Source: Bryoerythrophyllum caledonicum (taxonomy: Eukaryota > Streptophyta > Bryopsida > Pottiales > Pottiaceae). Taken from it: a DNA stretch of 64,000 nucleotides. Of the stretch, positions 1-64,000 are shown piece by piece. The stretch covers positions 36,754,199 to 36,818,198 of the forward strand of contig OZ020516.1 of the NCBI GenBank assembly GCA_963971425.1, read 5' to 3'. How positions within the stretch are numbered: the stretch's first letter is position 1; each line of letters opens with the position of its first letter. Under the pieces are notes generated by a model, which was not told where the DNA came from, did not search any database, and saw nothing but the letters and a program-made list of their open reading frames with translations. The position numbers and the translations under genes are program-made.

Positions 1-38
1 ATCCAGTGTCATTGACAATTGGGATTCTTATGTTTCAG

Positions 39-221
39 GTGTCGCCTGCAAACATGGTTGTCGACTTTTGTAGAAGGAGAAACGGAAAGGTGATAATTGT
101 GGACCCTGACCCAAGCGTTAAACTGCAAGGCGACCTGCTGCTCTGTGGTCAAGCTGGTGTCGTACTGCCTCAACTTCTGCAAGCCTGCGTTGCCAACCGC
201 AATGTGCCGACTTCTTCTTAA
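39..221 (+). CDS. Sirtuin-like (SIR2 family) protein, last exon only
   Basis: This is the 3' terminal exon of a gene that begins left of the window. The exon opens after a pyrimidine-rich stretch ending in TTTCAG at 38 and runs in frame to a TAA at 219-221, giving about 60 residues. The end reads VSPANMVVDFCRRRNGKVIIVDPDP, then GDLLLCGQAGVVLPQLL. That order (a hydrophobic strand ending in asparagine- or aspartate-rich residues before Pro, then a G-x-AG-x-VLP-x-LL helix) is how the Rossmann core of SIR2-type NAD-dependent deacylases usually ends. The catalytic His and the zinc cysteines would lie upstream and cannot be checked. The sirtuin reading is recognition by eye of a short segment, so another Rossmann-fold protein is possible. 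Confidence 0.4.
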   Translation: MSPANMVVDFCRRRNGKVIIVDPDPSVKLQGDLLLCGQAGVVLPQLLQACVANRNVPTSS

Positions 222-1149
222 CCATTACATTTTATTCTTTCCTGTTGCATAAGAATAGATAATACATATTCCTGTTTAGAGCACAGGAGAAGGTTCTTAC
301 GACGATCTAGAGGATCGTATTTAGTACGAGATCTCGTGCTAGTTGGTTTGAGTCAATTGTATTTCTTTTTACGAACTGTAAACGTATTCTGCTGCTGATA
401 CTTGTGCTGCAAAGATACCGTGACTTCTGACCTCTTTTCTCGTTTTCAGTTATTGAAAACAGCCCTAAAAAATGCATGGGTGCAACTCCGAGCCCATTCA
501 AATGAAAAAGCTTCTGGCCAGCCATTTCTAATCAAATCTGGTGCTGGTAAATCTCTCTGGTGGGTACAGAATTTGCAAAGCGTGTGTTGCTAGTTTGACA
601 TTGATCTTTTGTGCAGAGAGGGGCACCAAAAGACGAAAACCAACTTGCTGAGATAAAACATGAAGCTCCAGCAACGTCTTCGAAAATCCCACCAACTGAG
701 GAACCAAACAAAAACGAGCCACATCACTAATGCAAATGTGTAACGGCTTCTCATGGTACATCTGACCTTCAACCCAAATTTGAGAAATTTTTTACCTTTG
801 AGTTGACATGAGACTTGGAGAAGGCCAAACTCACGAAGGTAATATAGCAGTCTCTTCTTCCCGTTGGTGACATGAGCCTTCATAGGCTTTAAGTATACTC
901 ACCTACGAAAACAACAAGTGTGTTAGAAAGAAGTGAAGAAGGGTGTCAGGACTAGGCAAGAAGATTCGATGGATTTCACGTCAGATGCAACTGCAAAAGT
1001 TGCTGTCAGCTATCCAGTCAGATGAGAGAAACAGGTAGAAAGTGTACAAAAATGTTGAACATGTAGCTACTACGTTTTGCTTTGCTTACCATAGTCTCCT
1101 TGGAAGACGTATTCCCATCCAAGCATCACATCAAGAGACATTTCCATCG
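222..1149. other. Intergenic, tail-to-tail 3' regions
   Basis: The stretch lies between the stop codon of the sirtuin-like gene on the plus strand and the stop codon of the PPR gene on the minus strand. It probably contains both 3' UTRs. Short open frames here have no ATG or no recognisable content, and I see no RNA gene. Confidence 0.5.
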
Positions 1150-4100
1150 TCACTTGTCACGTTTCCAGTAGGTCTTGGCTTTCTCCGAGCCTTTCTTCGG
1201 TGGCTTGGAAGGTTTCCTCTTCTGGCTCTTGTAGTTGTTCATATCCCTGCGTCCCTCCACCGCTTTGAGAATAGCTCTCAGCTTGGCGTAAGTCTTGGGG
1301 TCAGGCAGCTGGCCGCGGTTCATCATCTCCGTCCGGTACTTGAGCGCCATGGTGTGATCCCGAACGCGTAGATACCCGAAGATCAAGGTGCAGTACGTGA
1401 AAGAGTCAGGCTGAAACCCTGCTTCCTTCATCTCCCGCACAATGTCCGGCGCCTTGAAGTGGCGCCCACCTCGCATGTACGAGTTGAGCAGCATGTTGTA
1501 CACCATGAGGTCCGGTTTTAGCCCTTGGTTCTTGAACTCCTCAATCAGGTCCCTCGCTTCCTTGTACCGCCCCTGCTTCTGAAACGCGTCCAGGATCGTC
1601 ATGTACGTGATCCTGGTGGGCACACATCCCTCCTTCTTCATACGCCTCCGAAGCGTGTCCACCATCGCCAAGTCCCCAGCGCGTCGGTACGCGTCTAACA
1701 AGGCCGTGAACGTCTCCACCGTAGCACTGACCCCCTGTTTCTCCATCGTTTCGAATGCCTTGGCAGCTTTCTCAGGCCAGCCTCCGGCGGCGTAGGAGCT
1801 GATCAGCGCGGTGTAGGACATGGAGTTCGGGCGCACACCTCGCGCCTCCATCCGGTTGAACACCTGGGCAGCTCTCTCAGACTGGCCTTGGCGTCCGAAA
1901 GCGCCGAGCAGAGCGGTGAACGTCACCACATCTGGACGCAATCCGGAGGACTCCATTTCGGCCACCAGCTCCTCAGCCACAGAGATCTGATTCGCCTCCA
2001 GGTAACCGGAAATCAAGGTGTTGTAAGTGCCCACATTCGGCTGCACTCCCTTTTCCCGCATCTCCGCCATCAACCCCTCCGCTTCCTCCATCTTGCCAAC
2101 TCTTCCGTATGCGTGGATGAGGATGTTGTAAATCACCACGTTTATTGGTATTCTCAGCTTCTCCATCTCGGTGGTGACCAGGAGAGCCTCCTTCAGTAGC
2201 CCTTCCGCACAGAACGCCTTGATGAGTGTGCCGAAGACGGTGACGCTGGGGGTGACGCCCCGGGCCACCATGTCCTGATACAGACCCCACACTTCGTGCA
2301 GAGAGCGACCGTTTTCGGTGGCGGAGTTCATCAGGATGCTGAACGTGACGGCGTCCGGCTCGTTCCCCAACGCCTTCATCTTCTCGAGTATGGAAGGGAC
2401 CTCATTTTGCCTGCAACAACGGCACCTTGTAAGAACAACATCCGGAACCTCAAAACCAAAGTTCAGGAAGGAAACAGAGTTATTTGTAAATTCACCCAAA
2501 GTTAAAGATGACACGCTCTCTCTTTTTTCAGTGTTTGAATGATGGAAATCAGCCCTAAGAAGAGAAAGGCTTTAGTTTCAAGACCATAAAGCCCTTTCAT
2601 GGAAGGATAAGACCACCAAGCTCGTCTATTGATCTATACCTAGTTAGAGTGAAAGAGGGGGTTATGTGATTGAAACTTCAGGTGACTTGAGAGACAACTT
2701 CAATGTACCGTACCTGTTGCAGTTAGAGAGGCATGTGATCAATGCATTGTAGACCTCCACAGAGTGAAACTGGCGCTCCTCGGGAATCGTTGCGAAACAG
2801 CTCAGGGCTTCATCCGGCATCGCCATCCTCCCAAGGAAGGTGAAGAGGAGAGAGAAGCTCCGGGAGCTCCAGAGCTGATGAGACCGCATCCACCGAAAAA
2901 ACGACAGCACCTGATCAGTGAGGTCGTCACCACACAATGCCTCCAGAATCAGATTCGCTTGCAAGGTGCTAAACTTGTGCACAAATGGTGCCATGTAGTC
3001 TTCAAGCGCACGATTCTTGGGGAGGTTGTAAGCAATTTGCAACACTTCCCGCATGGCGCTGGTCTCGGCCTGCTTCTCACCGCTCGAATTCACCACGACC
3101 TTGTTCTTGCCAGGGACAACAACCTCGAAGGTTCTGGTTTCAGCTTTCCTTGCCCTCTTGTTGAACTTGAACACCCTGCCCTCTTGCTTGCTGTCGCGGT
3201 TGCCGGAGCGAGAGTTCAGAAACCTCCGGAGCGGGTCCTCACCGTCGGATGCCTCCACAACATGCTCCTCCTCCTCCTCCTCCTCCTCCTCCTCCTCCTC
3301 CTCAAGGTCCTCATCATCAAACTCATCCTCAGAATAGGACCAAATGTCAGACAACCTAACTCCCACGTTAACAGGTAACCCTTGGTCACCATGCCGTGAA
3401 TCCGAGTCCTCACTCATGTCAAAGCTTGGAAAACTTTCCAAAACGTTGTCAGTTTTCAATAAAACATCCCCATCTTTTTCTAAACCGTCTTCTTCTGAAT
3501 CCATGTCATGAGGTACGCTTTGTAGGTCCTCCAGGTTTGAGTCTGAGTCCAGATATTCGTCATCGTTTGCAGGGTCGATCATTTTCATGAGCACGGAAAA
3601 GGGGTTCACCCGGGGTTTGGGAGCTGTCTGCCGGTCCTTGGAAAAGACCCGGTAACTGGGCTTCAAACCCTTGGATTCCCTGGTAAACTTAACCTGGGGC
3701 ACTACAAACTCAGGTCTCACGTGGACCGCTGGTGATGTCTCCACCTCATCTTCAACGTCTTGTACATTCACAGCACCCGAATGCTGGTTGGCCTCATACT
3801 CCCAGAAATCAAACTCCTCGTTCACATCCCTTCCATCAATCAACCTACAACAATCCAAACCAAGGTAAAACGTTTGCCAAAGAACAAGACCTTCTAGGGT
3901 ACAACTATCTATGAGGGTTTAGCGTCATCAATAAACCTACAACAATCCCAAGGGCATGAAGAATTCTCTCCAATAATCATGTTACTCTTTCGCCAAAATC
4001 CTTTGATCTCTCAATCGACAGAGCAACACAATCACAGCTAAGTTCCGTTTGATCACAAGTTCTGCAAATTCTAACCAATCTATCAGGGTTTAGGGTTTAG

Positions 4101-4270
4101 ATTTTGAAGACCCACCTTCCTGCACCTGCTCCTCGCCCTGCCTCGCCGCTGCATGTCGAAACCGCACCTCTCCCTCCTCTTCCACCTAGAAAGCGAGAAT
4201 GGCCCCACAAGCGCAAACTCCCAAGCCTTGGCGCAAGAAGTGAAGACCCAACTGCAGCTCGAAGCTCCAT
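1150..4270 (-). CDS. EMB1006: P-class pentatricopeptide repeat protein, EMB1006-like
   Basis: Three exons on the minus strand, 4270-4116, 3844-2714 and 2410-1150, join in frame to 848 codons; both introns (271 and 303 nt) have GT-AG ends and both split an Arg codon AG|G. Exon 1 (51 residues, no ORF of its own in usual lists) starts MELRAAVGSSLLAPRLGSLR and is Arg/Ser/Gly-rich with almost no acidic residues, as expected of an organelle transit peptide. Residues about 52-330 are acidic and include a run of about 13 Glu near 232-246. From about residue 411 there are eleven or so 35-residue P-type PPR motifs, and no E or DYW domain follows. The C-terminus is Lys-rich. The repeat block, especially RRAGD, YMRGGRH and GYLRVRD, matches what I remember of Arabidopsis EMB1006 (At5g50280), a plastid RNA-binding protein needed for embryo development. 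The family assignment to P-class PPR is firm; the orthology is inference. Confidence 0.82.
3265..3303 (-). repeat. (GAG)13 microsatellite coding poly-Glu
   Basis: Thirteen uninterrupted CTC triplets on the plus strand read as GAG on the coding strand of the PPR gene and give a run of Glu in its acidic N-terminal region. A pure triplet tract in a coding exon is prone to length change in whole codons. Confidence 0.9.
4086..4100. promoter_or_regulatory. Telo-box (two TTTAGGG units) in PPR intron 1
   Basis: GGGTTTAGGGTTTAG lies in intron 1 of the PPR gene, 16-30 bases downstream of the 5' splice site. AAACCCTA telo-boxes are common near the starts of plant housekeeping and translation genes and bind TRB-type Myb proteins. 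A regulatory role here is inference. Confidence 0.3.
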
Positions 4271-4581
4271 GGCTCCTCAAAGGACTCGCATGTTTTCCGT
4301 CAGCAACTATCTCACAAACATTCCAACCCATAAACCCTGAACCTAAAAACCTCAAATCTAAACCTCACATACACCAACACTACATTGTGAAGTCCATATC
4401 CACACTCAGCAGAATTGAAGGGTTCTGGGTTTCTCGCGGAAAGATGATGAAAAAGGTATGGAAAAGGCGGGTTCTCGATGAGAAACTGTCGGTTCGGGAT
4501 GAAGATAGGAGCGATTGAGTTTGTGTGAGCTCTCCTTTCTGTGTTTGTCTGGGATTTGTGGAGGTTGTTTCTAGTTCAGTC

Positions 4582-5373
4582 ATGGATCTTCAGGGTGTGG
4601 TTGGTTTGCAGCAGGGAGGCTACACCAAGTGTGTGAGTTTTGGTGGAGGTGGTGGGAGGAGGTGCGTCCAATTGAGGAGGGTGGTGGTGAGGTGTGGAGA
4701 GGAAGCTGGGAAGAAGAAGGAGGACGCGGTGGTGGTGCTGAAGAAGGGGAGCGCGGTGGTGATGACGCAGGCGCCGCCGCTGCTCAAGACCGCGGAGCCC
4801 ATGCCCATGATGCGCCCCAACAATGGCCTCATCAACGTCGGCGATGCAGGCCGGTATGCCACCATTCCTCGCAATGCTATCTACATGGATTTCATAGCAA
4901 TGCAGCCTACTTGAATTGGTGTTTCCAGGGTAATTCTATCAATTCAGCGATATCTACACACAACATCAGTTTACCAGTTCCAAAACGCAAAACTAGAAAA
5001 GGAAAAGAAAGACCAGAAACTTGTGGACTCCATCAATTTACCCCTTTCTCTTGTGCTCACCTTTAGCCAATGATGATTGACAGTAGAAATAGAATAATGG
5101 GAGCAACTCAATCACGCCACCATCACAAAGGAGAAGGTTTCTCCAGCTCCTGAGTGTTCAATACCTAAATGATTTTATAGAAATTTTGGTTTTTTTTTTC
5201 CTCCTTAAAATGCACAATTTTCATTTTTTATGGATGTTGAACAAAGCTTCTTTCTTTCTTTCTCTCTTTGTTGCAGAATAATGGATAGGAGACCCAAGGA
5301 TACGTGGGCCGTTCGATTTGCAGTAGGAGCGTACCTGATTGACCGCAAGTACTTCGAGCCACTAGAGCTGTGA
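4582..5373 (+). CDS. CRR42: CRR42-like chloroplast NDH assembly factor
   Basis: Exon 1 is 4582-4853 and exon 2 is 5277-5373; the 423-nt intron starts GTATGC and ends after a pyrimidine-rich tract at TTGCAG. The join completes an Arg codon (CG|A), giving 122 residues. The N-terminus has a Gly/Arg/Val-rich segment with RRVVVRC, typical of a chloroplast transit peptide. The mature part contains VLKKGSAVVMTQAPPLLKTA, RPNNGLINVGDAGR, then RRPKDTWAVRFAVGAYLID and FEPLEL. This order matches my memory of CRR42 (At5g20935), a stromal factor needed to assemble subcomplex A of the plastid NADH dehydrogenase-like complex. Reading straight through the donor gives a further 20 codons and then TGA; this is intron, not a frameshift. 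ATG 4582 is the first ATG in frame. The promoter must lie in the 311 bp shared with the divergent PPR gene. Confidence 0.7.
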
Positions 5374-6418
5374 TCAAGCAAGCTGCTCATCTACATCAAC
5401 GTGTTCATCACTTCTTAAACGTTCTCAGACTTGAAAGAATCCAACTTGTGTAATAGAGGCATGTCGTTGCAGTAGTTGGATCTTCAGATGTATGCGCCCT
5501 CCCAGCTTTTGCATTTGCGAGAGGTTTCCGTGCTTGTACAGGTTCACTTGTCCACAGAAGTGCAGAAGAATAGAGCTTGAGGATCAACTGGATTCACTCT
5601 CATTTCGCGGGAAAACTCTATTGATTATCGATTTTTTTGGGCTCCTTTCAACGTCCTTGGTAACATTCATAACAATATTTTACATCTGAGCAGATAAACC
5701 AACACACAAGAGAATCCAAGTGTTTAAGGATATCTGATACTTTTTAGCCCAGTTCAAAAGTCTCCTTTGTTATTTTCTATCGCATTCTGTGGACGTGGAT
5801 TTTCTAGAAAGGAATAACTGTACGTAAGTATCATCAATGTTATGGTAGAAGGCAGACCATATGCTGAGATGGAGGGGTTGAAACCAAAGTGAATGGACCA
5901 GATTCCGGAGATCATCTTCTTCTCGGGCTCAGAGTGTTTGACTGTTTCCTCTAGTTCCATACTTTTCGTACACTGCCTCAAAACGGTCTGTCTGCTCTTC
6001 ATTGGCACCTGTCTCAGGCGGTGACCCAAAGTTCGATTATCCCCTCAGATGGTGGGCCTTAATGAATACATTTCCGAAACTTGTGCCAAAATATCCCCTC
6101 AGACCGTTCCATGATTGGTTTGAAACTCTTATCATATTTGTTCGAAGAAAAAAAAACATATTTTGTTCGGGAGGAGGATGACATAAAAAATATAGTTCAG
6201 TACGCCAGTGATGAAGGAGCCGAACCTCCCACTTGCACTTGCAAGCAGCCGAGAGGCTCCAATTTTTCATCACTTGGCCATCTGCATCTCAGGGAGCGCT
6301 TCATGAGAAAGGATTGTATGAGTTTCTAGCTTCCAATGATGCACCGCGTTGGTGTTTGACGAAGGAATTTCACAGATGCTGCTCAAATTCTAAAAAGCTC
6401 TCAGGGTTGGCTGCAGAA
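5374..6418. other. Intergenic: CRR42-like 3' UTR and 5' region of next gene
   Basis: Both flanking genes are on the plus strand. The first few hundred bases are probably 3' UTR of the CRR42-like gene. The part from about 6100 may be 5' UTR of the next gene; an upstream ATG at 6111 opens a 73-codon frame that closes at 6329 and does not join the next coding frame by any splice pair I can see. An AG at 6415-6416 just before the next ATG could end a 5' UTR intron. Confidence 0.4.
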
Positions 6419-7323
6419 ATGGGATCCGACTGGCACAAGCGATCGGGGAAGTCGCACCTGGATGGGATCAGCCGCTCCCTGGCAAGAAGGGGCCTGGACA
6501 TCCTGGACATCACAGGCGTGACGGCGGTGGGCGAGTACATGCACAGCTCCAGGAGCCTCATCGAGGGCGTGGTCCGGGACCGTGTTGAGGAGGCTCTGGG
6601 GTCCGAGAAATACAAGAAAATCTGCAAGAAGCGCACACTTCTGGAACACATCCACTACTGCCAATCAGGTCATCCCATTCCGCTGTACATTCTTCCCTCA
6701 AAGTTGCTCCTCTTCCTAGTTTCTGACTCTTCTTTCCCTCAGGTTTGTCGTTTGTGGATGGGTTTCACAATCCACACAAGGTGGTGCCGGTGCCAGGAGT
6801 GAGCGCTCTTGGTGACGCGGTTGCTGCGCCGTCGTTCATCAACCATGACTACCTGGTCCTGGAAGTTGGCTATGGGGACAAGGGTGAGAAGGTCTTCATC
6901 AGGGCGGAGAAGTCAGGTCACCCGCCGGAGAAGGCCGGCATCATCCTCACCGTGGACTCCAGATTTCAGGAGACGGAAGAAAGTGTGCGTCTCTTCACTA
7001 TTCAGTGCCTGCGGAAGGAGATAGGGTTACCGGAGATTCTGACCATTCTGGCCGACCACAGCCCGGAATACTCCCTCCGAGACCAAAACTGCTGGCAGTA
7101 CACACGAAGGACCGCCAGGAGGCTGCTTCACCGGTGCAAGGAGCAGCAGGGCTTGAGCGCGGAGGAGCTCACCAGGTTGCAGGCGGAGGAGGACACCATT
7201 GAGACCAGGATTGCAACCGGCAACATTAAGCGCGTTGTGCAAAGCGGTAAAGACGGGATCAAAACTATATGGTCCAAGGCATTCGGCAAAGTTCGAGCCG
7301 AGCACTCCCTCACGGAAAGCTAG
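6419..7323 (+). CDS. Unrecognised protein with possible His-Cys hydrolase core
   Basis: Exons 6419-6668 and 6743-7323 join across a 74-nt GT-AG intron (phase 1, completing a Gly codon) to give 276 residues. ATG 6419 is the first in frame after an in-frame TGA at 6212-6214; the open frame upstream has no ATG. The first 80 residues are basic and helical (KYKKICKKRTLLEHIHY). Residues 85-200 look like a compact alpha/beta domain with FVDGFHNPHKVVPVPG, then NHDYLVLEVGYG (His118), then SLRDQNCWQYTRR (Cys200). A His on a strand followed by an N-C-W helix is the order seen in circularly permuted papain-fold enzymes (LRAT and PPPDE types); that is only a resemblance. The last 50 residues are charged and probably helical, with AEELTRLQAEEDTIETRI. 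No signal peptide or membrane segment. I do not recognise the family. Confidence 0.65.
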
Positions 7324-7444
7324 GATTCACGTTAGGATTTAAGAACGTGGACACGGTTCAAGATTTGATTACAATTAAAATACACTTGGTATGTGCTTTA
7401 CAAAGGATACTCTTTCCTACCCTGAGAAAAGAAGGGGCCCTCTT

Positions 7445-9258
7445 CTACGCAATCGACTCACAAGTAGGTCGCGTACCTTTCTGTATGGTATCTATGACCT
7501 TGGCCAGGTAGTGTGTCGCGAGGAAGCACCGCTTGCAGTCTGAGTTGGTTGCGCTGCTCAAACTTTCGGCTTCAGCCATGCTCCGGCGCGTTGGTATGAT
7601 GTCGAATATGCACGTGGGTGAATCAAAACATTTCTTACAATACGAGGTCAGAGTTGTTTGGTACATGCACAGCACACCGAGCTGGTCGTTCCATGAGGTT
7701 CTCATTGCTTCGTCCCACCTGTTGCAAGGAAAACACAACTTCTCCAGTTAACGGAGCTGTCGCCTCAATGAGACAAGCATGTATACGTCGAGAGTTTCCT
7801 TGATTTGAAGTGATGCCTAATTTGGACTGACTGGATATGATTAAAAGATACCATTAAGAAATATGAAACACTTACTGGTCTGCGATGATGATTATCCTCT
7901 TCCTGTGCTCTGCATCGAGTGTCAGGTTTCGAACTTGAAGTGCAGTCTTAGTTCCCGCTGCACTGTAATATAACCAACGTATGAGCCCAAAGTTTGTCAC
8001 GTAACAATCTGATCACCCCCACATGTGGACCAGTAATATCGACAAGTGCGGAAATCCTCAGAAGACCTCACTAAGCCTAAAAAGCATAGATAGACGGTAA
8101 AGAGAGGAGAGCGGACCCGAATGCTATCACAGGAACTGCCTCAAGTTGTGCGGATAGGCTTGCAGAGACCAAAATTGCCAGACCCGCTCCCAAACTATGA
8201 CCTGCGAAGCCACTTACAATCATCAGTCACGCCATATTAGCACATAAGAATATACTAGAGACGTTCAAACTTCGAGCAGAGCTTATTTCCAGTCCAGTTT
8301 CCACCTACAAACATGAGGATACTGCCAATTTACATGGTCGAGGCAGCAGCAATTGCATTTCAAGTACCTCTATGAACGATGAGCCATACCTGTTAACAAA
8401 AGCGATCTGGACGGGTAGGCATCAATCGTCTGAACAAACAAGATTTAAAGTCAACACCTTGTGGTTACGAATGATACACTGTCTTGAACAAATGCTGCGG
8501 AGATTGTAAAATGTAAAATCACCTTCCGCGTATACTCCACCGCCTGTGCCAAATAGTCTAGAGTGGCGTCGTCAAACTTTTCACACATGCCAGCAGGCGG
8601 CGCGCATTTCTCCTGTTCACCCGGAGGAAACCACAACAGCACGTCTGCGCACATATCAGCATGACAATCAAGGGTCGTCCCAATTTGTGTGCCCCGGAAT
8701 GCCACCACAATGCGACCATCTGCACCGCCATTCTCTTCCTGCATGATGGAAGAATCTCATCTTAGCATTAACCCTAAACCCTGGCATAAAACCCCAAAGA
8801 GATGCAAAATAGATGCACAAGTAGTCATGTACAAGGCCAGAGCTCCACAAATCTCAAGAGTGACGAGGTCGACAAGATGAAACCCTAAGGGTAAAGCCCT
8901 GTTACGAGATGGAAACCCTAGGGATTCGAACAAGTAAAGCTGAAACCCTAGGAATTCTAATGTGAGATTTGCTTACCTCGTAGACGTGGGCGTGCACTCC
9001 ACCTTGAGCAGGCGCAATCGGTGCAACTTTGGACGACATAATCCACCCGGGGATGTCAACACAGGCCTCAACTGGCAAGCGGTAGGCGTTGGCGCTCATC
9101 TGCACCAGAGGCGTCGCAACTTGGTCGCGGAATGCAGGGCCGTCGAGCTCCGTTAACCCTGAGATAATGTCATCCCAAGCATTCTCTGCTTGAGCTTGAT
9201 GCAACAGCAGCAGCAAACTCGGCAGCCATAGCTTCAATCTCCCTCCCATTAATGCCAT
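7445..9258 (-). CDS. Secreted class 3 lipase-like protein
   Basis: Six exons on the minus strand: 9258-8977, 8738-8523, 8429-8390, 8201-8117, 7962-7876 and 7718-7445. All five introns are GT-AG and the frame is continuous through 327 codons to TAG or equivalent at 7445. The start MALMGGRLKLWLPSLLLLLHQA is a classic signal peptide, probably cut after Ala24. VVAFRGT (105-111) is the oxyanion-side motif and TGHSLGAG (179-186) the nucleophile elbow with Ser182; the Gly180 codon is split by an intron. IIIIADQWDEAM (231-242) offers Asp236 or Asp239, and His306 in ATHYL is the likely catalytic His. About a dozen Cys, many paired by spacing (CxADMC, CKKC, CKRC), suggest disulfides in the secretory path or vacuole. 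Family knowledge: such enzymes cut ester bonds of acyl lipids. Substrate cannot be read from sequence. Confidence 0.82.
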
Positions 9259-9305
9259 CTCTGTGAAATTCAGCGAATCATGGAAAACCAGGATTGTTCC
9301 CAAAA

Positions 9306-9315
9306 CTTATTTATC
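9306..9315 (-). promoter_or_regulatory. Candidate TATA element of the lipase gene
   Basis: On the minus strand GATAAATAAG lies about 50 bases before the lipase ATG. This would leave a very short 5' UTR, so it is only a weak candidate. Confidence 0.22.
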
Positions 9316-9988
9316 TCGATCTGAGACAATAGAAGTCGCTTCCAGGAAACAAGCCTCGGACCTTCGTGGGAAAAAGGAAAATCATGACACGCTTTAGTCA
9401 ATCAAGGACACGTAGGATATGTTTGACCAATTCTCACGGGGATCCTTCTGGGACATACAGTACTCTACATAGCATGTAATAATAGAGACAATTTCGCGAG
9501 ATTCATGATAGAAATTTGGCTTCTGATGACATCACCTCAATGGTGGCCATGGCTCAGCTCCAGGGTCCTGAATTGAGAGCAGCTTTTGATCATGAATCCT
9601 CGAGGAAGTTGTCGTTTCGTTGCACTTTACGTCGAGACGAGAAAGGAGTTGAAAAATTTACAGGATTCCGAGTCTTGGAATCATTGTGAGGCGATAAAGT
9701 TCATAGCTCCCAGCCTAGATCAGGTTATCCCATCTCAAGCAGTAAAGGCTTAGTAAAGTCATGATTGGCTTCATTTTCTCACATCTAATGTAGTATGTTG
9801 ATGTATGATTTCACTCACAACAGCTCCTCCCAGCAAACCCTAAACCCTAAAATCCTATATCCAACATTCTACAAGATGTTCACTTGCATCTGTGTATCCG
9901 CTTTCGATGTTCACTTGCATCTGGAGTCAACGACACGAAGTCTATCAATTAGGGTTTCGATGATAAGAGGAAACATTTCTCTTTACGT
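9316..9988. other. Upstream region of lipase gene, no gene seen
   Basis: No supported gene. It contains a telo-box run at about 9836-9850 (AAACCCTAAACCCTA) and two close copies of a GATGTTCACTTGCATCTG-like phrase near 9876 and 9908, which may be the degenerate start of the tandem array that follows. Confidence 0.4.
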
Positions 9989-10735
9989 CTCGTTAGATTC
10001 TGGCTCGGAAGTAGAAAATTCATTGATGAATTGATTGCAAGCACCTCGAATGAGTTTCAACTAATCCTCGATCCCTCCGAGAAAACCCTAAACTCCCAAA
10101 ACCTTTAAACCCTTCGTTCATCATCCTCGCAGATGTTCGCATGCAGATCTGGGTGTGAGACTCGCTACCTATCATCAGCCTCAGGTCGAAATTCGACACG
10201 AATCGAGCAAACTGTGCCAATTAGGCGAACCACCTCGTTAGATTCTGGCTCGGGGAGTATACAATTCATCGATGAAATGATTGCAAGCAGCTGCAGCACC
10301 TAAAACGAAGTCAATCACTTCTCGATGTCCCCGAGAAAACAACACTCCCGCGGATGTGTACATGCATCTCTCGCCAACAGCCATGATTCTCCGATCGGAA
10401 TTCGACATGAATCGAGCAAACTCTGTCAATTAGGGTATTCAACCGTCTCGTTAAATTCTGGCTCGGGATGTGCAGGCACGTGCAGCACCTAGAACGAAGT
10501 AGTCAATCACTTCTCGATGTCTCCGAGAGAACAACATTCCGCAGAAGATCACATGCATCTGTCGCCAACAGTCATGATTCTCCGATTGGAATTCGACATG
10601 AATCGAGCAAACTCTGTCAATTAGGGTATTCAACCGTCTCGTTAGACTCTGGCTCGGGATGTACACAATTCATTGATAGATTGATTGCTGGCAACCTCGA
10701 ACAAATTCAATGACTCCTCGATCGCCATAAATTAC
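9989..10735 (+). repeat. Imperfect tandem array, four units of 190-245 bp
   Basis: Units begin with TCGTTAGATTCTGGCTCGG or close variants at about 9989, 10235, 10448 and 10639. Each continues with an ATTCATTGATGAATTGATTGC-like phrase, then CTCGAT(C/G)(T/C)C(T/C)CCGAGA, a GCATCT(G/C)TCGCCAAC phrase, GGAATTCGACATGAATCGAGCAAACT and TCAATTAGGGT. Units two and three are most alike; the fourth is cut short. The array is noncoding in all frames. Confidence 0.8.
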
Positions 10736-11129
10736 TGCCCTTCCGAAACCAGCACCAGCTCCAACCGTGTCACGTCTCACGTGTCTCCATGAGTGATATT
10801 CCCCTGCACTCGATCGCAGCAGGCTGCAGCAGCAGCTGACTCGCTGAGCCTAACGACGCCCGCGCCCTTCCAAAACCCAGAAGCGGAGGCAGCAGCAGCA
10901 GCGAGTCATCAATGCACCATGCTCCCCAAACAATCATGCGCCTCGCACCTCGCATTCAATGTTGCAGTGCTGCAACAATCGCTGCAACGATCTTTCGTAT
11001 GCCGTGGACTCTCACGTCCCCCCACCCCACCCATGTCAACGCGGTATGCCACTGTACTTCGTACGTGATACGCAGAGTCCGCGTTGTCAGCCGCACTCAA
11101 ACTTCAGTGGCTCATTTTTTTACTCATCT
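10736..11129. other. Intergenic, GC-rich, no gene seen
   Basis: Short open frames only, none with a recognisable product. The stretch is richer in GC and in GCAGCA runs than its right-hand neighbour, and may be old promoter or first-exon sequence. Confidence 0.3.
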
Positions 11130-11488
11130 AAGGGAAGCCCCCCTAAAACCGACAAGTTAAGGAATGTGCATATATGGAGAGAGAAGATAATTATACTATT
11201 ATTTTTCAGTGATAGCCAATAGAATTACAATTCCAACCCTAGTGATTTCAATTTATTTTTTTATGAAAACTTAATTAGTTACGAATTTTCAAATTGTGCA
11301 CCTATGTTTAGTAGGTGGCCAACAGTAGGTACCCCCTGTAACCAATGGCCAAAAGTAAGGGTCTTGACTAATAGCAAACCTCCATTTGGAGCTAAGTTGG
11401 TGGTAATGGGATGGAAGAGGGTTGGATATACGCCAATTTTATGGGCGTTGGCTATGGGGTTTTGTTGATTATGGGGGAGGGTTACCTT
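11130..11488 (+). mobile_element. MITE family A, copy 1
   Basis: A 359-bp noncoding element. The left end is AAGGGAAGCCCCCCTAAAAC and the right end is GAGGGTTACCTT, inverted to one another in the consensus AAGGTAAGCC(C/T)CCC. The interior (AAGTTAAGGAATGTGCATAT, then AGTGATAGCCAATAGAATTA, then AATAGCAAACCTCCATTTGG) is shared with copies at 19551, 24052 and, more distantly, 50005. It encodes no protein, so it is a MITE mobilised by an element not in this window. Confidence 0.8.
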
Positions 11489-11999
11489 ATATTATAGCAC
11501 ATACTAAGGAAATATTGAATTATCGAGAGGTGGAAAGAGAGGATGAAACTAGAAATGTCCGAGACTAAAGTAAAAGAACATTTCACGCTTTAGCAATCTT
11601 CTTTGGCCCTATTACTATACTTCTCCTATAATACCCCGCAGCTTTTAAAATATATGACGATAGATTTCTCTTATCATTCCCTCGAAGCCAACTTGCCCTT
11701 TCAATGAGGCCTCGTTTTCTATTGGAAAAGTATATAAAGAAGATAACATAAGAAAGAGGGTCACCCCCCCCCCTACTTCCTTGATAATTCTATTAAGAAG
11801 ATAAAGAAGAGCTTCAGTCTTCAATGGACGCCGGCGTGAATAGAGTGTTTGCTCGTTCCACCACTAGATCAATACCTATTGGACAAAGGATTAATGGTGT
11901 TGATTCTATTAACTACTTACCTACCATTTAAGTTTCTTTTTTCTTTTTCACAAAATTATTTGTATTTAATTTTAATACTTGGAATTTCTTAAAACTATA

Positions 12000-12245
12000 G
12001 AATACCAGAGTTAAAAACACGTCATCACCAAAGGGTCACCTAGACATCACCACCATATACCAGTGGTCATTTTGGTACATAATCAATCCACAATGGAGAA
12101 TGTCCAAAATTCCTGGAAAATTCAAGAATTTGTCCAAGTAATACCCATGTAATGCCAACGTGATGCCCATGTAATGTCTAGGTAATACCCATTGTGTACG
12201 AACCACTGCAAAAGGGAAAAATGTTTAGTTTGGCAGGTAGGTGCC
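12000..12245 (-). repeat. Dispersed repeat G, copy 1 (inverted)
   Basis: Read on the minus strand, this has repeated short phrases of the form GGGTATTACC, GACATTACATGGGCATCA and a CATTCTCCATTGTG-like phrase. The same cluster occurs at about 26165-26390 and 52465-52680 on the plus strand. The boundaries are approximate and no terminal repeat is clear. Confidence 0.5.
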
Positions 12246-15200
12246 AAAAATGAGCACTATGTATGGTAAAATATTTTTAATTATATAAAAAAAAACACAT
12301 AATATGCGTTTGGTGAAGCAGAAATCTAGGCAAACTAGGGTATAAAACGAGTATCTAATGTGAATTATGTGTATGTGTATATAAATTGTAAATAACGGGA
12401 ATTTAAATAGTAAATAACATGTATAGAAAGTATATTGGATATATAATGGATTTCCTTACCCTCAGTAACAATTTTCATCAAGTGTAAAAAGTTATAGCGC
12501 TTTCAAATCATAAAGTATCACTACACTAAATATAAAATTTAGTGTAGTGTGTCTAGATGAAAACATGGCTTTGCAATAATTTCGGAATTATTTGTCAAGT
12601 CATGCAAAGTTTTCAAAACATATCTTCTTATAAAAATTTAATACTAATTTCTATTTATTCTTCTATTGTTGAGACCGCAAATGTAACGCATTTAGAAAGA
12701 ATGATCTCATTTCACTTTTAACGGCCCCAATTGATTGTTGCGCTAACTAATCTGGGCCAATCATTTTGGGGCGGTGTGTTGACACCCTTGGCATTAATCC
12801 TTAAACGTGAGTTGGCAACCGTAAGTATAGGGATATATTTTACACTGTAGGATACCAAAAAGGTGCTAAAGTCTAGCTAGTCTTTATTGAACTAACTTTG
12901 ATGGAAATATAATGCCTAATTTTAGTATACAACCTTACAAATTTTAACTCAAACCATGACTTGAACTTTGGGGAAAATTTGCACAACATCCAATGGTTGA
13001 TGATATAGATAATAATGTTTAAAGATACCGTGTTTTGGTAATGAAAATGATGGACTTTGGAGGGTATACTACTTTGCATTGACATATCATACGTGAAGAA
13101 AACGTTCATACATGATTATTGATGATTTAAAAAAAAAATTGTCTACTCCATTGTATACCAAAATGTTCCAAACTTATACAAATTAAAACGGAAGTTTTGT
13201 ATGCAAATGAGAGAGATGAACAATCACAAAACAATCGAGAATCTCTAAAAGACAAATTTCAATCAAAATTGAAGACCAAAATCATTTAGCATGTGTATGA
13301 AATACAACATAGTATGCAACATGATATTCATCAGTGTGTTAATGTATTTTGTGTTGTATTCCTAGCATTTCCACGAGTTCTATAACTCCAAGTAATGATC
13401 TTAAATTTGCAGAGTGTTCATGTATTGTGTGTACAAATATGAACTCCACATTTCACAACCTAATTCCTCATGGATTTCATACAAATTGAGTCTTAACACC
13501 TCTAGAATCCCATTTTGGGTCTCGTGGGCACCAAAGGGTTAACTCGCCCACTTGGCTCATACGTGCGACGGGGTCGGGTTGCCTTTTACTTTTTCACGTC
13601 ACTCGCTTGCCGCCACTGCGGGGAGGATTTCCGTTCAAAAGCTGCCCAAATCTTTTGCAATTTAATCTTCAGTCTGTTTGAACTTTGGCTTCAATACACC
13701 ACTGTACACTACTACTCATGGCGGCAGCTGCAGAGTGAGTGCCTCATTGACGTAGATCAGCCCTTTCAAACACTACACTGAAAATGATGTTTAGGGAATC
13801 CACACAAAATGATTTAGAAGTCCTAGAGTTTTTTTTTACTTTTCCATAAATTTTATTACCAAGATCATAAAAATATTCATCGAGAGTAAAAACTTATAGC
13901 ATTTATGAATCAATGAGTGTGCATACACTACACATCATTCTTGGAGTAGTGCTGGAAATGGGGCTCTGAACTCAACTCTTTCCTGTGAAAAAATGTCGAA
14001 AAAGTGTCGAAAAAATAACCCCATTTTTACTAGTGAAGAAAGATTTCGGTGATTTGTTAGTGGCATGAGAGAGTGATATTTACTGCACTTTAGGATGTAT
14101 TCTAGATGACTTTCTCCTAGTGTATGTTAATTATACGAGTCATTTTGATCAGAGGCTGTCATGTTGGGGTGGTGTACATTCTTGTCATTCAAGTAAATAT
14201 TTCTTCATTAGACTTTCTTAATAGAGTTCGTCTTCAACGTCAACTTTCGAATATGGTGCCTCCAAATGATCCAGTATCTTAAACCGTATTAACTGAGGAC
14301 ACCTTTGGCAGAGGAAATTGACACGTTCAGGAGCCGCCATACCACAAGCTGCAATACACACACAGAGTTCACGTCCTGCCTCAGCAGCTCATCCATGTGC
14401 GTTAACGTGCAGCTTTCCGTGGGGAGGAGAGTTAAATGGAACGAGGTGAGCCTGCGATGGAAGGAGATCTAGCAGTTCCCAAGGCCACTTCTCACACTCT
14501 AATATTACCTTTTTCACTGCCTTGGGAAGCAGTATTCAATTAAGGGGCATGATTATCTTCTGCTGGGGAGCGTGCACAACCTCTTCAATTAGTGATGTTT
14601 ATTGGACATGACGTGAAGCTGTTGTCAGGACTCCGGATGAGTTTCATGTTGAGCTCCAAGGGTGCCTGCAGCTTAACCCAAGAGCTAGTCTAAGTAGCTG
14701 CCTGCACTCTGCTGAGGATTAGTCGGCTGATCATTAAATGGAGTCCCCCTCCTCAATGCCCAATATGCTCCCACTCATTTGCAGCTCACATGCCGTGAAG
14801 CTGGTACTTGCCACTTGGGGGGTAGTCACCTAAAAAGTGCATTAACTGCTGTCTGAAACACCTGGTGTCCCTCCTTGTGTGTGTGATTTTCTCTCTGTGA
14901 GTCAGTTACACTAGGCGTGATCAGCCTTTTCTCCAGGTGTTCCACTGTCTCGTTTCAAGACCGGGGGTGGTGTAATCCAAGTTTTTTTCGCACAACCAAT
15001 GAACTTGCTTCTACTCATTCCAGCCTCCAGCAATGTAAGTACGGGGAGAATCGACAGTCAAGTATGGGTTAACATTTTGCAAGTTTTCCGGACTTCAGCT
15101 CAGATCATCCCTTGACATGAAACAGAGCAAGTTGACAAAACTGAAGCCACAACAGAGTGTCAGCCAATCAGCAGAGTGAGGGGAGAAAAATTCTGTTCCT

Positions 15201-16119
15201 GAGATGAGGAGACATGGCGTAGAGCAGTGAGATGCATCATGATATTCGATTGCTATCCTGGTGGAACTCCTGACGCTTCAATGTGAGATGGGTTCAACGA
15301 TCTGCTTGGCGAAATCTAGCCTGTGAAGTGGCAGGCGTGGCATTATGAACACTATGGTATGGGAGGTTATGTATCATGACCATCAGGTTGCGCAGGTGGT
15401 TGTGTGAAATCTCGTACAGCCAGTGGCTTCTAAATCGGAGGAAACTATTAATATCCCGAAAAGGGAGAAGGTTTTTTAATTGATAGCAGTACCATAAGCC
15501 ATGACCTTCTAGAGAATTATGACCTCAATCAGATGTTATTAGGACCACGTTCAGGTATTTTCCTGGAGTTATTATTTGGAAGAACTAGAGAAGATGCTTT
15601 TTACATTTAACGCTGGTGCCTGAGTGTTTAAATTTCCCATGGATATTCTGTTTCTAAGAAGGTATTTTGGCAGATTACATTTACTCATGTACAGTGTACA
15701 GGGCTTCCACAGCTATTGCCCATACATAACTACCTTTTGTCGCCTGGTGTACGTCCCAGGCTCATCTTGAACCTGAGCCAACATTTTCAGTGCAGTTGGT
15801 GGAGAAGAATCCCCACTCATTTATATCACAGGTAAATAATTATAATGTTTTTTTTTTAACTTCCAGGGTTAGCTTCTTTTTTTAATTCAAAACTTGCAGA
15901 TTTGAAAGTTACTCCTCTTTTCAAAAACAACATACATCTCTTTCATGGCCTCACTCTTTGAGAGGTATAAATGTGTATAAGAAGCGCACTGGCCAGTTCA
16001 GTAGTAATCCAGCCGTCACATGCTATGTTATGGTGGGCAGATCCTCATGTTATGTGAAGTTAAGGCGCAAGGAGAGGTGGAACATCAAGCTGGCCCAACT
16101 GGCCTTCATGACTTCATCT

Positions 16120-16560
16120 AAATTTGAAAACCCCCCAAGACACATCACATTTGTCAAATTGAGAAAACCTCCTCTCGGAGGTATCGAAGGTAGTGCACTC
16201 TATCTAGGTTACCCTCAAAACCGACCGACGACCAAATACTGCTCCTTTCTATACCCTTCCTACATATCAGGGAGGAAATGTAGCTTGTCTTTATATGTAT
16301 TACGTATTGACCAAGGAATTTCTAAGTGGTGTAATGACCGGCTACATTTTCTTCTCTGAAATCCAGGAAGGGTATAAAAGGGAGCGGTATTGGGTGGCTC
16401 GTCAGTCTTAAGTTGTTCTACCTTAGTAGTATTGTCTCTTGGAGATTCTCAATTCAAGTTCATAACTTCATTAACAAAGTTAGTACTACCCTTTTTTGAA
16501 TTATTCACAATCCAAAATTAATATACTCTAACATCTTTTGTCCCACCTTCTATAACATCA
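16120..16560 (+). promoter_or_regulatory. Polymerase II promoter-like region, possible solo LTR
   Basis: GGTATAAAAGGG at about 16374-16385 is a strong TATA box, followed some 30 bases on by a GCTCGTCAGTCTTAAG-like start region and a T-rich leader, with no ORF behind it. Such a promoter without a gene is typical of an LTR left after recombination. The supposed ends (TGTCAAATTG near 16147 and CTATAACA near 16557) are not a confirmed pair. Confidence 0.3.
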
Positions 16561-16668
16561 CTTAACCTTAGATCCAAAACTTGTATATTTTCAAAACGGT
16601 GTCAAGTGGAATTGAGAGGATCCCAAATATTCCATATTAGTTCCAAATTGTTATAACATTTTTCTTAA

Positions 16669-17605
16669 CCCCTAAGGTACCGTGACAGTTTTACACAAAA
16701 AAAAACACTTCAAAATTGTTGGATTCTAGTGCAATGAATGAAAAAGGATACAAGAACTTCAATTTCTATTTTTTGACCGTAACATCTCAAATGAGACTTA
16801 TTAAGCAACATACTCACAAAATTTTGTTATCTTTGACCACACGGATTGAAAGATTATAGTGTATGAAGGCAAGCAAATGAGTTATTCTCTTCCTTGCGTT
16901 TAGTGGATCAACAGACTTTGACGTCACTTGGTGTCAAATTCTTGCACTACACAAGGTCTAAATCTATTACCATTGTGTCAAGCATGATGTTAGTTCTTCA
17001 TACACCATTTTTTAGAGGTAGAGGAGGGGTGTAGCATATTCAAAACAATTGTGCAAGGAGTGGAGGTTTAAAATTTGTCAATTCACCTTTTAATATTTTG
17101 TGAAATTAATATGTTTTAGATTGATAATCCGAATGGTCAATAATAAGATTTACACTACATCTTGTTGTGGGGAAAATAAAAAGTGAAAAATTTGAGATCT
17201 CTAAGTTTTATGAGGAAAAGAAGAATTTGTTTTGGTACCCTGCCAGACAATGTGTGAAAATGTTTGACTTGGGTTAATATGCTATTTCTCACTAAAGACA
17301 AGAATTTTTTTTGACAATATGAAGGGAAATAATATTACTTGATAGTATTGAAAATATCACATGCAATAGAGTGTCCTTGCAATAGTTTTTGGAGGTGCCA
17401 GAAGTGCCCAGGCTCCCCATTTGAAATTCAAAACCCTCTAACTTTTTCAATAAATGTCGGATTTAGGAAAAAAATGTTCTCCCATTGAGATCTTAGTAAT
17501 GCCCTTGTGCGATAAAAATCTCAAAGTAGAATGTTGGAAATTGACACCATAGGAACTTGACCGAACTTTCAAAAAGCCCATTTTTGACACTTGGTCCTAT
17601 AGGGG
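16669..17605 (-). mobile_element. TTAA-flanked element, family T1, copy 1
   Basis: A 937-bp noncoding element with TTAA directly on both sides (16665-16668 and 17606-17609). Termini are CCCCTAAGG and CCTATAGGGG, an inverted pair starting CCCC. The interior matches copies at 24537, 28045, 32016, 33817 and 54042 in long stretches, for instance the CTTGCACTACACAAGGTCTA-like and GTGTAGCATATTCAAAACAA-like phrases. It has no ORF of note. TTAA target duplication and CCC ends point to piggyBac-type mobilisation; no transposase is present in the window. Confidence 0.75.
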
Positions 17606-17628
17606 TTAATAGAGACTTGTGATAGGGA

Positions 17629-17906
17629 GGCCAAGGCAAATTGACCCCCTCGTTGGGACTTACCCGAGGTGGGCCCCGTCTTAATTGCATGGGGTCATTT
17701 TTTTGGCCCTCTTATTTTGGGGGGTCTAGAGGCTTTTCTGGATTTTTTTGGACAAATTTGGGGCCTACACCCATTGTTTACCGTAGAAGATCCTCCCTTG
17801 CTATAAATAGGGCCCCATCCAAAAGCAAAATAGGGGCCAAGTTTGGCCCCACTACCTCGTGGCCCCCTCGGGTAAGTCCTAGCGAGGGCCTCATTTCGCC
17901 CTGGCC
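17629..17906 (+). mobile_element. MITE with about 40-bp TIRs
   Basis: A 278-bp element bounded by GGCCAAGGCAAATTGACCCC and the inverse of CATTTCGCCCTGGCC; the two ends remain complementary inward to GGACTTACCCGAGG on the left and CCTCGGGTAAGTCC on the right. The middle has TATAAATAGGGCCCC. A degenerate relative lies at about 46640-46910. It sits 24 bases beyond the right TTAA of the T1 copy. Confidence 0.72.
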
Positions 17907-18236
17907 GTGATGGGGAGTCTTTGGGTGATAAAATAGAGGTTTCACTGCATTTCTGGAAAACCATGCTAATTTTCCTACCAGTCAAAAACAAGCATAAAAC
18001 CATAAAATAGTAACCTCTATGCACAAGATACATTTCATCACAGCCCCCATTCACGGAAATCATTGTTGTTTCTTGATGCTTTCACTGATTTTTGTGGCGA
18101 TTGTCTCAACAGATGCCCATCTTCCTCCACCTCTTTTTCATGTTTTAAGCCTCACATGGAGGTGGCATGTAGTAGTTGTATCAAGATTATCGTGCCAACA
18201 CGACCCGAAACGGGTTGCTTGGCCTTAAAAGGTTAA
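17907..18236. other. Intergenic, no gene seen
   Basis: A 330-bp gap between two mobile elements with nothing recognisable. The CTTGGCCTTAAAAGG just before the next TTAA resembles a TTAA-element right end (GGCCTTAAAGGG), and may be a remnant. Confidence 0.3.
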
Positions 18237-18535
18237 CCCTTTAGCCCCAAAGAGACCCTGGCGGGGCCATTTTCGTGCTTTTTCTCTTGTAACTCTTTCT
18301 ACAATAGTCTATTGTCTCTTGCGCACTTTAAACGCATTTTGAGCTCCTCATTAGCTTTCCAACAGACCATTCCAATCTTGAATCCATGTGGGCATCAATA
18401 AACCGTAGTGATTTCCATGAAGTGGAGTTGTAGATTTTTGTGCTAAAGTGTACCCCTATGTATATGATGTTTTGCCTAATCTACCTCACTCATAGATTGT
18501 CTTTGACTCTCGTGGTTCACGTAAGTGCTAAAGGG
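18237..18535 (+). mobile_element. TTAA-flanked element, family T2, copy 1
   Basis: A 299-bp element starting CCCTTTAGCCCC after TTAA (18233-18236) and ending GTGCTAAAGGG before TGAA, a one-base variant of TTAA. The interior (TTTTTCTCTTGTAACTCTTT, AGCTCCTCATTAGCTTTCCA, GATTTCCATGAAGTGGAG) recurs at 38793 and in split form at 44017. Confidence 0.72.
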
Positions 18536-19550
18536 TGAAACAAGAATCATCTAGATTCTAGTTGTTGGTGCAGAATCCAGATATCTGCAGAATGACACAT
18601 GTAAAATAGCACAAAGTCAAAAACAAGAAATACGGTTTAAACCTCGCTAGAAACTTTACTTTGATTGTTCTAAAAAAATGTGGTTCTTCTTTTCTTCCCT
18701 TAAATTATTTTTTACATAATACCATGCATAGGAACAGTTTCATTGTTTCATTTTCTTCTTGGTGGAAGCGAAGGTGCATTTGAAACACGTCAAGATCTTT
18801 GCATGCACATGATTAGTATGTAGTGGGTCATAATACGATAATGGAGGTGATGATCGAGCCAGCCCGCCTGCTGTCATGGCAAGATTGCACGAACACCGTC
18901 CACGCCGGAGCCTGACAGAGGTGCTGTGTCACAAGAGTGACTACAAGAGCGTGTCTTTACCCAAAAACCAAGCACGGAGGTGGCTTCAACCCCACGAAAA
19001 GCTGCATCCATCCAACAGCTAAGCTAGGAGCACAAGCAGCAGCGTCTGTTTTGTGAGTCCGTATATTGAATGGGTGCTACTTGTGACAACAAAGCCTACG
19101 CAGCTCCCCCTAGGACGTTCGTTACGGCAATCACCATGGAATTCCTCGGGTGGTGTGAACTCCCGGATGATCGCCTCGGGTGGTGTGAACTCCCCGATGA
19201 TCGCCCCCTTCTTGTAGTTGTTAGAAATCACAAAAACCAAACCTTGAAAGCCTACGCCTCAACTTTAGGAGCGCCTCATCACCTTCACCACCATTTGGCA
19301 TGAGCCCTCACCAAAGTACACAATCCCTGCAACCCATCCTTTTTTGGACCTTTCTCAAGATCCATGACTGCCCAAACTTCTATGTGGGATCAATCATCCC
19401 ATGAAAAAAAATTCTTGCTTATTTGTCAATTTCCATAGCACCTCAAAAAAAATATCACTTTTTCTGATTTATTTATTTTCCTATTCACTCTCTAGCTGTT
19501 GTTATATTTTTGTGATTAGCGGGGTTAACTGCTCCAGAGATTGAAGAATT
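18536..19550. other. Intergenic, no gene seen
   Basis: AT-rich at the left and balanced from about 18840 to 19310. No supported coding region or RNA gene. It holds one short tandem duplication, listed separately. Confidence 0.4.
19144..19203. repeat. 30-bp tandem duplication
   Basis: Two head-to-tail copies of a unit starting CCTCGGGTGGTGTGAACTCC, differing by one base (CGGATG versus CCGATG). The length is a multiple of three but no real ORF contains it. Confidence 0.9.
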
Positions 19551-19890
19551 AAGGTAAGCCCCCCCATAAGTAATAACCAACCAAAACCCATAGCCAACGC
19601 CTATAAAATTGGGGTATATCCAACCCTCTTCCATCCCATTACCACCAACTCAGCTTCAAATGGAGGTTTGCTATTAGTCAAGACCCTAACTTTTGGTTGT
19701 TGGTTATTGGGGGTACCTATTACTGGCCGCCCACTAAACATGGCTGCACAGTTTGAAAATTCATAACAAATTCAGTTTTCATTGGAAAAATATAAAACCA
19801 CTTGCGTTGGATTTGCAATTCTATTGTATAATTATCTCCTCTCCATATATGCTCATTCCTTAACTTGTCGGTTTTAGGGGGGCTTACCTT
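19551..19890 (-). mobile_element. MITE family A, copy 2 (inverted)
   Basis: A 340-bp copy in the opposite orientation to the others, with ends AAGGTAAGCCCCCCCATAAG and GGGGCTTACCTT. Both termini are intact and define the AAGGTAAGCC consensus best. Confidence 0.82.
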
Positions 19891-20387
19891 GTGTGGTTTG
19901 GGCCACCCGAGGACCTGGGGGGTTGACACAGTCTTACTGGGCAAAGAAAGGCACAGGTTATGACAAAAGTGCAGAAGGGGGCAAATCTACTACGACAAGC
20001 CTGCCACGCACTTGTGGAATCATCTCCAGTTGTAGGGACCCATGTCTCCATTTCAGCTGCAGTGAAATGGCTTCAGATGCACTCCCTCTTCTTTATCCAT
20101 GTGGCCACAAAACCATGCGCACCTACAAGCATAATGATCTTACCCAGAAAAAAGTGATTTGTTTATCTGCCCTCGACTTGTCCCTAATCACAAGGAATCT
20201 GGAGTGGTTTACAATGTGCACTTCATGGCTGATATCCATGTGAAACTAGTCTGATACCATGTCATACGTGGTTAATCCTGAGGCAATTGTGCTGTGAAAG
20301 GCACAAAATAGCTTGCAAACAAGTGAAGGTTGCTTGCAAATAAAAGTTCTGAAAATTTTATGTCTACTCTCGAAAGGGGAAGTAGTT
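19891..20387. other. Intergenic, possible decayed retroelement edge
   Basis: No supported gene; the 116-codon frame starts with GTG and has no recognisable content. On the minus strand TGGTATCAGA at about 20248-20257 resembles the first ten bases of an initiator-tRNA primer-binding site, but the next two bases do not fit. Confidence 0.3.
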
Positions 20388-20746
20388 AAGGTAAGGGGCG
20401 GTTTACACTATAGACCAAGAGCCGTGACCAAGGGAAATGGATTAATTCCATGGTCACACTTCATGGTCACACTTCCATGGTCACACTTCTAAAAAATGTC
20501 ATTTTTAAAGCCCTTGGGCCTCTCATTAAGTGTAAACCGAACTTGGACCGGGAGGAATGACCATGTACTAAAAAGTAGGCGTGCTGATTTTTTTAATGAA
20601 GGCCGAAAAAGGGCAGTTTTGGAAAATTTTGGCATGTTTTACCATCTCTCTTTCTTATCCTCCTTCTCCTTCTTCCCTTCTCTTCTCTTTTCTTCTCTAG
20701 CCTTGAGTATCTTCTTCTCTTCTCTTCCCCTAAAATTGCCGCAACC

Positions 20747-22156
20747 ATGGTTTCAATGGAGGAGAGGAGAAGGAGTCTTGTCTTAGTTTTAGGGTTATAC
20801 ATGTGTTTGTACATGCTTGCGAAGCATGTTGTAGATATGCAAGCCTTGATCTTGCAAGGAGAATGGGAGAAGTTTGCTTTTTTCAGCTTGCTCCATGAAA
20901 GTTTGGGTTGTAGAGAGAGGAGCATATGGAGTCAAGCCCGGATGTTTGGATTTGTGGACCATTTATTGTTGGGTTCATGGACAGAGAAGGATTTTAGGAG
21001 TCGGACTCGAGTCAATTTCGGTACTTTCAGATTTTTGTGTGAGAAATTGGGGCCATATTTGAAGAAAGAAGATACTCGTTTTAGGCCAATTGTGCCTGTA
21101 CAAGATAGGATTGCAATGTCTTTGCATAGGTTGGGTACTGGTGATGGATTGCTGACCATAGGAGATTTGTATGGAGTTCACAAGAGTACACTTTCAATAG
21201 TTGTACGAGAGTTTTGTAAATGTGTTCGGAAGCATCTTCAGCCATTTTTTGTTCAAACTCCAAATGAATCGCAGTTTAGGGCATTAGCTTCACGGTTTGA
21301 ACAACTACATGGAATACCTTACATTATTGGAGCAATTGACGGGTCACACATTCCTGTATTAGCTCCTGTCGTTGGTGGGGAAGATTACTATTGTAGAAAG
21401 TCCTTTCATTCAGCAATTTTACAAGGGATTGTTGGACCAAATTGCGTGTTTTGGGATTATGAGTTTGGTTGGGCTGGTAGTCTTCATGATTGGGCTGTAT
21501 TTCAGGTTACAAGAATATGAGCTTGCATTGAAGGCAAGTTTCAACCTTACAAATTGATTGGAGATGCGGCATATCCGGTGAGACCTTGGATGTATTGTCC
21601 ATTCAAAGGCGGGAAGGCAACATTATCTGGTAGGGAGGCAAATTGGAATTTTATTCAATCATCTACTCGCATGTGTGTGGAAAGAGCATTTGGAATATTG
21701 AAGGGACGATGGAGGTTAATTATGAAAAGATCTGAAGTGCCCTTGAGGAGTATGCCTGATATCGTAGCAAGTTGTATAGTTCTACACAACATATGCATTA
21801 TTAATAGTGATGGCATCGAGGATGATTGGATTGCTGAAGCCGAGGAAAAGTTGAGGAGGAGAGTTGCCGAAGGAGAGATTAGGGACGGCAGCGAATTACG
21901 TGGTGAAAGGGCAGGAATTGCTGAAGTAAGAAGACGAATTGCGGCTACGGAAGATGTGCCTATTCCGGATGAGGTAAATGATGGTGAAACTGAAATTTTT
22001 TTACTCAAAGAAAACGAGAAGGCAAATGATTTGCTTCGTGAAGCTACAATGATGCATGAACTAATAGCTGAAAGCTTGTGGCAGTATAAACTACGCACTA
22101 GCTCCACCATCATTGATATGGATAGTGATAGTGGATTAGATCATCTAGAAGAGTAG
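20747..22156 (+). pseudogene. PIF/Harbinger DDE transposase with one internal TGA
   Basis: A single frame of 469 sense positions from ATG 20747 (context AACCATGG) to TAG 22154-22156, broken only by TGA at 21518-21520 (codon 258). The frame is unchanged on both sides, with LHDWAVFQVTRI before the stop and ACIEGKFQPYKLIGDAAYP after it, so it is a point nonsense change. Catalytic residues are in place: Asp198 in GAIDGSH, Asp248 in GSLHDWAVF and Glu312 in VERAFGILKGRW. Asp273 in GDAAYP is also family-typical. The N-terminal part (about 1-180) has the helical region with a winged-helix-like GDLYGVHKSTLS. The enzyme would cut and paste the element at TWA sites, usually with the Myb-like partner. 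A CT-rich leader precedes the ATG. A 36-nt intron spanning the stop is too short to be plausible. Confidence 0.9.
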
Positions 22157-23563
22157 CTAGAACTTCTCTAGCAATGCTGCAAAATTCCTATCCATATTTT
22201 TCAAGAAATTAGTGGATTCTTGAAATGTAGTAAGAAGGGCGCTGGAATTACCAACCACTTGTTCCAAAAGCCCTTCAATCTTGTCTTGAGTCTTCTTCTT
22301 CTTCTCTTGTGTTGTTGGGACTGGAATTGATGTTGAAATTGTTTGAGCAGATGTAGGTGAAGACGGAGTGAGATGTTCTTCAATAATTTCCGTTGCACTT
22401 GCTGGAATTTGATTGTGTACACTTGCTCTGTTGCTATTCCATTCGTCCATTTCATTAAACCGTTTGCAGTCTTGTTTCCTATCCGTCCCAGAAACCTCAT
22501 TAGCCCTCTTGTCTGTTCTATACTCCTTCAGAATGCTCTTGTATTTCTTCTTGCATGATAACCATGTACGGCTGAAACCTTTGATTGCTGCCACCATACG
22601 GATCTGTAATTTGATCCACGTATTAACCCCTGCAAGAAGCACACAAAAAGATGATCAAAACATTGAAAAAGATGCATTAAGGGCTCAAAAACGGTGATTG
22701 AAAAAAAATTCCAGCACCTAGGAATTGACAGTTTAAAGCTCAAATAGGCAACGGGAAGAGATGTGCACATGAGAAGAGGTTGGTAGGATGGTAGAGATGT
22801 TCGGAGGAATCTCTTTGCACGGTGGGGACCGGTAGAGGTGTTCGGAGGAATCTCTTTGCTCGGTGGGGACCGGGGTTCAAATCCCCGCGTGCGCGAGGAG
22901 ATGGTGGTCCCGAATCTAGACCCGCGAAGCCTCCGCGGCAGCGGCCGGCGTAGTTTTGGGGGGAGGGGGGGCAAGGGCATGCGTAGAAGGCCAAGGCCTT
23001 CTACGGCCTCATCATACGGCCCACATACGCCCGCATTCGCCCCGCTAATTGAATTGAAACGAAAGTTTTGTTTTGGACAAAATACCTTGCTTATTTACTA
23101 TCCGTGCGAATTCATCATCCATCTCTCCTCGGATAGCAATCAACTCGTGTACTTCAAAATCCCTCCACTTCACTGGAGCAACTCCTTCCTCATCCGACTC
23201 TCCAAACTCAATTACGTCAGTTTTGGTGGGTGTCTTCTTTGCCTTCCCTCTAGGTGCAGCCTTCTCTTTAAATGGACGCCCCCTCTTCTTCCCTACGCCC
23301 TTTGCAGCTACAGCCACCTCTTCCTTCACTTCTAAAATCTCAGCTCCAATAGTAGAAGAAGGCACAAGAGAAGGAGGTCGGAATGTACTAGAAGAAGAGC
23401 TAAAAATATTCGGACCATGCGGCAATTGAGGATGTAGAATCTGAAATGTAGGATTGGTCCTGAAAATTGGAGCTGCAATTTCTTGCATCCATTGTGAATT
23501 CTGGGACCATTCTTGTCCTTGCGACTCCTTAAAGGAGTCTCTATCCGAACTGTACCCCTCCAT
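22157..23563 (-). CDS. Harbinger Myb/SANT-like DNA-binding protein (ORF1)
   Basis: Two minus-strand exons, 23563-23086 and 22629-22157, join over a 456-nt GT-AG intron to give 316 residues with no stop. Residues 1-80 are Ser/Gln-rich. An AT-hook-like basic segment GVGKKRGRPFKEKAAPRGK lies at 89-107 and can serve as nuclear signal. The SANT/trihelix-like domain starts at VKWRDFEVHELIAIRGEMD (131-149) and runs over the splice junction into NTWIKLQIRMVAAIKGFSRT and WLSCKKKYKSILKEYR. The C-terminal half is Ser/Thr/Pro-rich and ends in a helix, MDRNFAALLEKF. In known Harbingers this protein binds element ends and brings the transposase into the nucleus. Its TAG stop occupies 22157-22159, touching the transposase stop. 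Confidence 0.85.
22781..22890 (+). repeat. tRNA-like (SINE-like) sequence in the Myb-like gene's intron
   Basis: GGTTCAAATCC at 22874-22884 is a near-consensus Pol III B box, and the wider CGGGGTTCAAATCCCCG forms a perfect T-arm (5-bp stem, 7-base loop). TGGTAGGATGG at 22781-22791 is one base off an A box. Between them a 41-bp unit is duplicated in tandem (22792-22832 and 22833-22873); with one copy removed the A-B spacing becomes tRNA-like. The 3' end of the insertion is not defined. Confidence 0.5.
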
Positions 23564-24389
23564 GCTTCGAAAAAAAAAACAAAGGAAAAAAAACAAGCCA
23601 AAATGATAAAATACAGCAAGAACAAGGCACACAAGACAAGTGAAGGAATGATTTGAGGAAAATGATGAAGGTCTTCTCTACTTTGAGTTCAAAGTCTAAC
23701 GGCATGAGGTAATAAAGGGTAACGGCATGACCGCCATTGTCTCTACGGTAACGTTGGGCCGCTTAAAAAAAAACGACTTAAAAAATAATAAAACTGCAGT
23801 TTTTGGCCCATGGTCCCCTCGTTTTGCAACGAGAGAACCCATTTGGCCTCTCTCGCCGCAAATTCCGGGGGACCCTCCAACATTATCCATTAGGCCTATT
23901 TCTAGGCCTTTTGAGGACCTCAACTCCTTTGGTCACTCTTCTTTTTTTCTCCTAGTGTAAACCCAAGTCATCCCGGGACGAGTTGATGGAGCCAATCACA
24001 GATTTAAGAGGGTCATGGGACGAGTTCTTGGTCCGTAGTGTAAACCGCCCCTAAGCCCCCCTAAAACGGACAAGTTAAGGAATGTGCATACATGAGGAGA
24101 GGAGATAATTATACTGTTATTTTTTCAGTGATAGCCAATAGAATTACAATTCCAACCCAAGTGATTTTATATTTTTTCAATGAAATCTCAATTAGTTATG
24201 AATTTTCAAACTGTGCAACCATGTTTAGAGGGTACCCCCCATAACCAACGACCAAAAGTAAGGGTCTTGACTAATAGCAAACCTCCATTTGGAGCTCAGT
24301 TGGTGGTAATGGGATGGAAGAGGGTTGGATACAACCCAATTTTACAGGCATTGGCTATGGGTTTTTGTTGGTTATGGGGAGGCTTACCT

Positions 24390-24536
24390 TATATATTACT
24401 AAATCTATGTCCGATGGGCATTGATTTAATGGTGGGACAAACAAACACTATATTCACTCTGGCTTCCTTTGGAGACTAGATTTATTCTTCTTCTTAGAAT
24501 TTGGTTGGTATATGTGAGACCACCATGTGACATTTA
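24390..24536. other. Short spacer between MITE A3 and T1 copy 2
   Basis: No gene or repeat recognised. The sequence before the T1 left end reads TTTA in place of TTAA. Confidence 0.3.
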
Positions 24537-25435
24537 CCCCGAAAGGCCTGTGACAATTTCACACCAAAAACACTTCAAAATTGTTGATTCTAGTGCAATG
24601 AGTAAGGAAGGAAATAAAACCTTAGATTTATCCTTTTGACTGAGGGGATCTCCATTAAGACTTACTTAGTAGTGCACTCACAAAATTTCATTGACCGCAC
24701 AGATTGAAAGATTATTGTATTTGAAGTCAAGAAAATGGTTCATTTTTTTCCCTCCATTGAGTGGATCAGCAGACTTTGACTTCACTTGGTATCAAATTTT
24801 TGCATTACACAAGGTCTAAATCTTTTTCCATTGTGTTAAGCATAATGTTAGTTCTGTATACACCAATTTGTAGCATATTCAAAACAAGTGTGCAAGGAGT
24901 GGAGATTCAAAAATTATCAACTCACGATGTATTTTTTTGAGAATTTAAGATGTTTCAGAATGATAATCTGGATGGAAAATAAGAAGGTTTACACCACATA
25001 TTGTTGTAGGAAAAATAAAAAGTGAAAAATATGAAGATCTCTAGGTTTTATGTAGAAAAGATGAAGCTTTTCCCCCCACTTGCCCGAAATGTGCAAAAAT
25101 GTATGACTTGAGGTTAAATGTTTTTTTGCACTAAACACAAGAATTTTTTTTTTACTACTTCAAAGAACGTAATATTCTCTACATGTATGGAAAATCTCAA
25201 TGTCAATAGAGACTTCTAGCAAAATTTTGGAGCTGCCCAGAGCCCCTATTTCTAACTTTGAGTGGTACTAACTTTCAAACCATGAATCCAAAAATAATAA
25301 TAAAATAATCTCCATGGAGCTCTTATCAAGGTAAATCTAGTATAAGAGTTTTTTAAATTAAAAAAAATTGTCAAATTTTAGGAACCTGCGTACACCCCAA
25401 AACGTACGCCCCACATACACTTGGGATTTCAGGGG
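24537..25435 (-). mobile_element. TTAA-flanked element, family T1, copy 2
   Basis: About 899 bp, same orientation as copy 1. The left end is CCCCGAAAGGCCTGTGACAA and the right end TTTCAGGGG against TTAA at 25436-25439. The left target reads TTTA. The interior follows copy 1 through the ACACAAGGTCTAAATC-like and GTGCAAGGAGTGGAG-like phrases. Confidence 0.68.
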
Positions 25436-25439
25436 TTAA

Positions 25440-25654
25440 CCCCTAAAGGACTAGAGTCTCCTTCGGGGGGATTCCTTGATTTTTGGGTAGGTTCCTAAAA
25501 TTCGAAAGAAAATCAATTTTCTCTGAAATTTTTATTCTAGATTGCCTTTGATAAGAGCTTTGTGGACATATTTTTATTTTATTTTTTAGATTTGTGGTTT
25601 GAAAGTTAGTACCACTTATAGTTTTTGAGGGAAATTGTCAAGGAACTTTAGGGG
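25440..25654 (+). mobile_element. TTAA-flanked element, 215-bp deletion derivative of T1
   Basis: It starts CCCCTAAAGGACTAGAGTCT and ends GTCAAGGAACTTTAGGGG, the typical right end of T1, with TTAA at 25436-25439 and 25655-25658. The middle of the family is missing. It shares its left TTAA with T1 copy 2, which lies head to head with it, so the junction is the palindrome AGGGGTTAACCCCT (25431-25444). Confidence 0.7.
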
Positions 25655-26164
25655 TTAAACCGTGTCGTGCGCCATTAAATCTAGGGGGAGCAAGATATAA
25701 TGGGCTTCATCGTCACGGGTGGTTTTACAGGAAGCATCCATACATAAGCCAAGGCGGTCGGATGGAATGATTCTGAGCTTGGACCTCTGCCCGGAGCATG
25801 ATTGCAGGAGCTGGTATTTTGGTTTTGTCATGAGCCATGGCGGGATTCGTTTCGAGGGCTGCATCCACATTACCCATGCAAAGGTGAAACCAAAGTGTGG
25901 TCTCTGGTTTGCAAGAGGACACACAGTACGGATCAGTCATTGATCAAGGACACCAAGTACAAAACAAATGACAAAACCAGCCATTCATTTTACGTTTCCT
26001 CAGCCATTGACCCCGGCGACGAGGTCAACATGACCGAGCAAGCAAGGCACGCAAATAATAAAACTCCATCTTCCCCCCTGTAATTGATGCTAATCGTCCA
26101 TTTCACTGTGATTAAGCAGGCTCACATCGCTGACACTTCACTTTTTAAATTGTAGCGTATCACT

Positions 26165-26390
26165 TCATTCACACCGTACATTCGGGTCACTTTTGGCTCA
26201 AATAATTAATTTTTTCACATTCGTAGGTATCACCTAGGCATTACTCGGGTATCATCCGGGCATTACATGGGTATTGCCTAGGCATTACATGGATATCACC
26301 TAGACGAATCTCTTGAAAATTTTGGACATTCTTCATTGTGTACAAATTTATTATGTACGAAACCGACCGGCATGTAGGGTACATGCCTAA
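26165..26390 (+). repeat. Dispersed repeat G, copy 2
   Basis: A run of GGTATCACCTAGGCATTAC-like units (at least five in about 90 bp), then TCTTGAAAATTTTGGACATTC and CATTGTGTAC. Related to 12000-12245 (inverted) and 52465-52680. Confidence 0.5.
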
Positions 26391-27489
26391 CTTGGTCAAC
26401 ACCCACTTCGTAATCAACTCACTTCGGATGATTCAGTGCCGCCCAAAGCTAGCAACTTCAAGTCATGTTGTGGACGTACAACAAAGGAACCACAAGTCTC
26501 ACTAAGTGCGTCCCTTCAAGACTCAAAACCACAGATTCAGTTGATGGATAGAGAGCTCGCACCAAACTCGTATGATTACCTATTATTAAAATCAAAGTTG
26601 GAGTTGGGAACTTTGCGACCTCCTCGCAAGACGACAAGTCTACTCACCAAGACGGATGTTTTTAAATGATTTTTGCCTAGTCATCAAACTGTTGTGTGAA
26701 GACAGTCAACATGGACTTTGCACGTTGACATCCCTTTTCCAACCAGTCAACTAGGGTATCGCATAATTTTTTTTTATAAAAAGCTTGTCCTTCGCGTGGG
26801 CCAATAGACACGGCCAATTGTTTGTTTTGTAGCATTGTTCTAGAAACTCCCGCGGAATGGTATTTTCACTTTGAAGTTGGGTCAGAGATATTGCTAACAA
26901 CAAAGACAAAGAGAACCTTAGGAGTAGGCCTCAAATTTACTAAACTTAGCGTCTGGAAAAGCAATCACGCCCCAGTTTGCTGTCATTCCTGAACAGATTT
27001 CTGTACCGAGATTTTGCCGTAGATTGGTGCAGATGTTATATGTATGTTACTAATCCACAAATTCCTTCATGATTTCTATGGGTATAAAAAAAAGAAAAAA
27101 GAAAAGTGATGCAATGATGCATAGCTGAGAGCTGCATTCTATCGTTCAAAGCTGCATGTACAAACAATGCAAGGCGTTCGCAGTACCTACCGATCGTTTG
27201 CACAAGACCCAATTTCAACTTTTCACAGTTGCTGGGTCATTGCTGACATTCTCCCCAAGGTGCAAGTGGAGGGAACCTACAACTCTCGCCGTGGCTATGG
27301 CTATGCTTTCAAATGTGAAAAATGTGATAGGATGAGGATACAAAACCCAATCCCAAGACTATTCTACATGCTAGTTTTTGAATAATGGTGTGGTATAAAC
27401 TTAGTATCATAGTGGAGAATCTTGTTATAAAATGTGTGACCATTCAAAATCATTTATATAGGCATATCTATATATTATACTACTAAAAT

Positions 27490-27605
27490 CATAATTTACG
27501 CAGTGAAGCACGCAGCGATCAACCACGCAGTTAGCCGTGCAGTGAACTTAGAAACGTTGTAGTCAACCGTGTAGTTACTTGCGCAGTCAACTGTGCAATG
27601 AATCA
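27490..27605. repeat. Degenerate 12-bp-like tandem repeats
   Basis: About nine variants of a short phrase such as CAACCGTGCAGT (ACGCAGTGAAGC, ACCACGCAGTTA, GCCGTGCAGTGA, AACCGTGTAGTT, TTGCGCAGTCAA, CTGTGCAATGAA) follow each other. Noncoding in any supported frame. Confidence 0.6.
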
Positions 27606-28044
27606 TGTTACCTTTTTAATTTATAGGTTGTAATATAAAAACTACATTAAAATGGTTGGACTAATGAGTTGCAAAGCAAGCACCAATTGCTAGGGTGAAA
27701 AGAGCATGGGCCCCTGCAATACCGAGGTGATACCCTTGAGTTGCACTCCATCAAAAGAGCTCGGGCTTTGCTCCACTAAATGAATGTTGCAAAAGTGCAA
27801 TTATAAGCAGATAATACTCTGATTGGTAAACAATAAAATCCTAAACCCATATTTGGTTTTTACTATGAATGATCATTTTAGATAAACTCTATACTTTGAG
27901 GAATTTAAATTGTCATGAAATAATATAGAGAATTGTCTATGTTAGTGAGTCTGTAATAACTCCAATTAATATCATTTGACTCTTTTTTAAAAATTTCAGA
28001 TGTTGAGGATACTTTATTAATTTATTAATTTTAAGCCAATTTAA

Positions 28045-28950
28045 CGCGTAAAGGCCCAAGAGTCCCCTTGGGGGACTCTAGAAGGTTTGGGCAGGTCCCT
28101 ATGGTGTCAATTTATAGCATTCCTTTTTGAAATTTCTACTGTAGATGGACATTGCTAAAATCTTCATGTGAGTCCAATTTTTCTCCCCAATCGGACATTT
28201 TATGAAAAAGTTATAGGGTTGAATTTCAAATGGGGAGAGCGGGTACGTCGGGCAATTCCAAAATCAATTGCCAGGACAATCTATTGAATGTGAGATTTTC
28301 AATACTAGAAAATAATATTATTTCCTGTCACATTGTCTTGATCTCTTGCATTCTAATCTTAGTCAAACATTTTCACACATTGTCACACTTTGTCGGGCAA
28401 GGTACCAAAAAAACTTCTTCTTTTCCACATAAAACTTAGAGATCTTCATATTTCTTACATTTTATTTTTCAACTACAAGAAGTAGTCTAAACCTTCTTAT
28501 TGACCACTCGGATTATCATTCTAAAACATATTTAGTTCACAAAAAAATAAAACGTGAATTGGCAATTATTGAACCTCCACTCCTTGCACATTTGTTTTGA
28601 ATATGCTTCACCCCTTCTCTACCTCTAAAAATTAGTGTACAAGGAACTAACATCATGATTAACATGATGGTAATGTTTTCAAACCTTGTGTAGTGCAAAA
28701 TTTTACACCAAGTGTAATCAAAGTGTGATGATCCACTCAAAGTAGGGAAGAAAAAGAACGATTTTCTCTACTTCAAACATTATAATCTTCCAATCCGTGC
28801 GGTCAACGTTTATGAAATTTTGTGAGGACGTTAATGAAATTTTGTGAGGACGTTAATGAATAAGTATTAATTTGGATCCTATGGTTAGGTGTAGAAATAA
28901 AAGGTTTTGATCACCTCATTACTCATTGCAATAGAACGAGCAAAAGCATG
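28045..28950 (+). mobile_element. TTAA-flanked element, family T1, copy 3 (right end lost)
   Basis: It starts CGCGTAAAGGCCCAAGAGTC after TTAA (28041-28044) and continues with CCCCTTGGGGGACTCTAGAA and the T1 interior in plus orientation. The match fades near 28950 without a right terminus or TTAA. A 28820-28855 phrase (ATGAAATTTTGTGAGGACGT) is duplicated in tandem. Confidence 0.65.
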
Positions 28951-31085
28951 ATGTGGACAAAATGTAGCTATTGCTTTGTGGATGCATACCTGTACCCATC
29001 TTGTACTTTAGCTTGCATAGTTATGGATAGATGTAAGCATTGTGCATATGTTGTTTTAGCCCCTTAAGAAAAGCAAACATCAACTCTAGAAAAGCTTGTT
29101 AGATTATGCTTGAAACTAATGAGGGCTACTTGATATATGTTATTAGAATCATTGTCAAAGTAATGACATATTGAAAACCATAATTTGAATGAAGTCAAAC
29201 CTCTAACTTTAATTGAATAATTTAAGGCTAGACTCTTTCAAATGTTGCAAAGGTCATTGTAAAATTTAACGTTTATATCATCCAAAAATATATATATATA
29301 TATAGAATAAATTTATAATTACAAAGAACTAAATTTTCCAAGCATCCTCTTTGATGAAGGCTATGATGTTGCAAATAAGATCATAGATTTTTTCATTATT
29401 GCAACTATAACCTTGCATCTTTTAAGATAGTAATCTCTTGATTTGTAGATATGTGATTTAATTTTGAGTGTATTTGAGATATAGAGCTCGAAGCAGATGC
29501 AAAAATATAGCAAAGCACAATGCTTATTTGTCATGTCAAGACTAAGTAACTATAACTAGATAAGAATATTGTATAATCCATTTAATTAGTTCTAATTGAT
29601 AGAAAATTGAACTAACTAGTCTTGTATTAGATGTTTTTGTTAACAAGACTAAAGACATGTTTTTCTTTAGGAAATAAGAAATTCTACCTTTCTTAGAAGC
29701 GGTTCAAAAAGATGGAACAAAATGACATTATTTTTGTTGATTTTAGATAACCTTGACATTGATTGACTCTTACAAGCTTCCTTTAATGAACAGGTGGTGA
29801 GATCCTATCTCAATTTTAGAATCATTGTTATATAATAATTAACCCTCGTGTAATATTCACAAAATCAAAATAACATATATGGATGAATATGGGTGTAACA
29901 TTCATGAGCAATCAATTTTTTAGAGTAATATAGCATATACAAAACCAATTACTTAAAAGTGAAAAATAAATATAATAGATATGTTTTAAGGACTTCTTTA
30001 CGTCTTCATATACATTATAAAAACTTAAGAAGTTGAGAATAAATAATCATTATTATGTAATGTATATTACGTAAATCAATTGAATGATATTGTAAGGAGT
30101 TGAATTCAAATTTATTACAAAGTGTACATACTTTTATCCTACCATCCTAACATGAGCCAACAACACTTTGTTTATGCCATAAACATGCTTTCTAAACTTT
30201 TTCTTTGGAAAAATGAGTTTTTAGTATTCTCTGTCAACTTAAAATTTGATTGTTTTGAAGGTTTGTTTTGCAATGAGAGTTTTTCACCACAAGGTTTGGA
30301 AATTTTTTAGAACTGCAATAATTTTGTAAGTGTCTACATTGACATGAAAATAGTTAGAGGAGATTCTTAATATTGCTAGAAGAAAAAAGTATTTGTAGGG
30401 AAAAAGAGGGTGGCAATTGTCATTGGAAGACACCAATTTTCATTGACATGAGTCTTCAAACATTGGATATAATTATTTCTTTTGTATTAAAATTTACTAG
30501 TGTATAATATGAAAGGGTTTTACAAACATTATATTATAATATTATTAATAGCGCAGGTATATATATACTTGTACAAGAAAAATTGAAATGTACAATCTAC
30601 AACCTTTCTCTACATACAAACTACAAAAATCCACTTCATGTAATAGATTAGAATGATTTCCTTTAAATCTACCCTTTCAAAGAGACCTTAAAATTCTATA
30701 GATTAATTTTCAAAAAATCAACATTTCATAAAAGATTTTGTTATACTTGAGTTATTTGTAAAGTCACCCAACGTTCAATAAGACACCCCATCTTTCAATC
30801 TTAATTCTACTACTACTCACTCCTAATAGCTATTAAAGTCTCCTTCCACAAAAAATATGGAAGTCTCCTTGAAAGTCTTCCAACTTTACAATCTTATGCT
30901 AATAATCCACTCCACGTGGAGAAGGTGAGTTGGTTTGGGCGAAATGTAGGGGGAACTACAACTTGCCAACTCTCCAGGAAGTTGAGATATTATGGGCAAA
31001 CTTTGGGTTGCATAGGGTAGGATCTAAGAACATCAATTGCCATTCATACTCATGCATTTTTCAAATTTATTATTGTTTATTTCAT
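28951..31085. other. AT-rich intergenic DNA, no gene seen
   Basis: No supported coding region. Strongly AT-rich with a short (TA)n at about 29290-29301 and another near 30560. Nothing else stands out. Confidence 0.4.
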
Positions 31086-31620
31086 TGGCACAAGATAATC
31101 AAAATTTAATTGCAAGGAAGAAACCAGAAACAACAGAAAGAGCACGCCAAGGCTAGCCACACAACATACACCATCGAGCAACTAACAAAACTCACAAACT
31201 CAGAACACCCTGCTACCCTCTGCACAACCTCAAAACAACCCCAATTGGTGTCGAATCGGGTGGTGGCTTTGATCCTACTTTGATAAGAATTGGTGGTTGC
31301 GACCCACCCCAATATTCATGCATTTTATTGAAGTAGAGGAAGAATAAGAGCATGAAATCTCTCATGCTCGAATTCTTCTTGGATATGCTCTATTTCTTCA
31401 AGGATAGTCAACCAAAATGCATGATCCATCTCGACCAAATTAATACGTTTTCTTGACTTAGCATTGGAGATTTGATGGATAAGGTCAGTTATCCGGAAAA
31501 GAAATGTCCGATGCAGCCTTCAACTAGCGCTCGCAAAAGGCTCCCATTTCTGTTCATGTGTTAAGTCAGTCCAACTTTATTCTACTTGTATGGTACTAAA
31601 AGGGCACCATGTGTATAAAA
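31075..31620 (-). mobile_element. LINE 3' end remnant, copy 1
   Basis: Read on the minus strand, the segment ends with AATTTTGATTATCTTGTGCC and has upstream the phrases CCACCACCCGATTCGACACC and GGCTAGCCTTGGCGTGCTCT. These are shared with 33118-33390, which in turn has a LINE-type coding remnant above it. The 5' boundary is not visible. Confidence 0.5.
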
Positions 31621-32015
31621 TCTACTGGGGATGAGGTTGGAATAATGTATGACTGAGATGCTCATCATTTCTACCTCCAATTATTTTCAGGCTTTTCAAG
31701 CGCATGCGCTCCTTTGTGAAAGCAAAACGGAGGAGAACGTGGAGGAGAAAAAAGAAAAAAGAAAAAAGAAGTGTGATTATTCTACTGAAGGAAATTATTC
31801 TCAATATTTTTATTTGAACCACACACTTTAAAAACAATATTCTAGAAAACAATGTGCTTTAGCCTTTTGCATAGCCGTAAAATAGGGTGCAAAAAAATTG
31901 AATGTAACACTTATTCGACATTTGAATGATTCTAATCCCCAATTTATATATCAATATAAACTACATTTTGGATATTAGCCTTTACATCTTATTTCTAGTA
32001 GCCTTTAAATCTTAA

Positions 32016-32957
32016 CCCCTAAATTTCCAAGAGTCCCCTCGGGGGACTCTAGAAGGTTCGGGCAAGTTCCTATAGTGAAATTTTCTAGTAGTTTTCTTCG
32101 AAATTTTTAATGTAAATGGACATTACTAAAAGCTTTGTGTGAGTCCAATTTTTTCCTAAATCCGGCATTTTATGAAAAAGTTATAGGGTTTTGAAGTTCG
32201 TATGGGGAGAGCGGGCACGTCGGGCAACTCCAAAACTTTTGCTAGGACACTCTATTTAATGTGAGATTTCCTATACTAGCTAATAATATTATTTCATTTC
32301 ATATTTTCAAAAAAAATCTCTTGTCTTTAGTGAAAAAATTGCATATAAATCCAAGTCAAACATTTTCACACATTATCGCACATTGTCGGGCAAGGTACCA
32401 AAAAAACTTCTACTTTTCCACATAAAACTTCAAGATCATCATATTTTTTACTTTTTATTTTTTCCGCAGCATTATGTGGTGTAAACCTTCTTATTGACTA
32501 TTTGGAATCTCATTCTAAAACATATTTAGTTCAAAAAAAAAAAACGCAAATTGACAATTTTTTAGCCTCCACTCCTTGCACAATTTTTTTGAATATGCTA
32601 CACCCTTTCTCTACCTCTAAAAATTGGAGTACAAGGTACTATTATCATGCTTAACATGATGGAAATATATTTAGACCTTGTGTAGTGCAAAAATTTGACA
32701 CCAAGTGAAGTCAAAGTCTGTTGATCCACGAAACATAGGGAAGAAAATGGACCCTTTTCTCTCTTCAAACACTATAATATTACAATCTGTGTGGTGAATC
32801 TTTATGAATGTTTTTGTGTAAGTTACTTAATAAGTTTCAATTGAGATCCTACAGTTAAAACTAGAAGTAAAAGTTTTAGATTTCGTCCTTACTCATTGCA
32901 CTAAAACAAGCAGTTTTGAAGTGTTTTTGGTGTGAAATTGTCAAAGCAATTTAGAGA
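32016..32957 (+). mobile_element. TTAA-flanked element, family T1, copy 4
   Basis: A 942-bp full-length copy with TTAA at 32012-32015 and 32958-32961. The left end is CCCCTAAATTTCCAAGAGTC and the right end is GTCAAAGCAATTTAGAGA (family consensus TTTAGGGG). The left end contains an internal palindrome GAGTCCCCTCGGGGGACTC. No ORF. Confidence 0.75.
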
Positions 32958-33117
32958 TTAACCCAAAGTTGGCTTTTTAATGAAATTCGTTGAAATAGAT
33001 TTGAAGTTAGGTCTAGATTGTGCTCCAACAATCTTAGCTCAATCCAAGATGTGTTGAAAGTATGGCAAGCATTTTAGTTCATTGGTGTTAGTTTTGGCCA
33101 TTTTTTCATACATAAAT

Positions 33118-33745
33118 GTTTTTTTAGTATTATCATTTTATTGTTTTTGGCACAAGAAAACCAAAATTTATTTGTAGAGAAGAACCATTAAAACACACAA
33201 AAGAGCACACCAGGGCTAGCCAGACAAACAAACACAACCTGACCACTAACTAAACTTACATACCGAAGTCACTCTAATACCTTGTCTATTGCACACAACC
33301 TCAAAGCAATCCTTAGTGGCGTCAAATTGGGTGGTGGCATCAATCCTACCTTGATCGGAGTTGGCCGTCATGACTGTACCTTGTGCTACCATGTCGTAGT
33401 CATTTAATCCTTGTCATACGACACTTTGCATCTTGTACTCACTCTAGTGATAGTGATTGAAAATCTAGTCATTCCTTGCAATCCAGAGAGTCCAAAGCGT
33501 AATACCCCTCAACAAGAGCCAAAACTTGCTGATAGTTCTAAACTTTATGGATTGCCTAGTCCCAAAGATGACATGCCTTGGATTGAACTTCTCCCATTGA
33601 GCTCCACTCACGTTACCAACCACATTAAGGATCTTGATGACATTATCCCTAAAAAAGCTTAGTAGCGGGTAGTCCCAAAATTTGTGACAAGCACTTTCGA
33701 CTTCACCTTGTGCGGTTGCTGACCGTGCATTGTTTGTCCACCTCA
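33118..33745 (-). mobile_element. LINE 3' end remnant, copy 2, with RT C-terminal reading frame
   Basis: On the minus strand, about 33745-33450 reads in one frame as GEVESACHKFWDYPLLSFFR, then KFRTISKFWLLLRGITLWTL and WIARND followed by a stop. Cys-His spacing before FW and the LLRG-TLW-WI-RND ending are typical of the C-terminus of plant non-LTR retrotransposon polyproteins (zf-RVT region). A 3' UTR of some 300 bp follows and ends TTTTGGTTTTCTTGTGCC, shared with copy 1. Upstream reverse transcriptase is missing, so it is a 5'-truncated copy. Confidence 0.55.
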
Positions 33746-33816
33746 GTGTAGGCGTGGTGCCGCCACTGGTTGACCACCACGATTGTATTCTTTTGAATGA
33801 CGTTCAGATAATGCCT

Positions 33817-34754
33817 AAATTTCCAAGAGTTCCCCCGGGGGACTCTAGAAGGTTCAGGCAAGTTCCTATGGTGTAATTTTCTAATAGTTTTCTTCAATAT
33901 TTTTCATGTAGATGGACATTACTAAAAGCTTTGTGTTGGTCCAATTTTTTCCTAAATCCGGCATTTTATGAAAAAGTTATAGGGTTTTGAAGTTCAAATG
34001 GGGAGAGCGGGCACTTCGGGCAACTCCAAAAACTTTTGCTAGGACACTCTATTAAATGTGAGATTTTTGGTACCAGCTAATAATATTATTTCCTTTCATA
34101 CTGTCAAAAAAAATCTCTTGTCTTTAGTGAAAAAATTGCATATAAATCCAAGTCAAACATTTTCACACATTATCGCACATTGTCAGGCAAGGTACCAAAA
34201 AAACTTCTACTTTTCCACATAAAACTTCAAGATCATCATATTTTTTACTTTTTATTTTTTCCGCAACATTATGTGGTGTAAACCTTCTTATTGACTATTT
34301 GGATTCTCATTCTAAAACATACTGAGTTCACTAAAAAATATAATGCACATAGACAATTTTTGAACCTTCACTCCTTGCACAATTTTTTTGAATATGCTAC
34401 ACCCTTTCTCTACCTCTAAAAATTGGAGTACAAGGTACTATTATCATTCTTAACATGATGGAAATGAACTTAGACCTTGTGTGGTGCAAAAATTTGACAC
34501 CAAGGGAAGTCAAAGTCTGCTGATCCACGAAACACAAGGAAGAAAATGGACCCTTTTCTCCACTTCAAACACTATAATATTACAATCCATGTGGTCAAAC
34601 TTTATGAATGTTTTTGTGTAAGTTACTTAATAAGTCTCAATTGAGATCCTATGGTTAAAACTAGTAAAAGTTTTAGGTTTTGTCCTTACTCATTGCACTA
34701 GAACAAGCAGTTTTGAAGTGTTTTTGGTGTGAAATTGTCAAAGAAATTTAGGGC
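33817..34754 (+). mobile_element. TTAA-flanked element, family T1, copy 5
   Basis: About 938 bp, very similar to copy 4 along its whole length. The right end is GAAATTTAGGGC before TTAA (34755-34758). The left end is damaged: ATAATGCCTAAATTTCC stands where TTAACCCCTAAATTTCC is expected. The interior phrase TTTTGCTAGGACACTCTATT is shared with copy 4. Confidence 0.7.
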
Positions 34755-37700
34755 TTAAGATGATGTCACCCTTTGAAGATGATTTTATCTGAAACAAGAA
34801 TTTGTAGCATTTCTAATTAAAGATCATAGATTCTAAGTTTTAAGTAATTTGAACTACGAAGAAAATCTATTTTATAGCCCTTCTGATTTTTTCCATACAT
34901 TTGAATCTGTTGTATGTTACATTGTCTACCTTCTCCTATAACAAGGGTTTGTATTCCTAGAATGTGTTTTATTCATACAAAAATAAGGTAATGTACTTGG
35001 AATATACATTGAAAAAGTTTAAACTTAGACAATATGTAAAACACAGCTATTCCTTTATTTTTTTGGTTCTTTTTGTTCTTCCTTCTTCTTCTCATTGTGC
35101 TTTGAGATATGAAGATTGCTATTATATGCACAAATGATATGTGTGACCATTTGGATGAATTTTGAAGTCTTACTTGTATATGTATGGATATCATATCGAT
35201 TCTTGAGCCTTCTGCATACATTAAACATTTAGGTTGATTCTTCCACTAAACGCACGGATACTAGATTTTTTTTCAAGTCTATATGTATGCATACAAATAT
35301 TAAGTTGATCCATAAGATCTTTTTGTATCTATCAAGATTTAGATTGATGTGTCATGTCTACTTATATGTATTTGGCTATTAGGCTCCTACGCCAAACCTA
35401 CATTTGGATATCAAGTTGACATGTTCACTTTTTAACTACGTGTAACACTATAGGATTGTTTTGTCCACGTTCTACTTCCGTACGATACTGTGAGATTTAC
35501 ATGTCCACTTTTTAAGGAGCATTTGACACTTTGAGATTGATATGCCAAGTGCATTGGTATATGTTTGAATTTACCAACATGTGTCAAACTATTACAAGTC
35601 CATGTCATGTAAATATCAAGATATGGCGTTGAATTACCAATTTTGTAGATAACCAAATAGCTTGACATGCGACCATTGTTTGATTGTTGAAGGTCATTTT
35701 CCGAGATATCTTTGAATCTCAATAAATAAACAATTTATATTACATGACGGCGCTGAGTTGTAACGCAACCATGTTCTAGTCAATTTCAAGTTTTAGACAA
35801 TGAGCGAAGGCAATTCAACTGCTTCTAGACCGCAACTTGCCAAGAGTATTTCCAGATACAGAGTCGCCCTTAGTCATGTTCAAGGCATGTGATGCCCCAA
35901 GTCAGTGTATAAACCAAAAGTGTCAAGTGAAATATTGGCATCATGATGTCGGGCCGGCTAAGCTGTTTTTCAAAATCTAGCGTGTGTCAACATGCAGCAA
36001 GCAGTACATACACCTCGAGCTGACCGAAAATCTCTGCTAATTTGATTTCAGTTTGGACCTCAAAGTACCCTGGTACAAACTACGCTGGCTAGCGTCTCAT
36101 CATCAGTCTGAGCCAACTGATTTTATATGAAACTGAGATCACCAGATCGAAAAGGAAAAATGGTTGAGTAGTTTGTGAGGATTTAGTCCCCTTTTGGATA
36201 CTTTAGAGGTGTGTAAATTATTTCAACGAGTGCCTTACATCACATAGAATGCAATACTCATCATTTTATCATAAAAACTTAAAGCGTTGACCCTAGGTGA
36301 AAAAGACCATTGAACATGTCTTAAATGCTATAATTCTCCAATCTATGTGGTCAAGAATGATACCTAAGAGCTGATATGATCTTCAGGTAATACATAACAA
36401 GATCCTACGGTTAGAAGTGGAATGAGTTCATTTTCTTCGAATGTGTTATATTGGCGGCCTCAATGATAGACGAATAAGTAAAAAGTAGTATTGAATCTTT
36501 CTAAGAAGGTGTCTTCTTAAAACTTTGCAAGACTTGACCGGAATTTTTGCATGGTCATGTTTTTCAACTAGACACAGTACAAATAAATCATTTAGTGTGC
36601 CTACACTAGACATAAAATATACCATACTGGTCTTGGGGCTGTTCCATGCCATTGAACCCTATAAAAATATTCTAGGACCATAGACCTTCAATACTATCAT
36701 TCAATATTTCCCAGACAGTCTAGTGATCTCAAAAAGTTCATATCTTGGATCATGTCGAAGAATGGAAGGTGGGCCCCATCACAACCATGACAAAATATGA
36801 TGTTTGTAGAGTGGTAAGTGGTCAGTCACTGGTGGTTTAACCGAGTGTGTATGAGTCCGGAAAGTGGCCAATTGTGGAGTTCAATGGCTAGAGAAATAGT
36901 AGTCTTCTAGATGAAAAGATTTTACTAGTGACTTACTGTAGCGTATGCACTGAAGAATGTCAGTGGACAATATGCAAGCGAGACGAGGTCAATGAAGAGC
37001 ATTTTGCCGAAGAAATAAGTCATGTGGATGTCCTCATGCCTTTGATGTCACTACGTGGTCACTTTTTTGGAGATAGCTACAGCCCATAAAATTCCCCTAG
37101 AATCACGCTAGTTGAATGAAGAGGGGTCTTCTTTCATCTCTCTCAAAATAGCTCCCCAAAAAATGATAGCACTAGGGAAAAAAATTAGCATATTTTAGGA
37201 TACAAAGGTAAATAAAACTGGCTCCAGTTAGAATGGAGGAGGGCCATTATTTTCAGTTAAAAAGCTGTTTATGGACTGTTGGATTCTATAGGTCTTTCCA
37301 TTAGTAAAAATAAACATAGAAGCATGAAAACTAACCCTTACCTCTCTACAAATGGGCTTTTCAATGTGCATCATAGGAACTTCCACTAACTCTAATTTTT
37401 TAAAAACAAATAGCCAACACAACCGCCTTTCAGATTTTACCCCCGAAAAAAAAAAAAAAATCTATAGAGGAGGAATTTTACTTCTAGAGGAGTTTTAAAT
37501 TTCTAATGCCCTCCAAGATGAAAAGCCTCGTTTGGTAAGGGTTCATTTTTCCAAAGGTAGAAGTTAACCAAGTAAGTTTCAATGCAAAATATCATTGCCG
37601 AGTGAACTGAGATGGAGAGCAGTCATCTAGGTTTAGGGTTTAGGGTTAGGGTTACCATGACGCGGTATTAAGTGAGGAAGGACAAGCCATAAGAACTCTT

Positions 37701-38792
37701 GCAAGAGAATGAAGAAGAAGAAGATTGAAGAAGCAGTTGAGATTATGATGAGATCGTAGAAGATTGAGATAATTCAGTCTGAGCGGCAGATCAAAGTACC
37801 CAATCTACTCAGATATTCACACCTTGCTGATCAATTAGTTAGGAGATTAGTAAGGATGAGATGCTGGGTTAGTGGTAAATTAATTTGACTAACTCCTGAC
37901 TTTTCCGCATTTTTTTATCCCACAAAATTCAACCGCCGCCGAATCTTCTTTCCTGTGTACTCAGACGGTAATTTTGGCGGTTTTCACTATTATAGGCAAT
38001 TTCGAATCCAGCGAAATTCTAGATGTACATTCCTAGGTACAAGTTCAACCATTTTTGTATTATAAATAGCTTCTATTTTGTCAATTTATAGATTTTTTTA
38101 AAGAGAGAAAAGACTGAAAGTCAATTGGCAATTTGAAAATCTGCCTACAGAGTAAAACATGGGCTTACCAAGTTTAGGTTTGGTTTTACTTTGGTGAAGA
38201 AGTGTACGGGAGTGGAGCAACATGATTGGTCAAAGATAAAAGATGTAAGGGTCATTTTTTTCAAAACAATTGATGACGCTCTTGGCCAAGTGTGAAGGGC
38301 CCTTATTTGTGTTTTCACCCCTATTTGCATACCCCAGCTGTATTTGGCATTTGCAAGCCTTTAGAAAGTGAAACTTAAACATCAGAATCCAACTCGTCCA
38401 TAATTTATTTAAAAAAATCACAAAATACATGAATCACCTTCATTTGTAAAATAATCTTCAAGAATTGAATGGATGAAAATGATGTCTACTAAAACACAAT
38501 GAAGCATGGAAATTGTAAACCCTTCAAGGCCTACGAGGGTGACCATGCATGGGAGAATCTACAAACGCAACAGATCATGTAGAGCATCATTTACACAGTG
38601 GGTACAATTCATCACGACCGGTCACTACAAACATCACATAGTTTGCCTGTCAGACTCTAGTGCACATTTTCACTGCATCCATTGAAAGCGTTGGGTCGCA
38701 GATCAAACAAAGATGAAGTATGGATCCACCAAATTCGCAAATTACTCCAAAAGTGACGACATAATATGGGCCTCTTGTCCTGAAAGGGTTGA
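34755..38792. other. Intergenic, no supported gene
   Basis: Frames up to 96 codons on the minus strand have no recognisable product. At 36200-36460 there is a diverged relative of a T1 segment (TATAATTCTCCAATCTATGT, GATCCTACGGTTAGAAGTGG). A 15-A run lies near 37446. Confidence 0.4.
37631..37653. repeat. Short interstitial telomere-like repeat
   Basis: GGTTTAGGGTTTAGGGTTAG: three units of the Arabidopsis-type TTTAGGG telomere repeat, the last lacking one T. Too short to be a telomere relic with certainty. Confidence 0.6.
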
Positions 38793-39087
38793 CCCTTACG
38801 CGCCGCAGAAGCCACGACAGGGTCATTTTTTGTGCTTTTTCTCTTGTAACTCTTTCTACAACAGCCTATTGTCTCTTGTGTACCGTGAACGCATTTCCAG
38901 CTCCTCATCAGCTTTCCAACGGATCATTCCAATCTCTAATCCATGCAAACTACAACGATTTCCATGAAGCGGAGCCGTAGAATTCTGTGCTGAAATGTAC
39001 CCACTATGTATATGATTTTTTGGGGGCCTAATCTACGACACTCGTAGATTGCCTCCGAGAGCTAATGCAATAGGTGGAAGCTTGGGG
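38793..39087 (+). mobile_element. TTAA-flanked element, family T2, copy 2
   Basis: A 295-bp copy, CCCTTACGCGCC at the left after TTGA and AAGCTTGGGG at the right before TTAA (39088-39091). The interior is aligned with copy 1 along its whole length (TTTTTCTCTTGTAACTCTTT and AGCTTTCCAACGGATCATTC). Confidence 0.68.
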
Positions 39088-40230
39088 TTAAACTACAGCA
39101 TGACGACGTGTATCTAGCACAACGAGATTCACAATGAATGTAAAGCATACGTGGTAAGTACGTCACGCCAGGCGCTGCTGGGTCTGTGGGAGCTCGGTGG
39201 TGGCCCGGCCTTCCAACTCATCTGCCTTCATTATTTTTTCTCCCTGATCCAATAGCAATTTAAAAAAGCAGGGTGAAGTATTTTTTATTTTTTTAAAAAT
39301 TATTTACAGGGAGCTGGGGGAGGATTGATGAGAGGTAGGGTCACGTGGCGAGGGCGTCGTCACCTCGGGGAGCGAGTCGAGTTGGCGCGGGCGCACTCCT
39401 ATGAGCGCAGCGAGCGCAATGACAACATGGAGGCCGTGGTGTCGGAGCGCGAGGTGAGGGATTCAAGAGGGCATCCCTGCGCTTGCAGGCGGCAAGTCAA
39501 ACGGCGCCAGCAGCGGCACCCAGGCTCCACCTTCACTCTCTCTCTCTCTCTCACTTTCACCTTATAAAGCTTCCCTCTAGAAGTTGTATTCTTTTAATCC
39601 CGAGGGCATGACGCAGTCTACCACGAACACGTCAAGTTGTCAACTCCGAGTGTCCAATTCAGTACTCTCAGACAGTGAAACGCCTAGGTGAGCTGGGCAC
39701 CTGCCTTTGCTTGGTTAGTGTAGCACACTGTAGGTATCCCGGCACCGGACTTTCGGGGATATAGCTGAGCCCGGGAGAACCGCCATGAATACTTAGCCGG
39801 AGACGTAGTTGCCCCGTGCTCCCTCGCTGCGTGAGTACTAAACTAGTAGTACTGCTACCACTGCTCAGGTAGTCTGAGTCGTGTATGGAGTCTCTGTGTG
39901 CCGAAAGCGCTCCGGTCTTTAGGGGCTAGAGTTCGTTACAACTTCCACAAGGCAGGCTGCAGGTGTTGGAGGTTTGACGCCGCCCCCGGCCTACGCCGCC
40001 ACAGGCAGAGTGGGTAGGTTCCAGTAGTACCTCGAGGCGCTGGAGGAGTCCCTAGCCTGTGGATTAGTTGAACTGATCTTGATCTGCTGATCCGTTGTGG
40101 TGAATATACTTATCTCTAAAGCGGCGAACTGCTACGTCCTTCCTGGTTTGGAGGCCGAGCTGGGTTTGGAGGACTCTAGAATCTGAGTTGTCACGCATTT
40201 CGGAGTTGGAAGGGAGGGCGGGAATTGAAG
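39088..40230 (+). promoter_or_regulatory. MYB gene upstream region, TATA box and long 5' leader
   Basis: Clearly more GC-rich than the surroundings. A pyrimidine patch of TCTC repeats (39537-39552) precedes CCTTATAAAGC at about 39560-39570, a good plant core promoter. Transcription would start near 39595, giving a leader of about 640 nt with upstream ATGs, unless an unseen intron is removed. Frames at 39325-39567 are not supported as genes. Confidence 0.5.
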
Positions 40231-42085
40231 ATGACGAGGCTGTCGAAGTCGAACGAGGACGTGCGGAAAGGCGCGTGGGCTGCAGAGGAGGATGAGAAGC
40301 TTCGCAAGTACGTGGAGACGTACGGGACCGGGCACTGGCGGAGCGTGGGGAAGAAAGCAGGTATTGTTTGTGTTGGTGGTGTGGAATTACAATTTGCTCA
40401 TCGTCTCATGGAAGGTTCAGATATGGTGTGCGCAATGCTCTTCCTGAGAAGCTTGAGAGCTGACACAATTGGCTGTAGGGAGTGTGGAACTCATGAGCTA
40501 GGGAGCGGACGCAAGAGCCCTTGGCTGCAGAGATGTATCCATGGATTCATTACCGGAGTTTGGTCTTACAGTGGGTGAACTGTGAAGTAAATCTGTGCGT
40601 GTTCGTTCATGTAGGTCTGCAGAGATGCGGGAAGAGCTGCCGGCTGCGATGGACGAACTATCTGCGGCCGGACATCCGGCACGGCAGTTTCACCCCCGAC
40701 GAAGAGGATCTCATCGTGAAGCTGCATGCAGCTCACGGCAGCAGGTAACTGATTATCCTGCAGCTTCCAGAATTAGGTTATGAGCGACGGATATCACGTG
40801 AGTAATGCGCTTGAGAGCCTGGACTAAGATGTGCTGGTCCGTCTTTGGGTGTAGATGGTCCCTTATCGCCGCGCAGATGCCGGGCAGGACCGACAACGAC
40901 ATCAAGAATCACTGGAACACGCGACTGAAGAAGAAGCTTTGCGATATGGGCATCGATCCCGTCACGCACAAGCCCATCGCCGACCTCCTGAGGGATCTCG
41001 CCGGAACGATGGCGCAATCCTCTGCAGGAAACCAGGTAAGAGGCGACGACAAGGTTCGACCACTCATTCTAGTCTCATTTGGGAATGATGTTCAATCTGA
41101 CGGACTGTTATGTCGACGACTTCAGGTGGCTGAAGAAGCGGCGCGGCGGTGTTTCCGCGACAACCTCGTGAGCAAGGCGGTCCGCGAGTGCAGCAAGAAC
41201 AACCCGGCGCTGCTGTCGCAATTCATGAATGGCCAGTACGCTGTGAACGACCCGGTGAACCACACGCGGAAGAGCTCGAGCTCGCACAGCATGGACGAGA
41301 GCTCCAGCACGGAGGAGGCGCTGTCGCGGCGCTCCAACAGTCCCGCGGGGGATCTAGACGCGCACAGATCCTGCTACCCAGCTCCTCCGGTGCCCGATCA
41401 GCAGCCTAGCGCTCCCATCGCCGGCACCGTGGTGGAGAGCTCCTGCGGCCGCATCGCGTACCTCTCCTCCGCGCAGATAAACAGCTTCCCCGAGCCGCTG
41501 GCGTCGCTGCAGGACGCGGACCCGAGCTCCACGTCCATGACTGAGTTCTTCAACTTCAACCGCGCCTCTCCCATCACCAACCGGACAACGCGCCAGATCC
41601 CGCGCCCCGTGGTCCAGCAGAGGACGGATTATACGCGCTGGCTGCCGTCCAGACCTGACCACCCGGAATTCGCCCTCCCCAGCGCGCCCCAGCTCAGCCG
41701 GTTCGGCAGCGAGGTCCAGAACCACGCCGACGTTGGTTTCAGCTCTGAGCTCGCGAGGCAGCAGGCGAGCAAGCTGGACATCAGGATCAACCTCGGTTTC
41801 AACCAGCAAGGTGCCATGCAGGAGACGAACGCGTTCGGGTACCGCAGCAGCAGCAGCAACAGCAGCTTCAACGGACCGAATTCGTTGCCTGGAACCGGCC
41901 CCACTGGGTCCATTCAGGACATCACCACGACGTACGCTGCGAATTCCGGCCAATTCTCTAGCTCTGTGAGCCCGAATAATGCTGTGAACCTGACCAGTTT
42001 CAACGCTGGGACGCCGTCAGGATTGCGCCTCCATGAGTATGAGGTGCCCAGCCCCCGGATGGTGCTCTGGGATTTCCAGGAGTAG
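40231..42085 (+). CDS. R2R3-MYB transcription factor, MYB80/MYB35-like
   Basis: Exons 40231-40360, 40615-40744, 40855-41035 and 41126-42085 give 466 residues; introns are 254, 110 and 90 nt, all GT-AG. R2 spans about 11-61 with Trp16, Trp36 and Trp56; R3 spans about 64-112 with Phe69, Trp88 and Trp107 and recognition helix [13 protein letters not shown]. The first two splice sites (after KKAG and within GSR) are the canonical R2R3-MYB positions. After the repeats comes [20 protein letters not shown] and then [13 protein letters not shown], an arrangement I recall from MYB80 and MYB35/TDF1, the tapetum and pollen regulators of flowering plants. The long tail is Ser/Asn-rich ([23 protein letters not shown]) and ends LWDFQE, likely an activation region. 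The family is certain; the clade is inference from the short motif. Confidence 0.92.
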
Positions 42086-44016
42086 AGCACTTTCCTCTTC
42101 AGATACTTTTTGTAGGGATGTTCACCGGTTGGATCCTCATCGTGTTGTTAGAGACGAAGGAGGAAGCAGTATACTGATCTTCTAGACATCCCGGCTACCT
42201 GAACATTCATTTTATTTTCTTCTTGTTCTCCCTATTCGGACTTGTTAATACACCCCTTTTTTGTTTTGCTTTTTTCTTTCTCAGCTTCTCAGACCTTTAC
42301 TTTACTACCGGCTGTATGGTCTGGTTTCATCACTGCACGGTGGCACTAGAAGAGCCATCGAATTAGCGTTGCATCACAGTCCCTAAATTGTGTGTGGAGA
42401 AAGGTACAAGAAGCTCCGGCTATGGAGTGCTTTCCGATTGCACTTCCTAGAAGCCGGCACATGACTTTCGTGATATCTACCCAGTGCTAGAGAATGTTAA
42501 TGGAAAGGCAGTGCATTTGGCCATGTTTTAGACAGAACTTCCTCTGAAACAAAACCAGATGGCTTCAATCTGAAGTTAGTAAACTACTTTGTTCTAAATA
42601 TACGCCTCATTGGAGACGTTTTAATTAATGGCCTGAAGCAGGTCCGGAGTACCGCCTATACAAATATTCAGCAGTGCCAAACCAAGCATCCAAACAACCA
42701 ACTATTGAATCGTAAGGCCGCGTGAGGTGGTTTAGAAACCTGACAATCATCTGCAGCCTAACTGAATTATGGTTCATGAGTCCACTGGAAGAGAGTGTAG
42801 CAAAGAGCAAGCACACATGATCCCCCACCGGTGAGCATTACCGTATTAAACCAGTGGCTAGAAATCCGTTAAAGTGTTTGCTCTGATCCAGAGCCCAGAC
42901 ATGGTGCAGCAGCAGCAGCAGCAGCAGCAGAGTAGTACTTAGCATACTGATCATGATCCCTGCTGCTGCAGCTGCCTCTGAGCCTAGCTAAAGATCAACC
43001 CCCAAAAGCACCCAAACAACATAACTACTCCCCAGGCTAACCCCCATTACTCCGCCCCATTCCCAAGAGTATCTTCGTCGTTGCTCCATCAATGCGCCCA
43101 TTCAATGCTCCTCTTCTGATCCTACCACCTTCTTCTGATCCTCCTCTTATAAATGACCAATATGCACCCATCAATGACCCTAATAATATTGTGGCGATCA
43201 TCCATCTCCTGCTTGTATGCCCCTGTACTTGTATACGTCATACTCTTGTGAATGTGTATGTACCGTGTCCTTCCATACAGTGTCAGCAACTTGGCTCAGT
43301 TCGTGGTAACCACATCAGCCCTTTGGTTATCAGAGAGAGTACATTATTTCTGTTCACACCATGAAAATTGATGTATTTCCACTGCAAATATTACCCAAAT
43401 CCCATTAGGATCTTTTAAAAGGGTTGGTTTTTTTGTGCCAGATTGCACCGGCTCAAACTAATTTAACTACAAATTACTAATATCCCATTTTTATTGCCAA
43501 TTTTGGATGAGGATTTTATTTATGAACTTTTACCTTAACCTTGAATTCAATCCTTGATTTTACAAATGAGTTTGTTTGTAGACTAACCCACTTCTATATG
43601 CACATCCGCTCAAATGAGAAATGCTTTATCCTACGATTAAGGTACCCAAGTTAGGAACTAAGGAGGTGCATCCACCACTCGCCATTTTTAGCAATGCTTT
43701 ATATTCAATAAAGTACACGGTGCACTAAACTTACTGTTCTTATTACTAACTTGAGACCAAAGGACTCAACTATCACACATCTCCATTGTGAAAATATTAT
43801 AATAGATATCTAATTCTGAACTAAATTCAAAATGTTTGTGACCCAAATTACTGTTACAAATTTAGAAATATGCTCCGGATCAAAAAATTGTTAATATTGT
43901 AGGTCACACAAAGGAGATGAACGTGCACTTGAATGAGGAACAAAAAAAAAGCTTCATCCACCTAAGACGTCTTCAAAATAAAAATAAAACTATATCCATA
44001 TCAGTTGTTTTGTTAA
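42086..44016. other. MYB 3' UTR and intergenic DNA
   Basis: The first few hundred bases are probably 3' UTR. No further gene. The right part is AT-rich and leads into a TTAA element. Confidence 0.4.
42907..42930. repeat. (CAG)8 microsatellite
   Basis: Eight pure CAG triplets, followed by AGAGTAG; a CTGCTGCAGCTG run lies 30 bases on. Not in a supported ORF. Confidence 0.9.
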
Positions 44017-44897
44017 CCGTTTTAAGGCCTATGAGGCTCTCAAAGCACTGGGTGGTGTAACCTTTCCCATGATTGGAAATTGTCGTCACCACGCACTTCG
44101 AGCTCCAATGTATATCTTTGATTTCCAATTGAAGTAGGTACAGTGGGCTCTCTTTATAAAAGCATCTGATATAACAACAAATTCATTATAACAGGCGGCG
44201 TGGACCCAGAACATTTAGTTGCTCTCTACAACAGCCATTTGCTATTACAACAACTTCCATCAAACCAAATTGTCACCCCACATAACATCCATTCAATCAA
44301 AGGCATGTTAGAATTGGTCACTAATTACTTGATTTTGCATGCTTATCACTGGTTACTGTACTAGAGGGACTATAGTAGTGGTTGAATAGAAGTCATGTAG
44401 ACATGAATTGTGGCCATGGTTGAATTGTATGACAACCACTACAGTAGTCCTTCTAGTGTAACCAGAGTCCCTATAGTTGTGCATTTCAACCATAAGTCAT
44501 GCATGTGTCTGAGTGAACCATGAGTCATTCAATGCTCAACTTTTTTTAGTTCTGCATGTGTCTGACCAACCCCTTGACTGGTGTGCGTCATACAGAGATT
44601 ACTTGCACCATCATCCTTTGATGCCATACTTTGATAGAATCATTCATTCAACAATACCATTTTACAGCCTTCCCCACCCTTCCCATTACAACATCCATTC
44701 AATATTACAGCCTCTATATATAACAGGCAGATCCAACAGGGCTGTTATAAAGGGAGTTGACTGTATTGGCAAACTACAGTGATTTTTGTGAAGTGGAGTT
44801 ACAATGAAATGTATATGCAATATAGATGATGTTTAGAATAGTCTATTACACTCGTAGATTCTCCCAAGGCCTCGTGGTCCACTTAGTCGTTTACGGG
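44017..44897 (+). mobile_element. TTAA-flanked element, family T2, copy 3, with nested insertion
   Basis: The left end is CCGTTTTAAGGCC after TTAA (44013-44016); the right end is AGTCGTTTACGGG before TTAG. The outer parts (44017-44140 and 44764-44897) follow the T2 family, for example CGAGCTCCAATG and GATTTTTGTGAAGTGGAG with CACTCGTAGATT. The 623 bp between are a separate TA-flanked element. Confidence 0.62.
44141..44763 (+). mobile_element. Pogo/Tc1-mariner-like MITE nested in T2 copy 3
   Basis: Ends are CAGTGGGCTCTCTTTATAA and the inverse of TTATAAAGGGAGTTGACTG, flanked by TA at 44139-44140 and 44764-44765. CAGT..CTC..TTATAA termini and TA target duplication are known from plant pogo-like MITEs. 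Inside are several TTACAACA and ATAACAGG phrases. No transposase. Confidence 0.78.
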
Positions 44898-47199
44898 TTA
44901 GTTAGGACTAGTGACAAGTTCTCTTCATACCTGATAGCTTTTGTATTCAATTAGTGTAACAGTTCCTTTCGTGGCCAATGCAACCAATTCATGAGGCAAT
45001 TAATCTGACTCATGACAGAAGGGGAAAGTCAAATGGAGAGATGGCCATGGCTGGGGCGAGGAGGAGCGTCGTTTAGTCCCTGGAATCCGCTGAACTACTT
45101 TTAATGCCTGGAGCCGATCAGGCCTGGAGCTGGTGCAGAGCCCTGGGCAGGAGGACTAGTACTTGCAAGCTGAGAGAGAGAGAGAGAGAAATCACAGGCG
45201 GGGAAATGATTGAGAGGAAGCGTGTCACGCTGGCGTCGAGGAGGCTGAGATTTGCGCAGGATTTGATAACGCAACTGCTGCATCTGCAGCGCCAACAGTA
45301 GCTGTGTCAGTCCGCGTTGAGGCTGCATGAGCAGAAACGAAGATGGCACGTCGAGGGAGTGGTGTGGTTTCTGCAGTCATGGTCCGAGCTCGTACCAGTC
45401 TCTTTGCTCTCAGTCACTAACTGATCATATGTGCACTAAGAAGTCTACTGTATCATCAACGTCGTCTAATGTACCATCCATCTGCCAGGAGTTCACATTC
45501 AAGTGGGCTAGCAGATCAGTTCATTCAGTCGATTCGGCATTATCACCACAACTGTTCATGTTTCCCCATCAAAGGGCTTCTTAAACTGCCGAAGTTAGAA
45601 GGAACTGGGGAAGTATAGGTCGGTCGCAACGGAAAGTTTAGTACCTGATCGACAAGATGGTGATTTCGTTTAGAAGAGAAGTACTGCAGTCATGTCGCAT
45701 CAAGATTGCAGTGGTGACAAAACCTGTTATTAATGTAGAGATTCGTCAAAGATCGGTGGAAGTCACGATTCTTCATGTGATGAATGTTTTCATGTGCTCG
45801 AGTAGTACGTCCAGGGGAGGAAAAATCAGAGACCTCTGATCATGAATAGGGGCCTGGAATGGCGAGACTCCTATTAAATTCGCGGCTAGGCCGGTCAAAG
45901 AAGCTACTGAGGCTGCAATATCGTGATCTGATCGATTACACTACTTTACCGCTCTTCACGTACTCCTCTGCATACAATTGATAGCACAATTTTGTCAGCT
46001 TAGGCATTTCATGAGGTTGGATCAACGAACTTGCAGCAGCTCATGATGTTGCCGCTGTCTGTACACGCCCCAGGCGCTACCACCACTCACTAGTCATGAT
46101 CCCAGACTTGCTTATGCAAACCAGATTGGTGGACCATGGTTAATATTCTTTCTCATGTATCATTTTGGAGGTGGTTGATTTTCTACCTCTATCGAAATTA
46201 ACTACCACGCACTATCTCACGCTGATGTTACCAATTGCGACCTGATATTGCCGGTCAGTAGTGAGTCACTAGTGAGTTTAATAGTATACTCTGAAGATCT
46301 TGAACCAACAGTTAGATTAGGCGTCTTGACATATTGAAATTATAATTGTTACACATACAATTCTAAGATTATGATTTCTACATATTGTGTCATGAGGAAC
46401 TTCGGCGGATGAGAACATGGACCAACGTCAATGGATTTTCATGATGCCAAAGTTTGAGAAAGCCGCCCGCATTCCTAATACCTCAATTTGGTGCTCTAAT
46501 CACAGTTTCTGCTCGAGAAACTCTCTTTAAAACCTTGAGAAATAGGTAGATTGAGAACTTGATTAATGGAACTTTTGGATGAGGAAAATGTCCACTTCCA
46601 TGTGCCAGCTATATTTTCCATGATGCTCATTAGTGGATCTCCTTATTGACCCTAGTTGAGCGTTGCACCAAACCTTGGTTTTTAGGATCCTAGAGGCTTT
46701 TTTTGGAGAATTTCTTTGGCCAAATTTGGAACCAAATTACCCATAGGGACCATATTACCCATAGGGGCCCATCCATCTATCAAATAGGGCCCCCCTCCAA
46801 CATAAAAATAGGGGCCAGTTTTGTCCCTACCCTCTCCCACCCTTCGGAGCCTGAGACTTGGTGCAACGTTCCACCGGGGTATTTAGGTAATATCCCTCAT
46901 TTGCTAACTTGGGCTAGGCTCATGGTATTAACATGAGCAGTAATTATGACAAAAAAATTATCATCGCACTCTGCTCATGGCACTCTGCACATTTGAGCTG
47001 GGCCCTCTGAGGCCCACTTTTAAAAATTTGTTGTATGATCATTTCTACATCAGAGCTTCACTTTTTTAAATGAATTTTCTATTGTGGCAGAAGCAGTTGT
47101 GATGTATGATTACAGTAATGGATTAAATAGTTGAAAACTCCCTCTTCAGCAGCCATGGCTGATCAGACTTTTGCAACCAAAGTAAGTAACGGTACTTGA
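44898..47199. other. Intergenic; one weak small ORF and a MITE relic
   Basis: At 45104-45301 an ATG frame of 65 codons ends ERKRVTLASRRLRFAQDLIT-QLLHLQ, a plausible amphipathic helix in a GC-rich setting beside a (GA) run (45170-45188); I do not recognise it and it may be part of a spliced gene. At 46640-46910 is a degenerate relative of the MITE at 17629 (AAATAGGGCCC, AAAAATAGGGGCCA). Nothing else is supported. Confidence 0.35.
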
Positions 47200-47338
47200 T
47201 TTCAAGAGCATCATTTCAAATCAAAGTTAAATAAGCCTTAAACATAGAATTTGTGAAAACTCCCATTTGCATGTGATGTTTTCATAAATTCTATGTTTAA
47301 GGCTTATTTAACTTTGATTTGAAATGATGCTCTTGAAA
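47200..47338. repeat. Near-perfect hairpin, 61-bp arms and 17-base loop
   Basis: Left arm 47200-47260 starts TTTCAAGAGCATCATTTC; right arm 47278-47338 is its reverse complement at 60 of 61 positions, and the one difference would be a G-U pair in RNA. The loop is TCCCATTTGCATGTGAT. Transcribed from either strand it would make a long dsRNA hairpin of the kind Dicer-like enzymes process. Smaller pieces of the arm (ATGCTCTTGAAA) recur just to the right, at 47350-47365. Confidence 0.85.
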
Positions 47339-47793
47339 ATGCTTATTTAACATGCTCTTGAAAGCATGCTGATGTTTTCAAAATGTGAATAGTTGTTTGT
47401 GAACAATACTAGAAATATAATCTTTGGCTACTACTATGCATAACGGTTGTGCTTTTTAAAGTTGGCAATACAGAAAAAACATCATTTGTGACATTTTCAC
47501 ATATCATCATTCATGTGATGTTCTCTCAAATATTGTGTTCTTACCTTAATTCTTTTCCAACTGAGCTGGATAAACACAAGAGAATTGGAATTGACCAAAA
47601 GTGCCGCTGTGCCACATTGAATGCTACAAAATCTATGCTTATCATGTAACAAAATAAAAACTGTTTGAAAGGTTCTGCTATTTTGCGGACGTATCTTGGT
47701 TGCACTATGCTGATGAATGACTAATTTAATCCAAATGATATTCTGGTAAAACAAAAAACTCTCACAAATTAAAAAAATTCACCCACTGATGAC
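47339..47793. other. Intergenic, no gene seen
   Basis: AT-rich spacer between the hairpin and the next MITE. Frames of 66-85 codons have no recognisable product. Confidence 0.35.
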
Positions 47794-48491
47794 TACACCG
47801 TTCACTGAATATAGTGTGGAGGTATAGGTAATGTGGATGAAAATTGAGGTGGACCACATCAATTCTAGTTTTGGATGAAAATTGATGTGGACCACATCAA
47901 TTTTGGTTATTAATATAGTATTAATATGTTATTATTATATATGTTATTATTGTATATAATATTAATATTATAATATATGTTATTATGTTATTCATATATG
48001 TTATTATTATATTATTATATTATTATTATGTTATTATGTTATATTATTATGTTATTATGTTATATTATTATGTTATTATGTTATATTATTATGTTATTAT
48101 GTTATATTATTATGTTAATATTATATTCTGTTATATTATATTATAATATTATGTTTATATTCTTATGTTATAAAATAATATTATTATGTTATTATATTAT
48201 TATGTTATATTATTTTATTATGTTATTATAATATTATGTTATTATTTTATATTATGTTATTATGTTATTATTATGTTATTATATTATAATTTTGGTTTTA
48301 GGGTACAACTTGTAAAAACTTATCCACATCAATTCCCGTGTCTTTTATTTTGAAACAAGCCACACTATTTCTAATGGACATGATTTGATGTGGATGGAAA
48401 ATTGAAGTGGACCACTTTAATTTGCGTTTAATGAAATTAGTGTAGGAAATTTCAAATAGTCTAGTCTACACTATATTCAGGGAACGGTGTA
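47794..48491. mobile_element. MITE with 27-bp TIRs and an AT minisatellite core
   Basis: Ends are TACACCGTTCACTGAATATA-GTGTGGA and, inverted, TACACCGTTCCCTGAATATA-GTGTAGA, 25 of 27 identical. Next to the left end a GATGAAAATTGA(G/T)GTGGACCACATC phrase is repeated twice, and a related inverted form (GAAGTGGACCACTTTAATT) sits near the right end. The centre is replaced by a long TTATTATG-type array. Flanking target duplication is not clear. Confidence 0.72.
47930..48292. repeat. TTATTATGTTA minisatellite
   Basis: Almost only A and T with regular G: tandem variants of TTATTATGTTATTATGTTATA, most regular at 48028-48120 where a unit of about 27 bp recurs. It lies inside the MITE and opens a spurious Leu/Tyr/Ile frame. 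Confidence 0.85.
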
Positions 48492-50004
48492 CCATAGTAC
48501 AATCTCCAGAAATAGTCTCCAAAAATTTGGAAATCTAGTTTTAGAAATATTTTGGCTGAATGAGTCTCCCGGGTACAGTAAAAATCTCCTTTCCCAGACT
48601 GTATGACTTCTCAAGGTACATGAGCCTATTATTATATCCTATCTTTTTAGCACTCTGATTACATAACGATGGACTCTACACTGACTTGTAATTTGACAAG
48701 AATTTACATGAACTGCCTGGAAAAGCAGACATGGTATACAAAGTTCACCGTACCAGACTTGTTGCTCAGAAGCTGCAAGCCAAAAGCCTTGCCCACATGC
48801 ATCGTCTTTCAGAGGTTGAAAAAATGACAATTTGGCATGAATTTGCTCTTATCCCATACCATTGATCAGACAACTGCTCTGTATTGGAGGCAGACAACCT
48901 TGACTCCAACAACGTGAGTCTTTATCACATGAATTGAAAATTCCCGTACGTGAGCGTCGGGTTTGGCAAAAATTAAAAAATTAGAAAGTCCGAATATAAA
49001 TTTTCAAAATTTCTGAATTTTCTCTCTATATAATGGATACCCTATGAAGTCGAAACCTAGGGTACCCGGATATAGACCGGATCCGGGATATATAGTAAAT
49101 AATACATGTATAAAGTTTAAATGGGTACAAAAAGTATATATTGGGTATATCTAAATGGATATATTTTATTTTGCATTCACATATATATGTTTACTAACTA
49201 GGATTGGCCTTGCCCTGTTGGGGACGACGGGGATTTTCACTACATAAACATACAAATTGTGAGAACTTTCTTTTTCTTTTGGTCGAATCTGTTTCTAGAT
49301 CTAATTAGTAACTCAGCAGTTACCCTTGACTACGGCTACCAGTGTAACATTGCCAGAGACACAGCAAGCTTGACCTTCGGATTTGAAATTTAGAAGACTT
49401 GAAGCTTGATGTTTTGGAATTTGTACGGACTGTATGTTGGTCATTTGGGTATTACTTTATTCGTACAGGTACCAGAATTTTGTGTATTTTAATGCAAAGG
49501 AATTATACATCGGATACAAAGAATATGTCAAATGTTAATTATTGTTTACAACTCAACTAGATCTTTATGAACATGGTTGACGAATGTTCTTCATCATGCA
49601 ATGGAAGTAATGGCACATTTACTCTGTCCGGCTTGCAATGGATTAATTTACGAAAAGGAGGTTGTTCACCGCAACATACATATAAGGGAGCATGTGAATG
49701 CTCATTGTACATCATAAATTTTAGAGGAAACACTTTTATTTTAGCTGTGTTCATCCGTATACGTACTTTAGGGGTCTGGCCTTGTTGACTAATGTACTCA
49801 TTATTGTACGTAAGCTGTAAAAAGCAAGGTATAACTTTGGTCTGCAAATGACTTCATATACAACAACTAAGTAATGGCATCTTTAGCCCCGACTCCCACA
49901 ATGAGTTTTTGTCCTAACTTTGGATCTTAGTGTTGTACGGTTTCTGTACTTAACTTTTAATCTATTTGGCAATGACGTATGGAAAGGAAAACTATAATAA
50001 TGTA
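48492..50004. other. Intergenic; one short possible exon relic
   Basis: At about 48703-48865 the plus strand reads in one frame as NLHELPGKADMVYKVHRTRL, VAQKLQAKSLAHMHRLSEVE and KMTIWHEF before a stop, with protein-like composition but no ATG or splice context I trust. I do not recognise it. The rest is AT-rich. Confidence 0.3.
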
Positions 50005-50632
50005 TGGTAAACCCCCATGACCAATAGATTAAGCAATGTGCATATAAGGAGAATCAAATAATAATACATTTCTTTTTCAGTGATTGCCAATAGATATACA
50101 ATCTCAACCAAAGTGATTTCATGTTGTTCAAATGAGATGATATTTATTTATGAATTTTCAAAGTGGTCAGCCATGTTTAGCCTAGTTCTGCCACTAAATA
50201 CCCCTCATTAGTGTCTAGGTTGTCACATACATCCAAAAACCAAGCCCCTCGACGTCCCATCCGTCTTGACGTTGGGACGCGGGTAGATTGGCGGTCGCCC
50301 AATTTACCCTCGGTTGCCCGAAGACATGGTTGCAACCATGGTGACCGGTGGTAAAAGAGGTTAAAAATAAATAAAATTATTTTTCTCTAAGTTACAGACG
50401 TCCCATGGAGCTCTTGGATAGATGTCCCGTCCATCCCATCCGTCCAAACAACATGGATTAGCGCCAACCCAAAGTTAGGAATCTTGACTCTGGACCAATA
50501 GTTATTAGTAAGCCTTAATTTGGAGCTACCAAAGAGTGAATGGGTAAAAATGGGGCGGTAATAGGGTGGAATTGGGACCAAATATAGAGTGGCAATGATT
50601 GGAGGGTGGCGGCGATGGACTAGACTACCTTA
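50005..50632 (+). mobile_element. MITE family A, copy 4, diverged and expanded
   Basis: Left end TGGTAAACCCCCATGACC, then AGATTAAGCAATGTGCATAT, then AGTGATTGCCAATAGATATA; the right half resumes at about 50470 with AATCTTGACTCTGGACCAAT and ends GACTACCTT. About 290 bp of unrelated GC-richer sequence (50170-50465) separates the halves. Confidence 0.55.
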
Positions 50633-52464
50633 AGTCTTTGTGGGGTCACTTGTGTGGAAGTTCCACGAGCAAAAATGCTATCATTTATGATTTAGAAGAA
50701 AGTAGAATATAAACTAGCTGGGTTTATCTTTTTAACATAACCTTTACCATTTCATTCAAACCCGTGAAGGACAATTTCTTCCTCGAGGTCTAGGCTTTAT
50801 TAGTGCATTTTAGGTGAGTTCCTACAATCTCAATTTTGATCACAAATTTCCAAATATTTTACATAGATGACCCATGGTAGTAGCTTTTTGAGAGTTTATT
50901 TTTTTTTTACAAATAGACTTTGAGAAAAATGCTATTCTTTGTGCACTTTGGTCATTTCTGGAAAAATATAAAGCTTTTGCTGCAAACACTAATTAGTAAA
51001 AGAAATTGAATTTCATAGTCATGATCATGTAGAGGTTTGGACTACAATTGTTAACATTTATTTGATTTTAGAAAGTTATGATTGATGAAAGAGTGTCTAT
51101 CATGTCATTAAAATAGTCAATGCAAGAATTATTGATTAAAAATCTAATATTTGATTTGGAAGTGATTGTCTTCTAATAAACCCTTTTAAAACATCAATTT
51201 AGAAAGTGTAATCTTCTTGGTGAGCTTCAAACATTTTATCATGAGAATAAAAAAAAATTCCAACTGAAAACATTTTCCATAATATGATATAAAAAATTAT
51301 ATCCTATTCATCTAGTGAAAAATTGCTAATCAAGGTGAATAAAGAATTTGTTTGCGGTTACTACATAGGTCACGAGGACCTAGATAGCATGTACTACCCT
51401 TATTGCCTCCTTTCAAGGGTAGACTCTATATTAAAAATAAAAGTAACCAAGTAGAAGATAAATTTTAGGTGTGTAAGTACATGTTATCTTGTATTTCTAT
51501 TGTCAAGCCATGAGCACAAATCTATTATTTAGGATAGATGTGCTCCATATCAATGGTTTAGGTTTGAAACCTTGCAGATTTGTTAAAATAGATCTATGGT
51601 ATATAGTAGTTAACCACCAATCATGAAAAATCACAAGCAAGAAATGTACAATGTGTACCAACCATAGGATCAACTTATCCCTTGTCACAAATCTATTCTA
51701 CATAACACATTTGTACAAATCAATTCAAGAGACAAAACCTTCATTAAAATTTTAAGCATTGTTCGAATGTTATTTAAATATTTTGAAATTCTTATGTGAA
51801 GGTATTTATTGAAATCAAGTCTTAGTGGCATAATTTACTACACTATTTCCAACAAATATTTTATTTATATATTTTCTAAATTTAAATTATTATACCAAAA
51901 AGATACATGATTTTGAAAATTTATTTCCATATATTTCTATATTCATATAACATAATTATTCAAAACAAAGTTATAAAAGGAATTAATTCTCTATCTTTAG
52001 ATTTTGAATGTTATATCAATATATGTTATTTCTATCATATTATAAAAAATTAGTGGAAGCTCATGTCCTTTGGAGACAATATGTAGAAATTATAATTTAA
52101 TAATTATATGTGTAGCAATAATTGATTTATTTTTTGACACATATAGCATTTTTAACTCAATTATTCTACTTTAAGCCAAATTTTAGTGAAGGGATCATTC
52201 AAAGGGTTCCTCTGAAGGACACATTCAAAGAATTCTAAAGGGCAAAAAAATTGTATATGCACAAAAATTAACTCAATCATATTAGTGAAAACTCATGCCC
52301 TTTGGACACTCAAGACACTCTAGACATTCTGGACCTAGTATGTAGAAATCATGTCCACTTCTGATAGCAGAATTGTTTGGAGTTCCGATCACATAGCAAA
52401 CGTAGCAAAACATGGATTTGTACCACGACTGTAGCCAGTGTATAATCCAAGGACAAATATATCA

Positions 52465-52680
52465 TACAAGGTGGTCACTTTTGGACAGTGCCGGTCAAAT
52501 TTATTATTTTTGTATATAATAGCAATTTGGTCACAATGGGTATCAAATTTCAATGGGTATCACATATGTATTACACGGGTATCACCTTGGCAATATACAG
52601 GTATCACCTAGACAAATGTCTTGAAATTTCTAAATTAATTAGATAGTCTCCATTTTAAATCAATTATGTACTATGATATT
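52465..52680 (+). repeat. Dispersed repeat G, copy 3
   Basis: GGTCACTTTTGG at the left, then GGGTATCA(C/A) phrases (ATTACACGGGTATCACCTTG, ACAGGTATCACCTAGACAAA) and TCTTGAAATTT. It follows the order of copy 2 at 26165. Confidence 0.5.
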
Positions 52681-52689
52681 GATCCAAGT

Positions 52690-52850
52690 CTCCACTTCCT
52701 TTAAGTCCCTTAAGTCTCCACTACCTTCAAGTCCACCAAGTCTCTACTTCCCTTAAGTCCCTTAAATCTCCACTACCTTCAAGTCCCTAGAGTCTTCACT
52801 ACCTTCAAGTCCCCATATCTCCATTGTCCTCAAGTCCCCAAGTCAAATCT
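52690..52850. repeat. Minisatellite of AAGTCTCCACTACCTTC units
   Basis: About eight imperfect units of 16-20 bp built on CAAGTC(C/T)C and CTCCACTACCTT. Noncoding. Confidence 0.75.
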
Positions 52851-52934
52851 TTCTACTATAAGCCAAAGTCTAGTAAAAGTTTGATGGATTAATCAAAGAT
52901 CAATATGTAGAAATCATGTACAGATAAACATTTT

Positions 52935-53415
52935 AATTACTGAAGTTATCCTTGAGCCGAGGATTACATGCCATTTGATTTTGTACTCCTAGACCTTGTT
53001 TTATGACTTAATCTCCACAAACTCTGTATCTAACTTTTGTATAGGATGGACATAAATGTGCAAATCGCAATATATTGTAGCCTTGTCCCATAGCTTGGAA
53101 ATCAATTTACTAAAGTTCAAATCCATGTTTTTATATTTATCCTGAACTCAAGGATGGCGGGCCATTTTGTTCAGAATTGCTAAAGTAATCTATGAGTTGA
53201 GGATGACATAACATTTGATTCATACTCCTAGACCTTGTTTTATGCCTAAATCTCTGCAAACTCTACATGTTGTTATATTCATCTTTTGTATAGGATGCAC
53301 TTAAATATGCAAATCACAAAATATCATAGCCTTGTCCCATAGCCACAAAATCAATTTATCAAAGCCCACATCCATGATTTTAAGTTTATCCACAACTCAA
53401 GGAAGAATGGCCATT
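52935..53415. repeat. Two tandem units of about 240 bp
   Basis: Both units contain, in order, a GAG(C/T)(C/T)GAGGAT phrase, ACTCCTAGACCTTGTTTTAT, ACTTTTGTATAGGATG or its variant, AGCCTTGTCCCATAGC and CAAGGA(T/A)G. The second unit is diverged by a modest number of substitutions and small indels. Confidence 0.75.
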
Positions 53416-54041
53416 TGTATCGTAAAGTCTTGTATAAAGATCAACCAATGTCGGTAATGTAATATTTAATATATATAAACAAATATAACTTACCGTACAT
53501 TGACTTGTACTTTGGATAATTCAAGGCCGTTTTCTTATTTCAAACAACCTTTCATTTTCCTTTTTACCGTAGTCAAGTATATTTTAAATTTAGATTATTA
53601 TAGTACATACCAATTAAATAAAAGTAGAAAAAATAATTATAAAATGATATTAAATCCTTTGTATCCACATGTTCAAATCTTTGTCTTTTCTTTGAAGTTA
53701 GGTAAAAAGTCAATATCAAAATGGAAAATATTATTTTTACCATGAAATTCAAAACATAAAACTAAAATTGATATAATCTACAATAGTGTTGTGTTTGATA
53801 TCTTTATAGGAAATTTGAACTTAATGAATGTCATAAATAAGTAGTCCTTTCTAATAAAAATAATAAAACTTGTATAATGTATGGATTGACATCATTGTTG
53901 GATATCTATTAGTTTGTGTTGTACTTTTTAGAATCCAAAAGGGATGTAATGCATTTTTTGTTTTTTTGTTTTTTGGTTACAATTGATAAAGGTAACCCTA
54001 CAATAATTATAAATAATATAATTAAATAATTCTTAATTCAA

Positions 54042-55124
54042 CCCCTAAACTCCCATCAGTCCCCTCATGGGACTTTTGAAGATTTGGGTAGGTTCCTACA
54101 GTGTCAATTTACAATATTATTCTTTGAAATTTTTAGGGTAGATGCACATTACTAAAAGCTTTATGTGGGTATATTTTTTTCCTAGTATCAACATCTATTG
54201 AAGAAGTTATGTCACCGTAAAGGAAAACGTTCCAAGAGCTCTTATTTTGGTGTGCATTGAACTAACATCATGCTTAACCCTTTAAGGCCGATCGACAATA
54301 CATGGGTCATTTTGGAACAAGAACCTTATTAGAGAGCGCTATAGGCCACCTAAAAGGGAAAAATAGACTATGACTTAGAGGTGGAGCAAGGTGGGATTTC
54401 AATGGGACCGTTGCCACCAAAATTGGATCTGTAACGAGCTCATGCGGCTGCTTTTAGTGGAGTGAGGTCGGCGTAGATCTTGGAAAGAAGTATTAAAGAT
54501 GTACACGGTTTTGTATGTTGGTCACCACATGGACATTGGTGGTAGGTTATCATTGGGCGGCACTTTGTCAACGAGAAAAGAAGTGGAGTCGGTATAGAGG
54601 TCTACAAAGTCCACTGTATTTCAGAGTATAAAGCGCTTTCATGATTTCCGTCTTTAGACATTTGCAAATTGGTCATGTGTATTCGATGTGTATAGACAAG
54701 AGTGGACAATTCATCAAAGGGATCTTAGATCAGAGCCTTAATTTAATCAGGGGAGGGCGTATACGCCAAGCTGTGTCTAGAGTACAAAACCTCATCGGCC
54801 TTAAAGGGTTAACATGATGGTGATGAATTCAGACCTTGTGTAATGCAAAAAATTGACTCCAAGTGAAGTCAAAGTGTGCTAATACACTCAACACATGGAA
54901 GTCTGTTAATACACTAAATCGTTTTATCTACTTCAAAGACTATTATCTTTTTATGTGTGGTCAAAGTTTATAAAATCTTACGAGGATGTTACTTAGTAAG
55001 TTTTAATGGATATAATATGGTCAGAAGTAGAAATGAAAGTGTTTGTTTCCTTCTTTACTCATTGCACTAAAAGAAGCAGGTTTTGAAGTGTTTTTGGTGT
55101 GAAAATGCCTTGAGACTTTAAAGG
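54042..55124 (+). mobile_element. TTAA-flanked element, family T1, copy 6, with nested T3
   Basis: Left end CCCCTAAACTCCCATCAGTC after TCAA, right end TTTGAGAC-like TTTAAAGG before TTAC. It has the T1 palindromic left end (CAGTCCCCTCATGGGACTTT) and the CTTGTGTAATGCAAAAAATT phrase, but part of the middle is deleted, and a 531-bp element interrupts it. Confidence 0.65.
54278..54808 (+). mobile_element. TTAA-flanked element T3, nested in T1 copy 6
   Basis: A 531-bp element with perfect 15-bp inverted ends CCCTTTAAGGCCGAT, TTAA on both sides (54274-54277 and 54809-54812). The uninterrupted target CATGCTTAACATGATGG is seen in T1 copy 4 near 32647, which proves insertion at a TTAA with duplication of those four bases. 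No ORF. Ends resemble those of T2 copy 3. Confidence 0.88.
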
Positions 55125-58100
55125 TTACATCGTAGACCATATCTCCAAACTGAGCTTTGTTTTCTTTCAATTGGCATTTCCATCTAAAATCAAAATTATT
55201 ATATATAATCTATCAACAATAACCAAAAATTTCAATTATAATAATAACAATTATTGAAGACGACTATAGATAAATGAATACAAAAAATTCATAAATATAA
55301 TATAGTATCAATACTAAATAAATCTATACATAAAAAGTAGAAGTAGATAATAAAAGCATATAAATAAACCAATAAGTGGTCCTAAATATTTTAATACATT
55401 AATTAACAAAGTCCTGTAAGTGAATCTCTCTTTCGACCTCCATTCACTAGATTTATCTTAACCAAGCCTTCTCTTACAACTTGCATAAAAAAATTAAAAA
55501 ATATTTGTACCATAATAAATAAATTTGTGTTGAAAAAAAAATACCACACTAAGGTCATAATTGAGTTTATAACCTGGAAGTATAAACTCTACCTTAGTTG
55601 TCAAGTACTATCCATATATAGTATGTGCTCCAAAAATCAAAATTAAAACTATAATCATAGTCTTCAATATTGTTAAGTAGTATTTTTTACCAATTGAAAA
55701 TTTATCCAATGTGACCTGATTCGTTCGCTGGGGAGGTGTGTAATTAAAGGATCGGGGTTATGATTTTAATACCCATGGGATGGTTCAATCCAGACCAAAT
55801 TCAAGTAACCATGCTTCCATACTACTTCATTGGTGACACCACCGATCTCTTAATTATCATATGTGATACCAAAAGCTAACCTCTAATGGGTGATGAAAGT
55901 CTGCTACACTTAATGATATTTCAAATTGCTTACTTCAAAATATTCTTCCATCTGCCAATAAAGGGCAGCTTCCACGCTCACCGGTTCTCTGATTATTCCG
56001 GTCCAATTGTATTCAGGCTCAATTTTAATCAGCCATTGGTAATCCTCTTCCTTCAGCACTGCTCCAATCGATATGTCTTTGTTGAAGATATTCCGGTCCA
56101 ATTGTATTCAGGCTCAATTTTAATCAGCCATTGGTAATCCTCTTCCTTCAGCACTGCTCCAATCGATATGTCTTTGTTGGTCTTCAACAGTATGTGAATC
56201 TCTTCATGGATCTTTTGCTTCGTCTCTAAATCCACCGTATTAATTTGTCTTCCCAAATAGTGTATTCAAATATACTTATGGCTTAACAATTCTCTCAACT
56301 TGTCAATTAACTGCCTATTGGTGAGCCTCACTCCATGCATTTTTTCCAAGTACTCGGCATAATCTCACATCACTCAACATGGCTTCCTTATTGGTTTTCT
56401 CCAATCTGTCTTCAACAATACTCCTTTCTCAGTTCTCCAATTATTCTTCTTCCTTCTTAATCTTCATTTCTATTTCAACTTCTTCTTATTCGTTAATCCA
56501 CACTTCTCTTCATATTTATTTTTCCCTCTATTGTTATTTTTTTTAATTTTTGTTAATTTTTATTTTTCTCTTCTTCTTATCAAAGGCAGGTATGATTATT
56601 CTCCAATAGGTAAGTTCTCTTCACTTGTCTCGAGAACCAATGGAGTAACAGCTTCCCAATCCGGCTTCAATCACATCCGGCGCACATCGTACCAATTGGT
56701 AACATGGCCATGGTATACCTCCATGCCTGTCCAACTTCCCAAATTGGTTTCAAATCTTCTCCATTCACAACTTACTCCACATCACCATCAATCACCAATC
56801 ACACAGATTTCCAGAACCATATTTGTATATCTCCAATAGTATCCACTACACATCACATCACAGTCACAGAAAGAAAACTAAAAAAATTCAACTAATACTG
56901 TCCAATCTCCAGGAAGGAGATCCTGCACTACACACAAAGAGACTGATTTCCCAATTGGCATTGTTCTAACTTATACTGCCTGATTGGTTTGGTCGGTTAC
57001 CACCAATCAACCACCTGATTAACTAATTCTAACCAATTGGAAAATTAACTACCACTAGCCACCAGTTACACTACGAGAGTTCTATCTATTGGTAACTCCT
57101 CCGATCGAACCACAAAAGGTCGCCAGTAGAAAGAAAGAAAATAATTCCAACTACCACAAGTATCAACAAGGAAAATATTTGAGTAGTTTTGGGTGATATC
57201 CATATTCTAGAATGAAGTACGACCAATTCTACCCAAAGCTTTATCACTCTAATATAAGTCCGGAAAAGATTGGATTTGTTGAGAAAACAACTCGGTGCTA
57301 TATTTCCAAAATTACTCTGCAAAAATATCACCAAAATGTTCTAATTGTGATTCGTTTGAAAATTCTTTCCAATCCTTCTTCAATTCCTTTTGTTGTTCTT
57401 TCTAGTGTTTAGATATTGGATGACTACACATGAAAAGTAATACCAAAATTAAATCAGCAAACCATATAATATACGTTATAAATTTTATAGAAACTTATCT
57501 AGCAAGTGTTTCGGCAATTCAATACCCAAATATTACCATATCACCCGAATATTTAACTTTTGATTGCTCTATGTAAACTCTATTAATTTACAACTTCATA
57601 GTATGTTGACTAAGCTGCAGCAGTCAATAAAATTCCTTGAGCTATACAAATTCCAGTAATCCCATCTTCCTCCTGTAAAGCAAATGAGCCTACAAGCTCA
57701 ATAGTGTTTAATAAAGTTTCTTCAAAATCAAATAAACCTTCAAATATTTTTTGATATAAAACCTCTTTTACCTTCATCACAATCTTCATTGAAATTGGAA
57801 TTTTCTCCCCTCTTCATCAAAGATTATGAATAATTGTCTTTTGCATCTTTATCATTCAAAATTGCAATGTAGGATAACACTTCCTTCGTAATACTTTCAA
57901 CCTCCTTCTGCCTCACATACTCTTGCAAACAATGATCAAGAGACACGCCAAGCTTGTTTAAGGTCCTCAAATGTTGATCATCATAATTATGGTTATTGAC
58001 TTACTTTTCAAAATTGACAACAACACAATAAATTGTACCAACAAATTGTACCTCTTAAATCTTTTGGAGGAACCACCAATTTTTATTTTTATTTTCTCCT

Positions 58101-60324
58101 AATCCAACATTTTCTCCTTGGAACTCTTGCAATAAAATTACCTCTAGTACTTCCTCACCCACAATCATACCCTCTTCTACATCCTTACTATCATTCTTGT
58201 ATTGATGCCTTTATCCTCCCTTGTCTCCTAAATCCAACCAATTTCTTCTCCATAATTTCCAAACTCCATATTGTATCTGCACCATAACAAAATAAAACAA
58301 AAATCCCTACACCTTAAAAACTTACAAAATGTTGTGTATAGAAAGATCAATAACCACAACAGATCGAGAGTCCTAACCAACATCAAATAAACAAAAAACA
58401 TACATTAAACAAGTATACATAATACACCGTCAAGAAACAAGTATGAAATCACTCACGAAGTCAAGCGTCTCGCACTCCATGAAGGGAGAATCAACAAGTG
58501 CAAGTAGTATAAGAGAATGCGGAGCCTTTACTAATGATAAACAATCACTTACAAGCAAAGGTAATCACTAAACATTCTCTAACTCACTCCCAAAGCTTGA
58601 CTTCACAAAGAGGTCAAGTCAAGGATGTGTGCGGCGCTATACGCACACGCATACAACCCTAAGTGCATGAAAATCATCCATGAATTAATGCGGCGTGCTG
58701 CCTTTTGTCCCTAAACACCTGTAGATTAGTAACAAGCTAATCTACGCTAAAACTACAATACGGGGAGGCCCTCGACGCCACATCCCGTGACAAAAAACCT
58801 AAAATTAAAGATAAATTGGGAGGGGTACGTTGTGCAATACTCCTCGCAAAGCAAAATATCATTATTCGTTATTAATTCAAGTGCAATATCATTTGCAAAC
58901 AATTATAAAAGCTTAAAGTGTTCTTCAATCCAAATTATAATCTCAAAATGTCTGACAAGGAGTGTTGTTATGTAATGTTTTTCTTAATACTATATAATAA
59001 GATTTTATTTAAGTTGAAATAAGTACTTTAAAAGACTTCATACTTTTAAATGAAATGAAACAAATACACAAATGAGTGTAACATCTTTGGAAATTAACAT
59101 TACAAAAAAATAATTACATAAAAATATGCAATAAAGATATCAATCAGTATTTTTCTTCAAATCAATTGCATTTTAAAAATTGGTAACTTGTATAAGATTT
59201 AACCACAAAAATACAAATAACTCTTTTTTATAAACAAGGAACCCTTTCTAACAAAGAAGATTTGTGATAATGTTTTATTCTTCATCTGATTATGATACAA
59301 ATTCCAAGAGAATTGAAGACTAAAATAATGTATAGAAGTTTTTTATAATTTTTGGTGAAAAATGTGAAATACTATAATAGAAATTCACTATGCTTTATCA
59401 TGTAGTTGGGGAATTCTAGTTGATAAAATTAAAACTCAGCTTATTGAGTGATATGCAACATATGATTGGCCACAAATTTTGATTTACAACTCATATTTGA
59501 ACACTTTGAATGAAAGTCAACACACTGGATATAACATTTAATCATTTACATTTAAAAATATATTTACAAAGACTATTGTTGATTATGTGTATGAAATCTC
59601 CTAGATTAGTAGAAAAAATGAATGTGAGAGCATAAAAAGTTTTTAAAAATACATTGCACTTAAAATGACAAGTTGCAATGATCATTTTAGTAAACAATTG
59701 CAAGAATTTAAAATACACAAATAAATGTAACATTCATGGGAACAAATATTACCAAAAAAAACTTAAAATACATATGTCAATGAAATTAACAATACTTTCA
59801 CTTCAAATCGATTGATTCTTTTATATATCTAACTTGTTCAAGACCTAATCAAATCTCAAAAGAAATTTTTTCACAAAAATGATTTGTATTTAAATTCAAT
59901 TTTCAACTTGAATAAATATATCATAAATCCAAAAAATAATTAAATTTTAAATTTAAATTATAAACATTTATATGTTTTTTTGGTGAATTATGTAAATGAA
60001 TTTAGAACTCCAATAAAAGTTTTACTATACTTTATTAAGATAATTAGAGAATTTTATTTGAAAAAACTTATCTCAGTAGATGATGGACATTTAATATTTA
60101 AGTACACATTTTGAGTGAGAACTCATAGCTACCACTTTGATAAAAGTCAATACAATAAATTTAAGAGTTAGACATTAATATTTTTAATTTTTTATATCAG
60201 TTTACAATCTTCTAAAATTAAATGGATTATTGGTAACATTTAATTTAATAGTATTAAAACATCGTTTAAAAAATAAATTGCACTTGAAGTGATTGTGAGC
60301 AATTTAATCCATAGTTGTAAGGAA
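55125..60324. other. AT-rich intergenic DNA, possible decayed retroelement
   Basis: No supported gene. Around 55900-56260 the minus strand has a protein-like frame (QKIHEEIHILLKTN, SIGAVLKEEDYQWLIKIEPE, EAALYWQMEEYFEVS) broken by a 95-bp tandem duplication; it may be a retroelement or pseudogene fragment I cannot name. The part to 58700 is richer in C and has many CCAATTGG phrases. Confidence 0.35.
55995..56184. repeat. 95-bp tandem duplication, essentially identical copies
   Basis: The unit beginning ATTCCGGTCCAATTGTATTC is repeated with period 95; the copies agree over at least 90 consecutive bases. As 95 is not a multiple of three, it breaks the minus-strand frame that covers it. Confidence 0.92.
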
Positions 60325-61070
60325 TTTTGGTCGTGCAGTACTTCTAGCAAACAACCATGAAATCTTAAATTTCTCCATGATTCAAATAGAAACCACTAGC
60401 AAGTAAATTAACTCTGTAAAAATATACTAGATCATGAGTGAAAATTAAATTGTAAACTATAAAAAATGAGTTTAATTTTTTTATTGCATTTAAAGTGGTT
60501 GTAAGCAATTTAATATGTTGTCGCAAGTAATATTGCCATGCAATATCCCTCGCAAACAACCATAAGTTCTTAAATTGCTTTCTAGTCCAAGTAGAAGCAA
60601 TTAGCAAGGGGTGTTGCATGGCAATACCTTTCGCACATATCCATGAGATCTGAAATTGCCCCTTTGTCTAAATAGAGGCCATTTGCGAGGGATATTGGAT
60701 GGCAATACTCATCGGGGCAATATTAAATTATTTCTTGTGGTTGGTTTAAATACAAAGTTCATTAAAGATTAATTATACAAGATCTAGTAGATCAATTGTG
60801 AAAATTTAATTTTTTGGTTCATTAAAAAATCTTTCAAAAAATTGTATTGCACTTAAAGTAGTCGTGAGCATTTTAATGCATTCTTGGGAAATATTGCCGT
60901 GAAATACCTCTCGCAAAGGATCATGAAATCTTAAACTTCTCCTTGATCAAAGTGAAAACTATTTGCAAAGGGTACTGCATGACAATACTCCATTCAAACA
61001 ACCATGGGATCTTAAATTGCTCCTTGGTCCAAATTGAGACTAGTAGCAAGGAGTATTGAATGACAATATT
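60325..61070. repeat. Five or more 85-bp units with a palindromic junction
   Basis: Units have the consensus GCAATAC(C/T)CCTCGCAAAC, AACCATG(A/G)GATCTTAAAT, TG(C/T)TCCTTGGTCCAAAT, AGA(G/A)(A/G)CCA, TTGCAAGGGGTATTG. Clear examples lie at about 60327-60395, 60518-60608, 60608-60700, 60893-60975 and 60977-61060. Where two meet, GGGGTGTTGCATGGCAATAC forms an inverted repeat. A lone half unit is at 58825-58860. Confidence 0.7.
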
Positions 61071-63148
61071 TCTTGCAAATGACCTCATAAAATATGTTTA
61101 ATTTTTTGAGAATCAAAGCACCTTTTATTATATTAACAATAAGTTTGAGAATAGATATGTATTTAATTTTTAAAAGAAAATGATACAATTTAGTTCTAAA
61201 TATAAACATATTTTCAATATCTATTATTGATGAATGTTGTTTGTCAACGACTTTGATGGTGTTATGATATAAAATATTTTACATTAATGTTTAATGTTCA
61301 TTTTGTTAATATATTTTGAAAATCTAAAACGCAAAAGAATTTAGTACAATTACAAAATAATTGTAATTATTGATACTAACATTGTATGATATAAAATTGA
61401 TTTTATTGATAAAATCATTTTGATGAAAGAAAATATATGAAAAATTACACATTGTGATGCTAATTTTTTTTCAATATTCAATATGTTTGAACTATTGCCT
61501 TATGCATCACCCTAATTTATATCATTCTCCTCTTCAGTTGCATGTTTTTGCTTATAAGTTTTATATGCAATTATGATGTGCTCTGTCTTTGCAATATTTT
61601 CATTCCATATATTAGAGTAAATAATTTAAAATATTGATCCATCTAAACATCTTTTCTCTTTGTGATACTGCAATAAACACAATTTAATAAGGAAAAAAAT
61701 ACCATAAAAGCTTATATCTTATATAATATTAACAAATATCAATTTATTTCAATTTCATAATTTTAATATTAATGAAGTAGATTAGACAAAAATTACGTTA
61801 TAATCATCACTTTGTTGCAACACTAGCAGAACATTTAGTGCACCGATCCTTTCTAAAATTTCTTACTTTTTTCCAATTTACCACAAAAGTAATTCTTGAT
61901 CTCCTTAATAATTCTTTATTGTTCTTTGGTACTCGAAGTTTTAAATTAGAAAAGATCTCCAAATTGTGAAAAACTTCACATTTTTTGATGACCAAAATGT
62001 CTTCTGTAATTTAAGCAATGCCGAACACCTTTTATAGCTTGCCTTCATTTTTAATCAATGATGAAGGAAAGTGACAAGTTTTCAAAGCTGTATTTTCATG
62101 TGAAATTTATTTTTTAGCTTTGACTAAACCTTCACGATCCTTCACCCTTTGTTTTTCAAAATTGTCCTCTCTTCTAAAACAATTCTCTTGCTCCCCTAAG
62201 TAGATTAATCATCAATCTAAAATTTACACTCACTACCTTCTTTATTTCCCTTGAATTACAGGCCAAGGTGGCCTGTCTACTTTGAGGTTGATCAAACACA
62301 TATTACGGCAATTTTTAGATGATTGTTTGGATCTTTCCAAAGTTTTCCAAAGCCCAAATTTGCATTTTGCTGTAGAGCCGAAGTGTAAAAATTGTTAAAT
62401 TTCAAAAAATTAGAGCTAAATGAGCTATAGAAACAAATAAAAACACGAAAGTAAAAGTAAAAAGTTAAAGTATAAGTTTTAAAAAAAAAGTAATTTTAAA
62501 AAGTAAATAGAAATAGAAATAGAAAGGTGTGAAGAAAAGACACAACTTTTAATTACATGAAAAGGCTTATTAAGTGAAAAGGTGGAAAAACCTCTAGGAA
62601 GGTTGTGACTTTTCAAATTACTTAGTATTAGAAAATAAAATTTTGTGAAGAATTCACCACATTGAAGAAGCAATTGCGAGTCCTAGCTTGGAGCAGGTAA
62701 AGAATTTCTTGCAAATGGTTGTAAGAATATTTATCTGAATATATATTGTGTTGTGTTAATTGTATTGATTCTAATTGATTAAGTAAACTTTGCACATGTG
62801 ACTTGTGTAAGTGATTCTTAATAATTAAGAAAGTGGAAATTTATTTGATATTAATACTTTAAATTGTTAGGCAATTTAAGAAGATTTGATATTGCACTTC
62901 TTGAATAAGTGACATTAATAGAAAATAAAACATATTTAAAGATTAACTATACTTGTGAATAAGAATTCTTGTAACAATAATCAAATTGTAAGATAAGAAT
63001 TCTTTTAGTAAAAGTGAATTGATTAAACTTAAGGAATTAATTGCATTAAAGATAATAGAGTTATTTTAGAAAAATGCAATTACTTTAATTTAAAGAGTAT
63101 TGAATAGTGGATTTAATCGAAGGAATTAAATTTGATTGAAAGTGAATG
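61071..63148. other. AT-rich intergenic DNA, no gene seen
   Basis: Short frames only. From about 62880 to 63140 the sequence is dominated by AATT-type words and may already belong to the retroelement at the right edge. Confidence 0.35.
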
Positions 63149-63948
63149 TGTTAGAGTATAGAATTCTAAGAGAAATATTTTGAATTAATTTCTAACAAAG
63201 GGAATGGTTTAAGTTAATGTGTATGATTGATTAGCCACTTGGAGCTTAAGAGCTTAGCCGTGGACGTACGTGATTGAAGAAGGAGCATTAGTTGCTTGAA
63301 GTAAGTGATGAATTCATAAACAATCATATAATAAATGAACAAAAGCAATGAGCTATAACAATGGGCAAGCTTCCATTAGCCTAGCAAGGCTTAGTTAGAG
63401 GTCGGGCACACACACAAGAAAGACAAAGAGCAAGGCTCTTTGTCGCAATCACTCTTCTTCTTGGGTTAACATTGAGAGTTCCCAATCCTTAAAGAATGTA
63501 GATTGTTTAACCCAAAATCTTTAATAGAATGCTTTATAGCTTTAAGTTTTATGATCGAAGACACTTTTTATGAGATAATTAGATTATATTACCTAAACAC
63601 TAGACACTAGACCATCCCGGGAAGAATTTAGAATCATATGGAGACTTGTGTGAGTCTTGGGTGTTTCGCAAGTGTAAAATTTTATGGTTTACATTTGCAA
63701 ATAAAAATTCAAAAGAATTATTGCAAATGAACATTCAAATACCTTAATGATCATATTTATGGTCCAATGCTCTTTCTCCACAACAACACTATATTAACTT
63801 ATAACCTAGATTATTTAGATTAGTACATTAGCGATCAAGAGGTATGACTCTTGATATAACCAAAAGGCATAAGCCTTACATATAAGCCTTGTATCTTCTA
63901 TTATCAATATACAGTTACATTCATTTCATATCATGCTTCTTTAGAATA
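63149..63948 (+). mobile_element. Putative 5' LTR of a retrotransposon (left boundary uncertain)
   Basis: The stretch directly precedes a primer-binding site, so it should be the end of a 5' LTR. TGTTAGAGTATAGAATTC at 63149 is a possible TG start. The end reads CATGCTTCTTTAGAATA, which lacks the usual CA. The internal domain and the second LTR lie outside the window. Confidence 0.45.
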
Positions 63949-63960
63949 TGGTATCAGAGC
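63949..63960 (+). other. Primer-binding site for initiator tRNA-Met
   Basis: TGGTATCAGAGC is the standard primer-binding site of plant LTR retrotransposons, complementary to the 3' end of initiator tRNA-Met. It sets the element on the plus strand, running out of the window. Confidence 0.8.
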
Positions 63961-64000
63961 TTGAAGTTTGAAGCTTGAAAGCTTTTTTTATAGACCCACG

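Follow-up and report, generated by a model that had tools for sequence, protein, structure and literature searches.

TTAA-flanked, CCC-ended miniature elements point to native piggyBac superfamily transposition in the land plant Bryoerythrophyllum caledonicum

The window analysed here, a stretch of 64,000 nucleotides of the Bryoerythrophyllum caledonicum genome, carries noncoding miniature elements of three families (T1, T2 and T3) bounded by TTAA, and raises the question of which transposase moved them. A TTAA target and CCC ends are known features of piggyBac; no transposase gene of the DDE_Tnp_1_7 type was seen in the window, and such genes lie elsewhere in the genome. In our judgement, T1, T2 and T3 are almost certainly miniature piggyBac superfamily elements that are non-autonomous and were mobilised in trans by the transposases of longer elements. 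We base this assignment on the TTAA boundaries, the empty sites, the transposase-bearing elements and the ends of one of these, R10; as judged by sequence comparison, T1 is a non-autonomous piggyBac element, and T2 and T3 are very likely such elements too.

The preliminary description had claimed at least eleven elements, and 11 were placed: six T1 copies, one short T1 derivative, two T2 elements, T3 and a T3-like fragment (Table 1). The four pairs that it called clean (16665/17606, 32012/32958, 25436/25655 and 54274/54809) all have exact TTAA, and only four of the 11 elements have it on both flanks. CCC lies inside the TTAA at the left end in all four named pairs; at the right end, an exact GGG is present in the pairs closing at 17606, 25655 and 54809, and the end at 32958 is AGAGATTAA, an altered GGGG. 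The length of 531 bp given for T3 was reproduced between the TTAAs at 54274-54812.

Table 1. Positions of the elements, and of one related empty site, in the window
Feature	Position	Strand	Remarks
T1 MITE, 945 bp including both TTAA	16665..17609	-	exact TTAA on both flanks; aligned with 39 other genome copies
T3-like end fragment	18088..18236	-	65% over 150 columns against T3 left end; TTAA in common with T2 at 18233
T2 element, 0.3 kb	18233..18539	+	left TTAA; right TTCA (read inward), a one-base variant
T1 copy	24533..25439	-	left TTTA, right TTAA
Short T1 derivative	25436..25658	+	TTAA on both flanks; left TTAA common to the T1 copy at 24533
T1 copy, right end lost	28041..28942	+	left TTAA; internal TTAA at 28661 is a T3 empty site
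T1 copy	32012..32961	+	TTAA on both flanks; internal TTAA at 32651 is a T3 empty site
T1 copy, 93% identity to the copy at 32012	33808..34758	+	left ATAA, right TTAA; internal TTAA at 34450 is a T3 empty site
T2 element, 303 bp	38789..39091	.	left TTGA (one-base variant), right TTAA
Related empty site, single TTAA, for T1 copy L058 (G000:C6:30069482-30070425)	48338..48476	.	joined-flank test
T1 copy split by T3	54038..55127	+	left TCAA; right end inexact
T3 element, 531 bp between TTAAs	54274..54812	+	TTAA on both flanks; first 15 bases inside the TTAA identical at the two ends

The end motif is far more frequent than chance would give. The window has 7 occurrences of TTAACCCYTWA, where 30 order-2 Markov simulations averaged 0.1 and never exceeded 1, and 22 of TTAACCC, against a simulated mean of 6.7 and maximum of 12. 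Across the plant's own 437 Mb genome, TTAACCCYTWA is found 33,516 times and the reversed pattern 1,794 times; the T3 end TTAACCCTTTAAGGCCGAT is found 143 times and its reversed control 0 times.

When 40 T1 copies are aligned, column agreement is 0.70-1.00 from the TTAA inward and 0.25-0.53 outside it. Exact TTAA stands on both sides of 29 copies, one or both sides being inexact in the other 11; the sample, taken by best score from 11,095 first-look candidates, is biased towards intact copies. The empty sites, sought in the window's own genome as the preliminary description had proposed, came out in favour of its reading. Joined-flank tests yielded a related empty site with one four-base unit for nine of 53 junctions, the other 44 having no accepted site. 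Alignments across the joint were printed for 21 of the 53, and eight passed the filter (E 1e-6, and on either side of the joint 30 bases or more at 75% identity or better); the ninth, the T3 junction W54274, was accepted from the unfiltered joined-flank alignment, which starts at query base 54 and for that reason falls outside the filter. For six junctions, one or more relatives have exact TTAA (T3 at 54274, element R12, and T1 copies L056, L058, L080 and L089), and three (L062, L070 and element R22) have one-base variants only. At L080, the majority of relatives have TTGA (36 of 59) and 13 have TTAA. Twelve junctions failed the filter (L055, L063, L066, L067, L072, L073, L074, L076, L086, L087, R33 and W24533), and in several of them the match is to the end of the element itself or to an adjoining one. 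Copies mostly lacking TTAA, a duplication of another length and ends running well beyond the CCC, which had been named beforehand as contrary outcomes, were not found, and none of the results speaks against the piggyBac class.

A search of the genome for DDE_Tnp_1_7 (PF13843) gave 120 matches above the cut-off (116 scored of 305 candidates); the control genomes of this family search are prokaryotes, judged by the five named, and therefore include no plant as negative control. The domain is free of stops in 19 of the best 30 loci. Pfam assigned five frames to DDE_Tnp_1_7 at 1e-73 to 2e-81, with no other family at 0.001 and no zinc family among the transposase frames. Two tested frames match Trichoplusia ni piggyBac (6x67) at 4.9e-30 and 1.4e-28, and the same two frames that were aligned to 6x67 match piggyBat (9c0f) at 1.6e-29 and 1.5e-24. 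By hand count in the alignments, D268, D346 and D447 of 6x67, which we take to be the catalytic triad, lie over D in both frames. Of 31 loci given a strict pattern search, 16 showed all three motifs and the other 15 missed at least one pattern. A C-terminal cysteine-rich zinc domain is a further trait of the superfamily; by eye, some frames have tails rich in cysteine and histidine, and the alignment of such a tail to that of piggyBat is weak (-2.2 bits).

These transposases were found inside TTAA-flanked, CCC-ended elements, and together with the single-TTAA empty sites this supports the original piggyBac reading. Both boundaries were located in seven of 11 extended loci (the other four are R27, R29, R30 and R38), giving elements of 4.0-10.9 kb. 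Similarity stops at the TTAA at both ends in the copy pairs R17/R22 and R33/R35, and at most five bases from it in R12/R14. Some full-length copies are nearly identical to one another, which suggests recent movement. The preliminary description had envisaged one transposase serving several MITE lineages, and this point needs amending. As the 30 best loci fall into at least seven DNA-level groups and the full-length elements differ in their end sequences, several helper transposases would be more likely than one.

The connection between miniature and transposase-bearing elements is clearest for R10 (G000:C3:16507305-16518192), both ends of which are common to T1. On the left, the T1 majority sequence is identical to R10 over the first 24 bases and then 72% identical over 219 columns; on the right, where the boundary of R10 was set from its end sequence without a second copy, the first 17 bases are identical, followed by 68% over 228 columns. 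R12 is more distant from T1 (69% over 189 columns and 61% over 289 columns). The DDE_Tnp_1_7 match of R10 has a stop within the frame. We suggest that a transposase of R10 type would be the mover of T1, that it would bind the CCC-starting ends, excise the element, probably seamlessly, and join it into a TTAA target, and that the four target bases would end up on both sides of the insertion. T1 thus appears tied to one transposase lineage, and T2 and T3, for which we would also expect a piggyBac helper, are tied to none yet.

Kolobok and Sola3 also target TTAA. One of these superfamilies could have moved the miniature elements, the piggyBac genes being bystanders, and the TTAA duplication, which is not unique to piggyBac, would fit either origin. 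The proposal is largely refuted for T1, since R10 has both T1 ends, and the CCC ends are as in the transposase-bearing piggyBac elements; overall we regard it as very improbable. What it retains comes from T3, for which a search of the genome with T3 DNA and its exact end identified no helper. No transposase-bearing element with both T3 ends (terminal sequence CCCTTTAAGGCCGAT) was seen among the seven bounded ones or in two candidates that we rejected: L104, at 4.8 kb the widest listed pair of T3 ends, consists of separate miniature elements without a transposase match, and L105, a member of a 474-aa transposase family, has no pair of TTAA/CCC ends. Among the matches listed there are at least three full-length T3 copies, and most other scored places match one T3 end alone. 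In the window, T3 is inserted in the T1 copy at 54038-55127, and the sibling T1 copies show the T3 empty site. T3, R12 and L089 are inserted at the same internal TTAA of T1, within the near-palindrome CATCATGCTTAACATGATGG; seven insertions, including L055 (later dropped by the filter), were judged nested in T1. Six TTAAs lie inside the T1 majority sequence, and three insertions at one of them are not clearly beyond chance, so we did not retain a preferred landing site.

The elements could instead be of Tc1/mariner type, with ACCC ends and a duplicated TA, the outer T and A reflecting target preference; a TTAA target joined at TA would give the same sequence. Of the 40 T1 copies, however, 29 retain the outer T and A on both sides, and such transposases as were found in elements of this shape belong to PF13843; we consider this origin scarcely credible. 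Least plausible of all, to the point of being negligible, is that the elements go with the PIF/Harbinger-like genes at 20600-23677, which T1 copies do flank: the inverted repeat enclosing those genes (19573-19826 and 24136-24375) is a different one, and the related empty sites show a four-base unit rather than the three-base target duplication of Harbinger.

The miniature elements are therefore best read as piggyBac, an element kind that is well known from animals; it is the host that is unusual. An rbcL sequence found in the course of the analysis looks bryophyte-like. Like piggyBac of T. ni (PDB 6x67, 6x68), the plant elements have a homologous transposase domain with the three aspartates conserved, a TTAA target and CCC ends. 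The hosts differ, as do the sizes: the insect element is given as about 2.5 kb (PMC10813416, consulted in part) against 4.0-10.9 kb, and its chain has 594 residues against stop-to-stop frames of 813-955 aa in some plant copies. The piggyBat transposase (PDB 9c0f), from Myotis lucifugus according to part of PMC11707139, is likewise homologous, but it has an animal host, and the plant genome holds several diverged lineages. Animals are also the hosts of the MITEs of two coral genomes, where piggyBac, TTAA and MITE recur in the portion of text consulted (PMC2872659).

For land plants, the fern Ceratopteris richardii has 1,230 pieces (122 kb) labelled PiggyBac in the repeat table seen (PMC6890710), a class count only, whereas bounded elements, open frames and empty sites are described here. 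The part consulted of a review of land-plant transposons gives six TIR superfamilies, and the word piggyBac does not turn up in the review's text (PMC9033089). According to excerpts of a 2025 article, plant genomes contain piggyBac occasionally, red algae being its example, and plant studies are still limited (PMC12732532); passages of two others state that it is found in plants without describing an element (PMC10813416, PMC10794571). That piggyBac is seldom described from land plants agrees with our literature search, which found no native land-plant description among the open-licence PMC titles and abstract starts listed, a scope that leaves subscription journals and Repbase outside.

On balance we lean, by a modest degree, towards a land plant with a native, multi-lineage piggyBac complement: several intact transposase genes, recent insertions, a population of TTAA/CCC-ended elements that may number ten thousand or more, and internal TTAAs of T1 as frequent landing places. 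The near-identical full-length copies would offer a way to study how plants silence or tolerate the piggyBac superfamily, and the plant copies a test of horizontal transfer into plants. Plant editing, for which the insect piggyBac is used, may also find a native alternative among them.

The assignment of these elements to the piggyBac superfamily, made in the preliminary description, is correct, as judged from the TTAA boundaries, the empty sites and the presence of the piggyBac-type transposase domain (DDE_Tnp_1_7, PF13843) in elements with TTAA/CCC ends. All four TTAA pairs claimed for the window are at their positions, and the swarm proves to consist of six copies of T1 (about 0.94 kb), one short T1 derivative, two copies of T2 (about 0.3 kb), one T3 (531 bp between TTAAs) and one T3-like fragment. 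The window spans C3:36754199-36818198 of a genome of 437 Mb in 894 contigs. The pattern TTAACCCYTWA occurs seven times in the window (0.1 expected); genome-wide there are 33,516 occurrences, compared with 1,794 of the reversed pattern. Some of the matches listed belong to a short tandem array (from C1:455457 onward), so this excess is not an element count. The 19-base T3 end is found 143 times in the genome and its reversed pattern not at all.

The alignment of a window T1 with 39 other copies shows column agreement of 0.70-1.00 across about 23 inner bases and 0.25-0.53 outside the element, at both ends, the step falling at the TTAA. These 40 copies had the highest scores among 11,095 first-look candidates and are hence biased towards intact ones. 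Exact TTAA flanks both sides of 29 of the 40 copies; the remaining 11 have altered or missing ends.

To see whether empty sites carry a single TTAA, the check first proposed, the two flanks of each of 53 insertions were joined with one TTAA and searched for in the window and fetched loci; the set comprised 40 T1 copies, seven elements with a transposase and six window elements. A related unoccupied site was found for nine. Six of these have one or more relatives with exact TTAA, and three show one-base variants only (TCAA; TAAA; TCAA and TTCA). For L080, one of the six, the relatives of the empty site have TTAA in 13 of 59 and TTGA in 36 of 59. The clearest case is T3, whose insertion point in the T1 copy at 54038-55127 corresponds to a single TTAA in three other window copies of T1 (28041, 32012 and 33808); the transposase-bearing R12 occupies this site in a different T1. 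This near-palindromic TTAA (CATCATGCTTAACATGATGG; window 28661, 32651, 34450 and 54274, locus L089, and R12) is the target of three separate insertions. Adjacent elements also share one TTAA back to back (window 25436-25439 and 18233-18236; L104 4524-4527), which looks like the insertion of one element into the TTAA that borders its neighbour.

The proposed genome search for PF13843, in which 116 of 305 candidates were scored, returned 120 matches above cut-off. They are spread over 13 large and six small contigs, and four loci have two each. The domain lacks an internal stop in 19 of the best 30 loci. At the DNA level these 30 form at least seven groups; grouping was by whole loci, so some may have been merged through flanking T1 copies. 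PF13843 was the sole family matched in five frames scanned against Pfam. Two frames align with the solved T. ni piggyBac and piggyBat structures across the catalytic domain, placing aspartates beneath piggyBac D268, D346 and D447. There was no match in 14 control genomes; those named are prokaryotes, uninformative for plants. Contigs C5 and C13, both apparently small from summed sizes, have no entry among the T1, PF13843 or T3 matches listed.

Of 11 loci extended, both boundaries could be placed, at TTAA with CCC ends, in seven; R27, R29, R30 and R38 are not among these.

Transposase-bearing elements with TTAA/CCC boundaries at both ends
Element	Location	Length	Feature
R10	C3:16507305-16518192	10.9 kb	whole T1 nested inside
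R12	C3:17753132-17759686		813-aa frame
R14	C9:9718676-9725151		805-aa frame
R17	C9:3124490-3129422	4,933 bp	TTAA/CCC both ends
R22	C4:15096672-15101613		TTAA/CCC both ends
R33	C15:16342240-16346199	3,960 bp	
R35	C11:4705973-4709932	3,960 bp	955-aa stop-to-stop frame

R17 and R22 are about 97% identical and R33 and R35 97-98%, similarity stopping at the TTAA at both ends in each pair; R12 and R14 are 99.4% identical across 5,761 bp (R12, R14 and R30 each contain 200 N). Such high identity between full-length copies suggests movement in the recent past, which is not the same as present activity.

R10 shares 24 identical bases with the T1 majority sequence at the start and 17 at the end, with 72% and 68% similarity inward of these over about 220 columns each, and T1-type ends recur in more distant forms in R12 and R14. 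On these comparisons the best reading of T1 is as a relative of an R10-type piggyBac, either rebuilt or with internal sequence deleted. The R10 transposase match has a stop in frame, so the active copy may be a different one. No transposase-bearing partner of T3 was found among the elements examined; three full-length T3 copies are listed, and the majority of the remaining scored places match a single T3 end. An open piggyBac transposase frame of 474 aa lies at L105 (C10:18465200-18471200), and five of the PF13843 matches listed have such a frame without a stop. No TTAA/CCC end pair was seen around the one copy examined; this type may be a host gene, or may belong to a lineage whose ends differ.

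Other genes in the window are a PPR gene, a CRR42-like gene and one of R2R3-type MYB; for the second part of the MYB gene the closest relative of solved structure is the plant factor WER. Together with rbcL, which is present in the assembly, these genes mark the genome as that of a green plant, probably a land plant. At 19550-24409 are PIF/Harbinger-like transposase frames (DDE_Tnp_4) separated by one stop; a frame on the opposite strand matches Myb/SANT-like domains slightly below the Pfam cut-off. Inverted repeats of about 0.3 kb flank these frames, with further copies at 11130-11489 and, partial, at 50006-50180; the whole may represent a long-ended Harbinger element, plus its MITEs. In a minisatellite at 47913-48310 the copies follow one another at intervals of 8 or 13 bases, without regular order.

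Among the matches listed, open-access titles and abstract openings contained no report of complete native piggyBac elements in a land plant, subscription journals and Repbase lying outside this scope. In excerpts from the literature, piggyBac is described as a superfamily of animals, fungi and protists, occasional in plants (PMC12732532), a review of land-plant elements gives six TIR superfamilies (PMC9033089), a small PiggyBac class appears in the repeat table of a fern (PMC6890710), and two papers mention in passing either plants as hosts or PiggyBac as a plant superfamily (PMC10813416; PMC10794571). The piggyBac kind is already known; what surprises is its host, together with how many lineages there are and on what scale.
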